DNA of 40,396 nt from an uncultured Eubacteriales bacterium (GTDB lineage Bacteria > Bacillota > Clostridia > Christensenellales > Aristaeellaceae): NCBI GenBank assembly GCA_902785105.1, contig CACZXF010000042.1, positions 1-40,396 on the forward strand. The letters are read 5' to 3'. Below the pieces are notes generated by a model. It saw only the letters and a program-made list of their open reading frames with translations, did not search any database and was not told the origin of the DNA. Made by a program: the position numbers and the translations under genes. Shown one piece after another: positions 1 through 40,396 of the stretch (within the stretch, counting starts at the first letter, position 1; each line of letters starts with the position of its first letter).

Positions 1-113
1 TTGAGGGCGGGCGCCGAAACGGCGCCCCTACAAGGTAGCGGGAGTCGCTATTAATTTTCAATTGTCAATTGTCAATTTTCAATTCATCTCCCCGACAAAC
101 TTCAATTTATCAC
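1..113 (-). repeat. GC-rich arm/core repeat, cut by window edge, with heptamer insert
   Basis: Bases 1-36 are the inner half of the GC-rich core in reverse orientation (GGGCGCCG/CGGCGCCC hairpin, then CCCCTACAAGG). Bases 51-85 are degenerate TCAATTN heptamers. Bases 86-113 are the constant arm in reverse (CTCCCCGACAAACTTCAATT). A heptamer array therefore lies between core and arm, an arrangement the complete copies do not have. The rest of the element is outside the window. Confidence 0.75.
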
Positions 114-129
114 CCAGACCAAACAAAAC

Positions 130-161
130 GGCAGTCATCGAGTCTCTTCTCAATGACTGCC
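130..161 (-). terminator. Terminator of the DUF1275 gene
   Basis: GGCAGTCAT (130-138) pairs with ATGACTGCC (153-161), and GAG/CTC continues the stem after one mismatch. On the minus strand the hairpin follows the stop codon at 181 and is followed by GTTTTGTTT. It looks like an intrinsic terminator with an imperfect U-tract. Confidence 0.65.
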
Positions 162-180
162 ATGGTATGGCGGCGGCGAA

Positions 181-903
181 TCACCAGCCGTATTTTTTGA
201 AGATGGACTTGAGGCGGCTGCGGCCCTTCCAGCCCATGAGCCAGAAGGAGACAGCCAGCAGGACGCAGCAGACCCAGATGGAGCGCTCGCCCCACCGGGG
301 GCAGAGATTGCCGCCGATGCCCGCGCCGATGGCGAAGGCGACGATGACGCCGAAGTAATACCCGGCGCGCTGGAGGTAGGCCGGGTCGTGGCTCCGGGTG
401 TAGTGGGCCAGGGCGTCCATGGTGCTGCGGATGTTGCCGATGCACATGGTGCTAGCGTAGGCGTAGCCGTGGATCGTGCGGAAGGCCTGCACCTGCATGG
501 CGCAGGTCAGCGATACGATGCAGTTGGCCAGCAGGTTCAGCCCCTGCCCCATAAAGCCCACCGCCAGCAGCAGGGCCGCCTGAACGGCCACCACGATCTG
601 CCGCCAGTGGAGCTTTTCATGTTGGATCTCCGTATACATGTGGATGTGTTCACAGATGAACACGCCCAGCGCGAAGGCCAGCAGCGGGAAGAAATAGCGC
701 CAGCCTTCGGAAAACTCGCCCGTCAGCAGGTGGGTGCTCATCATCACCACGTTGCCCGTCTGCGCGTTGGCGTAGACGTGGCCCCGCACCATATAGGTGT
801 AGGCGTCCTGATATCCGCCGCTGGCCGCCAGCAACATGTTCAGTATGAACGCCTCCGACATCTGCTGCTCCTGGGTCAATGCTTCGCGTATGTCAAAGTG
901 CAT
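181..903 (-). CDS. DUF1275 (YoaK-like) integral membrane protein
   Basis: This 240-residue protein has about six hydrophobic segments and the DUF1275/YoaK pattern: an early GGYQDAYTY motif in the first membrane segment, TGN about 20 residues later, CAMQVQAFR mid-protein and a second GN(I)R motif. The family is a widespread set of small inner-membrane proteins with no settled substrate, so transport is only an inference. The start is placed at the ATG ending at 903 because AGAGG lies about 9 nt upstream; an upstream in-frame ATG would add a tail of non-family sequence derived from repeat DNA. It is a single-gene unit with its own downstream hairpin. Confidence 0.85.
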   Translation of the reverse strand: MHFDIREALTQEQQMSEAFILNMLLAASGGYQDAYTYMVRGHVYANAQTGNVVMMSTHLLTGEFSEGWRYFFPLLAFALGVFICEHIHMYTEIQHEKLHWRQIVVAVQAALLLAVGFMGQGLNLLANCIVSLTCAMQVQAFRTIHGYAYASTMCIGNIRSTMDALAHYTRSHDPAYLQRAGYYFGVIVAFAIGAGIGGNLCPRWGERSIWVCCVLLAVSFWLMGWKGRSRLKSIFKKYGW

Positions 904-968
904 CTTCAAGAAACCTCTTTGAGTGGAATTAGGGAGTAGGCAGATATACAGGGATTTGTTGGGGAGAA

Positions 969-1077
969 ATTTCAAATGGGAAATGGGCAATGTAAAATTG
1001 AGTTACCCGGGAACGCCTGTAATTACAGGGCGGCAGCGACCGTTTCCATTTCCCATTTGGCATTTCCCATTTGAAAC
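969..1077. repeat. Heptamer-arm inverted repeat, AATGGGN dialect
   Basis: A perfect 16-bp inverted repeat, TTTCAAATGGGAAATG (970-985) and its complement (1061-1076), is built of AATGGGN heptamers. The right arm carries extra heptamer units (1043-1060). The interior holds a 14-bp palindrome CCTGTAATTACAGG (1016-1029). It fills the gap between two leftward genes. Confidence 0.8.
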
Positions 1078-1097
1078 TCACCAAAACAAATTACAAT

Positions 1098-2222
1098 TTA
1101 CCTCAGCAGCAGCACGATAAACTGGCTGCACAGCACCACGCTCACCAGCGCTATCGGGTAGGTAGCGGCGTAGGCGGAAGCCACGTCGTCGGTGCCGGCG
1201 ACGGAGATCAGGGTGCCGAGGGCGGGGGTGGAGGTCATGCCGCCGGTGATGGAGCCCAGGTTGTTGAACAGGCTCAGCTTCATCAGCTTGGAGGCGATGA
1301 AGTAACCCACGAACATGGGCACGAGGGTCATCAGCGCGCCGTAGACGAAGAGCATGGGGCCCTCCCGCTGAAGGGTCTCCACGAAGCCCGCGCCGCCGGA
1401 GACACCCGCGCCGATGAGGAACAGCATCAGGCCCAGCTCGCGGAGGGTCTTGAGGATCGGCACGGGGACGGAGATGTCCAGCGGGCCGATGTGGGCGAAG
1501 TGGCCGAACAGCAGGCCCACGATCAGCGGGCCGCCGGTGGTGCCCAGGGAGAACTCCGCGCCGCCGGGCAGGGGGATCTTCACGTTGCCCAGCAGTATGC
1601 CCAGGGCGATGCAGGAGGTCAGGGGGAAGAGGCCGAACTCGTCCAGATGGATCAGCTTGCCCTCATAGGCCTTCAGCTCCACGGTGTTGGCCGCCTCGAA
1701 GCGCTTGCGCTCGGCGTCCAGGTCCACATGCATCAGCTTGGGGACGAGCTGCACGAACAGCACCACGCCCACCACGCCGAAGGGATAGGCGATGGCATAG
1801 CCCGTGGTTGCCAGATCGGACATCTCGCCCGCCGCCTCCTGCGCCGCGGCCAGGCCGGGGGTGGAGGTCAGCGCGCCGGTCATCAGGCCCACGCCCAACT
1901 CCGGACGGATGCCCGCCAGCTTCACGATCAGCGTACAGACCGCCGCGCCGCTGAATATGATGACGAAGCCCAGCAGGATGTACTTGGTGGCGTTGTGCTT
2001 GAAGTCACGGAAGAACTTCGGGCCGGCGATGAAGCCCACCGAGCCCACGAAACAGACCAGTCCAAAGTTGCGCACGATGGCGTCGATCTTGACGCCGAAA
2101 TGGCCGAATACCAGCGCCACCAGCAGCACGCCCGCGGTGCCCAGCTCGATGCCCTTGATCTTGATCGCGCCGATGGCATAGCCGATGGCCGCGATGACGA
2201 AGATAGCCAGTAAGTTGCTCAT
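1098..2222 (-). CDS. AspT/YidE-like membrane carrier (two half repeats, no RCK domain)
   Basis: A 374-residue polytopic membrane protein made of two homologous halves. Each half carries the signature of the aspartate-alanine exchanger (AAE) family: GALTSTPGL at about 116-124 and GGMTSTPALG at about 328-337. Family members usually have about 550 residues, with TrkA_C/RCK domains between the halves. Here the halves are joined by a short charged linker (about 172-200, DLDAERKRFE onward), so the regulatory domain is absent. The ATG at 2222 has AGGAGG 8 nt upstream. It lies 139 nt downstream of metG on the same strand with a heptamer palindrome between. Transport of an organic anion or amino acid is family-based inference and the substrate is unknown. 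Confidence 0.8.
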   Translation of the reverse strand: MSNLLAIFVIAAIGYAIGAIKIKGIELGTAGVLLVALVFGHFGVKIDAIVRNFGLVCFVGSVGFIAGPKFFRDFKHNATKYILLGFVIIFSGAAVCTLIVKLAGIRPELGVGLMTGALTSTPGLAAAQEAAGEMSDLATTGYAIAYPFGVVGVVLFVQLVPKLMHVDLDAERKRFEAANTVELKAYEGKLIHLDEFGLFPLTSCIALGILLGNVKIPLPGGAEFSLGTTGGPLIVGLLFGHFAHIGPLDISVPVPILKTLRELGLMLFLIGAGVSGGAGFVETLQREGPMLFVYGALMTLVPMFVGYFIASKLMKLSLFNNLGSITGGMTSTPALGTLISVAGTDDVASAYAATYPIALVSVVLCSQFIVLLLR

Positions 2223-2269
2223 AGTGATGCCTCCTGAGCAAAGGGTCCTTTGTGTGGGTCGAGGGGGAA

Positions 2270-2358
2270 GTCGGGGAAGGAAGTTGAGTTTGGAGTTGGG
2301 AGTTGTATCGGTTGGAACGGGGATAACACCCCACTCCCCACTTCCAACTCCCCACTCA
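2270..2358. repeat. Heptamer-arm inverted repeat, GGAGTTG dialect
   Basis: The left arm (about 2275-2305) is GGAAGTTGAGTTTGGAGTTG and onward. The right arm (about 2330-2357) is CCCCACTTCCAACTCCCCAC and its continuation. Both are degenerate 7-nt units of the CCCACTT/CCAACTC type, arranged to form a hairpin in the metG-carrier gap. Confidence 0.7.
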
Positions 2359-2361
2359 TAA

Positions 2362-4347
2362 TTACCCTATCGCGCTGCCCGGCGCCACGTCGCCATCCAC
2401 GGTCAGCAGGCGGACGGAGCCGTCGGGGTCCTCGGCGCAGAGGAGCATGCCCTCGGAGACCTGGCCGGCCATCTTGCGGGGGGCGAAGTTGTTCACCAGC
2501 ACCACGGTTTTGCCCACCATCTCCTCGGGGGTGTAGAACTTGGCGATGCCGGAGCAGACGGTCTTGGTCTGGCCGTTGCCGATGTCCAGGGTCTCCTTCA
2601 GGAGCTTTTCGGACTTCTCCACCTTCTCGCAGGCGATGACCTTCGCGGCGATGAACTTGACCTTCATGAAGTCGTCGAAGGTGGCGAGGCCGTTGTTCTC
2701 GGGCTTTGGCTCCGCCTTCTTTTCGGCCTTCTTCTCCTGCTTCTTTTCGGCCTTGGCTTCCTTCTTGGCGGCCTTGTCGGTCTCGCCGGCCATGGCCTCC
2801 AGCTCCTTCTTGATGTCCACCCGGGGGAACAGGGCCTCGCCCTTCTTCACCACGGTGCCGGGTTTGAGCTGGCCGAACTTCCGGATGGACTCCCAGGTCT
2901 TGAGGGAATCATCTTCCACGCCCAACTGCGCGTAGATGCGCTCGGGGGTGGAGGGCATGGTGGGATAGATATACACGCCGATGGCGCGGATGCACTCGGC
3001 CAGTACGTACATGACGGTCTGGAGCCGGGGGGTGCCCTCCTCGGACTTGCCCAGCACCCAGGGCTGGGTGATGTCGATGTACTTGTTGCACTCGCCGATG
3101 AGCTTCCAGATCTCCGCCAGCGCCACGGAGAATTGCAGCCTGTTCATCTGCTCCTCCACGATGCCGGGGAGGGCCTCGAAGCGCTCAATCAGCGCCCTGT
3201 CGGGTTCCTCATAGGCGTTAGGCGCGGGGACCACACCACCGAAATACTTCTCGATCATCGCCACGGTGCGGCTGACCAGGTTGCCCAGGTCGTTCACCAG
3301 GTCGGCGTTCATGCGGGTGAGCATGGCCTCGTTGGTGTAGTTGCCGTCCGCGCCGAAGGGCATTTCGCGCATGAGGTAGTAGCGCAGGGCATCCACGCCG
3401 TAGCGCTCGACGATGGGGCCGGGATAGACGATGTTGCCCTTGGACTTGGACATCTTGTCCGCGCCGAAGAGCAGCCAGCCGTGGCCGAACACCTGCTTGG
3501 GCAGCGGCAGGCCCAGCGCGTGGAGCATGATGGGCCAGTAGATGGTGTGGAAGCGCACGATCTCCTTGCCCACCAGATGGACGTCGGCGGGCCAGTATTT
3601 CTTGAACTTCTCGTCGTGGTCCGTGCCGTAGCCCAGCGCGGTGATATAATTGGAAAGCGCGTCGATCCAGACGTAGACCACATGGCCGGGGTCGAAATCC
3701 ACCGGCACGCCCCACTTGAACGAAGTGCGGCTGACGCACAGGTCTTGGAGGCCGGGGCGCAGGAAGTTGTTCAGCATCTCATTGGCTCTCGACGGCGGCT
3801 GGATGAAATCGGGATGGTCCTCGATGTACTTGATCATCCAGTCCTGATACTTGCTCATCCGGAAGAAATAGCTCTCCTCCTTCATGGGCTCCACGGGGCG
3901 GCCGCAGTCGGGGCACTTGCCGTCCTTCACCTGGGTGGGCGTCCAGAAGGACTCGCAGGGCGTGCAGTACAGGCCCTCGTATTCGCTCTTGTAGATGTCG
4001 CCCTGATCGTAGAACTGCTTGAAGATCTTCTGGACGATCTTCATGTGGCGGTCCTCGGTGGTGCGGATGAAATCGTCGTATTCGATGTTCATCAGCTTCC
4101 ACAGCTCCTTGGTCTCGGCGACGATCTTGTCCACGAACTGCTGGGGCGTCACCCCGGCCTCGGCGGCCTTGCGCTCGATCTTCTGGCCGTGCTCGTCGGT
4201 GCCGGTGAGGAAGTAGGTGTCATAGCCGGTCTGCTTCTTGAAGCGGATCATGGTGTCCGCCGCCACCGTGGTGTAGGTGTGGCCGATGTGCATGTTGCCG
4301 CTGGGATAGTAGATGGGCGTGGTGAGATAAAAAGTCGGTTTTGCCAT
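2362..4347 (-). CDS. metG: Methionyl-tRNA synthetase
   Basis: Charges tRNA-Met in the cytoplasm. The 661-residue protein has the class I signature HIGH (20-23, in NMHIGH) and KMSKS (298-302). A four-cysteine zinc knuckle (C128, C131, C145, C148) lies in the connective-peptide region, and an anticodon-binding helical domain follows. A Lys/Ala/Glu-rich linker (about 515-550) leads to a C-terminal OB-fold tRNA-binding domain (from about 555, FMKVKFIAAKV and CSGIAKFYTPEEM), as in the dimeric form of the enzyme. The leader upstream is a T-box with an AUG specifier, so expression should respond to uncharged tRNA-Met. The ATG is preceded by GGAGGGAAGACA. Confidence 0.97.
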   Translation of the reverse strand: MAKPTFYLTTPIYYPSGNMHIGHTYTTVAADTMIRFKKQTGYDTYFLTGTDEHGQKIERKAAEAGVTPQQFVDKIVAETKELWKLMNIEYDDFIRTTEDRHMKIVQKIFKQFYDQGDIYKSEYEGLYCTPCESFWTPTQVKDGKCPDCGRPVEPMKEESYFFRMSKYQDWMIKYIEDHPDFIQPPSRANEMLNNFLRPGLQDLCVSRTSFKWGVPVDFDPGHVVYVWIDALSNYITALGYGTDHDEKFKKYWPADVHLVGKEIVRFHTIYWPIMLHALGLPLPKQVFGHGWLLFGADKMSKSKGNIVYPGPIVERYGVDALRYYLMREMPFGADGNYTNEAMLTRMNADLVNDLGNLVSRTVAMIEKYFGGVVPAPNAYEEPDRALIERFEALPGIVEEQMNRLQFSVALAEIWKLIGECNKYIDITQPWVLGKSEEGTPRLQTVMYVLAECIRAIGVYIYPTMPSTPERIYAQLGVEDDSLKTWESIRKFGQLKPGTVVKKGEALFPRVDIKKELEAMAGETDKAAKKEAKAEKKQEKKAEKKAEPKPENNGLATFDDFMKVKFIAAKVIACEKVEKSEKLLKETLDIGNGQTKTVCSGIAKFYTPEEMVGKTVVLVNNFAPRKMAGQVSEGMLLCAEDPDGSVRLLTVDGDVAPGSAIG

Positions 4348-4364
4348 TGTCTTCCCTCCAATCC

Positions 4365-4401
4365 AAAAAGCAGCCGTCCCCCAAACCAGGGGCGCGGCTG
4401 C
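4365..4401 (-). terminator. T-box-controlled terminator of metG
   Basis: On the minus strand GCAGCCG-CG-CCCC pairs with GGGG-GA-CGGCTGC and is followed by TTTTT, 17 nt before the metG start. It directly follows the T-box sequence, so antiterminator and terminator should be mutually exclusive. Confidence 0.85.
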
Positions 4402-4605
4402 GCGGTACCAACCCTATTCACGCAGGGGCAGACCCCCGCGCCTTAAATGCCTTAACGCGGCCAGTACGCCGGACGCTCAGCGCAATTACGCGGTTCACGC
4501 CCGAAGCTCAGGAGCCATCTTCACGCGCCCCGCCGCCGCCGGCTCCCACCTGCCCCGGCTCTCTTTGGACGCGAAAACGCGCTACTCTCTCCCTCATCGC
4601 CATTG
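4365..4605 (-). promoter_or_regulatory. T-box leader with methionine (AUG) specifier
   Basis: Read on the minus strand, the leader begins with the GAGAGAGTA-type 5' motif (about 4585-4597). It holds GTGAAG-ATG-GCTCCTGAG (around 4504-4524, ATG at 4516-4518), which matches the specifier-loop layout, and then the T-box antiterminator sequence GGGTTGGTACCGCG (about 4401-4414), then the terminator hairpin. The ATG specifier agrees with the downstream metG. T-box leaders let uncharged tRNA stabilise the antiterminator. The stem I fold was not computed. Confidence 0.88.
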
Positions 4606-4611
4606 CCTTTC

Positions 4612-4640
4612 ATTATAACGGGTCATAGGTTAAAATTCAA
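4612..4640 (-). promoter_or_regulatory. metG T-box promoter
   Basis: Minus strand TTGAAT (4635-4640), 17-nt spacer, TATAAT (4612-4617). The predicted transcript start falls at about 4605, just at the 5' end of the T-box. Confidence 0.85.
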
Positions 4641-4664
4641 GATAATCCCTGTAAATGGGGAGGA

Positions 4665-4830
4665 TTGAGGGATTTTGGGTGAGATATGGGGAGATTTATC
4701 GAAGAGTGGAGAGTGAAGAGTGGAGAGTGGAGTTATCAGTGCAGAAACCCCATAAAATCTATGAAATCCAAAGGATTTCCATCAAAACTCCACTCTTCAC
4801 TCTCCACTCTCAAATCCCCGACCCCATTTC
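4665..4830. repeat. Heptamer-arm inverted repeat, GAGTGGA dialect
   Basis: A perfect 23-bp inverted repeat: 4703-4725 (AGAGTGGAGAGTGAAGAGTG plus GAG) and its complement at 4788-4810. The interior contains AAATCC-AAA-GGATTT (about 4764-4778), a short hairpin core also present at 13298 and 25511. Outside the arms, GGGGAGATTTATCG (about 4688-4701) and CAAATCCCCG (4811-4820) resemble the constant arms of the GC-rich element family. Confidence 0.85.
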
Positions 4831-4882
4831 CCGTCAAAATTGCCCCGATTGTGAATAAATCTGGGCTTATTTCAGAGAATGG

Positions 4883-4911
4883 TTGAAGAATACAGCGGAA
4901 TTCGGTATAAT
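4883..4911 (+). promoter_or_regulatory. Promoter of the two-component operon
   Basis: TTGAAG (4883-4888), 17-nt spacer, TATAAT (4906-4911), 35 nt before the response regulator start. Confidence 0.8.
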
Positions 4912-4946
4912 GAAGGTATAAATGTGATATTCGGGGTGATTAATAT

Positions 4947-5642
4947 ATGTCTATGTATCCGCTTATCCTCATTGCGGACGACGATCCGGTGGTGCATGAG
5001 TCGCTGGGTCTGTATCTGGGTTCCGAAGGCTACGAGCATCAGAGCGCCTATGACGGACAGCAGGCGCTGGAGATGGTGGAGAGCCTGCACCCCGATATGA
5101 TGGTGCTGGACCTGATGATGCCCAAGGTCTCCGGCATCGACGTCTGCCGCCAGATCCGGCAGACCAGCTCGCTGCCCATCATCATGCTGACGGCCAAGGG
5201 CGAGGAGATCGACCGCATACTGGGCCTTGAGCTGGGCGCGGACGACTATATCGTAAAGCCCTTCTCCCCCCGGGAGGTGCTGGCCCGCATCAAGGCGGTG
5301 CTCAGGCGCTTCTCCGAAAAGCAGGGCGAGGAGGACAGCTCCATCATCCGCCTGCCGCAGCTGGAGATCTCCCTTGAAAACTATCAGGTCAAGGTGGCCG
5401 GCAAGGTCATCCCCTGCACGCCCAAGGAGGTCGAGATCCTGCACATGCTGACCAGCAACGTCGGCCAGGTCTTCTCCCGGGAGCAGATCCTCTCCAGGGT
5501 CTGGGGCTATGATTACTTCGGGGACACCCGCACCGTGGACGCCCACATCAAGCGCATCCGTCAGAAGCTGCCCCAGGAGAACGTGCCCTGGGCGCTCAAG
5601 ACGGTCTACGGCGTGGGCTACAGGTTTGAGGTCAACGCATGA
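4947..5642 (+). CDS. OmpR/PhoB-type response regulator
   Basis: A 231-residue DNA-binding regulator. The receiver domain (1-120) has the acidic cluster D11-D13, phospho-acceptor D55 (in VLDLMMP), T82 and K104 (in VKPF). The C-terminal winged-helix domain (about 133-231) has the family signatures CTPKEVEIL, FSREQIL and the RTVDAHIKRIRQK recognition region, ending in TVYGVGYRF. It is translationally coupled to the histidine kinase, whose ATG overlaps its stop by 4 nt (ATGA). It most likely acts as a phosphorylation-dependent transcription factor. Whether it controls the wall protein two genes downstream is inference. Confidence 0.95.
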   Translation: MSMYPLILIADDDPVVHESLGLYLGSEGYEHQSAYDGQQALEMVESLHPDMMVLDLMMPKVSGIDVCRQIRQTSSLPIIMLTAKGEEIDRILGLELGADDYIVKPFSPREVLARIKAVLRRFSEKQGEEDSSIIRLPQLEISLENYQVKVAGKVIPCTPKEVEILHMLTSNVGQVFSREQILSRVWGYDYFGDTRTVDAHIKRIRQKLPQENVPWALKTVYGVGYRFEVNA

Positions 5643-7396
5643 AAAAGAGCAGTGTGCTGATACGGCGCGCGGCTCTCTTCACGGCAACCGTGATGGCTGT
5701 CACGGTTGCCGTCAGTTTGTGCGGCTATGGCATTGCAACGTGGATACAGTCCCGCGCCGCCGCAAAGAATCAAATCACAGGCCAATTGGCTTATCTCGTG
5801 GAGCTGACGGATAAGATGAGCGACGCCGCGCGGCTGAAGGACGCCGCCGCGGCCCTCGCGTCCACCGGCTCCATGGTCTGGTATGCCGACGGCGACGGGG
5901 ACATGGAATGCCTCACCGGCGACCTGCCCGCCCCCCAGCCCGGCTATTATAAGGACGAGGGCAAACACTGGTACTGCGCCGACGCCGACCTGGGCGGAGG
6001 CGAGGACCGGGAATACCTGGGCAAGATCGCCGTGGCCGCGCCGCTGAAAATGCCGTCGTGGCTGGGCTTTCTGCCCGTGGGAGGGCTTGCCGCGCTGCTG
6101 GGCTTCATCGCCGCGCGTCTGGTGCTGAGCCATCAGAAGCGGCTGGAGGCGCTGATGCAGGCCCAGTCGGAGAGCATCGCCCGCCTGCGGGATGACGCCG
6201 TGGCCATGGCCGACGGCCATCTGGAGACCCGCGCCGACGAAAAGGCCGAGGGCGAGCTGGGCGAGCTGGGAAGGGCGCTGAACCACCTGTCCGACCAGTT
6301 GAGCCGCAACATGTACACACTCATCGTGGAGCGCAACCGACTGCGCAACATGCTGAACGGTTTGTCCGAGGGCATCGTGGCCGTCAACGCCGAGGGCCGG
6401 GTCACCCACACCAACCCCGCGCTGGGGCGGCTCGTGCCCCGTGCCAAGTCCGGCCAGCACTTCGCCGACGCGCGGATGAAGACCATCCCCGACGAGACCA
6501 TCTGGGCGGACTTCGACAAGGTCATCGCCAGCGGCGAGTCCCTCACCCGGAACTTTGAATCGAGGGACATGATACTGCGGATGACGGTGACACCCATCGT
6601 GGACGAGATCGACGTCATCGCCGGCGCCGTGGGCCTGTTCTCAGACATCACGCAGATGGAGCGCTTGGAGAAGACCCGGCGGGACTACGTCTCCAACGTC
6701 AACCACGAGCTGCGCACGCCGCTGACCGCCATGCGGGCGCTGATCGAACCCCTCAAGGAGGGCATGGTCACCGAGGAGGCCGACCGGCAGCGCTATTATG
6801 ACATCATCCTCCGGGAGATCATGCGCCTGTCGCGGCTCATCAACGACCAATTGGAGCTGTCGAGGCTCCAGTCCGGCACGCTGTCCATCGAGAAGTCGAG
6901 GATGGCGCTGGACGACCTGGTCTACGACGTCTGCGACCGCTACACCGCCATCGCCAGGGAACATAAGCTTGAACTCAGGATCGACACCGATTTCAGCGCC
7001 TGCCCGCCGGTCTACGCCAACGCCGACCGGGTGGAGCAGATGCTCATCATACTACTGGACAACGCCATCAAGTACACCGAGGAGGGCTGGGTGGCCGTGT
7101 CCGCCACATGGGATGTGGAAAAGGTGGTCGTCACCGTCCGCGATACCGGCATCGGCATCGAGGAAAACGACCTGCCCTATGTATTCGACCGCTTCTATAA
7201 AGTCGATAAGGCCCACAGCGGCAAGGGCAGCGGCCTCGGCCTCTCCATCGCCAGGGAGCTTTTGAAGCGCATGGACGAGGACATCTGGGTCGAAAGCGAA
7301 AAGGGCAAGGGAACGGCGTTCTCGTTTACCATTCATCGGTATACGGAACAGCAGAGGCCCGCGGAGGATGACGACTCCCTCAGTCAGCTTCGCTGA
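5639..7396 (+). CDS. PhoR-like sensor histidine kinase
   Basis: A 585-residue membrane kinase paired with the response regulator. It has an N-terminal membrane segment (about 11-35), a short extracytoplasmic domain (36-135), a second membrane segment (about 140-160), a HAMP-like region, a PAS-like domain (about 240-340), and a HisKA domain with phospho-acceptor His356 (VNHELRTPLT). The HATPase domain follows, with N-box LLDNAIKYT, DTGIGI, the FYK F-box and GKGSGLGLSI. The overlapping start couples its translation to the regulator. The last seven codons (DSLSQLR) and the stop lie inside a CTCCCTC palindrome, so the extreme C-terminus is repeat-encoded and follows a normal HATPase end (FSFTIHRY). 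Confidence 0.95.
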   Translation: MKKSSVLIRRAALFTATVMAVTVAVSLCGYGIATWIQSRAAAKNQITGQLAYLVELTDKMSDAARLKDAAAALASTGSMVWYADGDGDMECLTGDLPAPQPGYYKDEGKHWYCADADLGGGEDREYLGKIAVAAPLKMPSWLGFLPVGGLAALLGFIAARLVLSHQKRLEALMQAQSESIARLRDDAVAMADGHLETRADEKAEGELGELGRALNHLSDQLSRNMYTLIVERNRLRNMLNGLSEGIVAVNAEGRVTHTNPALGRLVPRAKSGQHFADARMKTIPDETIWADFDKVIASGESLTRNFESRDMILRMTVTPIVDEIDVIAGAVGLFSDITQMERLEKTRRDYVSNVNHELRTPLTAMRALIEPLKEGMVTEEADRQRYYDIILREIMRLSRLINDQLELSRLQSGTLSIEKSRMALDDLVYDVCDRYTAIAREHKLELRIDTDFSACPPVYANADRVEQMLIILLDNAIKYTEEGWVAVSATWDVEKVVVTVRDTGIGIEENDLPYVFDRFYKVDKAHSGKGSGLGLSIARELLKRMDEDIWVESEKGKGTAFSFTIHRYTEQQRPAEDDDSLSQLR

Positions 7397-7485
7397 CAGC
7401 TCCCTCTGGGAGGGAGCCTTAAGACGGTCCCCCAAAAGGCTCCCTCCCAGAGGGAGCTGTCACGCGGAGCGTGACTGAGGGAGTC
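7373..7485. repeat. CTCCCTC palindromic repeat (solo copy)
   Basis: GACTCCCTCAGTC (7373-7385) is the exact complement of GACTGAGGGAGTC (7473-7485). Inside are TCAGCTTCGCTGA-type hairpins and a second pair, CTCCCTCTGGGAGGGAG and CTCCCTCCCAGAGGGAG. The whole can fold as a long hairpin. The same core occurs inside the composite element at 35853-36029. Here it overlaps the end of the kinase gene. Confidence 0.85.
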
Positions 7486-7520
7486 CGTAACTTCTACCAA
7501 AATCAAAACGAGGTGATGCT

Positions 7521-8858
7521 ATGCCCAGCAAAGACGTTCGCAGGCGGCGGCGAAGCATGGGATTTTTGACGGTGCTGACCGCGCTGCTGGCCATCGCGGC
7601 GGCGGCACTGGTGTGCGTCATCGTGTACAGGGAGCTGCGGCGGCCCCCGGAGGTGGAGGAAGTCCCGGCGGCCACGGGGAACTACGTCCGGGCAGACGAC
7701 CTGCCGGAGGCAGATGTTGTCTTAAAGGCAGACACCTATAAGGACGAATACCTGCCCGGCCCCACGGAGGAAGTGACCCCGACCCCCGCGCCCACGGACA
7801 CCCCCGCGCCGACGCTGGACAATCTGGACTCGCAGGCCGCGCTCAGGCCCGCCGCCATGGGCGACAACCTGCTGCCCATCTATAAGAAGGCGTTTACCAA
7901 GCAGAAGATCATCGCCATCACGCTGGACGAGTGCTCCGGCGCGACCATCATGGAGCAGTTCATCGCGCTGGCCCAGAAGTACAACGCCAAGCTGACGCTG
8001 TTCCCCACCGGCGAAAACATCCTCAAAAACGGCATGCAGCAGGTGCTGCAAAAGTGCCTGTTCCAATTGGGCTACGAGATCGAGAACCGCTGCTTCTCCG
8101 CCATGGCGAAGCTGTTCCAGGGTCCGGTGAACATGATGGTCCAGGAGATCTGGAAGCAGAGCGCCGCGCTGGACTACGTGCTGGGCGTGAAGTACGAGCC
8201 CCACTTTCTGCGGATGTACGGCGGCCTCGGCGAGAACGACCCCCGCACCCACGCCTATCTGAAGCAGGAGGGCTACCTGGGCGTGGCCCACTGGACCGTC
8301 TCCGGCAGCGACACCCCCGCCGAGAAGTTTGAGAGCCTGCTGACCCCCGGCGGCATCTATCTCTTCAAGACCACCAAGCAGGACTTGGAGCTGATGGAGG
8401 CACTGCTGAACACCGCCAACGCCCACGATTACCACATGGTCACCATGAACGAGCTGTTCGGCTTCGACGCCAACAACTACTATCAGGTGGAGGGCTCCCT
8501 GCTCTCCGAGACCATGCCGGAATTCGACTACGACGACGACATGATCTATGAGATCCACCCCGGCGAGACCTCCTGGGGCGTGGTGCGCATGCAGGAGCAG
8601 TTGGGCCGGCTGGGCTACCTGGTGGGCAGCAAGGCCGACGGCGTGTTCGGCGAGAACACCTCCGACGCCCTCAGGCTGTTCCAGGTCGCCGTGGGTCTCC
8701 CCGCCACCGGCGCGGGGGACATCCCCACATTGGAAAAGCTCTTCGCCGCCGACGCCCCCGTCAACCCCAACCCCATCGCCACCCCCACCCCCACCCCCGA
8801 CCCCGACGAGCTGCAACTGCCGTCTGAGGATCTGGAGAATACGGTGATATGGTGGTAA
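7521..8858 (+). CDS. Membrane-anchored deacetylase-fold protein lacking catalytic residues, with peptidoglycan-binding domain
   Basis: A 445-residue protein with a basic N-terminus and one membrane anchor (about 14-36), a Thr/Pro linker (84-100), a NodB/polysaccharide deacetylase-like domain (about 128-335) and a PG_binding_1 domain (about 348-413, VVRMQEQLGRLGY and ADGVFG). The paralogue at 24128-25402 aligns clearly and shows the expected motifs. Here the first motif reads LDEC (D136-E137) instead of VDDC. The metal-binding HxxxH is R190-x3-A194 (ENRCFSAM), so both histidines are gone. A non-enzymatic wall-binding role is inferred. It follows the kinase by 124 nt, separated by a palindrome with no clear promoter, so it may belong to that operon. 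The RBS is GAGGTGAT. A Pro/Thr tail ends the protein. Confidence 0.8.
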   Translation: MPSKDVRRRRRSMGFLTVLTALLAIAAAALVCVIVYRELRRPPEVEEVPAATGNYVRADDLPEADVVLKADTYKDEYLPGPTEEVTPTPAPTDTPAPTLDNLDSQAALRPAAMGDNLLPIYKKAFTKQKIIAITLDECSGATIMEQFIALAQKYNAKLTLFPTGENILKNGMQQVLQKCLFQLGYEIENRCFSAMAKLFQGPVNMMVQEIWKQSAALDYVLGVKYEPHFLRMYGGLGENDPRTHAYLKQEGYLGVAHWTVSGSDTPAEKFESLLTPGGIYLFKTTKQDLELMEALLNTANAHDYHMVTMNELFGFDANNYYQVEGSLLSETMPEFDYDDDMIYEIHPGETSWGVVRMQEQLGRLGYLVGSKADGVFGENTSDALRLFQVAVGLPATGAGDIPTLEKLFAADAPVNPNPIATPTPTPDPDELQLPSEDLENTVIWW

Positions 8859-8863
8859 TGCTA

Positions 8864-8897
8864 CAGGGCCGCAAGTCCGATTGGACTTGCGGCCCTG
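8864..8897 (+). terminator. Hairpin after the deacetylase-like gene
   Basis: A perfect 15-bp stem (CAGGGCCGCAAGTCC and its complement) with a 4-nt loop begins 5 nt after the stop codon. No U-tract follows, so it may be a 3'-end stabiliser or a weak terminator. Confidence 0.6.
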
Positions 8898-8924
8898 AAA
8901 CTGTGTGGGGTGAAGGGGTGCTTT

Positions 8925-9075
8925 TATAAGTTGGGATTTATCGGGAAGTCAAACCAACCTTGTAGGGGCGCCGTTTCGGCGCCCGCCCCTGCGAGATGGC
9001 GTGTTCTGTCGGGCGGGCGGCGAAACGCCGCCCCTACAGGAGAGCGGGTAACACTTCGATAAATCTCCACTTATT
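8925..9075 (+). repeat. GC-rich arm/core palindromic repeat
   Basis: The left arm is a variant (AAGTTGGGATTTATCGGGAA). The core runs from TTGTAGGGGCGCCG with hairpin GGGCGCCG-TTT-CGGCGCCC and a second hairpin GGGCGGCG-AAA-CGCCGCCC, closing with CCCCTACAGGAGAG. The right arm is TTCGATAAATCTCC. It lies between two convergent genes. Confidence 0.9.
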
Positions 9076-9089
9076 TCCGCACCAAAGTC

Positions 9090-9473
9090 TCAGGTCTCAT
9101 CGTACTTCGCATACCACTCCCTGAGCTTCGAAAAGGTCTGTTCGCTAATGTCGTGTTCGATCTTGCAGGCGTCGGCCTCGGCAGTGTCCTCGGGGACGCC
9201 GATGCGGATGAGGGCGCTGGTGATGAGCCGGTGCTTGTCCAGCACGGAGGCGGCGTATGCGCGACCGGATTCGGTCAGCACCAGATTGCCGTCCGCCAGC
9301 TTGTGCAGGTAATCCATTCGGGAAAGGTTCGCCACCGCCACGGAAACGCTGGCCTTGGTGAAGCCCAGGCGGTTGGCCACGTCCACCGATCGACAGTGGC
9401 CGTTCTGCTGCTGGATGACCAGTATGGCCTCCAGATAGTCCTCAATGGACTGGTTCGTCGTTGGTCTTGCCAA
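9090..9473 (-). CDS. DtxR/MntR-family metal-dependent repressor
   Basis: A 127-residue regulator with an N-terminal winged helix-turn-helix (about 1-70, SIEDYLEAIL then RLGFTKASVSVAVANL) and a dimerisation/metal domain. Visible candidate ligands are D12, H81, C103, E106 and H107 (CKIEHDIS). The Asp is MntR-like and the Cys DtxR-like, so Fe2+ versus Mn2+ cannot be told from sequence. There is no C-terminal SH3-like domain. The start is the TTG at 9473: GGGGGAG lies about 9 nt upstream, and the nearby ATG at 9480 is out of frame. It lies downstream of the feoAB fusion on the same strand, so it probably senses iron and regulates that block. Confidence 0.88.
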   Translation of the reverse strand: MARPTTNQSIEDYLEAILVIQQQNGHCRSVDVANRLGFTKASVSVAVANLSRMDYLHKLADGNLVLTESGRAYAASVLDKHRLITSALIRIGVPEDTAEADACKIEHDISEQTFSKLREWYAKYDET

Positions 9474-9533
9474 AAGTCATTCTCCCCCTTTGTGTTGTTG
9501 CGCGGCGAAAGGGAAATAATGTTCAGTCTATGT

Positions 9534-9686
9534 GATAAATTGGAAGTTGTCGGAGAGACGAACCAACCTTGTAGGGGCGCCGTTTCGGCGCCCGCCCCCT
9601 GCGAAACGGTACGTTCTACCGGGCGGGCGGCGCAACGCCCCCCTACAGGAGAGCGGGCAACTCCCTGATAATTCCCTGTTTATCGA
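9534..9686 (+). repeat. GC-rich arm/core palindromic repeat
   Basis: Left arm GATAAATTGGAAGTTGTCGG, full two-hairpin core (the second hairpin has lost one base, CAACGCCCCCCTAC), right arm CTCCCTGATAATTCCCTG then TTTATCGA. It sits between the DtxR-type gene and the FeoB-associated gene, both leftward. Confidence 0.9.
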
Positions 9687-9719
9687 CCAAACTGCCAGTT
9701 CTCCTGTCCCGCAGTCCCC

Positions 9720-9893
9720 TCAGTGTTCGGACGGCTTGCCGCTGGGCGTCCGTCCCTTACAGGCCGCGCTTTTGGTGCATCCGGCGCAGCCGCAGCCACA
9801 GCCCCCCGAGCGCCGCGTCCTCACGGTGTGCCGTACCGCGAAGAACACGATGATGGCCAGGGCGGCGATCAGTATGATGTCGATGAGCTTCAT
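9720..9893 (-). CDS. Small FeoB-associated Cys-rich membrane protein
   Basis: A 57-residue protein with one N-terminal transmembrane helix (about 3-21, IDIILIAALAIIVFFAV), a basic stop-transfer stretch (RHTVRTRR) and a cysteine cluster GCGCGCAGC followed by AAC. This matches the short FeoB-associated Cys-rich family found next to feoB in many Clostridia. Its role in ferrous iron uptake is not settled; metal binding at the cytoplasmic face is inferred. The ATG at 9893 has GAGG 6 nt upstream; longer readings run into repeat DNA. It follows feoB by 217 nt containing a heptamer palindrome. Confidence 0.85.
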   Translation of the reverse strand: MKLIDIILIAALAIIVFFAVRHTVRTRRSGGCGCGCAGCTKSAACKGRTPSGKPSEH

Positions 9894-9905
9894 AGATACC
9901 TCGTT

Positions 9906-10090
9906 ATTTGGAGTTGGAAGTGTAGAGTGGGAAGTTGGAAGTGACACAGGTTCCACTCCCAGCGATGCAAATGTCTATGCGAAATGTTGTACAGGGCGGG
10001 CGGCGAAACGCCGCCCCTACAGGGTTGTCGGGAAGCCGGAAGGTTTCGTCCCCAACTCCCCACTTCCCACTTCCCACTCCCAACTCAAAT
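9906..10090. repeat. Heptamer-arm inverted repeat enclosing half a GC-rich core
   Basis: The arms are units of the GGAAGTT/GGAGTTG type: 9906-9942 (starting ATTTGGAGTTGGAAGTGT) and 10050-10090 (ending CCCACTCCCAACTCAAAT). Between them, 9989-10024 is just the second hairpin of the GC-rich core (GGGCGGCG-AAA-CGCCGCCC then CTACAGG). One family is therefore nested inside the other. Confidence 0.8.
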
Positions 10091-10110
10091 ACATTCCTGT
10101 CTTGCGCCGC

Positions 10111-12453
10111 TTACCCGATGTGCAGCAGCATCCCGATCAGCCTTACCGCCAGGGCGGCGATCCAGGCGACGGCGCACTGCCACACGACCACGCTCACGGC
10201 CCAGCGGGCGCCCAGCTCGCGCTTGACGGAGGCCACGGCGGCCACGCAGGGCGTATAGAGCAGGCTGAACACCAGCATACACGCGGCGGCCAGCGGGGTC
10301 ATCAGGCTGACCACGCCACTCTCGCCGCCATAGAGCATCCGCATCACGGAGACCACGGATTCCTTCGCCATGAACCCGGAGATCAGCGACGTGGCCACCC
10401 GCCAGTCGCCCAGCCCCAGGGGCTTCAATATCACGCACAGCCAGCCCGACACCGCCGCCAGAATGCTGTTTTCCGGCTCGGTCAGGTTGAATCGCAGGTC
10501 GAAGTTGGAGAGGAACCACACCACGATGGTGGCCACCAGGATCACCGAGAAGGCCCTTTGCAGGAAGTCCCGCGCCTTTTCCCACAATAGCTGCATGGTG
10601 TTGCGGGGGCGGGGCAGGCGGTAGTTGGGCAGCTCCAGCACCAGCGGCACCGGCTCGCCCTTGAAAATGGTCCGCTTGTAGATGGCCGCCGCCGCGATGC
10701 CGACGACGATGCCCGCCAGGTACAATTCTATGATGACCAGCCAGCCCATCTTCGGGAAGAAGGTGTTGACGAAGAACCAGTAGATGGGCAGCTTCGCCGT
10801 GCAGCTCATGAAGGGGGTCAGCAGTATGGTCATGCGGCGGTCGCGGTCGCTGGGCAGCGTCCGGGTGGACATCACCGCGGGCACCGTGCAGCCGAAGCCG
10901 ATGAGCAGCGACACGATGGACCGCCCGGACAGGCCGATTTTTCTGAGGGGCTTGTCCATGAAGAAGGCGACCCGGGCGATATAGCCGCTGTCCTCCAACA
11001 GCGACAGGAACAGGAACATCACCACGATGACCGGCAGGAAGCTCAGCACGCTGCCCACGCCCTCGAATATGCCGTCGATGATGAGCCGGTGGATGACCTC
11101 GTTCACCCCGGCGCTGGTCATGGCGGCATCCGCCAGGTCGGCCAGCGCGCCGACGCCCTGCTCCATCAGGTCCTGGAGCCAGGGGCCGATCCACAGGAAG
11201 GTCATCAGGAACACCAACAGCATGATGCCGATGAACATCGGCAGGGCGGTGTAGCGGCCGGTCAGTATCTTGTCGATTTTCGTCGAGCGGATGTGCTCCT
11301 TGCTCTCCCGTGGCCGCACCACGCAGGCGTCGCAGACGTTCTGTATGAAGGTGAAGCGCATGTCCGCCATGGCGGCGGCGCGGTCCAGATGGCGCTCGTT
11401 CTCCATCTGTATGATGATATGCTCCAGCAGCTCCTTCTCATTCTGGTCCAGCGCCAGCTGTTCCAGTATGGGCTTATCCCCCTCGATGATTTTGGTGGCG
11501 GCGAAGCGCACGGGGAGGCCGGCCCGCTGGGCGTGGTCCTCGATGAGGTGCTCCACGGCGTGGATGGCGCGGTGGATGGCGCCGCCGTTGTCGTCCTTCT
11601 GGCAGAAGTCCTGCCGGACCGGGGCCTCCTGATAGCGGGCGATGTGGACGGCGTGGTTCTTCAATTCCTCGACGCCCTCGTTCTTCGCCGCGGAGATGGG
11701 CACCACGGGGACGCCCAGCATGGCCTCCATGCGGTTGATGTCCACCGCGCCGCCGTTGCCGCGCAGCTCGTCCATCATGTTCAGCGCCACCACCATGGGC
11801 ACGCCCATCTCCAAAAGCTGCATGGTCAGGTAGAGGTTGCGCTCGATGTTCGTGGCGTCCACGATGTTTATGATGGCCTTCGGCTTGTCCTTCAATACGA
11901 AGTCCCGGCTCACCAGCTCCTCGCTGGTGTAGGGGGACATGGAGTAGATGCCGGGCAGGTCCGTGAGCATGGTGTGGGGCTGGCCGATGATGCCGCCGTC
12001 CTTGCGGTCCACCGTCACGCCGGGGAAGTTGCCCACGTGCTGGTTCATGCCGGTCAACTGGTTGAAAAGCGTGGTCTTGCCGCTGTTCTGGTTGCCCACC
12101 AGGGCAAAGGTCAGCATTTCACCCTCCGGCAGGGGATTGCCGCTGCCTTTGGGGTGGAAGATGCCCTCCTCGCCCAGGCCCATGTGGTGCACCGGTCTGC
12201 GCTCCCGCTCAGGTGGAGCCGTTACGGCGTCAATTTTGGTGATGGAGATGTTCTCCGCGTCCGCCAGCCGCAGCGTCAGCTCGTAGCTGTGGATGCGAAG
12301 CTGCATCGGGTCGCCCTGGGGCGCGAACTTCACCAGCGTGACCTCCGCCCCCGGAATAAGTCCCATGTCCAAAAAGTGCTGGCGCAGCGCGCCTTCGCCG
12401 CCTACCGTCTCCACCCGCGCCGACTGGCCGGGCGTCAGCTCACGCAATGTCAT
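10111..12453 (-). CDS. feoB: FeoA-FeoB fusion, ferrous iron transporter
   Basis: A 780-residue protein that imports Fe2+ across the cytoplasmic membrane. Residues 1-75 are a complete FeoA SH3-like domain (LRELTPGQSARV, LRQHFLDMGLIPGAEV). After a linker comes the FeoB G domain: G1 GNQNSGKT (120-127), G2 region NFPGVTVD (142-149), G3 DLPGIYS (165-171) and G4 NMMD (225-228). A helical GDI region follows, then a polytopic membrane domain with two Gate motifs; the second half includes GFGCTVPAVMSTRTL, the conserved Cys region. FeoA and FeoB are usually separate genes. It shares strand with the MarR gene upstream and the FeoB-associated and DtxR genes downstream, so a metal-regulated operon is likely. 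Confidence 0.95.
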   Translation of the reverse strand: MTLRELTPGQSARVETVGGEGALRQHFLDMGLIPGAEVTLVKFAPQGDPMQLRIHSYELTLRLADAENISITKIDAVTAPPERERRPVHHMGLGEEGIFHPKGSGNPLPEGEMLTFALVGNQNSGKTTLFNQLTGMNQHVGNFPGVTVDRKDGGIIGQPHTMLTDLPGIYSMSPYTSEELVSRDFVLKDKPKAIINIVDATNIERNLYLTMQLLEMGVPMVVALNMMDELRGNGGAVDINRMEAMLGVPVVPISAAKNEGVEELKNHAVHIARYQEAPVRQDFCQKDDNGGAIHRAIHAVEHLIEDHAQRAGLPVRFAATKIIEGDKPILEQLALDQNEKELLEHIIIQMENERHLDRAAAMADMRFTFIQNVCDACVVRPRESKEHIRSTKIDKILTGRYTALPMFIGIMLLVFLMTFLWIGPWLQDLMEQGVGALADLADAAMTSAGVNEVIHRLIIDGIFEGVGSVLSFLPVIVVMFLFLSLLEDSGYIARVAFFMDKPLRKIGLSGRSIVSLLIGFGCTVPAVMSTRTLPSDRDRRMTILLTPFMSCTAKLPIYWFFVNTFFPKMGWLVIIELYLAGIVVGIAAAAIYKRTIFKGEPVPLVLELPNYRLPRPRNTMQLLWEKARDFLQRAFSVILVATIVVWFLSNFDLRFNLTEPENSILAAVSGWLCVILKPLGLGDWRVATSLISGFMAKESVVSVMRMLYGGESGVVSLMTPLAAACMLVFSLLYTPCVAAVASVKRELGARWAVSVVVWQCAVAWIAALAVRLIGMLLHIG

Positions 12454-12477
12454 GTCGTGCCTCCCGATTTTTGCTCA

Positions 12478-12682
12478 ATTTGTAACCGTTCAGTCCAGCA
12501 GGCAAATTGGAATTTTTCAGGGAGTCAAACCGACCCTGTAGGGGCGCCGTTTCGGCGCCCGCCCTCCTGCGTGACGGTACGTTCTAATGGGCGGGCGGCG
12601 CAACGCCGCCCCTACAGGAAAGCGGGAAACTCCCCCACGAATCCCCGTTTACATGGAAAGGACCGAATAATTATCTCAATTT
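12478..12682 (+). repeat. GC-rich arm/core repeat with extended terminal inverted repeats
   Basis: The arms and core run 12503-12656. Outside them, TGTAACCGTTCAGTCC (12481-12496) is an imperfect inverted copy of the sequence beyond the right arm (GGACCGAATAATTATCTCAA, reading from about 12659). The outer right sequence matches that of the copy at 17336 (GGGCTGAACAGTTACCTCAA). The family therefore has a longer form with about 20-nt outer inverted repeats. Confidence 0.85.
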
Positions 12683-12737
12683 GAAAGCTTTTGGTGAAAG
12701 ATATAAACCCTGTAAAAAGGCGCTTATGTGCGCCTGT

Positions 12738-13178
12738 CTATTCGGCCTCGGGACGGAGCTCGCTTTCCATCAGCTCCGTCATGCGCCCTATGGCGTTCAT
12801 GAAGCTCCGGGCCTCTTCGGGTTTCAGCCGGGAGACGATGTGCGCGTGGAAAGCCACGGCCTCGGCGTTTCGCTGGAGCGCCGCCGCTTCCCCCGCGGGG
12901 GTCAGCGCCACCTGCACCCGCCGCTTGTCATCGGCGTCCGGGGTGCGCACGATCAGGCTTGCCTTTTCCAACACTTTAAGGATATTCGCGATTCGCCCCG
13001 TTGTCAAGCCCAATTTCTCCGTCAGCTCGCCGGGATACAGCGGCCGCCCCACGTGGTAGAGGTAGAGCAGCACCCCGCTCTCCCCCCGCACACAGCCCCG
13101 GTCCACGATCTCATCCATGGCGCGCATGTGTTCGAGGTGCATCGTCCAGAGCGCCTCCCCGTATTTCATCGCGTCCAT
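12738..13178 (-). CDS. MarR-family transcriptional regulator
   Basis: A 146-residue winged-helix regulator. The DNA-binding core is about 40-105, with GVLLYLYHVGRPLYPGELTEKL then TGRIANILKVLEKASL as the helix-turn-helix and DADDKRRVQVALT as the beta wing, flanked by dimerisation helices. MarR proteins usually repress their own promoter and neighbours and respond to a small ligand; the ligand here is unknown. A strong promoter lies directly upstream with a perfect 7-1-7 palindrome over the predicted transcription start, a good autoregulatory operator candidate. It lies 284 nt upstream of feoAB on the same strand and may be co-transcribed with it through a repeat element. Confidence 0.9.
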   Translation of the reverse strand: MDAMKYGEALWTMHLEHMRAMDEIVDRGCVRGESGVLLYLYHVGRPLYPGELTEKLGLTTGRIANILKVLEKASLIVRTPDADDKRRVQVALTPAGEAAALQRNAEAVAFHAHIVSRLKPEEARSFMNAIGRMTELMESELRPEAE

Positions 13179-13190
13179 GAAGTAATCGCC

Positions 13191-13205
13191 ACCCTTTCAA
13201 AGGGT
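13191..13205. promoter_or_regulatory. Candidate MarR operator
   Basis: ACCCTTTCAAAGGGT is a perfect 7-1-7 palindrome. It sits immediately downstream of the -10 box of the MarR gene promoter and overlaps the region of its transcription start. MarR proteins bind palindromes of about this size. Binding is inferred from position only. Confidence 0.55.
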
Positions 13206-13206
13206 T

Positions 13207-13235
13207 ATTTTACTCTAACTAACGGCAATTGTCAA
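13207..13235 (-). promoter_or_regulatory. Promoter of the MarR gene / iron block
   Basis: Minus strand TTGACA (13230-13235), 17-nt spacer, TAAAAT (13207-13212). The -35 is a consensus match and the unit is among the strongest promoters in the window. Confidence 0.85.
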
Positions 13236-13241
13236 GAGGGG

Positions 13242-13378
13242 AAATTGGGATTTGTTAGAGAGTGGAGTGTGGAGAGTGAAGAGTGGAGTTTTGGTGGAAA
13301 TCCTCCGGATTTCATTGATTTATGGATACCCGGCACTCTTATCTTCACTCTCCACTCTTCGACAAATCCCTGTTTACC
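13242..13378. repeat. Composite repeat: constant arms around a heptamer palindrome
   Basis: The outer left GAAATTGGGATTTGTTAGAG (about 13241-13260) and right CGACAAATCCCTGTTTACC (about 13360-13378) are the constant arms of the GC-rich family. Between them are GAGTGGA-type heptamers (13259-13288, and 13342-13359 in reverse) around an AAATCC-TCC-GGATTT core (about 13298-13312). The same arms thus carry a completely different interior. Confidence 0.85.
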
Positions 13379-13399
13379 GGCGACAATCAGGCGCTTTGC

Positions 13400-13939
13400 T
13401 TATTCCAGCGCGTCGGATTCCTCTTCGTCGTAGGCGGGTTCCTCAGTGACGGGTTCGGCCTCAGGCGCGGGTTCCGGCTCGGCGACGGGTTCCGCCTCGG
13501 GAGCGGGCTCGGCTGCGGGCTTGGGGTTGAAGAAATCGTGGATGGGATCGGTGCCGTGGGCGGCGGCGCGGATCTTGTTGACCTGGGCGTCCACCTCTTC
13601 GCGGATGTGATCCATGGCGTCCTTGGTCTGGGGTCCGTTCAGCTTCTCATTGGCCTTGTCGATCAGATCCTTCGCGCCGGCGCCGGCCTTGGCGAGGGTC
13701 TCCTCCACGCCGGGGCGGACCTTCTCGAAGGTCTCCTGGGCCTTGTCCTTCAAGTCCTTGGCGGCAACCGCAAGCTTCTCGTCGATGTCGGTCTTGTCCA
13801 GCGCTTCCTGGGCCCTGTCCTTCAGGTCCTTGGCCGCGCTGACGATCTTCTCGTCGATGTCGGTCTTATCCAGCAGCTCCTTCGCGCCGTCCTGCACGTT
13901 CTTGACCACCTTGTTCAGCTCGTCCATCAATCCAGCCAT
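13400..13939 (-). CDS. Helical, highly charged protein with tandem repeats and acidic Pro/Glu tail
   Basis: I do not recognise a family. The 179-residue protein has no signal peptide or membrane segment. Residues 1-100 are amphipathic helix with a 24-residue tandem repeat: DKTDIDEK at 24-31 and 48-55, each followed by AAKDLKD(R/K)AQE, and a third degenerate copy to about 99. The pattern resembles apolipoprotein- or LEA-like helical proteins. Residues 130-179 are a Pro/Glu/Ala-rich acidic tail (EPAPEAEPVAEPEP). A stress-protective or surface-binding role would be a guess. It has its own promoter and the RBS GGGAGGG. Confidence 0.75.
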   Translation of the reverse strand: MAGLMDELNKVVKNVQDGAKELLDKTDIDEKIVSAAKDLKDRAQEALDKTDIDEKLAVAAKDLKDKAQETFEKVRPGVEETLAKAGAGAKDLIDKANEKLNGPQTKDAMDHIREEVDAQVNKIRAAAHGTDPIHDFFNPKPAAEPAPEAEPVAEPEPAPEAEPVTEEPAYDEEESDALE

Positions 13940-13974
13940 GTGAAAAACCCTCCCTTATAATCTGTCGTAAAGCT

Positions 13975-14003
13975 ATTATAACAAATCCGATGACTTTATG
14001 CAA
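13975..14003 (-). promoter_or_regulatory. Promoter of the helical repeat protein gene
   Basis: Minus strand TTGCAT (13998-14003), 17-nt spacer, TATAAT (13975-13980), 36 nt before the start codon. Confidence 0.8.
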
Positions 14004-14029
14004 GGCGGGGGCGGGGTTGGGGTGTCGGG

Positions 14030-14178
14030 AAAATTGGAATTTGTTGGGGAATCAAACCAACCCTGTAGGGGCGCCGTTTCGGCGCCCGCCCTCAACGAAA
14101 CGCATTGTCCTACCCGGCGGGCGGCGCAACGCCGCCCCTACAGGAGAGAGGGTAACTCCCCGATAAATCCCTGTTTAC
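14030..14178 (+). repeat. GC-rich arm/core palindromic repeat
   Basis: A complete copy: left arm AAATTGGAATTTGTTGGGGA, core TGTAGGGGCGCCGTTTCGGC onward with both hairpins, right arm CTCCCCGATAAATCCCTG then TTTAC. It lies between two leftward genes, 14 nt from the stop of the ArsC/Spx-like gene. Confidence 0.92.
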
Positions 14179-14191
14179 AAACCCGCCCCCT

Positions 14192-14536
14192 TCACTCCTT
14201 CCACCCCTCATACACCTCCGGGCAATAGCCGACGGCGGCCTTTTTGCCGTTTCGGACGATGGGGAGTTTGAGGACCTGGGGGTGCTCCAGAATGGCGTCC
14301 TCCCGCTGGGCGGGGGCGATGTATTTGACCAGCGAAAGGGCGTCCTGGTCACGGCAGCCCTCGTCGATGATATTGTCCAGCCCGCCGCAGGCCTGGGCCA
14401 CGCTTTTAAGCTCGCCCCGGCTGATGCCCTTTTCGCCTAAGTCGATGTATTGGACCTTGATCCGCCGCTCCTTGAACCAGCGCTCCGCCTTTTTCGTGTC
14501 CTGGCTCTTCTTTGTGCCGAATATTTGTATATTCAT
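14192..14536 (-). CDS. ArsC/Spx-like thioredoxin-fold protein lacking the active-site cysteine
   Basis: A 114-residue protein that matches the ArsC/YffB/Spx family in length and order: N-terminal beta strand NIQIFGT, helix with DTKKAERWFKERRI, and a C-terminal part with QVLKLPIVRNGKKAAVGYCPEVY. The family active site reads (G)xxxCxTxKKA. Here the position is Ser11 (GTKKSQDTKKA), codon AGC, so the usual redox or arsenate-reducing cysteine is missing. The only two cysteines visible are near the middle (AQACGG, DEGCRDQ) and one near the C-terminus. It is probably not an arsenate reductase; a regulator or other redox-independent role is possible. RBS GGAGGAATCGCC. Confidence 0.85.
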   Translation of the reverse strand: MNIQIFGTKKSQDTKKAERWFKERRIKVQYIDLGEKGISRGELKSVAQACGGLDNIIDEGCRDQDALSLVKYIAPAQREDAILEHPQVLKLPIVRNGKKAAVGYCPEVYEGWKE

Positions 14537-14592
14537 GGCGATTCCTCCGTGTTTTGTTCATATAGGAAATATGGATAGTGGCTGCCTCAAAC

Positions 14593-14673
14593 ACTGTAGG
14601 GGCGCCGTTTCGGCGCCCGCCCTGCGCGTTGCGATACGTCGTACCCGGCGGGCGGCGAAACGCCGCCCCTACG
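14593..14673 (+). repeat. GC-rich core only (no arms)
   Basis: TGTAGGGGCGCCG-TTT-CGGCGCCC and GGGCGGCG-AAA-CGCCGCCCCTAC are present, but the constant arms are not recognisable on either side. TCAATTN-like heptamers follow at about 14702-14728. The gap 14537-14854 otherwise holds only the mgtC promoter. Confidence 0.85.
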
Positions 14674-14777
14674 GCTGTATTGGTCACCGGATGTGCGCCG
14701 CAACTCAATTTTCCATTTTCGATTCTCAATTATTATACACCTAACATTCCACTTTCGTAAATAGTGGAAGTTTGTGC

Positions 14778-14806
14778 TTGTGGCAACGCGGGGGTTATGT
14801 TATAAT
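14778..14806 (+). promoter_or_regulatory. Promoter of the mgtC-like pair
   Basis: TTGTGG (14778-14783), 17-nt spacer, TATAAT (14801-14806). The -35 is weak, the -10 is a consensus match. Confidence 0.65.
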
Positions 14807-14854
14807 AATATATGATAACAACTCCCAAATTAACATTCAAAGGGGGATGGACAT

Positions 14855-15580
14855 ATGCTGGACGGGTTGAGGCAATTCAACCTGGGTTCGGTGATCTTCC
14901 GGCTGCTGCTGGCGCAGGCGGTGGGCGCGATGATCGGCTACGGACGGGCGCAGAAGAAGGCCAACGCGGGCCTGCGCACCTACATGCTGACCTGCATCGG
15001 CGCGGCGCTGACGATGCTGATTTCGATGTACGAATACGAGATGCTGCAAGGGCCCTGGGCCTTGGCGCAGGAGGTGCAGTCGCTGAAGTTCGACATATCG
15101 CGCTTCTCGGCGCAGATGGGCTCGGGCATCGGTTTCCTGGCCGCCGGCACCATCATCGCGGCGGCCCACCGTCAGGTGTCGGGCCTGACCTCGGCCATCG
15201 GCCTGTTCGCCACGGCCAGCCTGGGCATCGCCTGCGGCGCGGGGTTCTATGAAGTGGTTTTCATGGCGATGATCATCATCGTTTTCACCATGGAGTTCAT
15301 GCAGCCGCTGGAGCTGGCCTTCAAGCGGCGGCTTCGCAACATCACCATCTATGTGGAATTTGATGACGCGAAGGATCTGGAGACCATCACCGAAACCATC
15401 AAAAGCCAGGGCGCACGGCTCTATGATATGGAGATGGAGCGCAGCGAGCGGCAGGACGACAAGCTGCCCTCGGCCATCATGACGCTGAAGCTGGGCAAGG
15501 AGAACGCCTCCCACTCGGCCATACTGTCGTCGGTGGCGGAGCTGCCCTGCGTGAATTCCATCCAGGAACTGATTTCGTAA
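14855..15580 (+). CDS. MgtC/SapB-family membrane protein (first of two)
   Basis: A 241-residue protein. The N-terminal half is the MgtC/SapB membrane domain with four to five helices (AQAVGAMIGYGRAQKKANAG, AGLRTYMLTCIGAALTML, MGSGIGFLAAGTIIA, SGLTSAIGLFATASLGIACG). Residues about 160-241 form a soluble ACT-like domain ending in SVAELPCVNSIQELIS. In the family it relates to magnesium limitation or envelope homeostasis, not direct Mg2+ transport. It is followed 13 nt later by a second family member in the same frame of transcription, so the two are likely co-expressed and perhaps hetero-oligomeric. RBS AAAGGGGG. Confidence 0.9.
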   Translation: MLDGLRQFNLGSVIFRLLLAQAVGAMIGYGRAQKKANAGLRTYMLTCIGAALTMLISMYEYEMLQGPWALAQEVQSLKFDISRFSAQMGSGIGFLAAGTIIAAAHRQVSGLTSAIGLFATASLGIACGAGFYEVVFMAMIIIVFTMEFMQPLELAFKRRLRNITIYVEFDDAKDLETITETIKSQGARLYDMEMERSERQDDKLPSAIMTLKLGKENASHSAILSSVAELPCVNSIQELIS

Positions 15581-15593
15581 AGGAGGCGCGGAC

Positions 15594-16283
15594 ATGCTTG
15601 AGAGTATCAACGCGCTGCGCACCATCAGCTTCGGCACGGTGGCCCTGAGGATGATACTGGCCTTCCTCTGCGGCACCGCCATCGGCTTCGAGCGCTCCTA
15701 CAAGAACCGTCCCGCCGGCTTCCGCACCCACATACTGGTGTGCGTCGGCGCGGCCACGGCCTCCATGACCGGCGTCTATCTCTATCTGAACATGGGCCTG
15801 CCCACGGACATCTCCCGCCTGGGCGCGCAGGTGGTGTCCGGTCTGGGCTTCATCGGCGCGGGCACCATCATCGTCACCCGGAACCGCACCGTCAAGGGCC
15901 TCACCACCGCCGCCGGGCTGTGGGCCTGCGGTGTCATCGGCCTGGCGCTGGGCGCGGGGTTCTATGAGGGCGGCATCGTCGCCACGGCGCTGATCCTGTT
16001 CACCGAGACCATCATCGCCCAGGCCGCCACCCACATCAAGACCACCCCTGAATTTAGAATCACCCTCCACTATCGCCACAAGCCCGCCCTGGACCAGGTG
16101 ATGCGCTACTGCAAGGACCAGCGCGTCGCCATCACCGACCTCCGCGTGATCAGCCGCAGCGACAATGAGCACCCCAATTACGCCGCCGTCCTCAGCCTCC
16201 GCCCCTCCAGGCGCTTGAACCGCGATATGCTGCTGGCGCATATACGGAATGTGCATGGGGTGCAGGAGGTAGAGGAAAGTTAA
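15594..16283 (+). CDS. MgtC/SapB-family membrane protein (second of two)
   Basis: A 229-residue paralogue of the preceding gene, closer to canonical MgtC: FLCGTAIGFERSYKNRPAGF, FRTHILVCVGAA, GLGFIGAGTIIV, VKGLTTAAGLWACGVIGLALG. A C-terminal ACT-like domain (about 150-229) ends in LLAHIRNVHGVQEVEE. The start has AAAGGAGG upstream, and the 13-nt intergenic spacing indicates a two-gene operon. The two proteins differ clearly in sequence, so this is an old duplication. Confidence 0.92.
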   Translation: MLESINALRTISFGTVALRMILAFLCGTAIGFERSYKNRPAGFRTHILVCVGAATASMTGVYLYLNMGLPTDISRLGAQVVSGLGFIGAGTIIVTRNRTVKGLTTAAGLWACGVIGLALGAGFYEGGIVATALILFTETIIAQAATHIKTTPEFRITLHYRHKPALDQVMRYCKDQRVAITDLRVISRSDNEHPNYAAVLSLRPSRRLNRDMLLAHIRNVHGVQEVEES

Positions 16284-16284
16284 T

Positions 16285-16351
16285 TGGAGAATGGACAATG
16301 ATCGGTTTGTCCGCAAACAGCGGTGCTATTCATTTTCCATTTTCCATTCTT
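16285..16351. repeat. Heptamer-arm inverted repeat, AATGGAN dialect
   Basis: AATTGGAGAATGGACAATG (about 16283-16301) and CATTTTCCATTTTCCATTC (about 16331-16349) form an imperfect inverted repeat of 7-nt units directly after the second MgtC-like gene. It may act as a 3'-end hairpin. Confidence 0.65.
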
Positions 16352-16367
16352 ACGCCGCCTCGCGTGC

Positions 16368-16396
16368 TTGCGCCGGGCGGCGTTTCGTTGTATAAT
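16368..16396 (+). promoter_or_regulatory. Promoter of the DegV gene
   Basis: TTGCGC (16368-16373), 17-nt spacer, TATAAT (16391-16396), 37 nt before the chosen ATG. Confidence 0.7.
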
Positions 16397-16433
16397 ATAT
16401 CCAGAGGGAAAACGGAACGGAAGGGACAGAACA

Positions 16434-17312
16434 ATGGAACAGAGCTATGTATTTATGACCGACTCGGACAGCGACCTGCTGTATTCCATCGCCGACGAGC
16501 GCAGGATTCCCGTGGTGCGGATGCCCTACACGCTGGACGGCGAAGAGTATCTGGACGACAACGGCCGCACGGGCGTCGAGCGCCGCTTCTTCCGCCGTAT
16601 GCGGGAGGGCGCGACCCCCAGCACCTCGCTGCTGCCCACGGAAGCCTATATCGAATATTTTGAGCCCATACTGAAACAGCGGGATCTGCTTTTCATCGCC
16701 TTCTCCTCCCAGATGAGCGCCACCCTCGAAAACGCCCGGGAGGCGCGGCTCCAGCTTCTGGAAAAGTATCCGGGCCGCAAGTTCACCATCGTGGACACGC
16801 TGAGCATCTCCGGCCCCATGACGCTGCTGGTGCTGGGCGCCCATGACCTGTACCTCCAGGGCAAGTCCATGGACGAGGTGGCCCAGTGGGTGATGGACAA
16901 CCGGATGCGCGCCCAAACCTGGATGACCGTGGGCGACCTGAAATACCTGGCCCGGGGCGGCCGCATCTCCCCCACCAGCGCCGTGTTCGGCACCATGCTG
17001 GACATCAAGCCCATCATCTGCCTGGGCAGGGGCGGCAAGATGGACGCCGTGGACAAGGTGCGCGGACGCCGCCGCACGCTGAAGGCCATCGTGGAGCGCA
17101 CCGCCGAAAACATCGAGCATCCCGAAAACCAGACCCTCATCATACTCCACGGCGACGTCCCTGAGGACGCCGAGGAGCTGGCCGGCATGCTCCGGGAGCG
17201 CATCCCCAACCTGCGCGACATCCGCATACAGATCGTCGGCCCCGTCATCGGCTCCCACTGCGGCCCCGGCACCCTGGCCAGCGTGTTCATGGGCAAGGAG
17301 CGGGCCTATTGA
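16434..17312 (+). CDS. DegV-family fatty acid-binding protein
   Basis: A 292-residue protein. DegV/FakB proteins bind a fatty acid and present it to the kinase FakA for phospholipid synthesis or exogenous lipid use. Visible family marks are the N-terminal FMTDSDSDL, the STSLLPTEAYIEYFEP region, IAFSSQMSATLENA in the ligand-binding fold, VDTLSISGPMTLLV, LKYLARGGRIS and the C-terminal GPVIGSHCGPGTLA. The start at 16434 follows AAGGGACAGAACA and sits after a good promoter; a longer in-frame reading would include promoter DNA. No FakA gene is in the window. Confidence 0.93.
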   Translation: MEQSYVFMTDSDSDLLYSIADERRIPVVRMPYTLDGEEYLDDNGRTGVERRFFRRMREGATPSTSLLPTEAYIEYFEPILKQRDLLFIAFSSQMSATLENAREARLQLLEKYPGRKFTIVDTLSISGPMTLLVLGAHDLYLQGKSMDEVAQWVMDNRMRAQTWMTVGDLKYLARGGRISPTSAVFGTMLDIKPIICLGRGGKMDAVDKVRGRRRTLKAIVERTAENIEHPENQTLIILHGDVPEDAEELAGMLRERIPNLRDIRIQIVGPVIGSHCGPGTLASVFMGKERAY

Positions 17313-17335
17313 CGGTGAACAGGTCCGCTGTGAGG

Positions 17336-17519
17336 TATAAATTGGAATTTGTAGGGGAGTCAAACCAACCTTGTAGGGGCGCCGTTTCGGCGCCCGCCCC
17401 TAACGAAACGCATCGTCCTACCCGGCGGGCGGTGGGACCGCTCCCAGCGGCCCCTACAGGAGAGGCGGTATTTCCCTGATAAATCCCCGTTTATCGAAAG
17501 GGCTGAACAGTTACCTCAA
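17336..17519 (+). repeat. GC-rich arm/core repeat, extended form with altered second hairpin
   Basis: The left arm (AAATTGGAATTTGTAGGGGA) and first hairpin are canonical. The second hairpin is changed to GGGCGGTGGGACCGCTCCCAGCGGCCCC. Right arm CCCTGATAAATCCCCG, then TTTATCGAAAGGGCTGAACA and TTACCTCAA, the outer extension shared with the copy at 12478. Confidence 0.9.
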
Positions 17520-17529
17520 AAAACAGAAT

Positions 17530-17573
17530 AAACGGCTCCCCTTGCCGCGTATGACGGGCAAGGGGAGCCGTTT
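17530..17573 (-). terminator. Terminator of the secreted peptidoglycan-binding protein gene
   Basis: A perfect 17-bp stem, AAACGGCTCCCCTTGCC (17530-17546) with its complement (17557-17573), and a 10-nt loop. On the minus strand it is followed by ATTCTGTTTTTT. Confidence 0.9.
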
Positions 17574-17601
17574 CGGTCATATTTCAAACCGCCTGTCGGG
17601 A

Positions 17602-18933
17602 TCAGCGGATCCGGGCGTAGACTGTTTGATTGGTGCTGTGCTTTTTCCCGTCCGCCGTGGTGAAGGAATTCAGGGTGACGCGGGCATAGACGCCGTTATC
17701 CATCCAGGTGACGGTCTGCATGGAGCCGTCGCCAAATTCCACCTGCGCGCCGTTGAGCAGCAAGTACTGCCGCGTGGTGTCCAGGCCGGACATCAGATTG
17801 GTACCCGTGGTGACGGTGGTGTAATACGACTTGCGCTTTGTGTCGCGGTTGCCGTAGAAATCGCCAATCGCGCCCTTGGATTCGTTGCACTGATAGATAT
17901 TGTATCCGATTTCCGTGATGGTCTGGCGGCCCATGTTTTTGATCTTGATGCCCATTAAGCCGGTCTCGGCCTCATAGGTCGCACCCAGCAGTATGATGTC
18001 GCTGTCCGATTCGGCGACAAAGCTTCTGGAATTGCCCTGGAGATACTTCAGCGTCTGTGCGTCCACCACGCCGGTCTGGGGGAGTCCGGCATCCGCCTGA
18101 ACGGTCTTGACCGCCCTCTCCGTGTTATTGCCGAACACGCCGTCGGCCTTGTCCTTCAGATAGTTGTGGGCGATCAACAGCGACTGGAGCTTGTTCACCT
18201 CGTCGCTCTTGTCCCCGCGCTTCAGCTCACCCAGGTTCAGTTCGGGCAGCTCCAGCTCAAAGGCTTCGTTGGCGGCAAGGCCCTTGACGATGGCGTTCAT
18301 GGCCTCCGCGCAGTCAGCCTCGGTCGTCGAGCCACAGATAAAGAGCGCCTGCGTGGGATATTTGCAGATCACGCCTATGCCCATATAGTCGCCGCCAAGA
18401 TCAATGATATCCTTGTTGTACTTCTGCGCGTCCAGCGTCAGGCAGATGATCCCGTTGGGCGTGCTCTGACGGGTATAATTGGGATTCAGTTGATATTGCT
18501 CCGACAGGGCGTTCATGATCATGCCCATTAAGCTCTCCAGTGTCACATCATCAATGGAGCTTGAGGATTCGTCCAGCCATTGCGCTTCGGCAAGGATCGC
18601 GAAGGTTTCATTATTGTATACATAGGCGGCACTGCCCTCCAGGCCCTCCGCCGGTCCCATGTATTCCCACTCGTCCGGCAGGACCACGCTGATCGCGCCG
18701 CTTTCCCAGGTGTTCAATGCGCCTGCGTCCTCAACCGCCGCGCCGACCGCTTCCGCCGGGGCTTCTACTTCCGCCGGGGCCTCCGCTTCCGCCGGGGCCT
18801 CCGCTTCCGCCGGGGCCTCCGTTACGGCGGGCGCTCCCCACACGACGACCGGGATGTCCTCCGCCAGTCCGCCGGCCAGTGTGCTCAGAACCATCAGACA
18901 CGCAATGATCAGGGCAACTATTCTGTACTTCAT
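17602..18933 (-). CDS. Secreted protein with peptidoglycan-binding domain
   Basis: A 443-residue exported protein. It has a signal peptide (1-24, cleavage near GGLAED), an Ala/Glu/Pro low-complexity spacer with repeated AEAPAE (38-62), a domain of unknown type (about 72-228), a PG_binding_1 domain (about 238-299, RGDKSDEVNKLQSLL and ADGVFGNNT) and a beta-rich C-terminal domain (about 310-443) that I do not recognise. It likely attaches to the cell wall. The AEAPAE spacer is encoded by near-identical codons and may vary in copy number. It has its own promoter, a 165-nt leader and a strong terminator. Confidence 0.82.
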   Translation of the reverse strand: MKYRIVALIIACLMVLSTLAGGLAEDIPVVVWGAPAVTEAPAEAEAPAEAEAPAEVEAPAEAVGAAVEDAGALNTWESGAISVVLPDEWEYMGPAEGLEGSAAYVYNNETFAILAEAQWLDESSSSIDDVTLESLMGMIMNALSEQYQLNPNYTRQSTPNGIICLTLDAQKYNKDIIDLGGDYMGIGVICKYPTQALFICGSTTEADCAEAMNAIVKGLAANEAFELELPELNLGELKRGDKSDEVNKLQSLLIAHNYLKDKADGVFGNNTERAVKTVQADAGLPQTGVVDAQTLKYLQGNSRSFVAESDSDIILLGATYEAETGLMGIKIKNMGRQTITEIGYNIYQCNESKGAIGDFYGNRDTKRKSYYTTVTTGTNLMSGLDTTRQYLLLNGAQVEFGDGSMQTVTWMDNGVYARVTLNSFTTADGKKHSTNQTVYARIR

Positions 18934-19037
18934 GCTTATTCCTCCATATCCTTCTCTTAGATGTGCTCAAATAGACAGATCTCCTGGGAAAAATGGATGG
19001 TCCGCTTCACCTCCCTGCGCCAATGACCCGGAAACGA

Positions 19038-19051
19038 CACAAAATTTTGTG
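19038..19051. promoter_or_regulatory. 14-bp palindrome in the leader of the secreted protein gene
   Basis: CACAAAATTTTGTG is a perfect palindrome about 105 nt upstream of the start codon and about 50 nt downstream of the -10 box. It could be an operator for an unknown regulator. No family assignment. Confidence 0.35.
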
Positions 19052-19101
19052 GCGATTTGATGGCTTTCATCTGAATTTTTCATTAAATTTCCATGTTAAA
19101 A

Positions 19102-19130
19102 AGTATAACACAAACAAGGGAAAATGTCTA
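19102..19130 (-). promoter_or_regulatory. Promoter of the secreted peptidoglycan-binding protein gene
   Basis: Minus strand TAGACA (19125-19130), 17-nt spacer, TATACT (19102-19107), in an AT-rich stretch unlike the surrounding DNA. Confidence 0.7.
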
Positions 19131-19261
19131 TAAAAATCATTAAAATTGTGTGGGCTATAAATTCTGTCTCATAAGCCAATGACGGGAGCAGTTTTCTTCA
19201 CAATTATATTAATTTAATATTAAATCCCATAAAACATATGGTGAATTATAAGTCAGTATGA

Positions 19262-19267
19262 TATACT
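19262..19267 (+). promoter_or_regulatory. Likely -10 box of the diguanylate cyclase gene
   Basis: TATACT in an AT-rich region. The -35 position 17 nt upstream (TGGTGA) is poor. The predicted start at about 19273 coincides with the first base of the structured leader candidate. Confidence 0.5.
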
Positions 19268-19272
19268 TATAA

Positions 19273-19391
19273 GAACCGGGTTAACGCGGCTTACGTCGTT
19301 TGCCCATTTCAGAGACGAAGGGGAGGCTTTCGCTCCATCAATATACGGTGATTTGTCGGGGCGAAAGGCATTTTCCATAATCCACCGGTTC
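19273..19391 (+). ncRNA. Candidate structured leader RNA upstream of the diguanylate cyclase
   Basis: GAACCGG (19273-19279) pairs with CCGGTTC (19385-19391) as a closing stem. Inside are a hairpin TCGTTT/AGACGA (19296-19301 with 19313-19318) and a longer one, CTTTCGCTCC (19327-19336) with GGGGCGAAAG (19358-19367). The latter is extended by ATCA/TGAT (337-340 with 349-352) around an 8-nt loop. An alternative local hairpin GGAG/CTCC (19322-19336) competes with the long stem. The layout, a three-way junction starting at the predicted transcript start and 53 nt before the start codon, resembles a riboswitch. I could not match it to the c-di-GMP-I or -II consensus. The fold was made by eye. Confidence 0.45.
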
Positions 19392-19444
19392 AACATGACC
19401 CAGTTTATCCGGCAGACCAAATAACAAAAAAGGCAGGCCATGCC

Positions 19445-20521
19445 ATGGGCTTTTTCATTGATTTTTTAAAGCAGAAGACGCCGAAGCCGGGGCGGGAGAT
19501 GCCGGGATACTATCAGCGGGCGCTGGTGGTGACCCAGGCGTTCATGATCGCCTATTTTCTGGTGTGCTATTTTCTGTTTCGATGGAAGACGGGGCAGTGG
19601 ATCGCCATGCCGCTGTTCATGCTGGCGGCGTCGCTGGTGAGCCTGGCCTCCATCGGGAAGGTGAATGTTCGGCTGTGTGTCTGGAGCTACGCGGCCATCA
19701 CGCTGTTCTGGGTGGGCTGGTATACCCATAATTTTGACTGGGGCTTCGGGGCTCAGCACTTTCTGATACCGCTTTTGATGCTGTGCTTCTTCAACGTCTA
19801 CGGTCCGCCCTGGGCAAAGCTGCTGACGCTGGTGGGCATCATCGGCTACCGCATCGGGCTCTACACCTGGTCCCTGAGCCACGCCCCGGTCTATCCCATG
19901 AGCGGGCCGGACGGCGTGATCTTCCAGATGACCAACAGTCTGACCATGTTCTTCATGATCGCCTGTCAGTTCATACTGTTCAGCTCCAGCATACAGGCCA
20001 CCGAGCGCAAGCTGCGGCTGGACAACCAGGAGCTCAGCAGGGAGGCCGGCACCGACCCGCTGACCCAGCTCCCCAACCGCCGCGCCATGCTGGACACCAT
20101 GGACAATTTCATGAAGAACGCCCCCAACGAGCGGTTCAGCGTGGCCATCGCAGACATCGACTTCTTCAAAAAGGTCAACGACACCTACGGCCACAACTGC
20201 GGCGACTACACGCTGAAATCGCTGGCCGACCTGTTCCGGGAAAGATCCGGGGAGGTCTACGCCGTCTGTCGCTGGGGCGGCGAGGAGTTCTGCTTCTTCC
20301 TTCCCGATAAAAACCTGGACGAGGCCGCCGCCGTGATGTTCGACCTCTGCTCTGCCGTCAAAAAAATGCCCCTGGAATTCGGGGATAACAAATTCAATAT
20401 CACCATCACCATCGGCGTGGAGGAATACGATTACATGTCCCCCATGGAGGAGATCCTCGAACGCGCCGACCAGAAGCTCTACCGCGGCAAGATCGGCGGG
20501 CGGAACCAGGTGGTGATGTAG
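19445..20521 (+). CDS. Membrane diguanylate cyclase (GGDEF protein)
   Basis: A 358-residue protein with about six transmembrane helices (about 28-185, a 7TM-like sensor module with several aromatic residues), a short coiled linker (about 188-200) and a GGDEF domain (about 200-358). The active-site loop is GGEEF (278-282), with DIDFFKKVNDTYGHNCGD for Mg/GTP binding, so it should make c-di-GMP from two GTP. The RxxD inhibitory site expected five residues before GGEEF is absent (GEVY in its place), so product feedback is unlikely. The ribosome site is weak (AAGGCAGG) and overlaps a GGCA/TGCC hairpin. The 510-nt region upstream is AT-rich and holds a candidate structured RNA. Confidence 0.92.
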   Translation: MGFFIDFLKQKTPKPGREMPGYYQRALVVTQAFMIAYFLVCYFLFRWKTGQWIAMPLFMLAASLVSLASIGKVNVRLCVWSYAAITLFWVGWYTHNFDWGFGAQHFLIPLLMLCFFNVYGPPWAKLLTLVGIIGYRIGLYTWSLSHAPVYPMSGPDGVIFQMTNSLTMFFMIACQFILFSSSIQATERKLRLDNQELSREAGTDPLTQLPNRRAMLDTMDNFMKNAPNERFSVAIADIDFFKKVNDTYGHNCGDYTLKSLADLFRERSGEVYAVCRWGGEEFCFFLPDKNLDEAAAVMFDLCSAVKKMPLEFGDNKFNITITIGVEEYDYMSPMEEILERADQKLYRGKIGGRNQVVM

Positions 20522-20530
20522 AAAAACAGA

Positions 20531-20581
20531 AAAACGGGCAACGGAAGATGTGTGTGCTGCACAGCTTCCGCTGCCCGTTTT
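20531..20581. terminator. Bidirectional terminator between convergent genes
   Basis: AAAACGGGCAACGGAAG (20531-20547) pairs with CTTCCGCTGCCCGTTTT (20565-20581) with one mismatch. A-rich and T-rich flanks give U-tracts in both directions. It serves the cyclase (+) and the nucleotidyltransferase (-). TCAATTN heptamers follow at 20581-20594. Confidence 0.88.
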
Positions 20582-20596
20582 CAATTTTCAATTCTA

Positions 20597-21511
20597 CTAT
20601 AAATCTCCGTACAGCTCCGCCCTGTACACGCCCTTTTCGATCAGCGCGCCGATGCTCTGGGCCACGGCGGCGCGGTCCTCGGCGTAGGTGACGCCGTACC
20701 ACACATCCGGGGTGGGCAGCACCTTCACGGAGAGTTTGCCCTCCTTGAGCAGCCGGTCGATCAGCACCGGCAGCAGGTATTCCGCCTTCATGGGGTTGGC
20801 GGGCACGGACTCCGCGAAGAAGCGCGCGAAGTTCTCCGTCAGCGTGTCCATGAACGATGCCGAAGGGAAGCCCCACATGTTCATGGAGACATAGCCGTCG
20901 CCATCCACCGGCTGGCCGTTCACCGACGCGCCGCCGGGGATCTTCACGATGTCGCGGGTCTCTACCACCTCCGTCAGATTGCCGTCCCCGTCCACCTGGC
21001 ATATCCCACGGGTAACGCCGCCGTTTTCGGAGAGGGTGTTTTTGAGAATAAAGCCCGCCATGCACAGCGCGTTGTCGGCATGGCCTTCCACGAGGTAGTC
21101 GTGGATGGACTTGAAGGCGTGCTTGCCGTAGTAGTCGTCGGCGTTGATCACCGCGAAGGGGCCGTCCACCAGCGTCTTCGCCGCCAGCACCGCCTGGCCC
21201 GTGCCCCAGGGCTTGGTTCGGCCCTCCGGCAGCGCGCCGGGGATGTCCTGAAGCGCCTGGAAGGCATAGGCCACCTGCACGCCCAGCTTCGCGCAGACCG
21301 CCTCCACCCGGCTGCCGATGACCTCGACGAAGTCTTTCTCGATGTCCCGCCGGATGATGAATACGATCTTATCGAAGCCCGCCTCGATAGCGTCGTGTAT
21401 CGAAAAATCCATGATGATGTGGCCGAAATCGTCCACCGCCGCCAGCTGCTTGATGCCGCCGCCAAAGCGACTCCCAATGCCTGCGGCCATGATCAAAAGC
21501 GTCGTGACCAA
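20597..21511 (-). CDS. Sugar-phosphate nucleotidyltransferase
   Basis: About 304 residues. The N-terminal MAAGIGSRFGGGIKQL motif is the NTP_transferase signature loop that binds the nucleotide. WGTGQAVLAAK and INADDYYG supply the base and Mg2+ contacts, and the rest is a Rossmann-like fold with a beta C-terminus (WGFPSASFMDTL). Such enzymes make NDP-sugars for cell-surface polymers; the sugar is unknown. The TTG start at 21511 has GGAGG exactly 8 nt upstream and gives an N-terminus that aligns with relatives. The ATG at 21517 has only a 2-nt spacing, and another ATG lies at 21538. It converges with the cyclase gene. Confidence 0.88.
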   Translation of the reverse strand: MVTTLLIMAAGIGSRFGGGIKQLAAVDDFGHIIMDFSIHDAIEAGFDKIVFIIRRDIEKDFVEVIGSRVEAVCAKLGVQVAYAFQALQDIPGALPEGRTKPWGTGQAVLAAKTLVDGPFAVINADDYYGKHAFKSIHDYLVEGHADNALCMAGFILKNTLSENGGVTRGICQVDGDGNLTEVVETRDIVKIPGGASVNGQPVDGDGYVSMNMWGFPSASFMDTLTENFARFFAESVPANPMKAEYLLPVLIDRLLKEGKLSVKVLPTPDVWYGVTYAEDRAAVAQSIGALIEKGVYRAELYGDL

Positions 21512-21585
21512 TGTCATTTCCTCCGTTTTTTGCATCACATTAAGTGCACATTGAATATAAGGGTGAATTTTATGTTAACACTCAT

Positions 21586-21614
21586 ATTATACGCCTTATC
21601 GGGGGAAAAAGCAA
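21586..21614 (-). promoter_or_regulatory. Promoter of the nucleotidyltransferase gene
   Basis: Minus strand TTGCTT (21609-21614), 17-nt spacer, TATAAT (21586-21591). Confidence 0.75.
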
Positions 21615-21715
21615 GCCTATTGGTTCAATTATTACAGCTGAAAGCTCCAAAAAAGGGGTTTATCGGGCTGCAAACCGTGCCCGTCAAGTTTCAATTCTAA
21701 ATTTTCAATACCCCA

Positions 21716-21744
21716 TTGCCAACGGACGTAAAATCATGTATAAT
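21716..21744 (+). promoter_or_regulatory. Rubredoxin promoter
   Basis: TTGCCA (21716-21721), 17-nt spacer, TATAAT (21739-21744), 33 nt before the start codon. Confidence 0.8.
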
Positions 21745-21777
21745 ACCTTTACAAATAAAAATATGGAGGGTTTGAAC

Positions 21778-21936
21778 ATGGCAAAATTCGTATGTGACGC
21801 CTGCGGCTGGGAATATGACGAGGAGCTCGGCAGCCCCGAGAACGGCATCGCCCCCGGCACCAAGTTCGCCGATCTGCCCGATGATTTCGAATGTCCCCTC
21901 TGCGGCGTCGGCAAGGACATGTTCTCCGAAGCATAA
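21778..21936 (+). CDS. Rubredoxin
   Basis: A 52-residue one-iron redox protein with the two rubredoxin knuckles CDACGW and [11 protein letters not shown] that hold Fe(Cys)4. The length is typical, and the middle [18 protein letters not shown] is the usual connecting sequence. It transfers single electrons in anaerobes, often to oxygen- or peroxide-reducing enzymes; no partner gene is next to it. The start follows TATGGAGGGTTTGAAC. It is a monocistronic unit with its own promoter and terminator. Confidence 0.97.
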
Positions 21937-21950
21937 GTGACCACACAAAG

Positions 21951-21985
21951 ACAGCTCCGGGCCAATGGGCCTGGGGCTGTTTTTG
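21951..21985 (+). terminator. Rubredoxin terminator
   Basis: ACAGCTCCGGGCC (21951-21963) pairs with GGCCTGGGGCTGT (21968-21980) including two G-T pairs, and a T5 run follows, 14 nt after the stop codon. Confidence 0.9.
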
Positions 21986-21998
21986 TGTGAAGGTATGT

Positions 21999-22128
21999 TG
22001 ATAAACGGGGATTTATCGGGGAGATGCCTACTCTCCTGTAGGGGCGGCGTTGCGCCGCCCGCCGGGTATGACGATGCGTTTCGTTAGGGGCGGGCGCCGA
22101 AACGGCCTCGACAAATTCCAATTTGTCA
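21999..22128 (-). repeat. GC-rich arm/core repeat with deletion in the first hairpin
   Basis: Reverse orientation: TGATAAACGGGGATTTATCG arm, second hairpin GGGCGGCG-TTG-CGCCGCCC, then GGGCGCCGAAACGG followed at once by the CTCGACAAATTCCAATTTGTC arm. Half of the first hairpin and the adjacent conserved stretch are missing. It lies between convergent rubredoxin and argS. Confidence 0.9.
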
Positions 22129-22135
22129 GTCTTTT

Positions 22136-23848
22136 TTACATCCTCGTCGGGGCCTCGACACCGATGAGGTACAGCGCCACCTTCAAGGTCTGCCGCACGG
22201 CGTCGGTGAGCTGGAGGCGGGCGGCGCGGATGGCGGGGTCGTCCACCATGACCTTGTTCTCATAGTAGAACTTGTTGAACGCCTGGGCCAGGTCCACGGC
22301 GAAGCGGGTGACCATGCTCGGCTCGGAGCGGTTGACGGCGGACTTTAAGATGTCCGGGAACTGCTCGATGAGGCGCACCACGTCCTGGCTGAAGGTATCG
22401 GACAGGGCGGAGAAATCCGGGGCGGAAACATCAATGCCCTCCGCCTTGCGCAGCACGGAGCAGGCGCGGGCGTGGGTGTACTGCACATAGGGGCCGGTCT
22501 CGCCGTCAAAATTGAGGGCGCGCTCCCAGGTGAAGTCGATGTCCTTGATGCGGTTGTTGTACAGGTCGAAGAACACCACCGCGCCGATGCCCACCTGGCG
22601 GGCCACCTCGTCCTTGTCCTCCAAATCGGGGCTCTTTTCCTCAATGATGGCTCTCGCCTTTTCGATGGCCTGGGTGAGCAGCTCGTCCAGATAGACCACG
22701 CGGCCCTCCCGGGTGGACAGGCTCTCGCCGCCGAAGGACACCATGCCGAAGGCGACGTGCTCGCACTGCTTATACCAGTCATACCCCATCAGCTCCAGCA
22801 CCTTGAAGAGCTGGCGGAAGTGGAGGTCCTGCTGGTAGGCCACGACATAGAGGGACTTGTCGAAATTATAGGTATCCTTGCGGTACTTGGCCGCGGCCAG
22901 GTCGCGGGTGATGTAGAGCGTCGCGCCGTCGCTCCTCAGAATGAGGGCGGGGGGCATACCGTAGTCCTGGAGGTCAACGATCTGCGCGCCCTTGTCCTCG
23001 ATGAGCAGGCCCTTGGCCTTGAGGTCGTCGATGATGGGCTGCATCTTGTCGTTGTAGAAGCTCTCACCGGCGTAGGAATCGAACTTCACGCCCAGCATGT
23101 CGTAGACCCGCTCGGCGTCCTTCAAGGTCACGCTCTTGAACCAGTTGAAGATCTCCAGCGCCTCCGGGTCGCCGTCCTCGATCTTCTTGAACCAGGCGCG
23201 GCCCTCGTCGTCCAGGGCGGGATTGTCCTTGGCCTCCTGGTTGAAGCGGACGTAGAGCTTCACCATCTCGTCCACGCCGCCGGCGGCCACGGTGTCATGG
23301 TCGCCCCAGCGCTTGTAGGCGGCGATCATCTTGCCGAACTGGGTGCCCCAGTCGCCCAGATGGTTCACGCCCACGGCATTCCAGCCGAAGAACTTGTGCA
23401 GGCGATAGAGGGAATTGCCGATCATCGTAGTGGACAGATGGCCGATGTGGAAGCGCTTGGCGATGTTGATGGAGGAGTAGTCCAGCACCACCGTCTTCCC
23501 CGCGCCGGAGTCGTCCGCGCCGTAGCGCTCGCCGTCGGTGAGCACCTGGGTGATGACCTTCTCCGCGTAGGTGGCCCGGTCGATGAAGAAATTCAGATAG
23601 CCCTTCACCGCCTCGGCCCTGCTCAGAAAGTCGGCCTTGATGGCCCCGGCCAGCGCGTCCGCGATCATCATCGGGCTCTTGCGCAGGGGCTTGGCCAGCT
23701 TGAAGCAGGGGAAGGCATAGTCGCCCATGGCCGTGTCCGGGGGAATTTCCAGCGCGGCGGCGATCTCCGGGGCCGTGATGGCGACCTCGCCGTAGACCGC
23801 GCCGATGGCGTTCATGATCTCGCTGGCAACCGCTTGCTTGAAATCCAT
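22136..23848 (-). CDS. argS: Arginyl-tRNA synthetase
   Basis: A 570-residue class I enzyme that charges tRNA-Arg. It has an N-terminal ArgRS-specific Add1 domain (about 1-100, PDTAMGDYAFPCF), the HIGH motif in NIAKRFHIGHLS (about residues 125-136), the catalytic fold with WGTQFGKMIAAY, a KMSK-equivalent loop GGESLSTREGRVV (ArgRS usually lacks a canonical KMSKS), and the DALR anticodon-binding domain (FYYENKVMVDDPAIRAARL). The ATG at 23848 has GAGG 8 nt upstream; a longer in-frame reading lacks family similarity. There is no T-box leader here, unlike metG. Confidence 0.96.
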   Translation of the reverse strand: MDFKQAVASEIMNAIGAVYGEVAITAPEIAAALEIPPDTAMGDYAFPCFKLAKPLRKSPMMIADALAGAIKADFLSRAEAVKGYLNFFIDRATYAEKVITQVLTDGERYGADDSGAGKTVVLDYSSINIAKRFHIGHLSTTMIGNSLYRLHKFFGWNAVGVNHLGDWGTQFGKMIAAYKRWGDHDTVAAGGVDEMVKLYVRFNQEAKDNPALDDEGRAWFKKIEDGDPEALEIFNWFKSVTLKDAERVYDMLGVKFDSYAGESFYNDKMQPIIDDLKAKGLLIEDKGAQIVDLQDYGMPPALILRSDGATLYITRDLAAAKYRKDTYNFDKSLYVVAYQQDLHFRQLFKVLELMGYDWYKQCEHVAFGMVSFGGESLSTREGRVVYLDELLTQAIEKARAIIEEKSPDLEDKDEVARQVGIGAVVFFDLYNNRIKDIDFTWERALNFDGETGPYVQYTHARACSVLRKAEGIDVSAPDFSALSDTFSQDVVRLIEQFPDILKSAVNRSEPSMVTRFAVDLAQAFNKFYYENKVMVDDPAIRAARLQLTDAVRQTLKVALYLIGVEAPTRM

Positions 23849-23879
23849 GGAATACACCTCGTTATTCAAATTACACAAC

Positions 23880-23908
23880 ATTATACACAAAACATGAGGA
23901 GCGAACAA
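23880..23908 (-). promoter_or_regulatory. argS promoter
   Basis: Minus strand TTGTTC (23903-23908), 17-nt spacer, TATAAT (23880-23885). Confidence 0.8.
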
Positions 23909-23919
23909 GGGTGAAGCGG

Positions 23920-23968
23920 TAAAAAAACAGAGGCCGCGGCGCTGGGGATGGGCCGCGGCCTCTGTTTT
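23920..23968 (-). terminator. Terminator of the deacetylase gene
   Basis: A perfect 16-bp stem AAAACAGAGGCCGCGG (23924-23939) with its complement (23953-23968). On the minus strand a run of seven Ts follows. It lies 160 nt beyond the deacetylase stop, after a GC-rich repeat, so the repeat is transcribed as 3' untranslated RNA. Confidence 0.9.
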
Positions 23969-23979
23969 GGTTGGGGTGG

Positions 23980-24130
23980 CAGATTGGAATTTGTCTGGGA
24001 GTCAAGCCGACCTTGTAGGGGCGCTGTTTCGGCGCCCGCCTTGTACGAAGCGCACCGTCCTACCCGGCGGGCGGCGCAACGCCGCCCCTACAGGAGAGTG
24101 CGCATCTTCCCTACAAATCCCCGTCCATCA
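23980..24130 (+). repeat. GC-rich arm/core repeat overlapping a stop codon
   Basis: Left arm GATTGGAATTTGTCTGGGAG, both core hairpins, right arm CCTACAAATCCCCGTCCATCA. The last bases TCA (24128-24130) are the TGA stop of the leftward deacetylase gene, corresponding to the TGATAAACGGGG end of other copies. Confidence 0.9.
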
Positions 24131-25402
24131 ATACGCTCCTTGCAGCAGCGTCTGGATCAGCTCCGGGTCGGCGACGCCGGTCTGCTCCAGGTTGTGGTCG
24201 CGCTGGTAGGCGGTGACGGCTTCGGCGCAGCCGGGGCCATAGACGCCGTCGGGCTCTCCGGTGAGGTAGCCCAGCTCGATGAGCTTCTGTTGGAGCAGGT
24301 AGGCGTACCAGGAGTAGGTGGTCTTTTTCATGGTGGTGTAGACCGGGGTGTAGGGGGCCAGCGTGGGGACGGGGTAGTCCTTGGCGGGCATGGTCAGCTC
24401 GCTGGTCTCGTTGGCGGGATAGTCGAACATCTCGTTGAGGGTCACGAGCTGGTAGCCCTGCTGCACCGCCCAGGGGATGAAGCGCTCCAATTTATCCCAG
24501 TCGTTGTTGGTGGTGTGGAACAGGTAGATGGCGCCGGGCTTGAGGGCGGCGGCGATCTCCTTGTCCGTGCTGGTGGAGCCGGCGCAGCTCCAGTGGGCGA
24601 TGCCGTAGTAGCCCAGCTGCTGGGCGTACATCTGCATCCGCTGGTCCCGTCTGGCGTCGCCGCCCTTGGGGCGCAGGAAGTGGCAGTGGTACTCCACGCC
24701 CAGTATGCTGCTCAAAGCCATCTGCTGCATGTAGACCTGCTCGGCCAGCCGCTCCGGGGTGCTGTTGTACAGGCCGGAGTGGGTGTAGGTGTGGTTTTCC
24801 AGCTCGAAGCCGTTCTCCCAGGCGTAGCGCAGGGTCTCGGACTGGGACTCCTTGATGGCGTTCTCGCCGATGGGGAATATGGTCAGCTTGCCACCCACAT
24901 CCATGGCGGTCTGCACGATCTTCTTCAGGTTCTCCGCCTGGAAGCAGTCGTCCACGGTGATGGCGATGATGTTCTCGTCCGTCTCCGCCTTGCTGAACAC
25001 GGGAATGAAGCCCTCCGCCGTGGGTGTGGGCCGGGACAGCGCCCGCTTGCTGCCTGTATTCAAGTCAGGGGTGGGCGTCGGCGTAAAGGGCGTGGGCGCG
25101 ATGGTGGGCGTCGGCGTGGGTTCTGCCGTGATGAGGGGCTGGGAGAGCTCGTCGTCCGAGAAGCCGGGGGCCTCCTCCTCGCCCTCCACCTCCGCCATCA
25201 GCTCCGGCACCGGCGCGGTGTCCATTGCCAGCGGGGCCGAGACCGGCTGATCCTTCTGCCGTAGCCCCGACGCGATCAGCACCCCCGCCACGATCAGTAT
25301 CACCAGCCCCAGCGCGCCGCCCCCCAGCATCAAAAGCCGCCTGCGTTGCTGCTGCCGCTGCCGGGCCCGGGAAAATGTGGGCCTCCTGTATTGCCTGGCC
25401 AT
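24128..25402 (-). CDS. Membrane-anchored polysaccharide deacetylase with peptidoglycan-binding domain
   Basis: A 424-residue protein with a very basic N-terminus and a signal anchor (about 24-46), a Pro/Thr linker (about 93-113), a NodB deacetylase domain (about 144-340) and a PG_binding_1 tail (about 355-424, LLQQKLIELGYLTGEPDG). Catalytic marks are present: D151-D152 (TVDDC) and the metal histidines H204 and H208 (NHTYTH), plus RPKGG as a degenerate RPPYG motif. It likely removes acetyl groups from peptidoglycan or another wall glycan outside the membrane. It is the active-looking paralogue of the residue-less protein at 7521-8858. RBS AGGAGGTAAATT. The stop codon lies at a repeat edge. Confidence 0.88.
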   Translation of the reverse strand: MARQYRRPTFSRARQRQQQRRRLLMLGGGALGLVILIVAGVLIASGLRQKDQPVSAPLAMDTAPVPELMAEVEGEEEAPGFSDDELSQPLITAEPTPTPTIAPTPFTPTPTPDLNTGSKRALSRPTPTAEGFIPVFSKAETDENIIAITVDDCFQAENLKKIVQTAMDVGGKLTIFPIGENAIKESQSETLRYAWENGFELENHTYTHSGLYNSTPERLAEQVYMQQMALSSILGVEYHCHFLRPKGGDARRDQRMQMYAQQLGYYGIAHWSCAGSTSTDKEIAAALKPGAIYLFHTTNNDWDKLERFIPWAVQQGYQLVTLNEMFDYPANETSELTMPAKDYPVPTLAPYTPVYTTMKKTTYSWYAYLLQQKLIELGYLTGEPDGVYGPGCAEAVTAYQRDHNLEQTGVADPELIQTLLQGAY

Positions 25403-25475
25403 AATTTACCTCCTGATGATTGTCAGGTTGCTTTGGTTGGAGTAAAATGTTACGAGAGTGTAATCTTTTTGAATA

Positions 25476-25625
25476 GGGAATGGGAAATGGGCAATGGGAA
25501 ATTGTGGCGCAAATCCTTACGGATTTGTCTGATTAAAAAGAACACGCGCGGGAGTTCATTTTTTATAAAAGAAATCCGAAGAATTTCATCATACATTTCC
25601 CATTCCCCATTTCCCATTCCCCATT
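25476..25625. repeat. Heptamer-arm inverted repeat, AATGGGN dialect with AAATCC core
   Basis: The left arm 25476-25503 (AATGGGA/AATGGGC units) matches the right arm 25594-25625 in reverse at 26 of 27 positions over its length. Inside are AAATCCTTACGGATTT (25511-25526) and AAATCCGAAGAATTT (25572-25586), related to the cores of the GAGTGGA-armed elements at 4665 and 13242. It fills much of the 444-nt gap before the BIG2 gene; the rest is AT-rich and holds that gene's promoter. Confidence 0.85.
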
Positions 25626-25755
25626 GTTCCAAATGAATTATATCAAATCCCCTTCCCCCTGTCAAATATGAAGGGAAATACCAGTTTTGTTCATCAGATT
25701 TCCGGAAAAAATCGGGAGTTGCCACAGATTCGCCACAGGTACTTGTTACAAAATC

Positions 25756-25784
25756 TTGATATTTAATCTTAATTGTGGTAAAAT
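25756..25784 (+). promoter_or_regulatory. Promoter of the BIG2-NlpC/P60 gene
   Basis: TTGATA (25756-25761), 17-nt spacer, TAAAAT (25779-25784), 63 nt before the start codon. Confidence 0.8.
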
Positions 25785-25846
25785 AATCCCGATGTGTATT
25801 AATAAGCCAGTAGAAGAATGAAACATATTCGGAGGCATGATTTTAT

Positions 25847-28800
25847 ATGAAACGTTGGTTTACCGCAGCGCTCGCGCTTGTTATGACCTTCTCATCCACG
25901 CCGGCCGGCATGATGGCCGCCAGAGCGGAGGAATCGGCCCTGGAGGCATACGTCCCGGAGGCGGAGGGTCTGACGCTCGGAGATGAGGAAACGGCGGAGG
26001 AATCCGCCGCGCCGCTGCGGGAAACCCCTGATGAGGCGACGGAGGAGGTCATTGAGCTCGAGGAGAGCGAGGCCGTTGAATCCGAAGCCGTGGAGGCCGA
26101 ACTGGCCTCGGCGGCCCAGCCCACCAGCATCAAATTAAACTTCACCTCGGGCACCATCGGCGTCGGGGAGACCTTCAACGGCCTTTTCGTGATCGCCAGC
26201 CCGGAAGGCGCTTCCACGGAGGTCACCTGGACCTCCAGCAAGACCAAGGTGGTCCAGGTGGACCCCGTGACCGGCGCGCTCACCGGCATCAAGACCGGCT
26301 CTGCCACCATCACCGCCACCACCCCAAATGGCAAGAAGGCCACCTGCAAGGTCAAGGTCAAGAAGGGGCCCACGTCCATCACCGTCAGCCCCTCTTCCAT
26401 GAAGCTGGGCTACGGCGGCGTCAGCAGCCGGCTCGGCCTCAAGTTCTCCAGCGGCTCCGCGTGCAGCACGGTCTACTTCACCTCCAGCGATCCCGGCGTT
26501 GCCACCGTGGACGCCTACGGCACGGTGACCTCCGTGGGCAGCGGCACCGCCGTCATCACCGCCACTGCCTACAACGGCGTCAGCGATTCCTGCGAGGTGA
26601 CCGTCCTCGGCGCGCCCGCCAGCCTCGTCTTTGAAAAGAGCACCCTGAACGTGGGCGCGGGTCAGACCGCTACCCTTGAGGCTCAGGCCTACGACAGATC
26701 CGGCAATCCCGCCGAGACCGGCGTCACCTACAGCCTCGTCTCCGCCAGCCCCAGGGGCTGCGTCAGCGTCAGCGCCGACGGCAAGGTCAAAGCCTCCGCC
26801 TCCGGCACCGCCGTGGTGCGCGGCACCACTGCCAACGGGCTGACCGCCACCTGCAATGTGGCCGTGGTGGCCATGCCGGTCGCCATCAAGTTGAACCAGA
26901 GCACCGGCATGCTGGCTGTCGGTGAGACCTACACGGGCCTCACCGCCACGCTGATCTCCTCCGACGGCAGCGACTCCGCCGGCGAGGTCATCTGGACCTC
27001 CAGCAAGCCGAAGATCGTCTATGTGGACGAGGACACCGGCGCGCTGACCGCCCTCAAGACCGGCACCGCCGTGATCACCGCCCAGACCTCAGGCGGTCTC
27101 AAGGACACCTGCAAGGTCACCGTCAAGAAGGCGCCCACCAGCATCTCCCTCTCCCCCGAAACGCTGAAGCTCAGCGCGGGCGGCATGAGCCAGGAGCTGG
27201 GTGTAATCCTCTCCAAGAACAGCGCCCTGGGCGGGCTGAGCTTCACCTCCAGCAACACGAACGTCGCGCGGGTGAACAGCGACGGCATCGTCACCTCCGT
27301 GGGCGAGGGCACCGCGGTCATCACCGCCACCACCTTCAACGGCAAGACCGCGAAGTGCACCGTCACCGTGGCCGGTGAGCCGGCCAGCGTGGTGATGGAC
27401 CACACCGCCATCTCCGTGGGCATGGGCGACAAGGGCAGCGTCAGCGCCACCCCGCTCACCGCCTCCGGCAATGTGGCCGGCACCAATCTCACCTATTACA
27501 TCGAATCCAATTCGCCCAATCCGGGCTGCATCAAGCTGGACGCGGACACCGGCGCGGTCACCGCAGTCTCCGGCGGCACGGCCTACGTCAACGTCAGGAC
27601 CCACAACGGCATCACCGCCGCCCAGTCCTGCGTGGTGACGGTGACCGCCAAGCCCAAGGCCCTGTCCCTGCCCTCCAAGCTCACCGTGGGCGTGGGGGAC
27701 ACGCTGGAGGCGCTGGAGGCCGTGCTGACCTTCCAGGACGGCACCACCGGCCCCGCCACGGGCCTGACCTGGTCCAGCAGCAATAAGAAGGTCGTGGCCG
27801 TGGACGCGGCCACCGGCACGCTCACCGCCCTCAAGAAGGGCACCGCCACCATCACCGCCAAGACCTCCGGCGGCCTGAAGGACACCTGCAAGATCACCGT
27901 CAGCGCCGCGCCCACCGGCCTCACCCTGAGCCCCTCCGCCGTGAAGCTCAGCGCCGGCGGCATGAAGTTCCAGTTGGCGGCAAATGTCACCGGCGTCAGC
28001 GCCGCGGACGTGAGCTTCTCCTCCAGCAATCCCGCCGTGGCCACCGTCAGCAATGACGGCGTGATCACCACCGTGAGCGCGGGCAAGGCCACCATCACCG
28101 GAAAGACCTACAACGGCAAGACCGCCACCTGCGCGGTCACCGTCACCAGTGTACCGGCGAAGGCCAGCTTCAGCACCACCCAGATGACGCTGGGCACCGA
28201 CGAGACCGTCATCCCCGACGTCAAGGTCCAGGCGGCGGACGGCAGCGAAGCCGTGGCCGATCTGAACTTCCGCATCCTGGCGGGTCCCCAGTACATCAGC
28301 CTGAACAGCGCCACCGGCGAGATCACCGCCAAGGAAGCCGGCACCGCCGTGGTGGGCGTCAGCACCCACAATGGCGTCAGCGCCAGCAACACCTGCACCA
28401 TCACCGTCGTGGCCGAGGCCACCGACATCTCCCTGAGCCAGACCAGCGCCAGCCTGGGCGCGGGCGAGATCGTCCAGCTCAAGGCCAGGGTGAAGGCCGT
28501 CAAGGGCGCGAACACCGGCGTGAGCTGGTCCTCCTCCAACACCAAGGTGGCGAAGGTCAGCGCGGCCGGCGTGGTCACCGCCGTGGCGGCGGGCAGCGCC
28601 ACCATCACCGCCCAGACTGCCAACGGCCTCAAGGCCACCTGCAAGGTGACGGTCTACAAGGCTCCCACCTCCATCTCCCTGAGCCCGGCCAGCGGCTCCG
28701 TGTACGTGGGCGAGGCCGGCCAGTACGTGGTCAAGGTGTCCAGCGGCGCGGGCGGGTATGTCAGCTTCACCAGCAGCGATCCCGACATCGCCGAGGTGGA

Positions 28801-29368
28801 CGACGAGGGCGTCGTCGTCGGCATCTATCCCGGCACCGTCACCATCACCGCCACCACCTACAACGGCAAGAAGGCCACCGCCAAGCTGACCGTCAAGCGC
28901 CGCTCCACCTCCACGCCGTCCTATGACGATTACGGCGACGACGAGCCCAGCGGCGGCGATTACGAGTACGACGAGACCATCGAGCGCGTCATCGCCCTGG
29001 CCGAAAGTCAGCTCGGCAAGCCCTACAAGTCCAAGGGCGGCTACAAGGATTCCAATCCCAGCGGCTTCGATTGCAGCGGCCTGGTTTACTGGTGCTACTA
29101 TCAGGTGGGCATCAAGCTGGGCGACAGCCCCTCCAAGCAGGCCAACGACAGCAAGTACACCCGGATCGACAGCATCAGCGACCTGCAGCGCGGCGACGTG
29201 GTCTGCTTCAAGAGCGATTCCTCCAGCAGCGTCAGCCACACCGGCATCTACCGCGGCGACGGCGAGTTCATCCACGCCTCCTCCGCCGGCAAGGCCGTCA
29301 TCATCACCGACATCAACAAGGATTATTACTCCCGCAACTTCGTCTGCGGCCGCAGGATCATCGAGTGA
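25847..29368 (+). CDS. Secreted BIG2-repeat NlpC/P60 cell-wall hydrolase
   Basis: A 1173-residue exported protein. It has a signal peptide (1-27, MKRWFTAALALVMTFSSTPA), an acidic region (28-90), eleven BIG2 Ig-like domains of about 80-90 residues (about 92-1010, each ending in a GTAxITAxTxNG-type strand and a CxVTV strand), an Asp/Ser/Tyr linker (about 1015-1042) and an NlpC/P60 domain (1043-1173). The catalytic residues are visible: Cys1076 (FDCSG), His1131 (SHTG) and His1143 (FIHAS), which fit an endopeptidase cutting peptidoglycan stem peptides. The BIG2 domains fall in a repeating A-B-C order. The SD is GGAGG 11 nt upstream. It is monocistronic, with promoter and terminator. Confidence 0.94.
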   Translation: MKRWFTAALALVMTFSSTPAGMMAARAEESALEAYVPEAEGLTLGDEETAEESAAPLRETPDEATEEVIELEESEAVESEAVEAELASAAQPTSIKLNFTSGTIGVGETFNGLFVIASPEGASTEVTWTSSKTKVVQVDPVTGALTGIKTGSATITATTPNGKKATCKVKVKKGPTSITVSPSSMKLGYGGVSSRLGLKFSSGSACSTVYFTSSDPGVATVDAYGTVTSVGSGTAVITATAYNGVSDSCEVTVLGAPASLVFEKSTLNVGAGQTATLEAQAYDRSGNPAETGVTYSLVSASPRGCVSVSADGKVKASASGTAVVRGTTANGLTATCNVAVVAMPVAIKLNQSTGMLAVGETYTGLTATLISSDGSDSAGEVIWTSSKPKIVYVDEDTGALTALKTGTAVITAQTSGGLKDTCKVTVKKAPTSISLSPETLKLSAGGMSQELGVILSKNSALGGLSFTSSNTNVARVNSDGIVTSVGEGTAVITATTFNGKTAKCTVTVAGEPASVVMDHTAISVGMGDKGSVSATPLTASGNVAGTNLTYYIESNSPNPGCIKLDADTGAVTAVSGGTAYVNVRTHNGITAAQSCVVTVTAKPKALSLPSKLTVGVGDTLEALEAVLTFQDGTTGPATGLTWSSSNKKVVAVDAATGTLTALKKGTATITAKTSGGLKDTCKITVSAAPTGLTLSPSAVKLSAGGMKFQLAANVTGVSAADVSFSSSNPAVATVSNDGVITTVSAGKATITGKTYNGKTATCAVTVTSVPAKASFSTTQMTLGTDETVIPDVKVQAADGSEAVADLNFRILAGPQYISLNSATGEITAKEAGTAVVGVSTHNGVSASNTCTITVVAEATDISLSQTSASLGAGEIVQLKARVKAVKGANTGVSWSSSNTKVAKVSAAGVVTAVAAGSATITAQTANGLKATCKVTVYKAPTSISLSPASGSVYVGEAGQYVVKVSSGAGGYVSFTSSDPDIAEVDDEGVVVGIYPGTVTITATTYNGKKATAKLTVKRRSTSTPSYDDYGDDEPSGGDYEYDETIERVIALAESQLGKPYKSKGGYKDSNPSGFDCSGLVYWCYYQVGIKLGDSPSKQANDSKYTRIDSISDLQRGDVVCFKSDSSSSVSHTGIYRGDGEFIHASSAGKAVIITDINKDYYSRNFVCGRRIIE

Positions 29369-29380
29369 TCCGCCATGCGG

Positions 29381-29413
29381 AATTCCCCGGAGCCAACGGC
29401 TCCGGGGAATTTT
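29381..29413 (+). terminator. Terminator of the BIG2-NlpC/P60 gene
   Basis: AATTCCCCGGAGCC (29381-29394) pairs perfectly with GGCTCCGGGGAATT (29398-29411) around a 3-nt loop, followed by TTAAT. Confidence 0.88.
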
Positions 29414-29421
29414 AATGTCAG

Positions 29422-29575
29422 TATAAAACAGGGATTTTTCGGGGAGATACACACTCTCCTGTAGGGGCGGCGTTGCGCCGCCCGCCGGGTAGGACAATTC
29501 GTTTCGTTGGGGGCGGGCGCCGAAACGGCGCCCCTACAAGGTTGGTTTGACTCCCTGACAGATTCCAATTTATCA
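29422..29575 (-). repeat. GC-rich arm/core palindromic repeat
   Basis: A complete copy in reverse orientation: AAACAGGGATTTTTCGGGGA arm, both hairpins, AAGGTTGGTTTGACTCCCTG and ACAGATTCCAATTTATC. It starts 11 nt after the BIG2 gene terminator. The 361-nt gap otherwise contains only the next promoter. Confidence 0.93.
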
Positions 29576-29641
29576 CATTCTCCAAACCTGCCCCTTTTTT
29601 AGCCAAAAGCGTGACATTTTTTCAAAATCGAGGGGTTTCGT

Positions 29642-29670
29642 TTGACGTCAACGGGCTGAGCATGTATAAT
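29642..29670 (+). promoter_or_regulatory. Promoter of the small membrane protein gene
   Basis: TTGACG (29642-29647), 17-nt spacer, TATAAT (29665-29670). A near-consensus promoter. Confidence 0.85.
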
Positions 29671-29729
29671 AACATCAGTATGTGATAATAATTGGTAGGG
29701 AGTACCCTTTTTGAAAGGAGCATGGCAAC

Positions 29730-29999
29730 ATGGCTAAGAACGGCAAGAAAGGGCCTTCGGTATTGAATTGGATGGGCACGCTGATACTCTACGCCATTCC
29801 CGGCGTGAGCCTGATATTTCTGATACTGTCCGCGATATTCGCCAAATCCAGCGCCAAGCGCAATTTCGCCATCGCCGGCATACTGCTGGAGGTCATCTGT
29901 GTGATACTCATCTTCGCCGCCTTCGCGGTGTTCCCGGATACCTTCACCCAGTTGAGCCAGCAACTCCGGGAGGCCGGTCGGGTCGTGCAGATCCCATGA
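29730..29999 (+). CDS. Small two-helix membrane protein of unknown function
   Basis: An 89-residue protein. A short basic N-terminus (MAKNGKKG) is followed by two predicted transmembrane helices (about 16-36, MGTLILYAIPGVSLIFLILSA, and about 47-68) separated by a short basic loop (KSSAKRN), then a soluble tail (DTFTQLSQQLREAGRVVQIP). I do not recognise a family. It has a strong promoter, an RBS (GAAAGGAG) and a strong terminator, so it is expressed on its own. Confidence 0.8.
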   Translation: MAKNGKKGPSVLNWMGTLILYAIPGVSLIFLILSAIFAKSSAKRNFAIAGILLEVICVILIFAAFAVFPDTFTQLSQQLREAGRVVQIP

Positions 30000-30010
30000 C
30001 ACAACCAACA

Positions 30011-30053
30011 AGGCCGCGCCGTCTGAATGCAGACGGCGCGGCCTGTTATTTTT
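30011..30053 (+). terminator. Terminator of the small membrane protein gene
   Basis: A perfect 15-bp stem AGGCCGCGCCGTCTG (30011-30025) with its complement (30030-30044), then GTTATTTTTT. Confidence 0.93.
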
Positions 30054-30061
30054 TAGGGATT

Positions 30062-30189
30062 TGATAAACAGGGATTTGTCGGGGAGTTGCCCGCTCTCCT
30101 GTAGGGGCGGCGTTGCGCCGCCCGCCGGGCAGGACGATGCGTTTCGTTAGAGGCGGGCGCCTTTTCAGCTCGATAAATTCCAATTTACC
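30062..30189 (-). repeat. GC-rich arm/core repeat, first hairpin truncated
   Basis: TGATAAACAGGGATTTGTCG arm, second hairpin complete, then GGCGGGCGCCTTTTCAGCTC where the first hairpin should continue, and the CGATAAATTCCAATTTACC arm. The truncation is similar in place to that of the copy at 21999 but differs in sequence. Confidence 0.88.
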
Positions 30190-30201
30190 GCGCTCTCAAA
30201 C

Positions 30202-30594
30202 TCATCTTCCCGCCTTGGTGGCGATGTTGATCAGCACCCAGTCGGTGCCGGCCTGCTGGAAGCCGTAGCGCTCGAAGGTGACGACGTTGTTTTCGGTCAC
30301 CCGGAGGTCCAGGTTGAACACCTCGGTGGTGACGCCGGGGCGGAGCTGGAAGTCGGCCATGGGGAAGCAGGTGCGGATGGTGTTGTTCATGGCCCGGCGC
30401 CCGGCGTCGTCCATGGCGCTGAGGCGTGCGTTGACAGTGTCGATGAAGGTCCGGGTCTCATTGGCAAGCAGCGTGGGATCGCTGGCCAGCCCGGCCACCA
30501 CCACATCGCGGAAGCCGATGAAGTAAAGCCCCGCCAGAAGCTGGTCCCGCACCGGCAGCGCCTGGAGAGCCGCCAGCTCCGAGGGGATGAACAA
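30202..30594 (-). pseudogene. C-terminal part of the CxxC-knuckle secreted protein, out of frame
   Basis: This frame encodes about 130 residues (PSELAALQALPVRDQLLAG onward) that continue the upstream protein after the NIDRL segment. One extra base between 30583 and 30592 separates the two frames: removing c30592, or one base of the GGGG run at 30583-30586, joins them. The segment has no ribosome binding site of its own at the frame start. It forms a compact alpha/beta-looking domain with conserved-looking FYFIGFRD-type and TTEVFNLDLRV strands. I do not recognise the family. It is either a real frameshift mutation or a sequence error. Confidence 0.75.
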
Positions 30595-32947
30595 GCCGGT
30601 CGATGTTCACGATGGAGACAGTCATGTAACCGGCGTCCACGCTGTGCTGCATGTAGTCGCCCACGCGCTTGGCGGTCTCCAGCATCGTCAGGCCGTCGAT
30701 GACCGCAACGCCGTTCAGACGGTCGCTGCCCAGCAGGTCCACATAGCCGTCCCAGACGACCTTCTCCTGCTCGTCCTCGTCGTCGTCCTCATCTTCATCC
30801 TCGTCGTCGTCATCCTCGTCCTCGTCGTAATCATCTTCCTCAGACCAGTAATAGGAGGCGTAGGCCCCGCAGAGCTGGCAGACGCCGCGGCGCCATTCGT
30901 GGCGCTCCAGATGGCTGTCCAGCTCCTCCTCGTCCTCCATGAGCACCATGCCACAGTTCTGGCAGATGACCCTGTAGGACCGGACGCGCACCGCCCGGTG
31001 GTTGGTGGCGTTGACCTTCTTATAATCGGTGTAGGCGTCGGAGACCTTCTCCACAATGGCCTCGTCGGGATGCTCACAGCCGTAGCCGCAGGTGGTGCAG
31101 ACGCCGTTGCGGAAGGTGTGGGCCGCATAGGCACCGGCCACGGCGTCCGTCTCGTAGTTCTTCAGCGCCATGCCGCAGTGCCTGCAGGTGCCGGTGACCA
31201 CGGTGGGCGTCATGCGCTGGTGGCCCTGGGCGTCCACCGCCTCATAGTAGACCTCGCCCAGGCGAACCGCGCCGTCCACATCCGCGTGGTCGCAGATGTA
31301 GCCGCAGCCCTTGACGATGCACATGCCGTTCACCAGGGTGTGGTCCTCCTGGACGACGCGCTCCTCCTGCGCCACGGCCAGATACTCCCGGTGGCCGCAG
31401 ATGCCGCACTCCCAGAAGGGCGTGTAGTAGCAGTGCAGCGCGTGGGTGTCGCCGTCGGTGGAGCCGGCGATCCAGCTCTCATAGCCCGCGGCGCGGACCT
31501 CGGCGGCGCTGGCCGGGGCTGTGGAATAGACCCGCTCGGACTCGGGATGCTCACAGCTCAGCGCGTAGCCGCAGACGGTGCAGACGCCGTTCACATAGTT
31601 GTGGGGCAGCGTCACGCCATCGACGCTGCTCTCGCCGGGGGCGTAATCCCTGTGGTAATCGCAGACCGGGCAGTATTCGGACTTGATGCCGACCTGACCC
31701 ACGGCGGTGTGCCAACGCGCGTCCACGGCGGTGAACCTGCCGCTGTTCTCGTAATAGCTGTATTCCATGTTGGAATGGGGGCAGATATTTTTGAAGCCGC
31801 AGTAGACGCAGACGCCGTCGTCGCCGAAGCTGTGGGGCATCAGATTGACGGTCTCCTCCACCTCCGGTTCGCCCATGGGCTCGCCGCAGAGCGCGCAGAG
31901 CTTCTGGATGTAGGTGCGGGTGATGTCATTATGGCCGCTGGCGCTGTGGAACTCGCAGCTCTGATATTCGTTGACCACCTCGTCGATGGTGCCGCCGTCG
32001 TGCTTGCAGTTGCGCTTGTAGCCGCAGATGACGCAGGTGTCGCCATCCCAGGTATGATACTCGTTTTCCTCGATGTATTCGCCCGCGACCTTCGCGGTTT
32101 CGCCGTAGGTCTCACATTCAGTGCACTTGTAGGCCATCAGTTTGACGTAGCGGTTCACATGGTACAGGGCGGGCTGTGTGGGAGAGATCACCGTGTCCAC
32201 ATAGTCGCCCTTGAAATAATGGGGGCCGTCGGTGAAGCTGTGGGTGTGTTTGCCGTCGTCGCCCTCGTTGTGGAGGCAGTAGATGCACACGCTGCCGGCC
32301 TCGTCCAGCGCCTCATAGGTGCAGTTCTCGACGATGCTGTCCGCGCTCTCCAGCAGCTTGCCGCACTCCAGACAGTAGGTCCGGGCCACGGCCTTGCCGG
32401 TGACAAGATGGGTGCCGTCGTTCAGATCGGTGTATTCGATCTTCTTCGCCTCGCGGTCGATGATCCGCCGGGTGGCGGGGTGGGAGCAGTCCTCAGGCTT
32501 GACGGCGGCGGCCATCAGCGCCTCCTGCTCCTCCGCAATTTCCTCATGAACGTCCTCTTCCGGTTCCGCCTGGGGCCGCGCCTCATGCGCGTCCTCCTCG
32601 GGTTCCTCTTCGGCGGGCGCTTCTTCTTCGACGTCGATGGCCGCGGGGCCTTCCTCCGAGGGAATGATGATGACGGCGGGCTCGGGCCGCTCCTCCTCCG
32701 CGGGGACGGGCTCGGGCTCCGGCTGGGCTTCGGGTTCCCTCTCCGGTTCAGGCTCCCTCTCCGGTTCCGGCTCGGCGGGCTTCTCCTCCTCGTGCCGTTC
32801 CTCCGCGGGGGCGGGCTCCTCATGCCGCTCCTCCACGGGGGCCGGGGCCTCCTCGATGGCCGGTTCCTCTTCCTCCGCCCATGCCGCGCCCAGCGATGAC
32901 AGCAGCAGCGTCAGCGCCAGCAGCAGGGCCAATAATCTCTTTTTCAT
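30458..32947 (-). CDS. Secreted multi-CxxC (zinc-knuckle-like) repeat protein, frameshifted near its end
   Basis: A signal peptide (1-24, MKKRLLALLLALTLLLSSLG) leads to an extremely acidic Pro/Glu region (25-130, with EPEPERE-type repeats). About fourteen CxxC pairs follow over roughly 500 residues. They tend to alternate between a simple CxxCG unit and a longer unit HxFxxGVCxxCGYxCxH, for example GDTCVICGYKRNCKH, DGVCVYCGFKNICPH and NGVCTVCGYALSCEH. A Glu/Asp-only stretch (DEDEDDDDEDEDEDDDEDEQ) follows, then a domain cut by the frameshift at about 30590. The correct frame probably runs on to 30202. Metal binding by the knuckles is inferred. The start at 32947 has GGAGG upstream. Confidence 0.8.
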   Translation of the reverse strand: MKKRLLALLLALTLLLSSLGAAWAEEEEPAIEEAPAPVEERHEEPAPAEERHEEEKPAEPEPEREPEPEREPEAQPEPEPVPAEEERPEPAVIIIPSEEGPAAIDVEEEAPAEEEPEEDAHEARPQAEPEEDVHEEIAEEQEALMAAAVKPEDCSHPATRRIIDREAKKIEYTDLNDGTHLVTGKAVARTYCLECGKLLESADSIVENCTYEALDEAGSVCIYCLHNEGDDGKHTHSFTDGPHYFKGDYVDTVISPTQPALYHVNRYVKLMAYKCTECETYGETAKVAGEYIEENEYHTWDGDTCVICGYKRNCKHDGGTIDEVVNEYQSCEFHSASGHNDITRTYIQKLCALCGEPMGEPEVEETVNLMPHSFGDDGVCVYCGFKNICPHSNMEYSYYENSGRFTAVDARWHTAVGQVGIKSEYCPVCDYHRDYAPGESSVDGVTLPHNYVNGVCTVCGYALSCEHPESERVYSTAPASAAEVRAAGYESWIAGSTDGDTHALHCYYTPFWECGICGHREYLAVAQEERVVQEDHTLVNGMCIVKGCGYICDHADVDGAVRLGEVYYEAVDAQGHQRMTPTVVTGTCRHCGMALKNYETDAVAGAYAAHTFRNGVCTTCGYGCEHPDEAIVEKVSDAYTDYKKVNATNHRAVRVRSYRVICQNCGMVLMEDEEELDSHLERHEWRRGVCQLCGAYASYYWSEEDDYDEDEDDDDEDEDEDDDEDEQEKVVWDGYVDLLGSDRLNGVAVIDGLTMLETAKRVGDYMQHSVDAGYMTVSIVNIDRLVHPLGAGGSPGAAGAGPASGGALLHRLPRCGGGRAGQRSHAACQ

Positions 32948-33054
32948 ATATACCTCCATAAATCGCCGGGATGCAACGGCGAGAATGAACCGATTCCTTG
33001 TGCCTTTGTTTTAGACGTAAAAATGGGGGAAAAGGTTGCTTTAATATGGGTTCT

Positions 33055-33207
33055 CGATAAATTGGAATTTGTCGGGGAGTCAAACCAACCTTGTAGGGGC
33101 GCCGTTTCGGCGCCCGCCCCCAACGAAACGCATCGTCATACCCGGCGGGCGGCGCAACGCCGCCCCTACAGGAGAGTAGGCATCTCCCCGATAAATCCCC
33201 ATTTGTC
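33055..33207 (+). repeat. GC-rich arm/core palindromic repeat, consensus-like copy
   Basis: GATAAATTGGAATTTGTCGG arm, both hairpins, CATCTCCCCGATAAATCCCC arm and TTTGTC. This copy appears intact. Its right end (TTTGTC) overlaps the -35 box used for polA. The 314-nt gap 32948-33261 otherwise shows only a short TCGCCG/CGGCGA hairpin near 32965-32984. Confidence 0.93.
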
Positions 33208-33231
33208 TTTTCCCCCTCAATATGTTATAAT
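33203..33231 (+). promoter_or_regulatory. polA promoter, -35 supplied by a repeat
   Basis: TTGTCT (33203-33208), 17-nt spacer, TATAAT (33226-33231). The -35 hexamer lies at the terminal bases of the repeat copy ending at 33207. Confidence 0.75.
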
Positions 33232-33261
33232 TTCCCCATACCACCCAAAGGAGCGAAGCGC

Positions 33262-35835
33262 ATGGGGCAGAAGCTTGTTTTATTGGACGGGTACAGCCTG
33301 ATGTACCGGGCGTTTTACGCGGTCCAGGGCGTGATGACGGCCCCGGACGGCACGCCGACTAACGCGATTCACAATTTTATCATGATGGTGCTGAAGCTGA
33401 TCGAGGATGAAAGGCCGGACGCCATGGCGGCGGCCTTCGATCTGCACGCGCCCACCTTCCGCCACAACATGTACGAGGGCTACAAGGCCACCCGCAAGCC
33501 CATGCCCGACGAGCTGCGGGCCCAGGACCCCATCATCCGGGAGCTGCTGGGGCAGATGGGCATACCGATCATAGAGCGCGAGGGCTACGAGGCCGACGAC
33601 ATACTGGGCACCGTCTCCCTCTGCTGCGAGGACAGCGGCGACGACGCCCTGCTGGTCACCGGCGACCGGGATTCCTTCCAGCTCATCGGCCCCCACACCA
33701 CCATACTCTACACCAGGCGCGGCGTCACCGACGCGGTGCGGGTCACGCCTGCCTATATCCAGGAGACCTACGGCGTCACGCCCGCGCAGATGATCGACGT
33801 GAAGTCGCTGATGGGCGACACCTCCGACAACATCCCCGGCATCCCCGGCATCGGCGAAAAGACGGCGCTGAAGCTGGTCCAGCAGTTCGGCTCGCTGGAG
33901 GGCGTGCTGGACAGTGCTCCCACCCAGAAGGGCAAGCTGAAGGAGCGGCTGGAAAACGGCCGGGACATCGCGGAGATGAGCTACCGGCTGGCGAAGATCG
34001 ACCGCCACGCCCCCGTGGACTTCACCCCGGACCAGTGGCGGCTGGGCGACATCACCCAGGCCATCCCACGCCTGCGGACCCTGCGCATGAACGCGGCCAT
34101 CCGCAAGCTCACCGAGGTGGCGAAGGCGCTGCCCGCGTCGAATGTTGGCGCGGCGAAGGTCAAGGCCGTGGACGAGAAGCTGCCGAAAATCGAAAAGTTC
34201 ATGGAGCGGGAACCCCTGTCCCAGCGCATCGCGGAGCTGGCGCAAACCGCAAAGTGGGCGGCGCTTCACGTCGGCACGGCGCTGACCATCGCCACGGACG
34301 CCGCGCGGCTGGAGCTGCCCCTGGGCGGCGACCTGCTCTCGGCGGGCATCACCCCGGAGGAAGCTCTGGAAGCCGCGCTGCCGCTGCTGAACAGCGAATG
34401 TCCCAAGGCGCTGCACGACATCAAGTCGCTGCCCATCGCCCTCGAGGCAATCCGCGGCGACATCATCGACGTCATGCTGGCCGCCTACGCGCTGAATCCC
34501 CAGCGCCCCGGCTTCGACGCGGAGGCCCTCTGTTCCGAGGAGGGCATCGACGGCTATGCCGAACATCCCGCCACCGCCGTCCATAAGCTGGCGGAATTGC
34601 AGAAGGGACAGATGGGGGAGACCGGCGTGGAGCAGGTCTACCGGGAGATCGAGCTGCCGCTGGCCTACGTGCTGCGGGACATGGAGTCCGAGGGGATGCT
34701 GGTGGACGCGGAGGTCCTTCAATCCCTCGGCGCGGACTTCAAAAAACAGATCGCCGCCCTCACCGACGAGATCGCGGAGATGGCAGGTGTGCGCATCAAT
34801 CTGAATTCCCCGAAGCAGTTGGGCGAGCTGCTGTTCACCACGCTGGGGATTCCCTCTCCGACCAAGAAAATTTCCACCCGCGCGGAGGTGCTGGAGCAGC
34901 TGGCGGAGGACTACCCCATCTGCGAGAAGATACTGGAATACCGCAAATACCAGAAGCTGCAATCCACCTACATCGACGCGCTGATCCCCATGCGGGACAG
35001 CCAGGGCCGCATCCACACGTCCTTCGACCCGGTGGGCACGGCCACGGGCCGCATCAGCTCGTCGGAGCCGAATTTGCAGAACATCCCGGTGCGCACGGAG
35101 TTGGGCAAGGCCATCCGCGGAGCGTTCATCGCGGGGCCGGGCCGGGTGCTGGTGGACGCGGACTACAGCCAGATAGAATTGCGGGTGCTGGCCCACATCT
35201 CCGGCGACCCGACGATGATCCACGCCTTCCAGGAGGGCCAGGACATCCACGCCCGCACGGCCTCGGAGGTCTACGGCGTGCCGCTGGAGGAGGTCACCTC
35301 CCAGATGCGCTCGGCCTGCAAGGCGGTGAACTTCGGTATCGTCTACGGCATATCGGAGTTCACGCTGGCGAAAAACATCGGCGTCTCCCGCTGGGAGGCC
35401 AAGGACTTCATCGACCGCTATTTCCACCGCTATCCCGGCGTGAAGGCCTACATGGACGGCGCGGTGAAAAAGGGCTACGCCCAGGGCTACGTCACCACGC
35501 TGATGGGAAGGCGGCGCTATCTGCCGGAGCTGCAAAGCTCCAACTATAACCTCCGCTCCTTCGGTGAGCGCTGCGCCATGAACAGCCCCATCCAGGGCAC
35601 CGCCGCCGACATCATCAAGCTGGCGATGATCCGCGTTGCAAAGGCCCTCAAGGATGGAAGCTACCAGGCGAAGCTCATCATGCAGGTCCACGACGAGCTC
35701 ATCATCGAGGCCCCCGAGGCCGAGGCCGAGGCGGTCAAGACTCTCCTGCGCGACTGCATGGAAAACGTCGCCGCCCTGTCCGTCCCCCTCAAGACCGAGA
35801 TCTCCACGGGGGCGGACTGGAGGGAGTGCAAGTAG
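33262..35835 (+). CDS. polA: DNA polymerase I
   Basis: An 857-residue repair and Okazaki-fragment polymerase. Residues 1-290 are the 5'-3' exonuclease (LLDGYSLMYRAFYAVQ, GYEADDILGT, VTGDRDSFQL, MGDTSDNIPGIPGIGEKTA). The middle (about 310-480) keeps the 3'-5' exonuclease fold but lacks the DxE motif and the YxxxD motif (YAEHPATAV in its place), so proofreading is probably absent, as in several Gram-positive Pol I enzymes. The polymerase domain (about 480-857) has motif A DADYSQIELRV with D634, motif B RSACKAVNFGIVYG, and motif C QVHDE with D811. RBS AAAGGAG. It is monogenic, with a composite repeat after it. Confidence 0.97.
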   Translation: MGQKLVLLDGYSLMYRAFYAVQGVMTAPDGTPTNAIHNFIMMVLKLIEDERPDAMAAAFDLHAPTFRHNMYEGYKATRKPMPDELRAQDPIIRELLGQMGIPIIEREGYEADDILGTVSLCCEDSGDDALLVTGDRDSFQLIGPHTTILYTRRGVTDAVRVTPAYIQETYGVTPAQMIDVKSLMGDTSDNIPGIPGIGEKTALKLVQQFGSLEGVLDSAPTQKGKLKERLENGRDIAEMSYRLAKIDRHAPVDFTPDQWRLGDITQAIPRLRTLRMNAAIRKLTEVAKALPASNVGAAKVKAVDEKLPKIEKFMEREPLSQRIAELAQTAKWAALHVGTALTIATDAARLELPLGGDLLSAGITPEEALEAALPLLNSECPKALHDIKSLPIALEAIRGDIIDVMLAAYALNPQRPGFDAEALCSEEGIDGYAEHPATAVHKLAELQKGQMGETGVEQVYREIELPLAYVLRDMESEGMLVDAEVLQSLGADFKKQIAALTDEIAEMAGVRINLNSPKQLGELLFTTLGIPSPTKKISTRAEVLEQLAEDYPICEKILEYRKYQKLQSTYIDALIPMRDSQGRIHTSFDPVGTATGRISSSEPNLQNIPVRTELGKAIRGAFIAGPGRVLVDADYSQIELRVLAHISGDPTMIHAFQEGQDIHARTASEVYGVPLEEVTSQMRSACKAVNFGIVYGISEFTLAKNIGVSRWEAKDFIDRYFHRYPGVKAYMDGAVKKGYAQGYVTTLMGRRRYLPELQSSNYNLRSFGERCAMNSPIQGTAADIIKLAMIRVAKALKDGSYQAKLIMQVHDELIIEAPEAEAEAVKTLLRDCMENVAALSVPLKTEISTGADWRECK

Positions 35836-35852
35836 ATAGTCGATGCCTCATT

Positions 35853-36029
35853 GAAAAATTGGAATTTGTCGGGGAGACGACTCCCTCCGACCCGCTTCGC
35901 GGGCCACCTCCCTCTAAGAGGGAGGCTTTTGGAAAACGCCGGTAACCAAAAGGCTCCCTCTCTGAGGGAGCTGTCACCGAAGGTGACTGAGGGAGTCGTC
36001 CCCCTTTTCCCGACAAATCCCCGTTTACC
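35853..36029 (+). repeat. Composite repeat: constant arms around a CTCCCTC palindrome
   Basis: Left arm AAAAATTGGAATTTGTCGGG, then GAGACGACTCCCTCCGACCC to GACTGAGGGAGTCGTC (the CTCCCTC core, 35876-36001, same family as 7373-7485), then right arm CCCGACAAATCCCCGTTTACC. The arms are those of the GC-rich family but the core is different. Confidence 0.92.
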
Positions 36030-36106
36030 CTCATCTCAAACTCCCCGTTCCCCTTTCATCGCTTTCCGCATAGTATGCCGTGAACCCGATGAAAGGAGCG
36101 ATTCTC

Positions 36107-36949
36107 TTGAAGAACTGCAAGTGCAATAATGGCAATTCCAACGGACGCGGACACCGCCGCTGCGGCTGCATGAAGCTGGCCCGGAGCTGCTGGGAGAACT
36201 TCCCCTATTACACCGGCCCCTGCCCCAATGTGGACGGCTGCTATGGCTGGTGCGGCTGCAACGGCAACGGCGGCAGCAATAACAACAACTGCAATTGCAA
36301 CTGCAATTGCAACTGCAACTGTAACTGCAACTGCGACGACAACGACGACAACGATTGCGAGCAGAGCTGCGATTACGACCGCTGCTATCGCCGCTGCTGC
36401 CGGAAGTGCCGGGAGTGGTGCCGGGCGGAGTGCGACAACGACGATAATGACGACGACGATTGCACCTGCGACCCCTGCGACCACGGCCATCATCACTGCC
36501 GCCGTCGTCGCCGTCGGAGGCGCTGCGGCTGGAAGGGCCCCTGCTGCGGCATGTTCCTGGCCCACCTGCCCATGGCGGTCAGCCCCAACGGCATCATCCC
36601 CCTGGTGTTCAACAACCCCTGCAAGGACGACAGCTTCGACGTCAACAGCGGCCTTGTGAAGGTGGAGCGGGAGGGCACCTATCTGGCGACCTACACCGTC
36701 CGCGTGCCCGAGACCGCCGTGCTGGACACCACCATCACGCTGAACGTGGACAATGCCGCCCAGGCCGCCGCCACCACCCAGGTGCTCACCGAGGCCGGCA
36801 ACACCACCAGCGAGTACACCGGCCAGGCCATCTTCCAGGCCGACGAGGGCGACACCGTCTCCCTCCGCACCAGCGAGGCCATCAGCGTCACCGAAACCGC
36901 CGCCCAGCCCCTCTTTACCCTCAGCCTCGTCCGCCTGGACAGCGAATAA
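36107..36949 (+). CDS. Asn/Cys-rich protein with C1q/BclA-like C-terminal domain, spore-surface candidate
   Basis: About 280 residues. The N-terminal half has very high Cys, Asn and Asp content. It starts KNCKCNNGNSNGRG, has a run of about eight Asn-Cys pairs (encoded near 36290-36333), then CDDNDDND, several Cys/Arg segments and an Arg-rich stretch (HHHCRRRRRRRRC). The C-terminal 130 residues (FLAHLPMAVSPNGIIPLVFN to the end) are hydrophobic beta-rich and resemble the C1q/TNF-like trimerising end of exosporium proteins such as BclA. A cross-linked role on the spore or cell surface is inferred. The TTG at 36107 has AAAGGAG 8 nt upstream; ATG codons at 36080 and 36089 lack a good site. No signal peptide is visible. 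Confidence 0.75.
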   Translation: MKNCKCNNGNSNGRGHRRCGCMKLARSCWENFPYYTGPCPNVDGCYGWCGCNGNGGSNNNNCNCNCNCNCNCNCNCDDNDDNDCEQSCDYDRCYRRCCRKCREWCRAECDNDDNDDDDCTCDPCDHGHHHCRRRRRRRRCGWKGPCCGMFLAHLPMAVSPNGIIPLVFNNPCKDDSFDVNSGLVKVEREGTYLATYTVRVPETAVLDTTITLNVDNAAQAAATTQVLTEAGNTTSEYTGQAIFQADEGDTVSLRTSEAISVTETAAQPLFTLSLVRLDSE

Positions 36950-36958
36950 ACACAACCA

Positions 36959-36992
36959 GCCCCGGCATGGATGACGTGCCGGGGCGAGATTT
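36959..36992 (+). terminator. Terminator of the Asn/Cys-rich protein gene
   Basis: GCCCCGGCA (36959-36967) pairs with TGCCGGGGC (36977-36985), followed by GAGATTTT. Confidence 0.8.
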
Positions 36993-36995
36993 TGG

Positions 36996-37132
36996 CAAAA
37001 TGGAATTTATCAGGGAGACAACCAACCTTGTAGGGGCGCCGTTTCGGCGCCCGCCCTCAACGAAACGCATCGTCCTACCCGGCGGGCGGCGCAACGCCGC
37101 CCCTACAGGAGTGCAGGAAGCTCCCCGAAAAC
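36996..37132 (+). repeat. GC-rich arm/core palindromic repeat, short right arm
   Basis: Left arm AAAATGGAATTTATCAGGGA, complete two-hairpin core, right arm reduced to AGCTCCCCGAAAACC. It lies between two rightward genes. Confidence 0.9.
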
Positions 37133-37166
37133 CAAAAAATGTCACACAATTCACATATTACATTAA

Positions 37167-37195
37167 TTGTATACGCACTAATTTTACATTATAAT
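37167..37195 (+). promoter_or_regulatory. Promoter of the PPC-domain gene
   Basis: TTGTAT (37167-37172), 17-nt spacer, TATAAT (37190-37195). Confidence 0.75.
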
Positions 37196-37244
37196 GGATG
37201 TATAGCGTCCGAAAAACTTCGGGCAAGGAGAAGGAGTGATGCAC

Positions 37245-37670
37245 ATGGATTACCGGCGATATGGCGATACCTATGTGGTGCGGCTGGACAAGGGAGACGA
37301 TATCTGCGAAGCCTTGCAGACGCTGGCGGAGCGGGAGCAGATCGCCCTGGCGGAGGTCAACGGCCTCGGCGCGGTGGACCAGATCATCCTCGGCGTCTAC
37401 GATCCCCGGGCCCAGCGCTATCTCACCAATTCCTTCACAGGGGCCTATGAGATCACCTCGCTGACCGGCAACATCACCCTCGACGAGGGCAAGCCCCACC
37501 TGCACCTCCACCTGTCGGCAGGCGACATCCGGGGCAACGCCGTGGGCGGCCATCTGAAGTGCGCCACCATCAGCGTCACCGGCGAGATCCTGGTGCGCGT
37601 CCTCCCCGGCGCCGTGAACCGCAAATACGACCCCGACGTGGGCATCAATGTACTGGCGTTTGATGAATGA
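37245..37670 (+). CDS. PPC (DUF296) domain protein
   Basis: A 141-residue stand-alone PPC/DUF296 protein. MDYRRYGDTYVVRLDKGDDI opens the domain, with IALAEVNGLGAVDQIILGVYD, the His-rich strand HLHLHLSAGD and GGHL that form a metal site in relatives, and a C-terminal strand (GAVNRKYDP). In bacteria these small trimeric proteins are of uncertain function; DNA binding is claimed mainly for plant AT-hook relatives, so I make no such claim here. The second ATG is chosen because the repeated AAGGAG at 37231-37236 lies 8 nt before it; the ATG at 37239 has an equally good site. Confidence 0.9.
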   Translation: MDYRRYGDTYVVRLDKGDDICEALQTLAEREQIALAEVNGLGAVDQIILGVYDPRAQRYLTNSFTGAYEITSLTGNITLDEGKPHLHLHLSAGDIRGNAVGGHLKCATISVTGEILVRVLPGAVNRKYDPDVGINVLAFDE

Positions 37671-37681
37671 CCCTTTATAAT

Positions 37682-37720
37682 ACAGCAGGGGCGCCGTTTC
37701 GGCGCCCCTGCTGTCTTTTA
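37682..37720. terminator. Bidirectional terminator made from a single GC-rich repeat hairpin
   Basis: ACAGCAGGGGCGCCG-TTT-CGGCGCCCCTGCTGT is a perfect 15-bp hairpin followed by CTTTTA, between convergent PPC and dipeptidase genes. The centre GGGGCGCCGTTTCGGCGCCC is identical to the first hairpin of the repeat core, so a solo hairpin seems to have been kept as a terminator. Confidence 0.85.
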
Positions 37721-38626
37721 CTTTTTCTCTCCCTCTTTCAAAACACGCCACATATTCAGCCCGGCGATGTCCCGGAGAGTCTGCTCGGGATAGCCCCGGC
37801 GGCGCAGGGCCTCCAGCACGTTCGGGAAGTCGGCGGGATTGCCGAGGCCCTCGGGCCAGACGCTGATGCCGTCGAAGTCGGAGCCGAAGCCCAGCACATG
37901 CTCGCCGCCCATTTCGCAGATGGCGTCGATGTGGCGGACCACGTCGTCCATGGTCGCGACGCCGTCGGCGCGGAGGAACTTGGCAAAGAAATTGATGCCG
38001 ATGAATCCCTTCCGGTCGATGATGGCCCGGACCTGCTCCTTCGTCAGGTTGCGGGGCACGTCGCACAGCCAGCGGCAGTCGGAATGGCTGGCGATGGGGG
38101 GAAGCTCCGCCTTCTCCATCAGGTCCCAGAAGCCCCGTTCATTCAGATGGGACACGTCCGCCCGCACCCCGGCGGCGTCCATGGCGCGGACCAGCTCGAA
38201 GCCGAAGGGCTTGAGGCCCTTGTTTTCGCCGCCCACGGCTGGATAGCCGATCTCATTCTCAAAATTCCAGGTCAGCGCCACCATCCGCAGGCGCACCTTT
38301 TCCATAAACTCATAAAACCGGTTCATGGAGCCCTCGAACATCTCTCCGCCCTCGCAGGAGATGATGCCCTTGGGCGTCTCCGGGGGATTTTCGGGCAGGT
38401 CGCCGTTCAGCATCTCCACCCCGGTCTTTGGGATGGCCGCGATCATGTCCAGCCCGTCCTGATAGGGCGTGCCCTGAGTGCCGTGTATCCCTGCGAACAG
38501 CGCGAAGGTCTGTATCCCCACGCCGCCCGCCTTCAGCCGCTCCCGCGTGACCACGCATTTCTCCGGGGCGGTGTGGCAGATTCCAATTTCATATAAAGTA
38601 TCGCAATGACCGTCGGCAATGAACAT
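37718..38626 (-). CDS. Membrane dipeptidase (peptidase family M19)
   Basis: A 302-residue zinc dipeptidase of the renal/membrane dipeptidase family. Candidate metal ligands: H7 and D9 (DGHCDT), bridging E92 (SCEGGE), H160 (DVSH) and H181 (ASHSDCR). GFGSDFDG near the C-terminus is also conserved. It hydrolyses dipeptides, often those with a D-residue. No signal peptide is seen, so it is probably cytoplasmic despite the family name. The ATG at 38626 has AAGGAG about 10 nt upstream; a longer in-frame reading runs into a repeat. Confidence 0.93.
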   Translation of the reverse strand: MFIADGHCDTLYEIGICHTAPEKCVVTRERLKAGGVGIQTFALFAGIHGTQGTPYQDGLDMIAAIPKTGVEMLNGDLPENPPETPKGIISCEGGEMFEGSMNRFYEFMEKVRLRMVALTWNFENEIGYPAVGGENKGLKPFGFELVRAMDAAGVRADVSHLNERGFWDLMEKAELPPIASHSDCRWLCDVPRNLTKEQVRAIIDRKGFIGINFFAKFLRADGVATMDDVVRHIDAICEMGGEHVLGFGSDFDGISVWPEGLGNPADFPNVLEALRRRGYPEQTLRDIAGLNMWRVLKEGEKK

Positions 38627-38651
38627 TTTTATCGTTCTCCTTTGATTTGAA

Positions 38652-38680
38652 TTGAAAAACTGAACCGGGTATGTTATGAT
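38652..38680 (+). promoter_or_regulatory. Promoter of the TtcA-like gene
   Basis: TTGAAA (38652-38657), 17-nt spacer, TATGAT (38675-38680). It lies 196 nt before the start codon, with a whole GC-rich repeat in between. Confidence 0.7.
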
Positions 38681-38696
38681 GGGGCGTGAGACGGGA

Positions 38697-38852
38697 CGAC
38701 AAATTGGAAGTTGTCGAGCAGTCAAACCAACCTTGTAGGGGCGCCGTTTCGGCGCCCGCCCCCCCCCTGCGAAACAGCGCGATCTAACGGGCGGGCGGCG
38801 CAACGCCGCCCCTACAGGAGAGCGGGCAACTCCCCTACAAATCCCTGTTTAT
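38697..38852 (+). repeat. GC-rich arm/core repeat in the TtcA-like leader
   Basis: Left arm CGACAAATTGGAAGTTGTCG, first hairpin, a run of ten Cs (CGCCCGCCCCCCCCCTGCG, a slippage-prone site), second hairpin, right arm CTCCCCTACAAATCCCTG then TTTATA. It lies between promoter and start codon of the following gene and should be in its 5' untranslated RNA. Confidence 0.9.
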
Positions 38853-38875
38853 AAAACCGAAGGGAGCACCACACT

Positions 38876-39697
38876 ATGGCGCGGGAGCTGAACTACATTG
38901 AAGCGATGGAGCGGGACCTGCTGACGGAGCGTCGAAAGGCGATCTGGCGGCCCTTTGTGAACGCCGTGCGGGAGTATCAATTGATCTGTCCCGGCGACCG
39001 GGTGGCGGTCTGCGTGTCAGGCGGGAAGGACTCGCTGCTGCTGGCGGTGCTGATGCGGATGCTGCAAAAGCACTCCAAGGTGCCCTTTGACGCGAAGTGG
39101 CTGGTGATGGACCCCGGCTATCTGCCGGAGCACCGCAAGACCGTGGAGGCCACCGCTGCGCGACTTGGCATCGAATATACGCTGATCGAATCGGACGTTT
39201 TCGAGGCCGCGACCATCCGCCCGGACAATCCCTGCTTCATGTGCGCCCGCATGCGCCGGGGCTGTCTCTACCGCCATGCGCAGGCGCTGGGCTGCAATAA
39301 GCTGGCGCTGGGCCACCATTACGATGACGTCATCGAGACCACGCTGATGGCCATGCTCTATGGCGGTCAAATTCAGGCCATGCCGCCGAAGCTCCACGCG
39401 AAAAACTACCCCGGCATGGAGGTCATACGCCCCCTCTACCGGGTCCGCGAGGCGGACATCATCGCCTGGCGGGACGCCTACGCCCTCGCTTGCCTCCAGT
39501 GCGCCTGCTCCATGGCCCGCCGCCCTGAGGATTCCGCACGACAGTCCGTCAAGACCCTCATCAGAACCCTCGCGGAGGCCAACCCCAAGGTCCCCGTCAA
39601 CATATTCAACAGCATCCACACCGTCCAGCTCGATACGCTGGTGGGGTGGAAGTACAGAGGGGAGGAGCATTCCTTCCTTGACGATTACGATGCTTGA
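38876..39697 (+). CDS. TtcA-family tRNA 2-thiolation ATPase
   Basis: A 273-residue PP-loop ATPase. SGGKDS (48-53) binds ATP. C120 and C123 (PCFMCARMRRG) and C206/C209/C211 (ACLQCACS) match the cysteine pattern that holds the 4Fe-4S cluster in TtcA enzymes, which add sulfur to a tRNA cytidine or uridine. GHHYDDVIETTLM and a C-terminal WKY are family features. The exact target base cannot be told from sequence. RBS AAGGGAG 10 nt upstream. The leader contains a repeat. Confidence 0.9.
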   Translation: MARELNYIEAMERDLLTERRKAIWRPFVNAVREYQLICPGDRVAVCVSGGKDSLLLAVLMRMLQKHSKVPFDAKWLVMDPGYLPEHRKTVEATAARLGIEYTLIESDVFEAATIRPDNPCFMCARMRRGCLYRHAQALGCNKLALGHHYDDVIETTLMAMLYGGQIQAMPPKLHAKNYPGMEVIRPLYRVREADIIAWRDAYALACLQCACSMARRPEDSARQSVKTLIRTLAEANPKVPVNIFNSIHTVQLDTLVGWKYRGEEHSFLDDYDA

Positions 39698-39702
39698 ATA
39701 GT

Positions 39703-39807
39703 TCGACAAATTGGAATTTGTTGTGCTGATAAACTATCCCCTGTAGGGGCGCCGTTTCGGCGCCCGCCCTTAACGAAACGCATCGTACTACCCGGCGGGC
39801 GGCGCAA
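39703..39807 (+). repeat. Truncated GC-rich repeat forming the end of a coding sequence
   Basis: Left arm GACAAATTGGAATTTGTTG, an inserted CTGATAAACTATCCC, the first hairpin, the conserved AACGAAACGCATCG stretch and the start of the second hairpin (CGGCGGGCGGCGCAA). It then stops abruptly at the coding sequence of the leftward gene (AGGTTGGCAATC). Its right half and arm are missing. Confidence 0.9.
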
Positions 39808-40258
39808 GGTTGGCAATCACCGCCACCGCCGCGCCAAGCAGGGCGCCGACCAGCACCTGGCGGCGGGTGTGGCCCACGAATTCCTTGAGCGTCTCTTCGG
39901 GGGTCAGGTCGCCGCGGCCCATGGAGTCAAAGAGCTCCAGCATGCTGTTGATGACCTTCGCCTGCTTGCCGGTCTCCTGGCGGACGCCCATGGCGTCGTG
40001 CATCACCACCAGCGCCATGATGGCCGCCACGGCGAACAGCGGCGAGTCCCAGCCCACAATCATCCCCGTGGACGCCGCCACCGCCGTCACCGTGGCGGAA
40101 TGGCTGCTGGGCATGCCGCCGTCGCCAAACAACCGCTCCCAGTCCAGCCGCCGGTTGATGATCATGTAGATGATCAGCTTCAGCCCCTGGGAAACCACCC
40201 AGGACGCGCAGCCGGTCAGCAGTATTCGGTTGTGAAGGATGTCCAGAAGGGAAGTCAT
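39788..40258 (-). CDS. Divergent PAP2 (DUF212-like) membrane phosphatase-family protein
   Basis: A 156-residue membrane protein with about four helices. LFGDGGMPSSHSATVTAV (44-61) is the family mark and corresponds to the SxSxH phosphatase motif, and MHDAMGVRQETGKQA holds the second conserved region. It is likely to act on a lipid phosphate, but the substrate is unknown. The last codons (LAPPAG) and the stop TAG are encoded by the truncated repeat at 39703-39807, so the natural C-terminus has been replaced. RBS AAAAGGAG. Confidence 0.88.
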   Translation of the reverse strand: MTSLLDILHNRILLTGCASWVVSQGLKLIIYMIINRRLDWERLFGDGGMPSSHSATVTAVAASTGMIVGWDSPLFAVAAIMALVVMHDAMGVRQETGKQAKVINSMLELFDSMGRGDLTPEETLKEFVGHTRRQVLVGALLGAAVAVIANLAPPAG

Positions 40259-40294
40259 GGGCGGCAGCTCCTTTTATGGCGTAGTTGGCTTATG

Positions 40295-40396
40295 TGCAAA
40301 TTGGAATTTGGCGGGGTGACGGGGATTCACCTCATCCGGCGCTTCGGTGCCGCGCCTCAAATCTTCGATTTGAGCCGTGGCAGTCTGGCCTTTGGC
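40295..40396 (+). repeat. Composite repeat with a third core, cut by window end
   Basis: Left arm CAAATTGGAATTTGGCGGGG, then GATTCACCTCATCCGGCGCT and CAAATCTTCGATTTGAGCC, which include a TCAAATC-TTC-GATTTGA hairpin. The core matches neither the two-hairpin GC core nor the CTCCCTC palindrome. The far arm lies outside the window. Confidence 0.7.

Follow-up and report, generated by a model that had tools for sequence, protein, structure and literature searches.

Palindromic elements with common arms and differing cores in a Clostridia-like draft genome, some copies with marks of IS66-family insertion

Hundreds of tiny noncoding elements with common ends and differing, hairpin-rich cores are present in a Clostridia-like draft genome (92% complete, 131 pieces). 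The family looks like a variant of known mobile DNA, in that some copies carry the insertion marks of the IS66 family. We favor, with some reserve, the reading that these are IS66-type miniature elements into which other repeats were packaged a few times, the composites then being amplified as units. The full form would consist of an 8-bp duplication, the outer repeat GTAACTRTTCAGTC, about 8 bp, an A or B hairpin arm, a core, and the mirror image of these parts. The arms would be the subterminal part of the shell, and the cores would be other palindromic repeat families that are also free-living in the genus. Cores would have entered the shell a few times, either by insertion of palindrome into palindrome or by recombination between copies, and a transposase supplied in trans would subsequently have multiplied each composite as a whole.

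Composition of the element family

The arm sequence occurred 476 times in the genome at up to 3 mismatches, and its reversed control occurred 0 times. Moreover, 223 arms were found in 421,508 bp versus 2 after base shuffling, and at a stricter threshold 392 arms were found in 813,675 bp versus 5 in the shuffle control. The arm similarity asserted in the initial annotation was thus upheld. Within the 813,675 bp, 148 arm pairs enclosed palindromic cores of five or more kinds, the count being drawn from 44 stretches (~24% of the genome) selected partly for exact arm matches, which skews densities upward. Arm pairs of less than 700 bp were accepted, and those printed span 47 to 376 bp. Cores were classed by short motifs, which left 10 of the 148 pairs as "other," at least 4 of them shorter than 60 bp, and the same arms surround cores of classes R (GC core), D (CACCTCATCC), C (CTCCCTC), T (heptamer palindrome), and G. 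The arm consensus of R copies is identical to that of D copies over the first 22 bases. A heptamer was mistaken for the A arm by the finder in several R+T pairs (e.g., L007 16602, L112 9858, and L119 4737), and the R+T arm consensus is therefore unsound. The armless R rows in L004, L103, and L104 are coding matches as judged by eye, and several armless D rows resemble copies whose arms have decayed.

Two unlike and polar arm types were distinguished, A (GATAAATTGGAATTTGTCGGGG) and B (GATAAACAGGGATTTGTCGGGG), and each arm forms a short palindrome (GACAAAT-TGGA-ATTTGTC). The arrangement is A..B in 127 of the 148 pairs, and a fold-back origin, in which one arm would be a copy of the other, was set aside because the arms of those pairs differ in type. 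As in BOX-type elements, fixed end modules enclose variable inner modules (five or more core classes across 148 pairs), and as in MITEs, an internal transposase gene is absent, the elements being, by their length, too short to encode one. Rfam at gathering thresholds gave 0 matches in the window (the whole stretch of DNA analyzed, 40,396 nucleotides), and a cobalamin riboswitch was the sole match in 120 kb of other stretches. No match was returned from viral contigs searched with an exact 19-mer of the arm or from plasmids and phages searched with one R element.

With an arm matrix, 15 pairs of convergent arms were located in the window, along with 5 arms that have no partner. Eleven pairs have an R core, including 22003-22124 and 30066-30186, each with one hairpin shortened; the remainder comprise one CTCCCTC core, one heptamer palindrome, one heptamer-like palindrome, and one near-empty pair of 48 bp. 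The roughly 17 sites of the initial annotation hold full or partial copies, as described to within a few bases, and the same arms were indeed seen around GC, CTCCCTC (35856-36026), and heptamer (13242-13375) cores. The third core that it reported, at 40295, is a class D core interrupted by the window end; the CTCCCTC core that it placed alone at 7373 was found without arms at 7377-7481; and the armless GC cores that it mentioned are located, as cores or halves, at 9978-10020, 14596-14672, and 37679-37713. The A/B polarity of the arms, the outer repeat beyond them (12482-12674), and the palindrome at 946-1099 did not figure in that annotation.

Features of the window:
1-109, minus strand: partial element at the contig start, with an A-type arm (89-108), a heptamer array, and part of an R core
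946-1099, minus strand: arm pair, heptamer-like (AAATGGG) palindrome
7377-7481, unstranded: class C core, armless
8928-9072, plus strand: arm pair, R core
9537-9681, plus strand: arm pair, R core; GTTCAGTC of the left outer repeat retained upstream
9978-10020, unstranded: half R core, armless
12474-12481, unstranded: left copy, CTCAATTT, of an 8-bp target site duplication, exact match to 12675-12682
12482-12674, plus strand: complete putative IS66-type miniature element, with outer repeat (GTAACCGTTCAGTC, 12482-12495), A arm, R (GTAG hairpin) core, B arm, and outer repeat (GACCGAATAATTAT, 12661-12674); arms at 12504-12650
12675-12682, unstranded: right copy, CTCAATTT, of the 8-bp target site duplication
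13242-13375, plus strand: arm pair, heptamer (AGTGGAG) palindrome, class T
14031-14176, plus strand: arm pair, R core
14596-14672, unstranded: R core, armless
17339-17514, plus strand: arm pair (17339-17492), R core, and right outer repeat (17501-17514); the right R hairpin contains an additional 18-bp palindrome
21650-21697, unstranded: 48-bp arm pair, nearly coreless, probably a remnant
22003-22124, minus strand: arm pair, truncated R core
23981-24126, plus strand: arm pair, R core
29426-29571, minus strand: arm pair, R core
30066-30186, minus strand: arm pair, R core with one truncated hairpin
33059-33204, plus strand: arm pair, R core, upstream of polA
35856-36026, plus strand: arm pair, class C (CTCCCTC) core
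36997-37127, plus strand: A arm and R core, decayed right arm (right end approximate)
37679-37713, unstranded: single R hairpin, armless, in a terminator-like position after a gene
38701-38850, plus strand: arm pair, R core
39708-39807, plus strand: A arm and R core, right side truncated
40298-40396, plus strand: A arm and start of a class D core, interrupted by the window end

Outer repeat, target duplication, and IS66 loci

The outer repeat, which flanks some copies outside the arms, was first spotted in the sequence of a related genome, G001, and afterwards tested in the present genome, G000. It matched 19 of 296 flanks at 11 or more of 14 positions, versus 0.9 in shuffles; at 10 or more of 14 it matched 40 flanks, 32 of which place it 22 to 23 bp outside the arm. 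An outer repeat on each side, at 9 or more of 14 positions, was found in 18 pairs, of which 8 have an 8-bp duplication at no more than one mismatch, 4 of them exact, and the mispaired control gave 0/306. Exact 8-bp duplications were also read from the printed gaps of G001 (CTCAATTC and TCTGAAAG) and G007 (CCTTTGGC and GTGGGAAG), and G007 has two D-type copies with an exact 8-bp duplication at the outer repeat and a third with a shared 8-mer, identified by eye. Shared 8-mers occurred in 6 of 28 R copies with an outer repeat versus 0.4 expected.

The majority of copies in this genome have no outer repeat. The R copies (n = 62) carry both in 14 cases, one in 12, and none in 36, and arm scores are close (26.4 for R with none, 28.8 for R with both, and 27.2 for D with none). 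Copies of this kind have hairpin arms, no clear duplication, and no strongly conserved adjoining target: a shared 8-mer was present in 3 of the 69 D-like copies, with 1.1 expected, and in 1 of the 42 R copies, with 0.9 expected, shared 7-mers were mildly raised in D-like copies (10 versus 5.0), and flank complementarity beyond the arms of D-like copies was not above composition. Direct repeats of 4 to 12 bp at offsets 0 to 29 were at most barely above mispaired controls among the 76 pairs of the first sample.

Some IS66 genes of relatives are accompanied by the outer repeat. Among 200 genomes of the family, ten loci were at least 59% identical to an IS66 fragment of G006, and at nine of these ten closest loci GTAACTRTTCAGTC, at no more than 1 mismatch, adjoins the gene at one end. 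The remaining locus, at a contig end in G001, has no such repeat, and at none of the ten was it seen at both ends, in a scan that permitted 3 mismatches and left weaker matches in some loci uncounted. Pfam family PF03050 was matched in both of the repeat-bearing loci scanned, and at three loci, of which two belong to G006 and one to G018, the end runs on as CCCCGAATAAT, resembling the start of the arm. Three further full-length IS66 loci, in G009, G020, and G017, have no such end, apart from one weak match inside the G020 open reading frame. The sole PF03050 trace in the present 92%-complete draft is a 73-aa remnant; an intact IS66 gene of this clade was not found there, and the G006 protein was unmatched. 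No transposase family was matched among 29 window open reading frames scanned with Pfam. That the enzyme acts in trans rather than being encoded by the element, as proposed in the initial annotation, is supported by the outer repeat and duplications and by the repeat at IS66 loci of relatives. We infer that an IS66-type enzyme moved the elements and that the numerous copies without an outer repeat derive from the same process.

It is possible, though we think it rather unlikely, that the arms are instead the true ends of a second mobile unit, one that would leave no target duplication and be moved by a putative enzyme reading the arm hairpins, the outer repeat being a shell around some copies only. 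The palindromic nature of each arm fits such a unit, and so do the D copies: their ends are sharp (GAYAAAT..RTC) and their flanks almost random, 0 of 51 have both outer repeats (6 have one), those of G000 have no duplication of 2 to 9 bp at a fixed offset, and their arms are about as conserved as those of R copies. However, the outer repeat stands at a short and nearly equal distance from the arm in G000, G001, and G007, the continuation at the three IS66 loci is much like the arm start, and the D flanks have weak T, T, G, and T columns at -15, -14, -11, and -10, the position expected of the outer repeat. Moreover, no candidate enzyme is at hand, as the 24 sister-genome Y1 loci, among 45 matches listed, had no arm pair.

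Arms, cores, and the extent of exchange

Of the 28 genomes available for the genus, 27 contain both main core hairpins. The arm of the present genome is rare or absent in most of the 28, the pattern searched being this genome's version, which altered arms elsewhere escape; single matches in other genomes mean little because the reversed control also matches once in G009, G021, and others. The arm differs between species, with TTGGA here and TTCTG in G007, G009, and G017. In G000, one end of the D core lies beside the arm in 115 of 117 classable arm contexts, and the opposite end does so in G007 (11 of 12 contexts) and G009 (6 of 6). Relative to G000, the D core is inside-out in those two species, which speaks for independent packaging. 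R cores have the same half beside the A arm in 52 of 57 cases (the other half in 1, not assignable in 4), with junctions of 14 bp in 51/58 and 15 bp in 50/58. Nearly constant junctions and core orientation speak for few packaging events, and we infer that packaging preceded amplification.

The initial annotation described a two-part system in which arms and cores move or recombine separately. Its modular aspect stands, given the shared arms, the unlike cores, the armless cores, and an arm-core unit found inserted into another palindrome in G001. Free and continual exchange is not supported, because orientation, junctions, and arm polarity hardly vary within each core class in G000. Such exchange, by recombination or gene conversion between copies, is improbable in our estimate, even though the R and D arm consensus is identical while arms differ between species. 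Sixteen variable arm sites were compared, and 9 of them show no difference in frequency between the R and the D copies, for instance a T/G variant with 46:10 and 36:8 and an A/G variant with 37:25 and 28:15, so that exchange to some extent is possible; the other 7 differ (p < 0.01). Four orthologous gaps, selected for the presence of an element in G000, were also compared. Twelve of 20 sister gaps were empty and 8 had palindromes, no arm-core unit was common to different genomes, and the same ends with a different core were found at none of the four. Turnover of elements was thus evident at these gaps, and the core replacement that the annotation had set beside clean insertion was not seen.

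We consider it equally improbable that the arms are a packaging shell that took in several unlike palindromes, independently in different species and in opposite registers, and that would spread by a new hairpin-reading process with neither terminal repeat nor duplication. Still harder to sustain is retention for function, as terminators or mRNA hairpins, with mobility secondary. Element midpoints fell within crude gene proxies, defined as longest-ORF guesses, in 38 of 148 cases versus 7,549 of 8,800 random points, and the lone R hairpin at 37679-37713 is placed like a terminator, but selection against gene damage also predicts intergenic position, elements occupy tandem, convergent, and divergent gaps alike, and they turn over at orthologous gaps.

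Y1 transposases and known systems

A REP-associated tyrosine transposase or an IS200/IS605 relative, which the initial annotation had suggested as a source of mobility, was supported neither by the genome search nor by the Y1 loci of sisters. PF01797 had no match in this genome and is present in 16 of 28 genus genomes; one of the 24 loci without an arm pair, L142, has a single outer repeat plus an arm nearby. GGGGAC[GA]G motifs occurred in 20 of 20 fetched long Y1 loci of sisters and the exact R hairpin start TGTAGGGGCGG in 0 of 20, with matches in 11 of 20, all only at up to 2 mismatches. IS200/IS605 elements make no duplication, have subterminal hairpins, and insert beside a fixed short target, and to our knowledge an 8-bp duplication is out of keeping with RAYT or IS200/IS605 enzymes. 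R cores do start with GTAG and form inverted, head-to-head pairs, as in REPINs, but the shell is not REP/RAYT-like, and we see very little chance that the family consists of REPs or REPINs served by such an enzyme.

Small palindromic repeats occupy gaps in many bacterial genomes, and the present case bears on the origin of new families. If the elements are packaged IS66-type miniatures, one genus would display the steps together: palindromes on their own, palindromes in an IS66-type shell, nested insertion, and amplified composites. A known transposase family would be linked to dispersed hairpins, and comparison of strains would allow a test of how composite repeats arise. The elements may also account for the frequent contig ends of drafts in this genus.

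The literature searched, mostly at the abstract level and with PMC10969869 included, held no description recognized as this family. As outlined in part of PMC3733652, GTAG-tagged REPs and REPINs likewise combine GTAG with a GC hairpin in inverted pairs; in contrast to those served by RAYT, no Y1 transposase was found in the present genome, and none was tied to R cores at 20 sister loci. The arms contain GGGGWGA, loosely resembling the GGGGWSAS ends given there for TIRtrons, and TIRYT-type Y1 genes are seemingly present in the genus (PMC3733652, in part), but the Y1 loci examined own GGGGAC[GA]G palindromes rather than arm pairs. The heptanucleotide repeat elements of Geobacter metallireducens are summarized in PMC2700814 as dispersed, multicopy tandem 7-mers between and within genes; the arrays here differ in being inverted pairs of many different 7-mers that are able to act as cores. 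BOX elements of Streptococcus pneumoniae and S. suis are likewise modular and palindromic, and according to sections of PMC3049150, S. suis BOX has two kinds of ends around the same inner boxB modules and pneumococcal repeats apparently insert into one another. Compared by that description, one kind of end here surrounds several unlike inner families, and an IS66-like outer repeat and heptamer arrays take part. Finally, ISDge4 (IS66 family, ISBst12 group) is described in part of PMC12898284 as observed to transpose, with GTGACTACTCAGCA and GTAACTGCTCAGCA as its ends and a direct repeat of 8 bp. Like that group and MITEs, the present elements combine an 8-bp duplication with a terminal repeat resembling GTAACTGCTCAG (PMC12898284, in part), and like nonautonomous IS66 derivatives, they have no room for a transposase gene and would depend on an enzyme acting in trans. 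Unlike them, they keep the terminal repeat in a minority of copies, and their interior is a changing set of palindromes behind an arm present in hundreds of copies.

Arms and the cores between them

The window opens contig 42 of the draft genome G000, which comprises 3.44 Mb in 131 contigs. A polA protein search returned nine public records, the two closest being rumen and duodenum Clostridia MAGs (81% and 78% identity). The arm AAATTGGAATTTGTCGGGGA had 476 matches across G000 (≤3 mismatches), and the reversed arm sequence, used as a control, had none. At least one match was found in 11 of 24 other genus genomes (39 in G001, 25 in G009, 19 in G007, 13 in G017, 10 in G015, and 1 to 3 in the remaining six), and many of these were changed arms. 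When 44 stretches of G000 (813,675 bp, window included) were scanned with a matrix, 392 arms were detected, versus 5 in shuffled sequence; they formed 148 pairs in convergent orientation and left 96 arms unpaired. The arms were of two unlike types, A (GATAAATTGGAATTTGTCGGGG) and B (GATAAACAGGGATTTGTCGGGG), and the pairs were A..B in 127 cases, A..A in 6, and B..B in 6, with one or both arms not assignable in 9.

The 148 pairs enclosed cores of class R (a GTAG hairpin pair; 62), D (CACCTCATCC; 51), R with heptamers (8), C (CTCCCTC/CTCTCAGTC; 6), heptamers alone, class T (5), and G (a palindrome of 287 to 376 bp; 4), as well as 2 mixed and 10 unclassified cores. The initial annotation had claimed that the same arms surround different cores, and this was borne out: the A..B arm consensus was identical over 22 bases for R (n = 55) and D (n = 44), and those of T (n = 5), C (n = 4), and G (n = 3) were similar, with few copies behind each. 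Rfam gave no match for the G cores of L002 and L005.

Class G cores in fetched stretches, each with the same arms and GGACCATAGGTCC-like motifs
L002 1560-1846
L005 3469-3817
L105 3840-4201
L110 11304-11679

Junctions were regular. The GCC half of the R core lay beside the A arm in 52 of 57 copies and the other half in 1, with 4 left unassigned; R junctions measured 14 bp in 51/58 and 15 bp in 50/58, and D junctions 9 to 12 bp in 43/48 and 12 to 13 bp in 41/48. The R and D classes each look descended from one or a few composites. An 18-bp palindrome, TGGGACCGCTCCCAGCGG, also recurs within one hairpin of several R cores.

R cores with TGGGACCGCTCCCAGCGG
Window 17339-17492
L013 17518
L015 3236
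L016 8205 and 12594

Tandem 7-mer arrays were a further feature of G000: among periods 4 to 15 scanned in the 813,675 bp, period 7 gave 88 arrays, periods 4, 5, 6, 9, 12, and 15 gave 1 to 32, and periods 8, 10, 11, 13, and 14 gave none. The 7-mer sequences vary widely within and between species and many form matched inverted arrays, such that both sides of a palindrome must change together.

Example arrays and other features
Window 2329-2356, 4700-4815, 10049-10076, 25470-25620: tandem 7-mer arrays
Window 25847-29368: protein of 1173 aa containing an NLPC_P60 domain and eight Big_2 stretches
L016 16699-16877: cobalamin riboswitch

Proposed packaging and exchange, and cores without arms

In G000, CACCTCATC adjoined the arm in 115 of 117 D-classed arm contexts, whereas the opposite D end (CCAAAAGCCTTCC) did so in 11/12 contexts of G007 and 6/6 of G009, counts in which the unit is the arm, so that one element may count twice, and which cover contexts classable as D. 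Because the opposite core end adjoins the arm there, the D core is enclosed inside-out in other species, and it sits between those species' own version of the arm. When R and D copies were compared at 16 variable arm sites, 9 were alike (including A9 T/G and B4 A/G) and 7 differed (A6, A8, A12, A19, B12, B18, and B19; P < 0.01). The arm sites fit a few packaging events, followed by some of the arm-core exchange proposed initially, better than they fit free reassortment.

The orthologous-gap comparison proposed in the initial annotation was made at four gaps of L016 that hold a G000 element, against G001, G003, G004, G006, and G011. Of 20 sister gaps, 12 were empty and 8 held palindromes. In none of the four gaps did two genomes have the same arm-core unit. 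One gap had the same heptamer palindrome in G004 and G006, and another had a heptamer palindrome in both G000 and G001 with different 7-mers.

Cores also occurred without arms. R and D hairpin patterns were each found in 27 of 28 genus genomes, including genomes with no arm-pattern match (e.g., G010, G011, and G016). G006 had 289 D hairpins versus 3 arm matches; at the thresholds used, neither arm nor outer repeat matched at any of 20 fetched G006 D loci, and one, L195, bore decayed traces by eye. At one position of the G006 D core (L183 to L202), 17 different hairpins appeared in 27 occurrences, 15 of the 17 with a perfect stem of at least 4 bp and sequences unlike one another, as if whole hairpins were swapped or corrected to perfection. 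The gap upstream of polA (L021) contained palindromes of C, REP-like, and heptamer type, and inspection by eye showed no arms there. Motif pairs more than 110 bp from any arm in G000 numbered 35/117 for R (some being coding matches by eye, in L004, L103, and L104), 13/63 for D (several resembling decayed-arm copies), and 11/16 for C. A lone R hairpin at window 37679-37713 directly follows a PCC-domain gene and is terminator-like in look.

Outer repeat and candidate enzymes

In sister genomes a further repeat, GTAACTRTTCAGTC, encloses the arms. In G000 it matched at ≥11/14 positions in 19 of 296 flanks versus 0.9 expected, and it lay 22 to 23 bp from the arm in 32 of 40 flanks with ≥10/14 matches. 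An 8-bp direct repeat (≤1 mismatch) stood just outside 8 of 18 pairs with both outer repeats and was exact in 4, among them CTCAATTT around the window element 12482-12674; mispaired controls gave 0/306. Exact 8-bp duplications were likewise present at two G001 units (by eye) and at the outer repeat in G007 L048 and L174; a third G001 unit, within the loop of a heptamer palindrome, had a one-mismatch duplication, and ATAGAATG was common to both sides of G007 L171 (both by eye). Six other G007/G009 pairs tested had no exact duplication.

Class R had both outer repeats in 14 of 62 copies, one in 12, and none in 36; class D had both in 0 of 51 and one in 6. Arm scores were close (26.4 without outer repeat, 28.8 with both, and 27.2 for D without), and therefore simple ageing does not explain loss of the outer repeat. 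Copies without it showed no direct repeats at a constant offset. In these copies, 8-mers common to both flanks occurred near chance level, 7-mers common to both flanks were mildly elevated in the D-like ones (10 versus 5.0), and only weak columns persisted at the expected repeat position.

Hallmarks of the IS66 family are ends that begin with GTAA and duplications of 8 bp. One member, ISDge4, was observed transposing, with ends GTGACTACTCAGCA and GTAACTGCTCAGCA and an 8-bp repeat (PMC12898284). PF03050 matched in 10 of 28 genus genomes, 9 above the cutoff. The repeat GTAACTRTTCAGTCYACCCCGAATAAT adjoined a PF03050 gene in both G006 and G018. When the G006 IS66 fragment was searched against 200 genomes of the family, 15 matched; among ten loci with ≥59% identity, the repeat (≤1 mismatch) lay beside the gene in nine, and the tenth was at a contig end. 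A single end with the repeat was observed at each of the nine, and three other full-length IS66 genes showed no such end. The PF03050 search of G000 itself found a short remnant only. Several draft contigs of G001, G009, G015, and G017 end within ~200 bp of an arm; these elements thus interrupt assembly and might conceal an autonomous copy.

The REP-associated transposase suggested initially was not supported: PF01797 had no match in G000 and matched in 16 of 28 genus genomes, where no arm pair was present at 24 Y1 loci examined among 45 matches listed, and no exact R hairpin start at 20 fetched long loci. An outer repeat and arm do lie beside a Y1 gene with its own palindromes at L142 2329-2366 (G007).

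Comparison with known systems

All 20 fetched long Y1 loci of sister genomes (L123 to L142) had GGGGAC[GA]G palindromes near the gene, which recall the TIRYT type and fit TIRtron/TIRYT (PMC3733652). For the arms and cores, the nearest published modular case found is that of BOX elements: the BOX of S. suis has the same inner module within different ends, and in pneumococcus one repeat seems able to insert into another (PMC3049150). We judge the present elements to be miniature transposons that carry a changing palindromic cargo.
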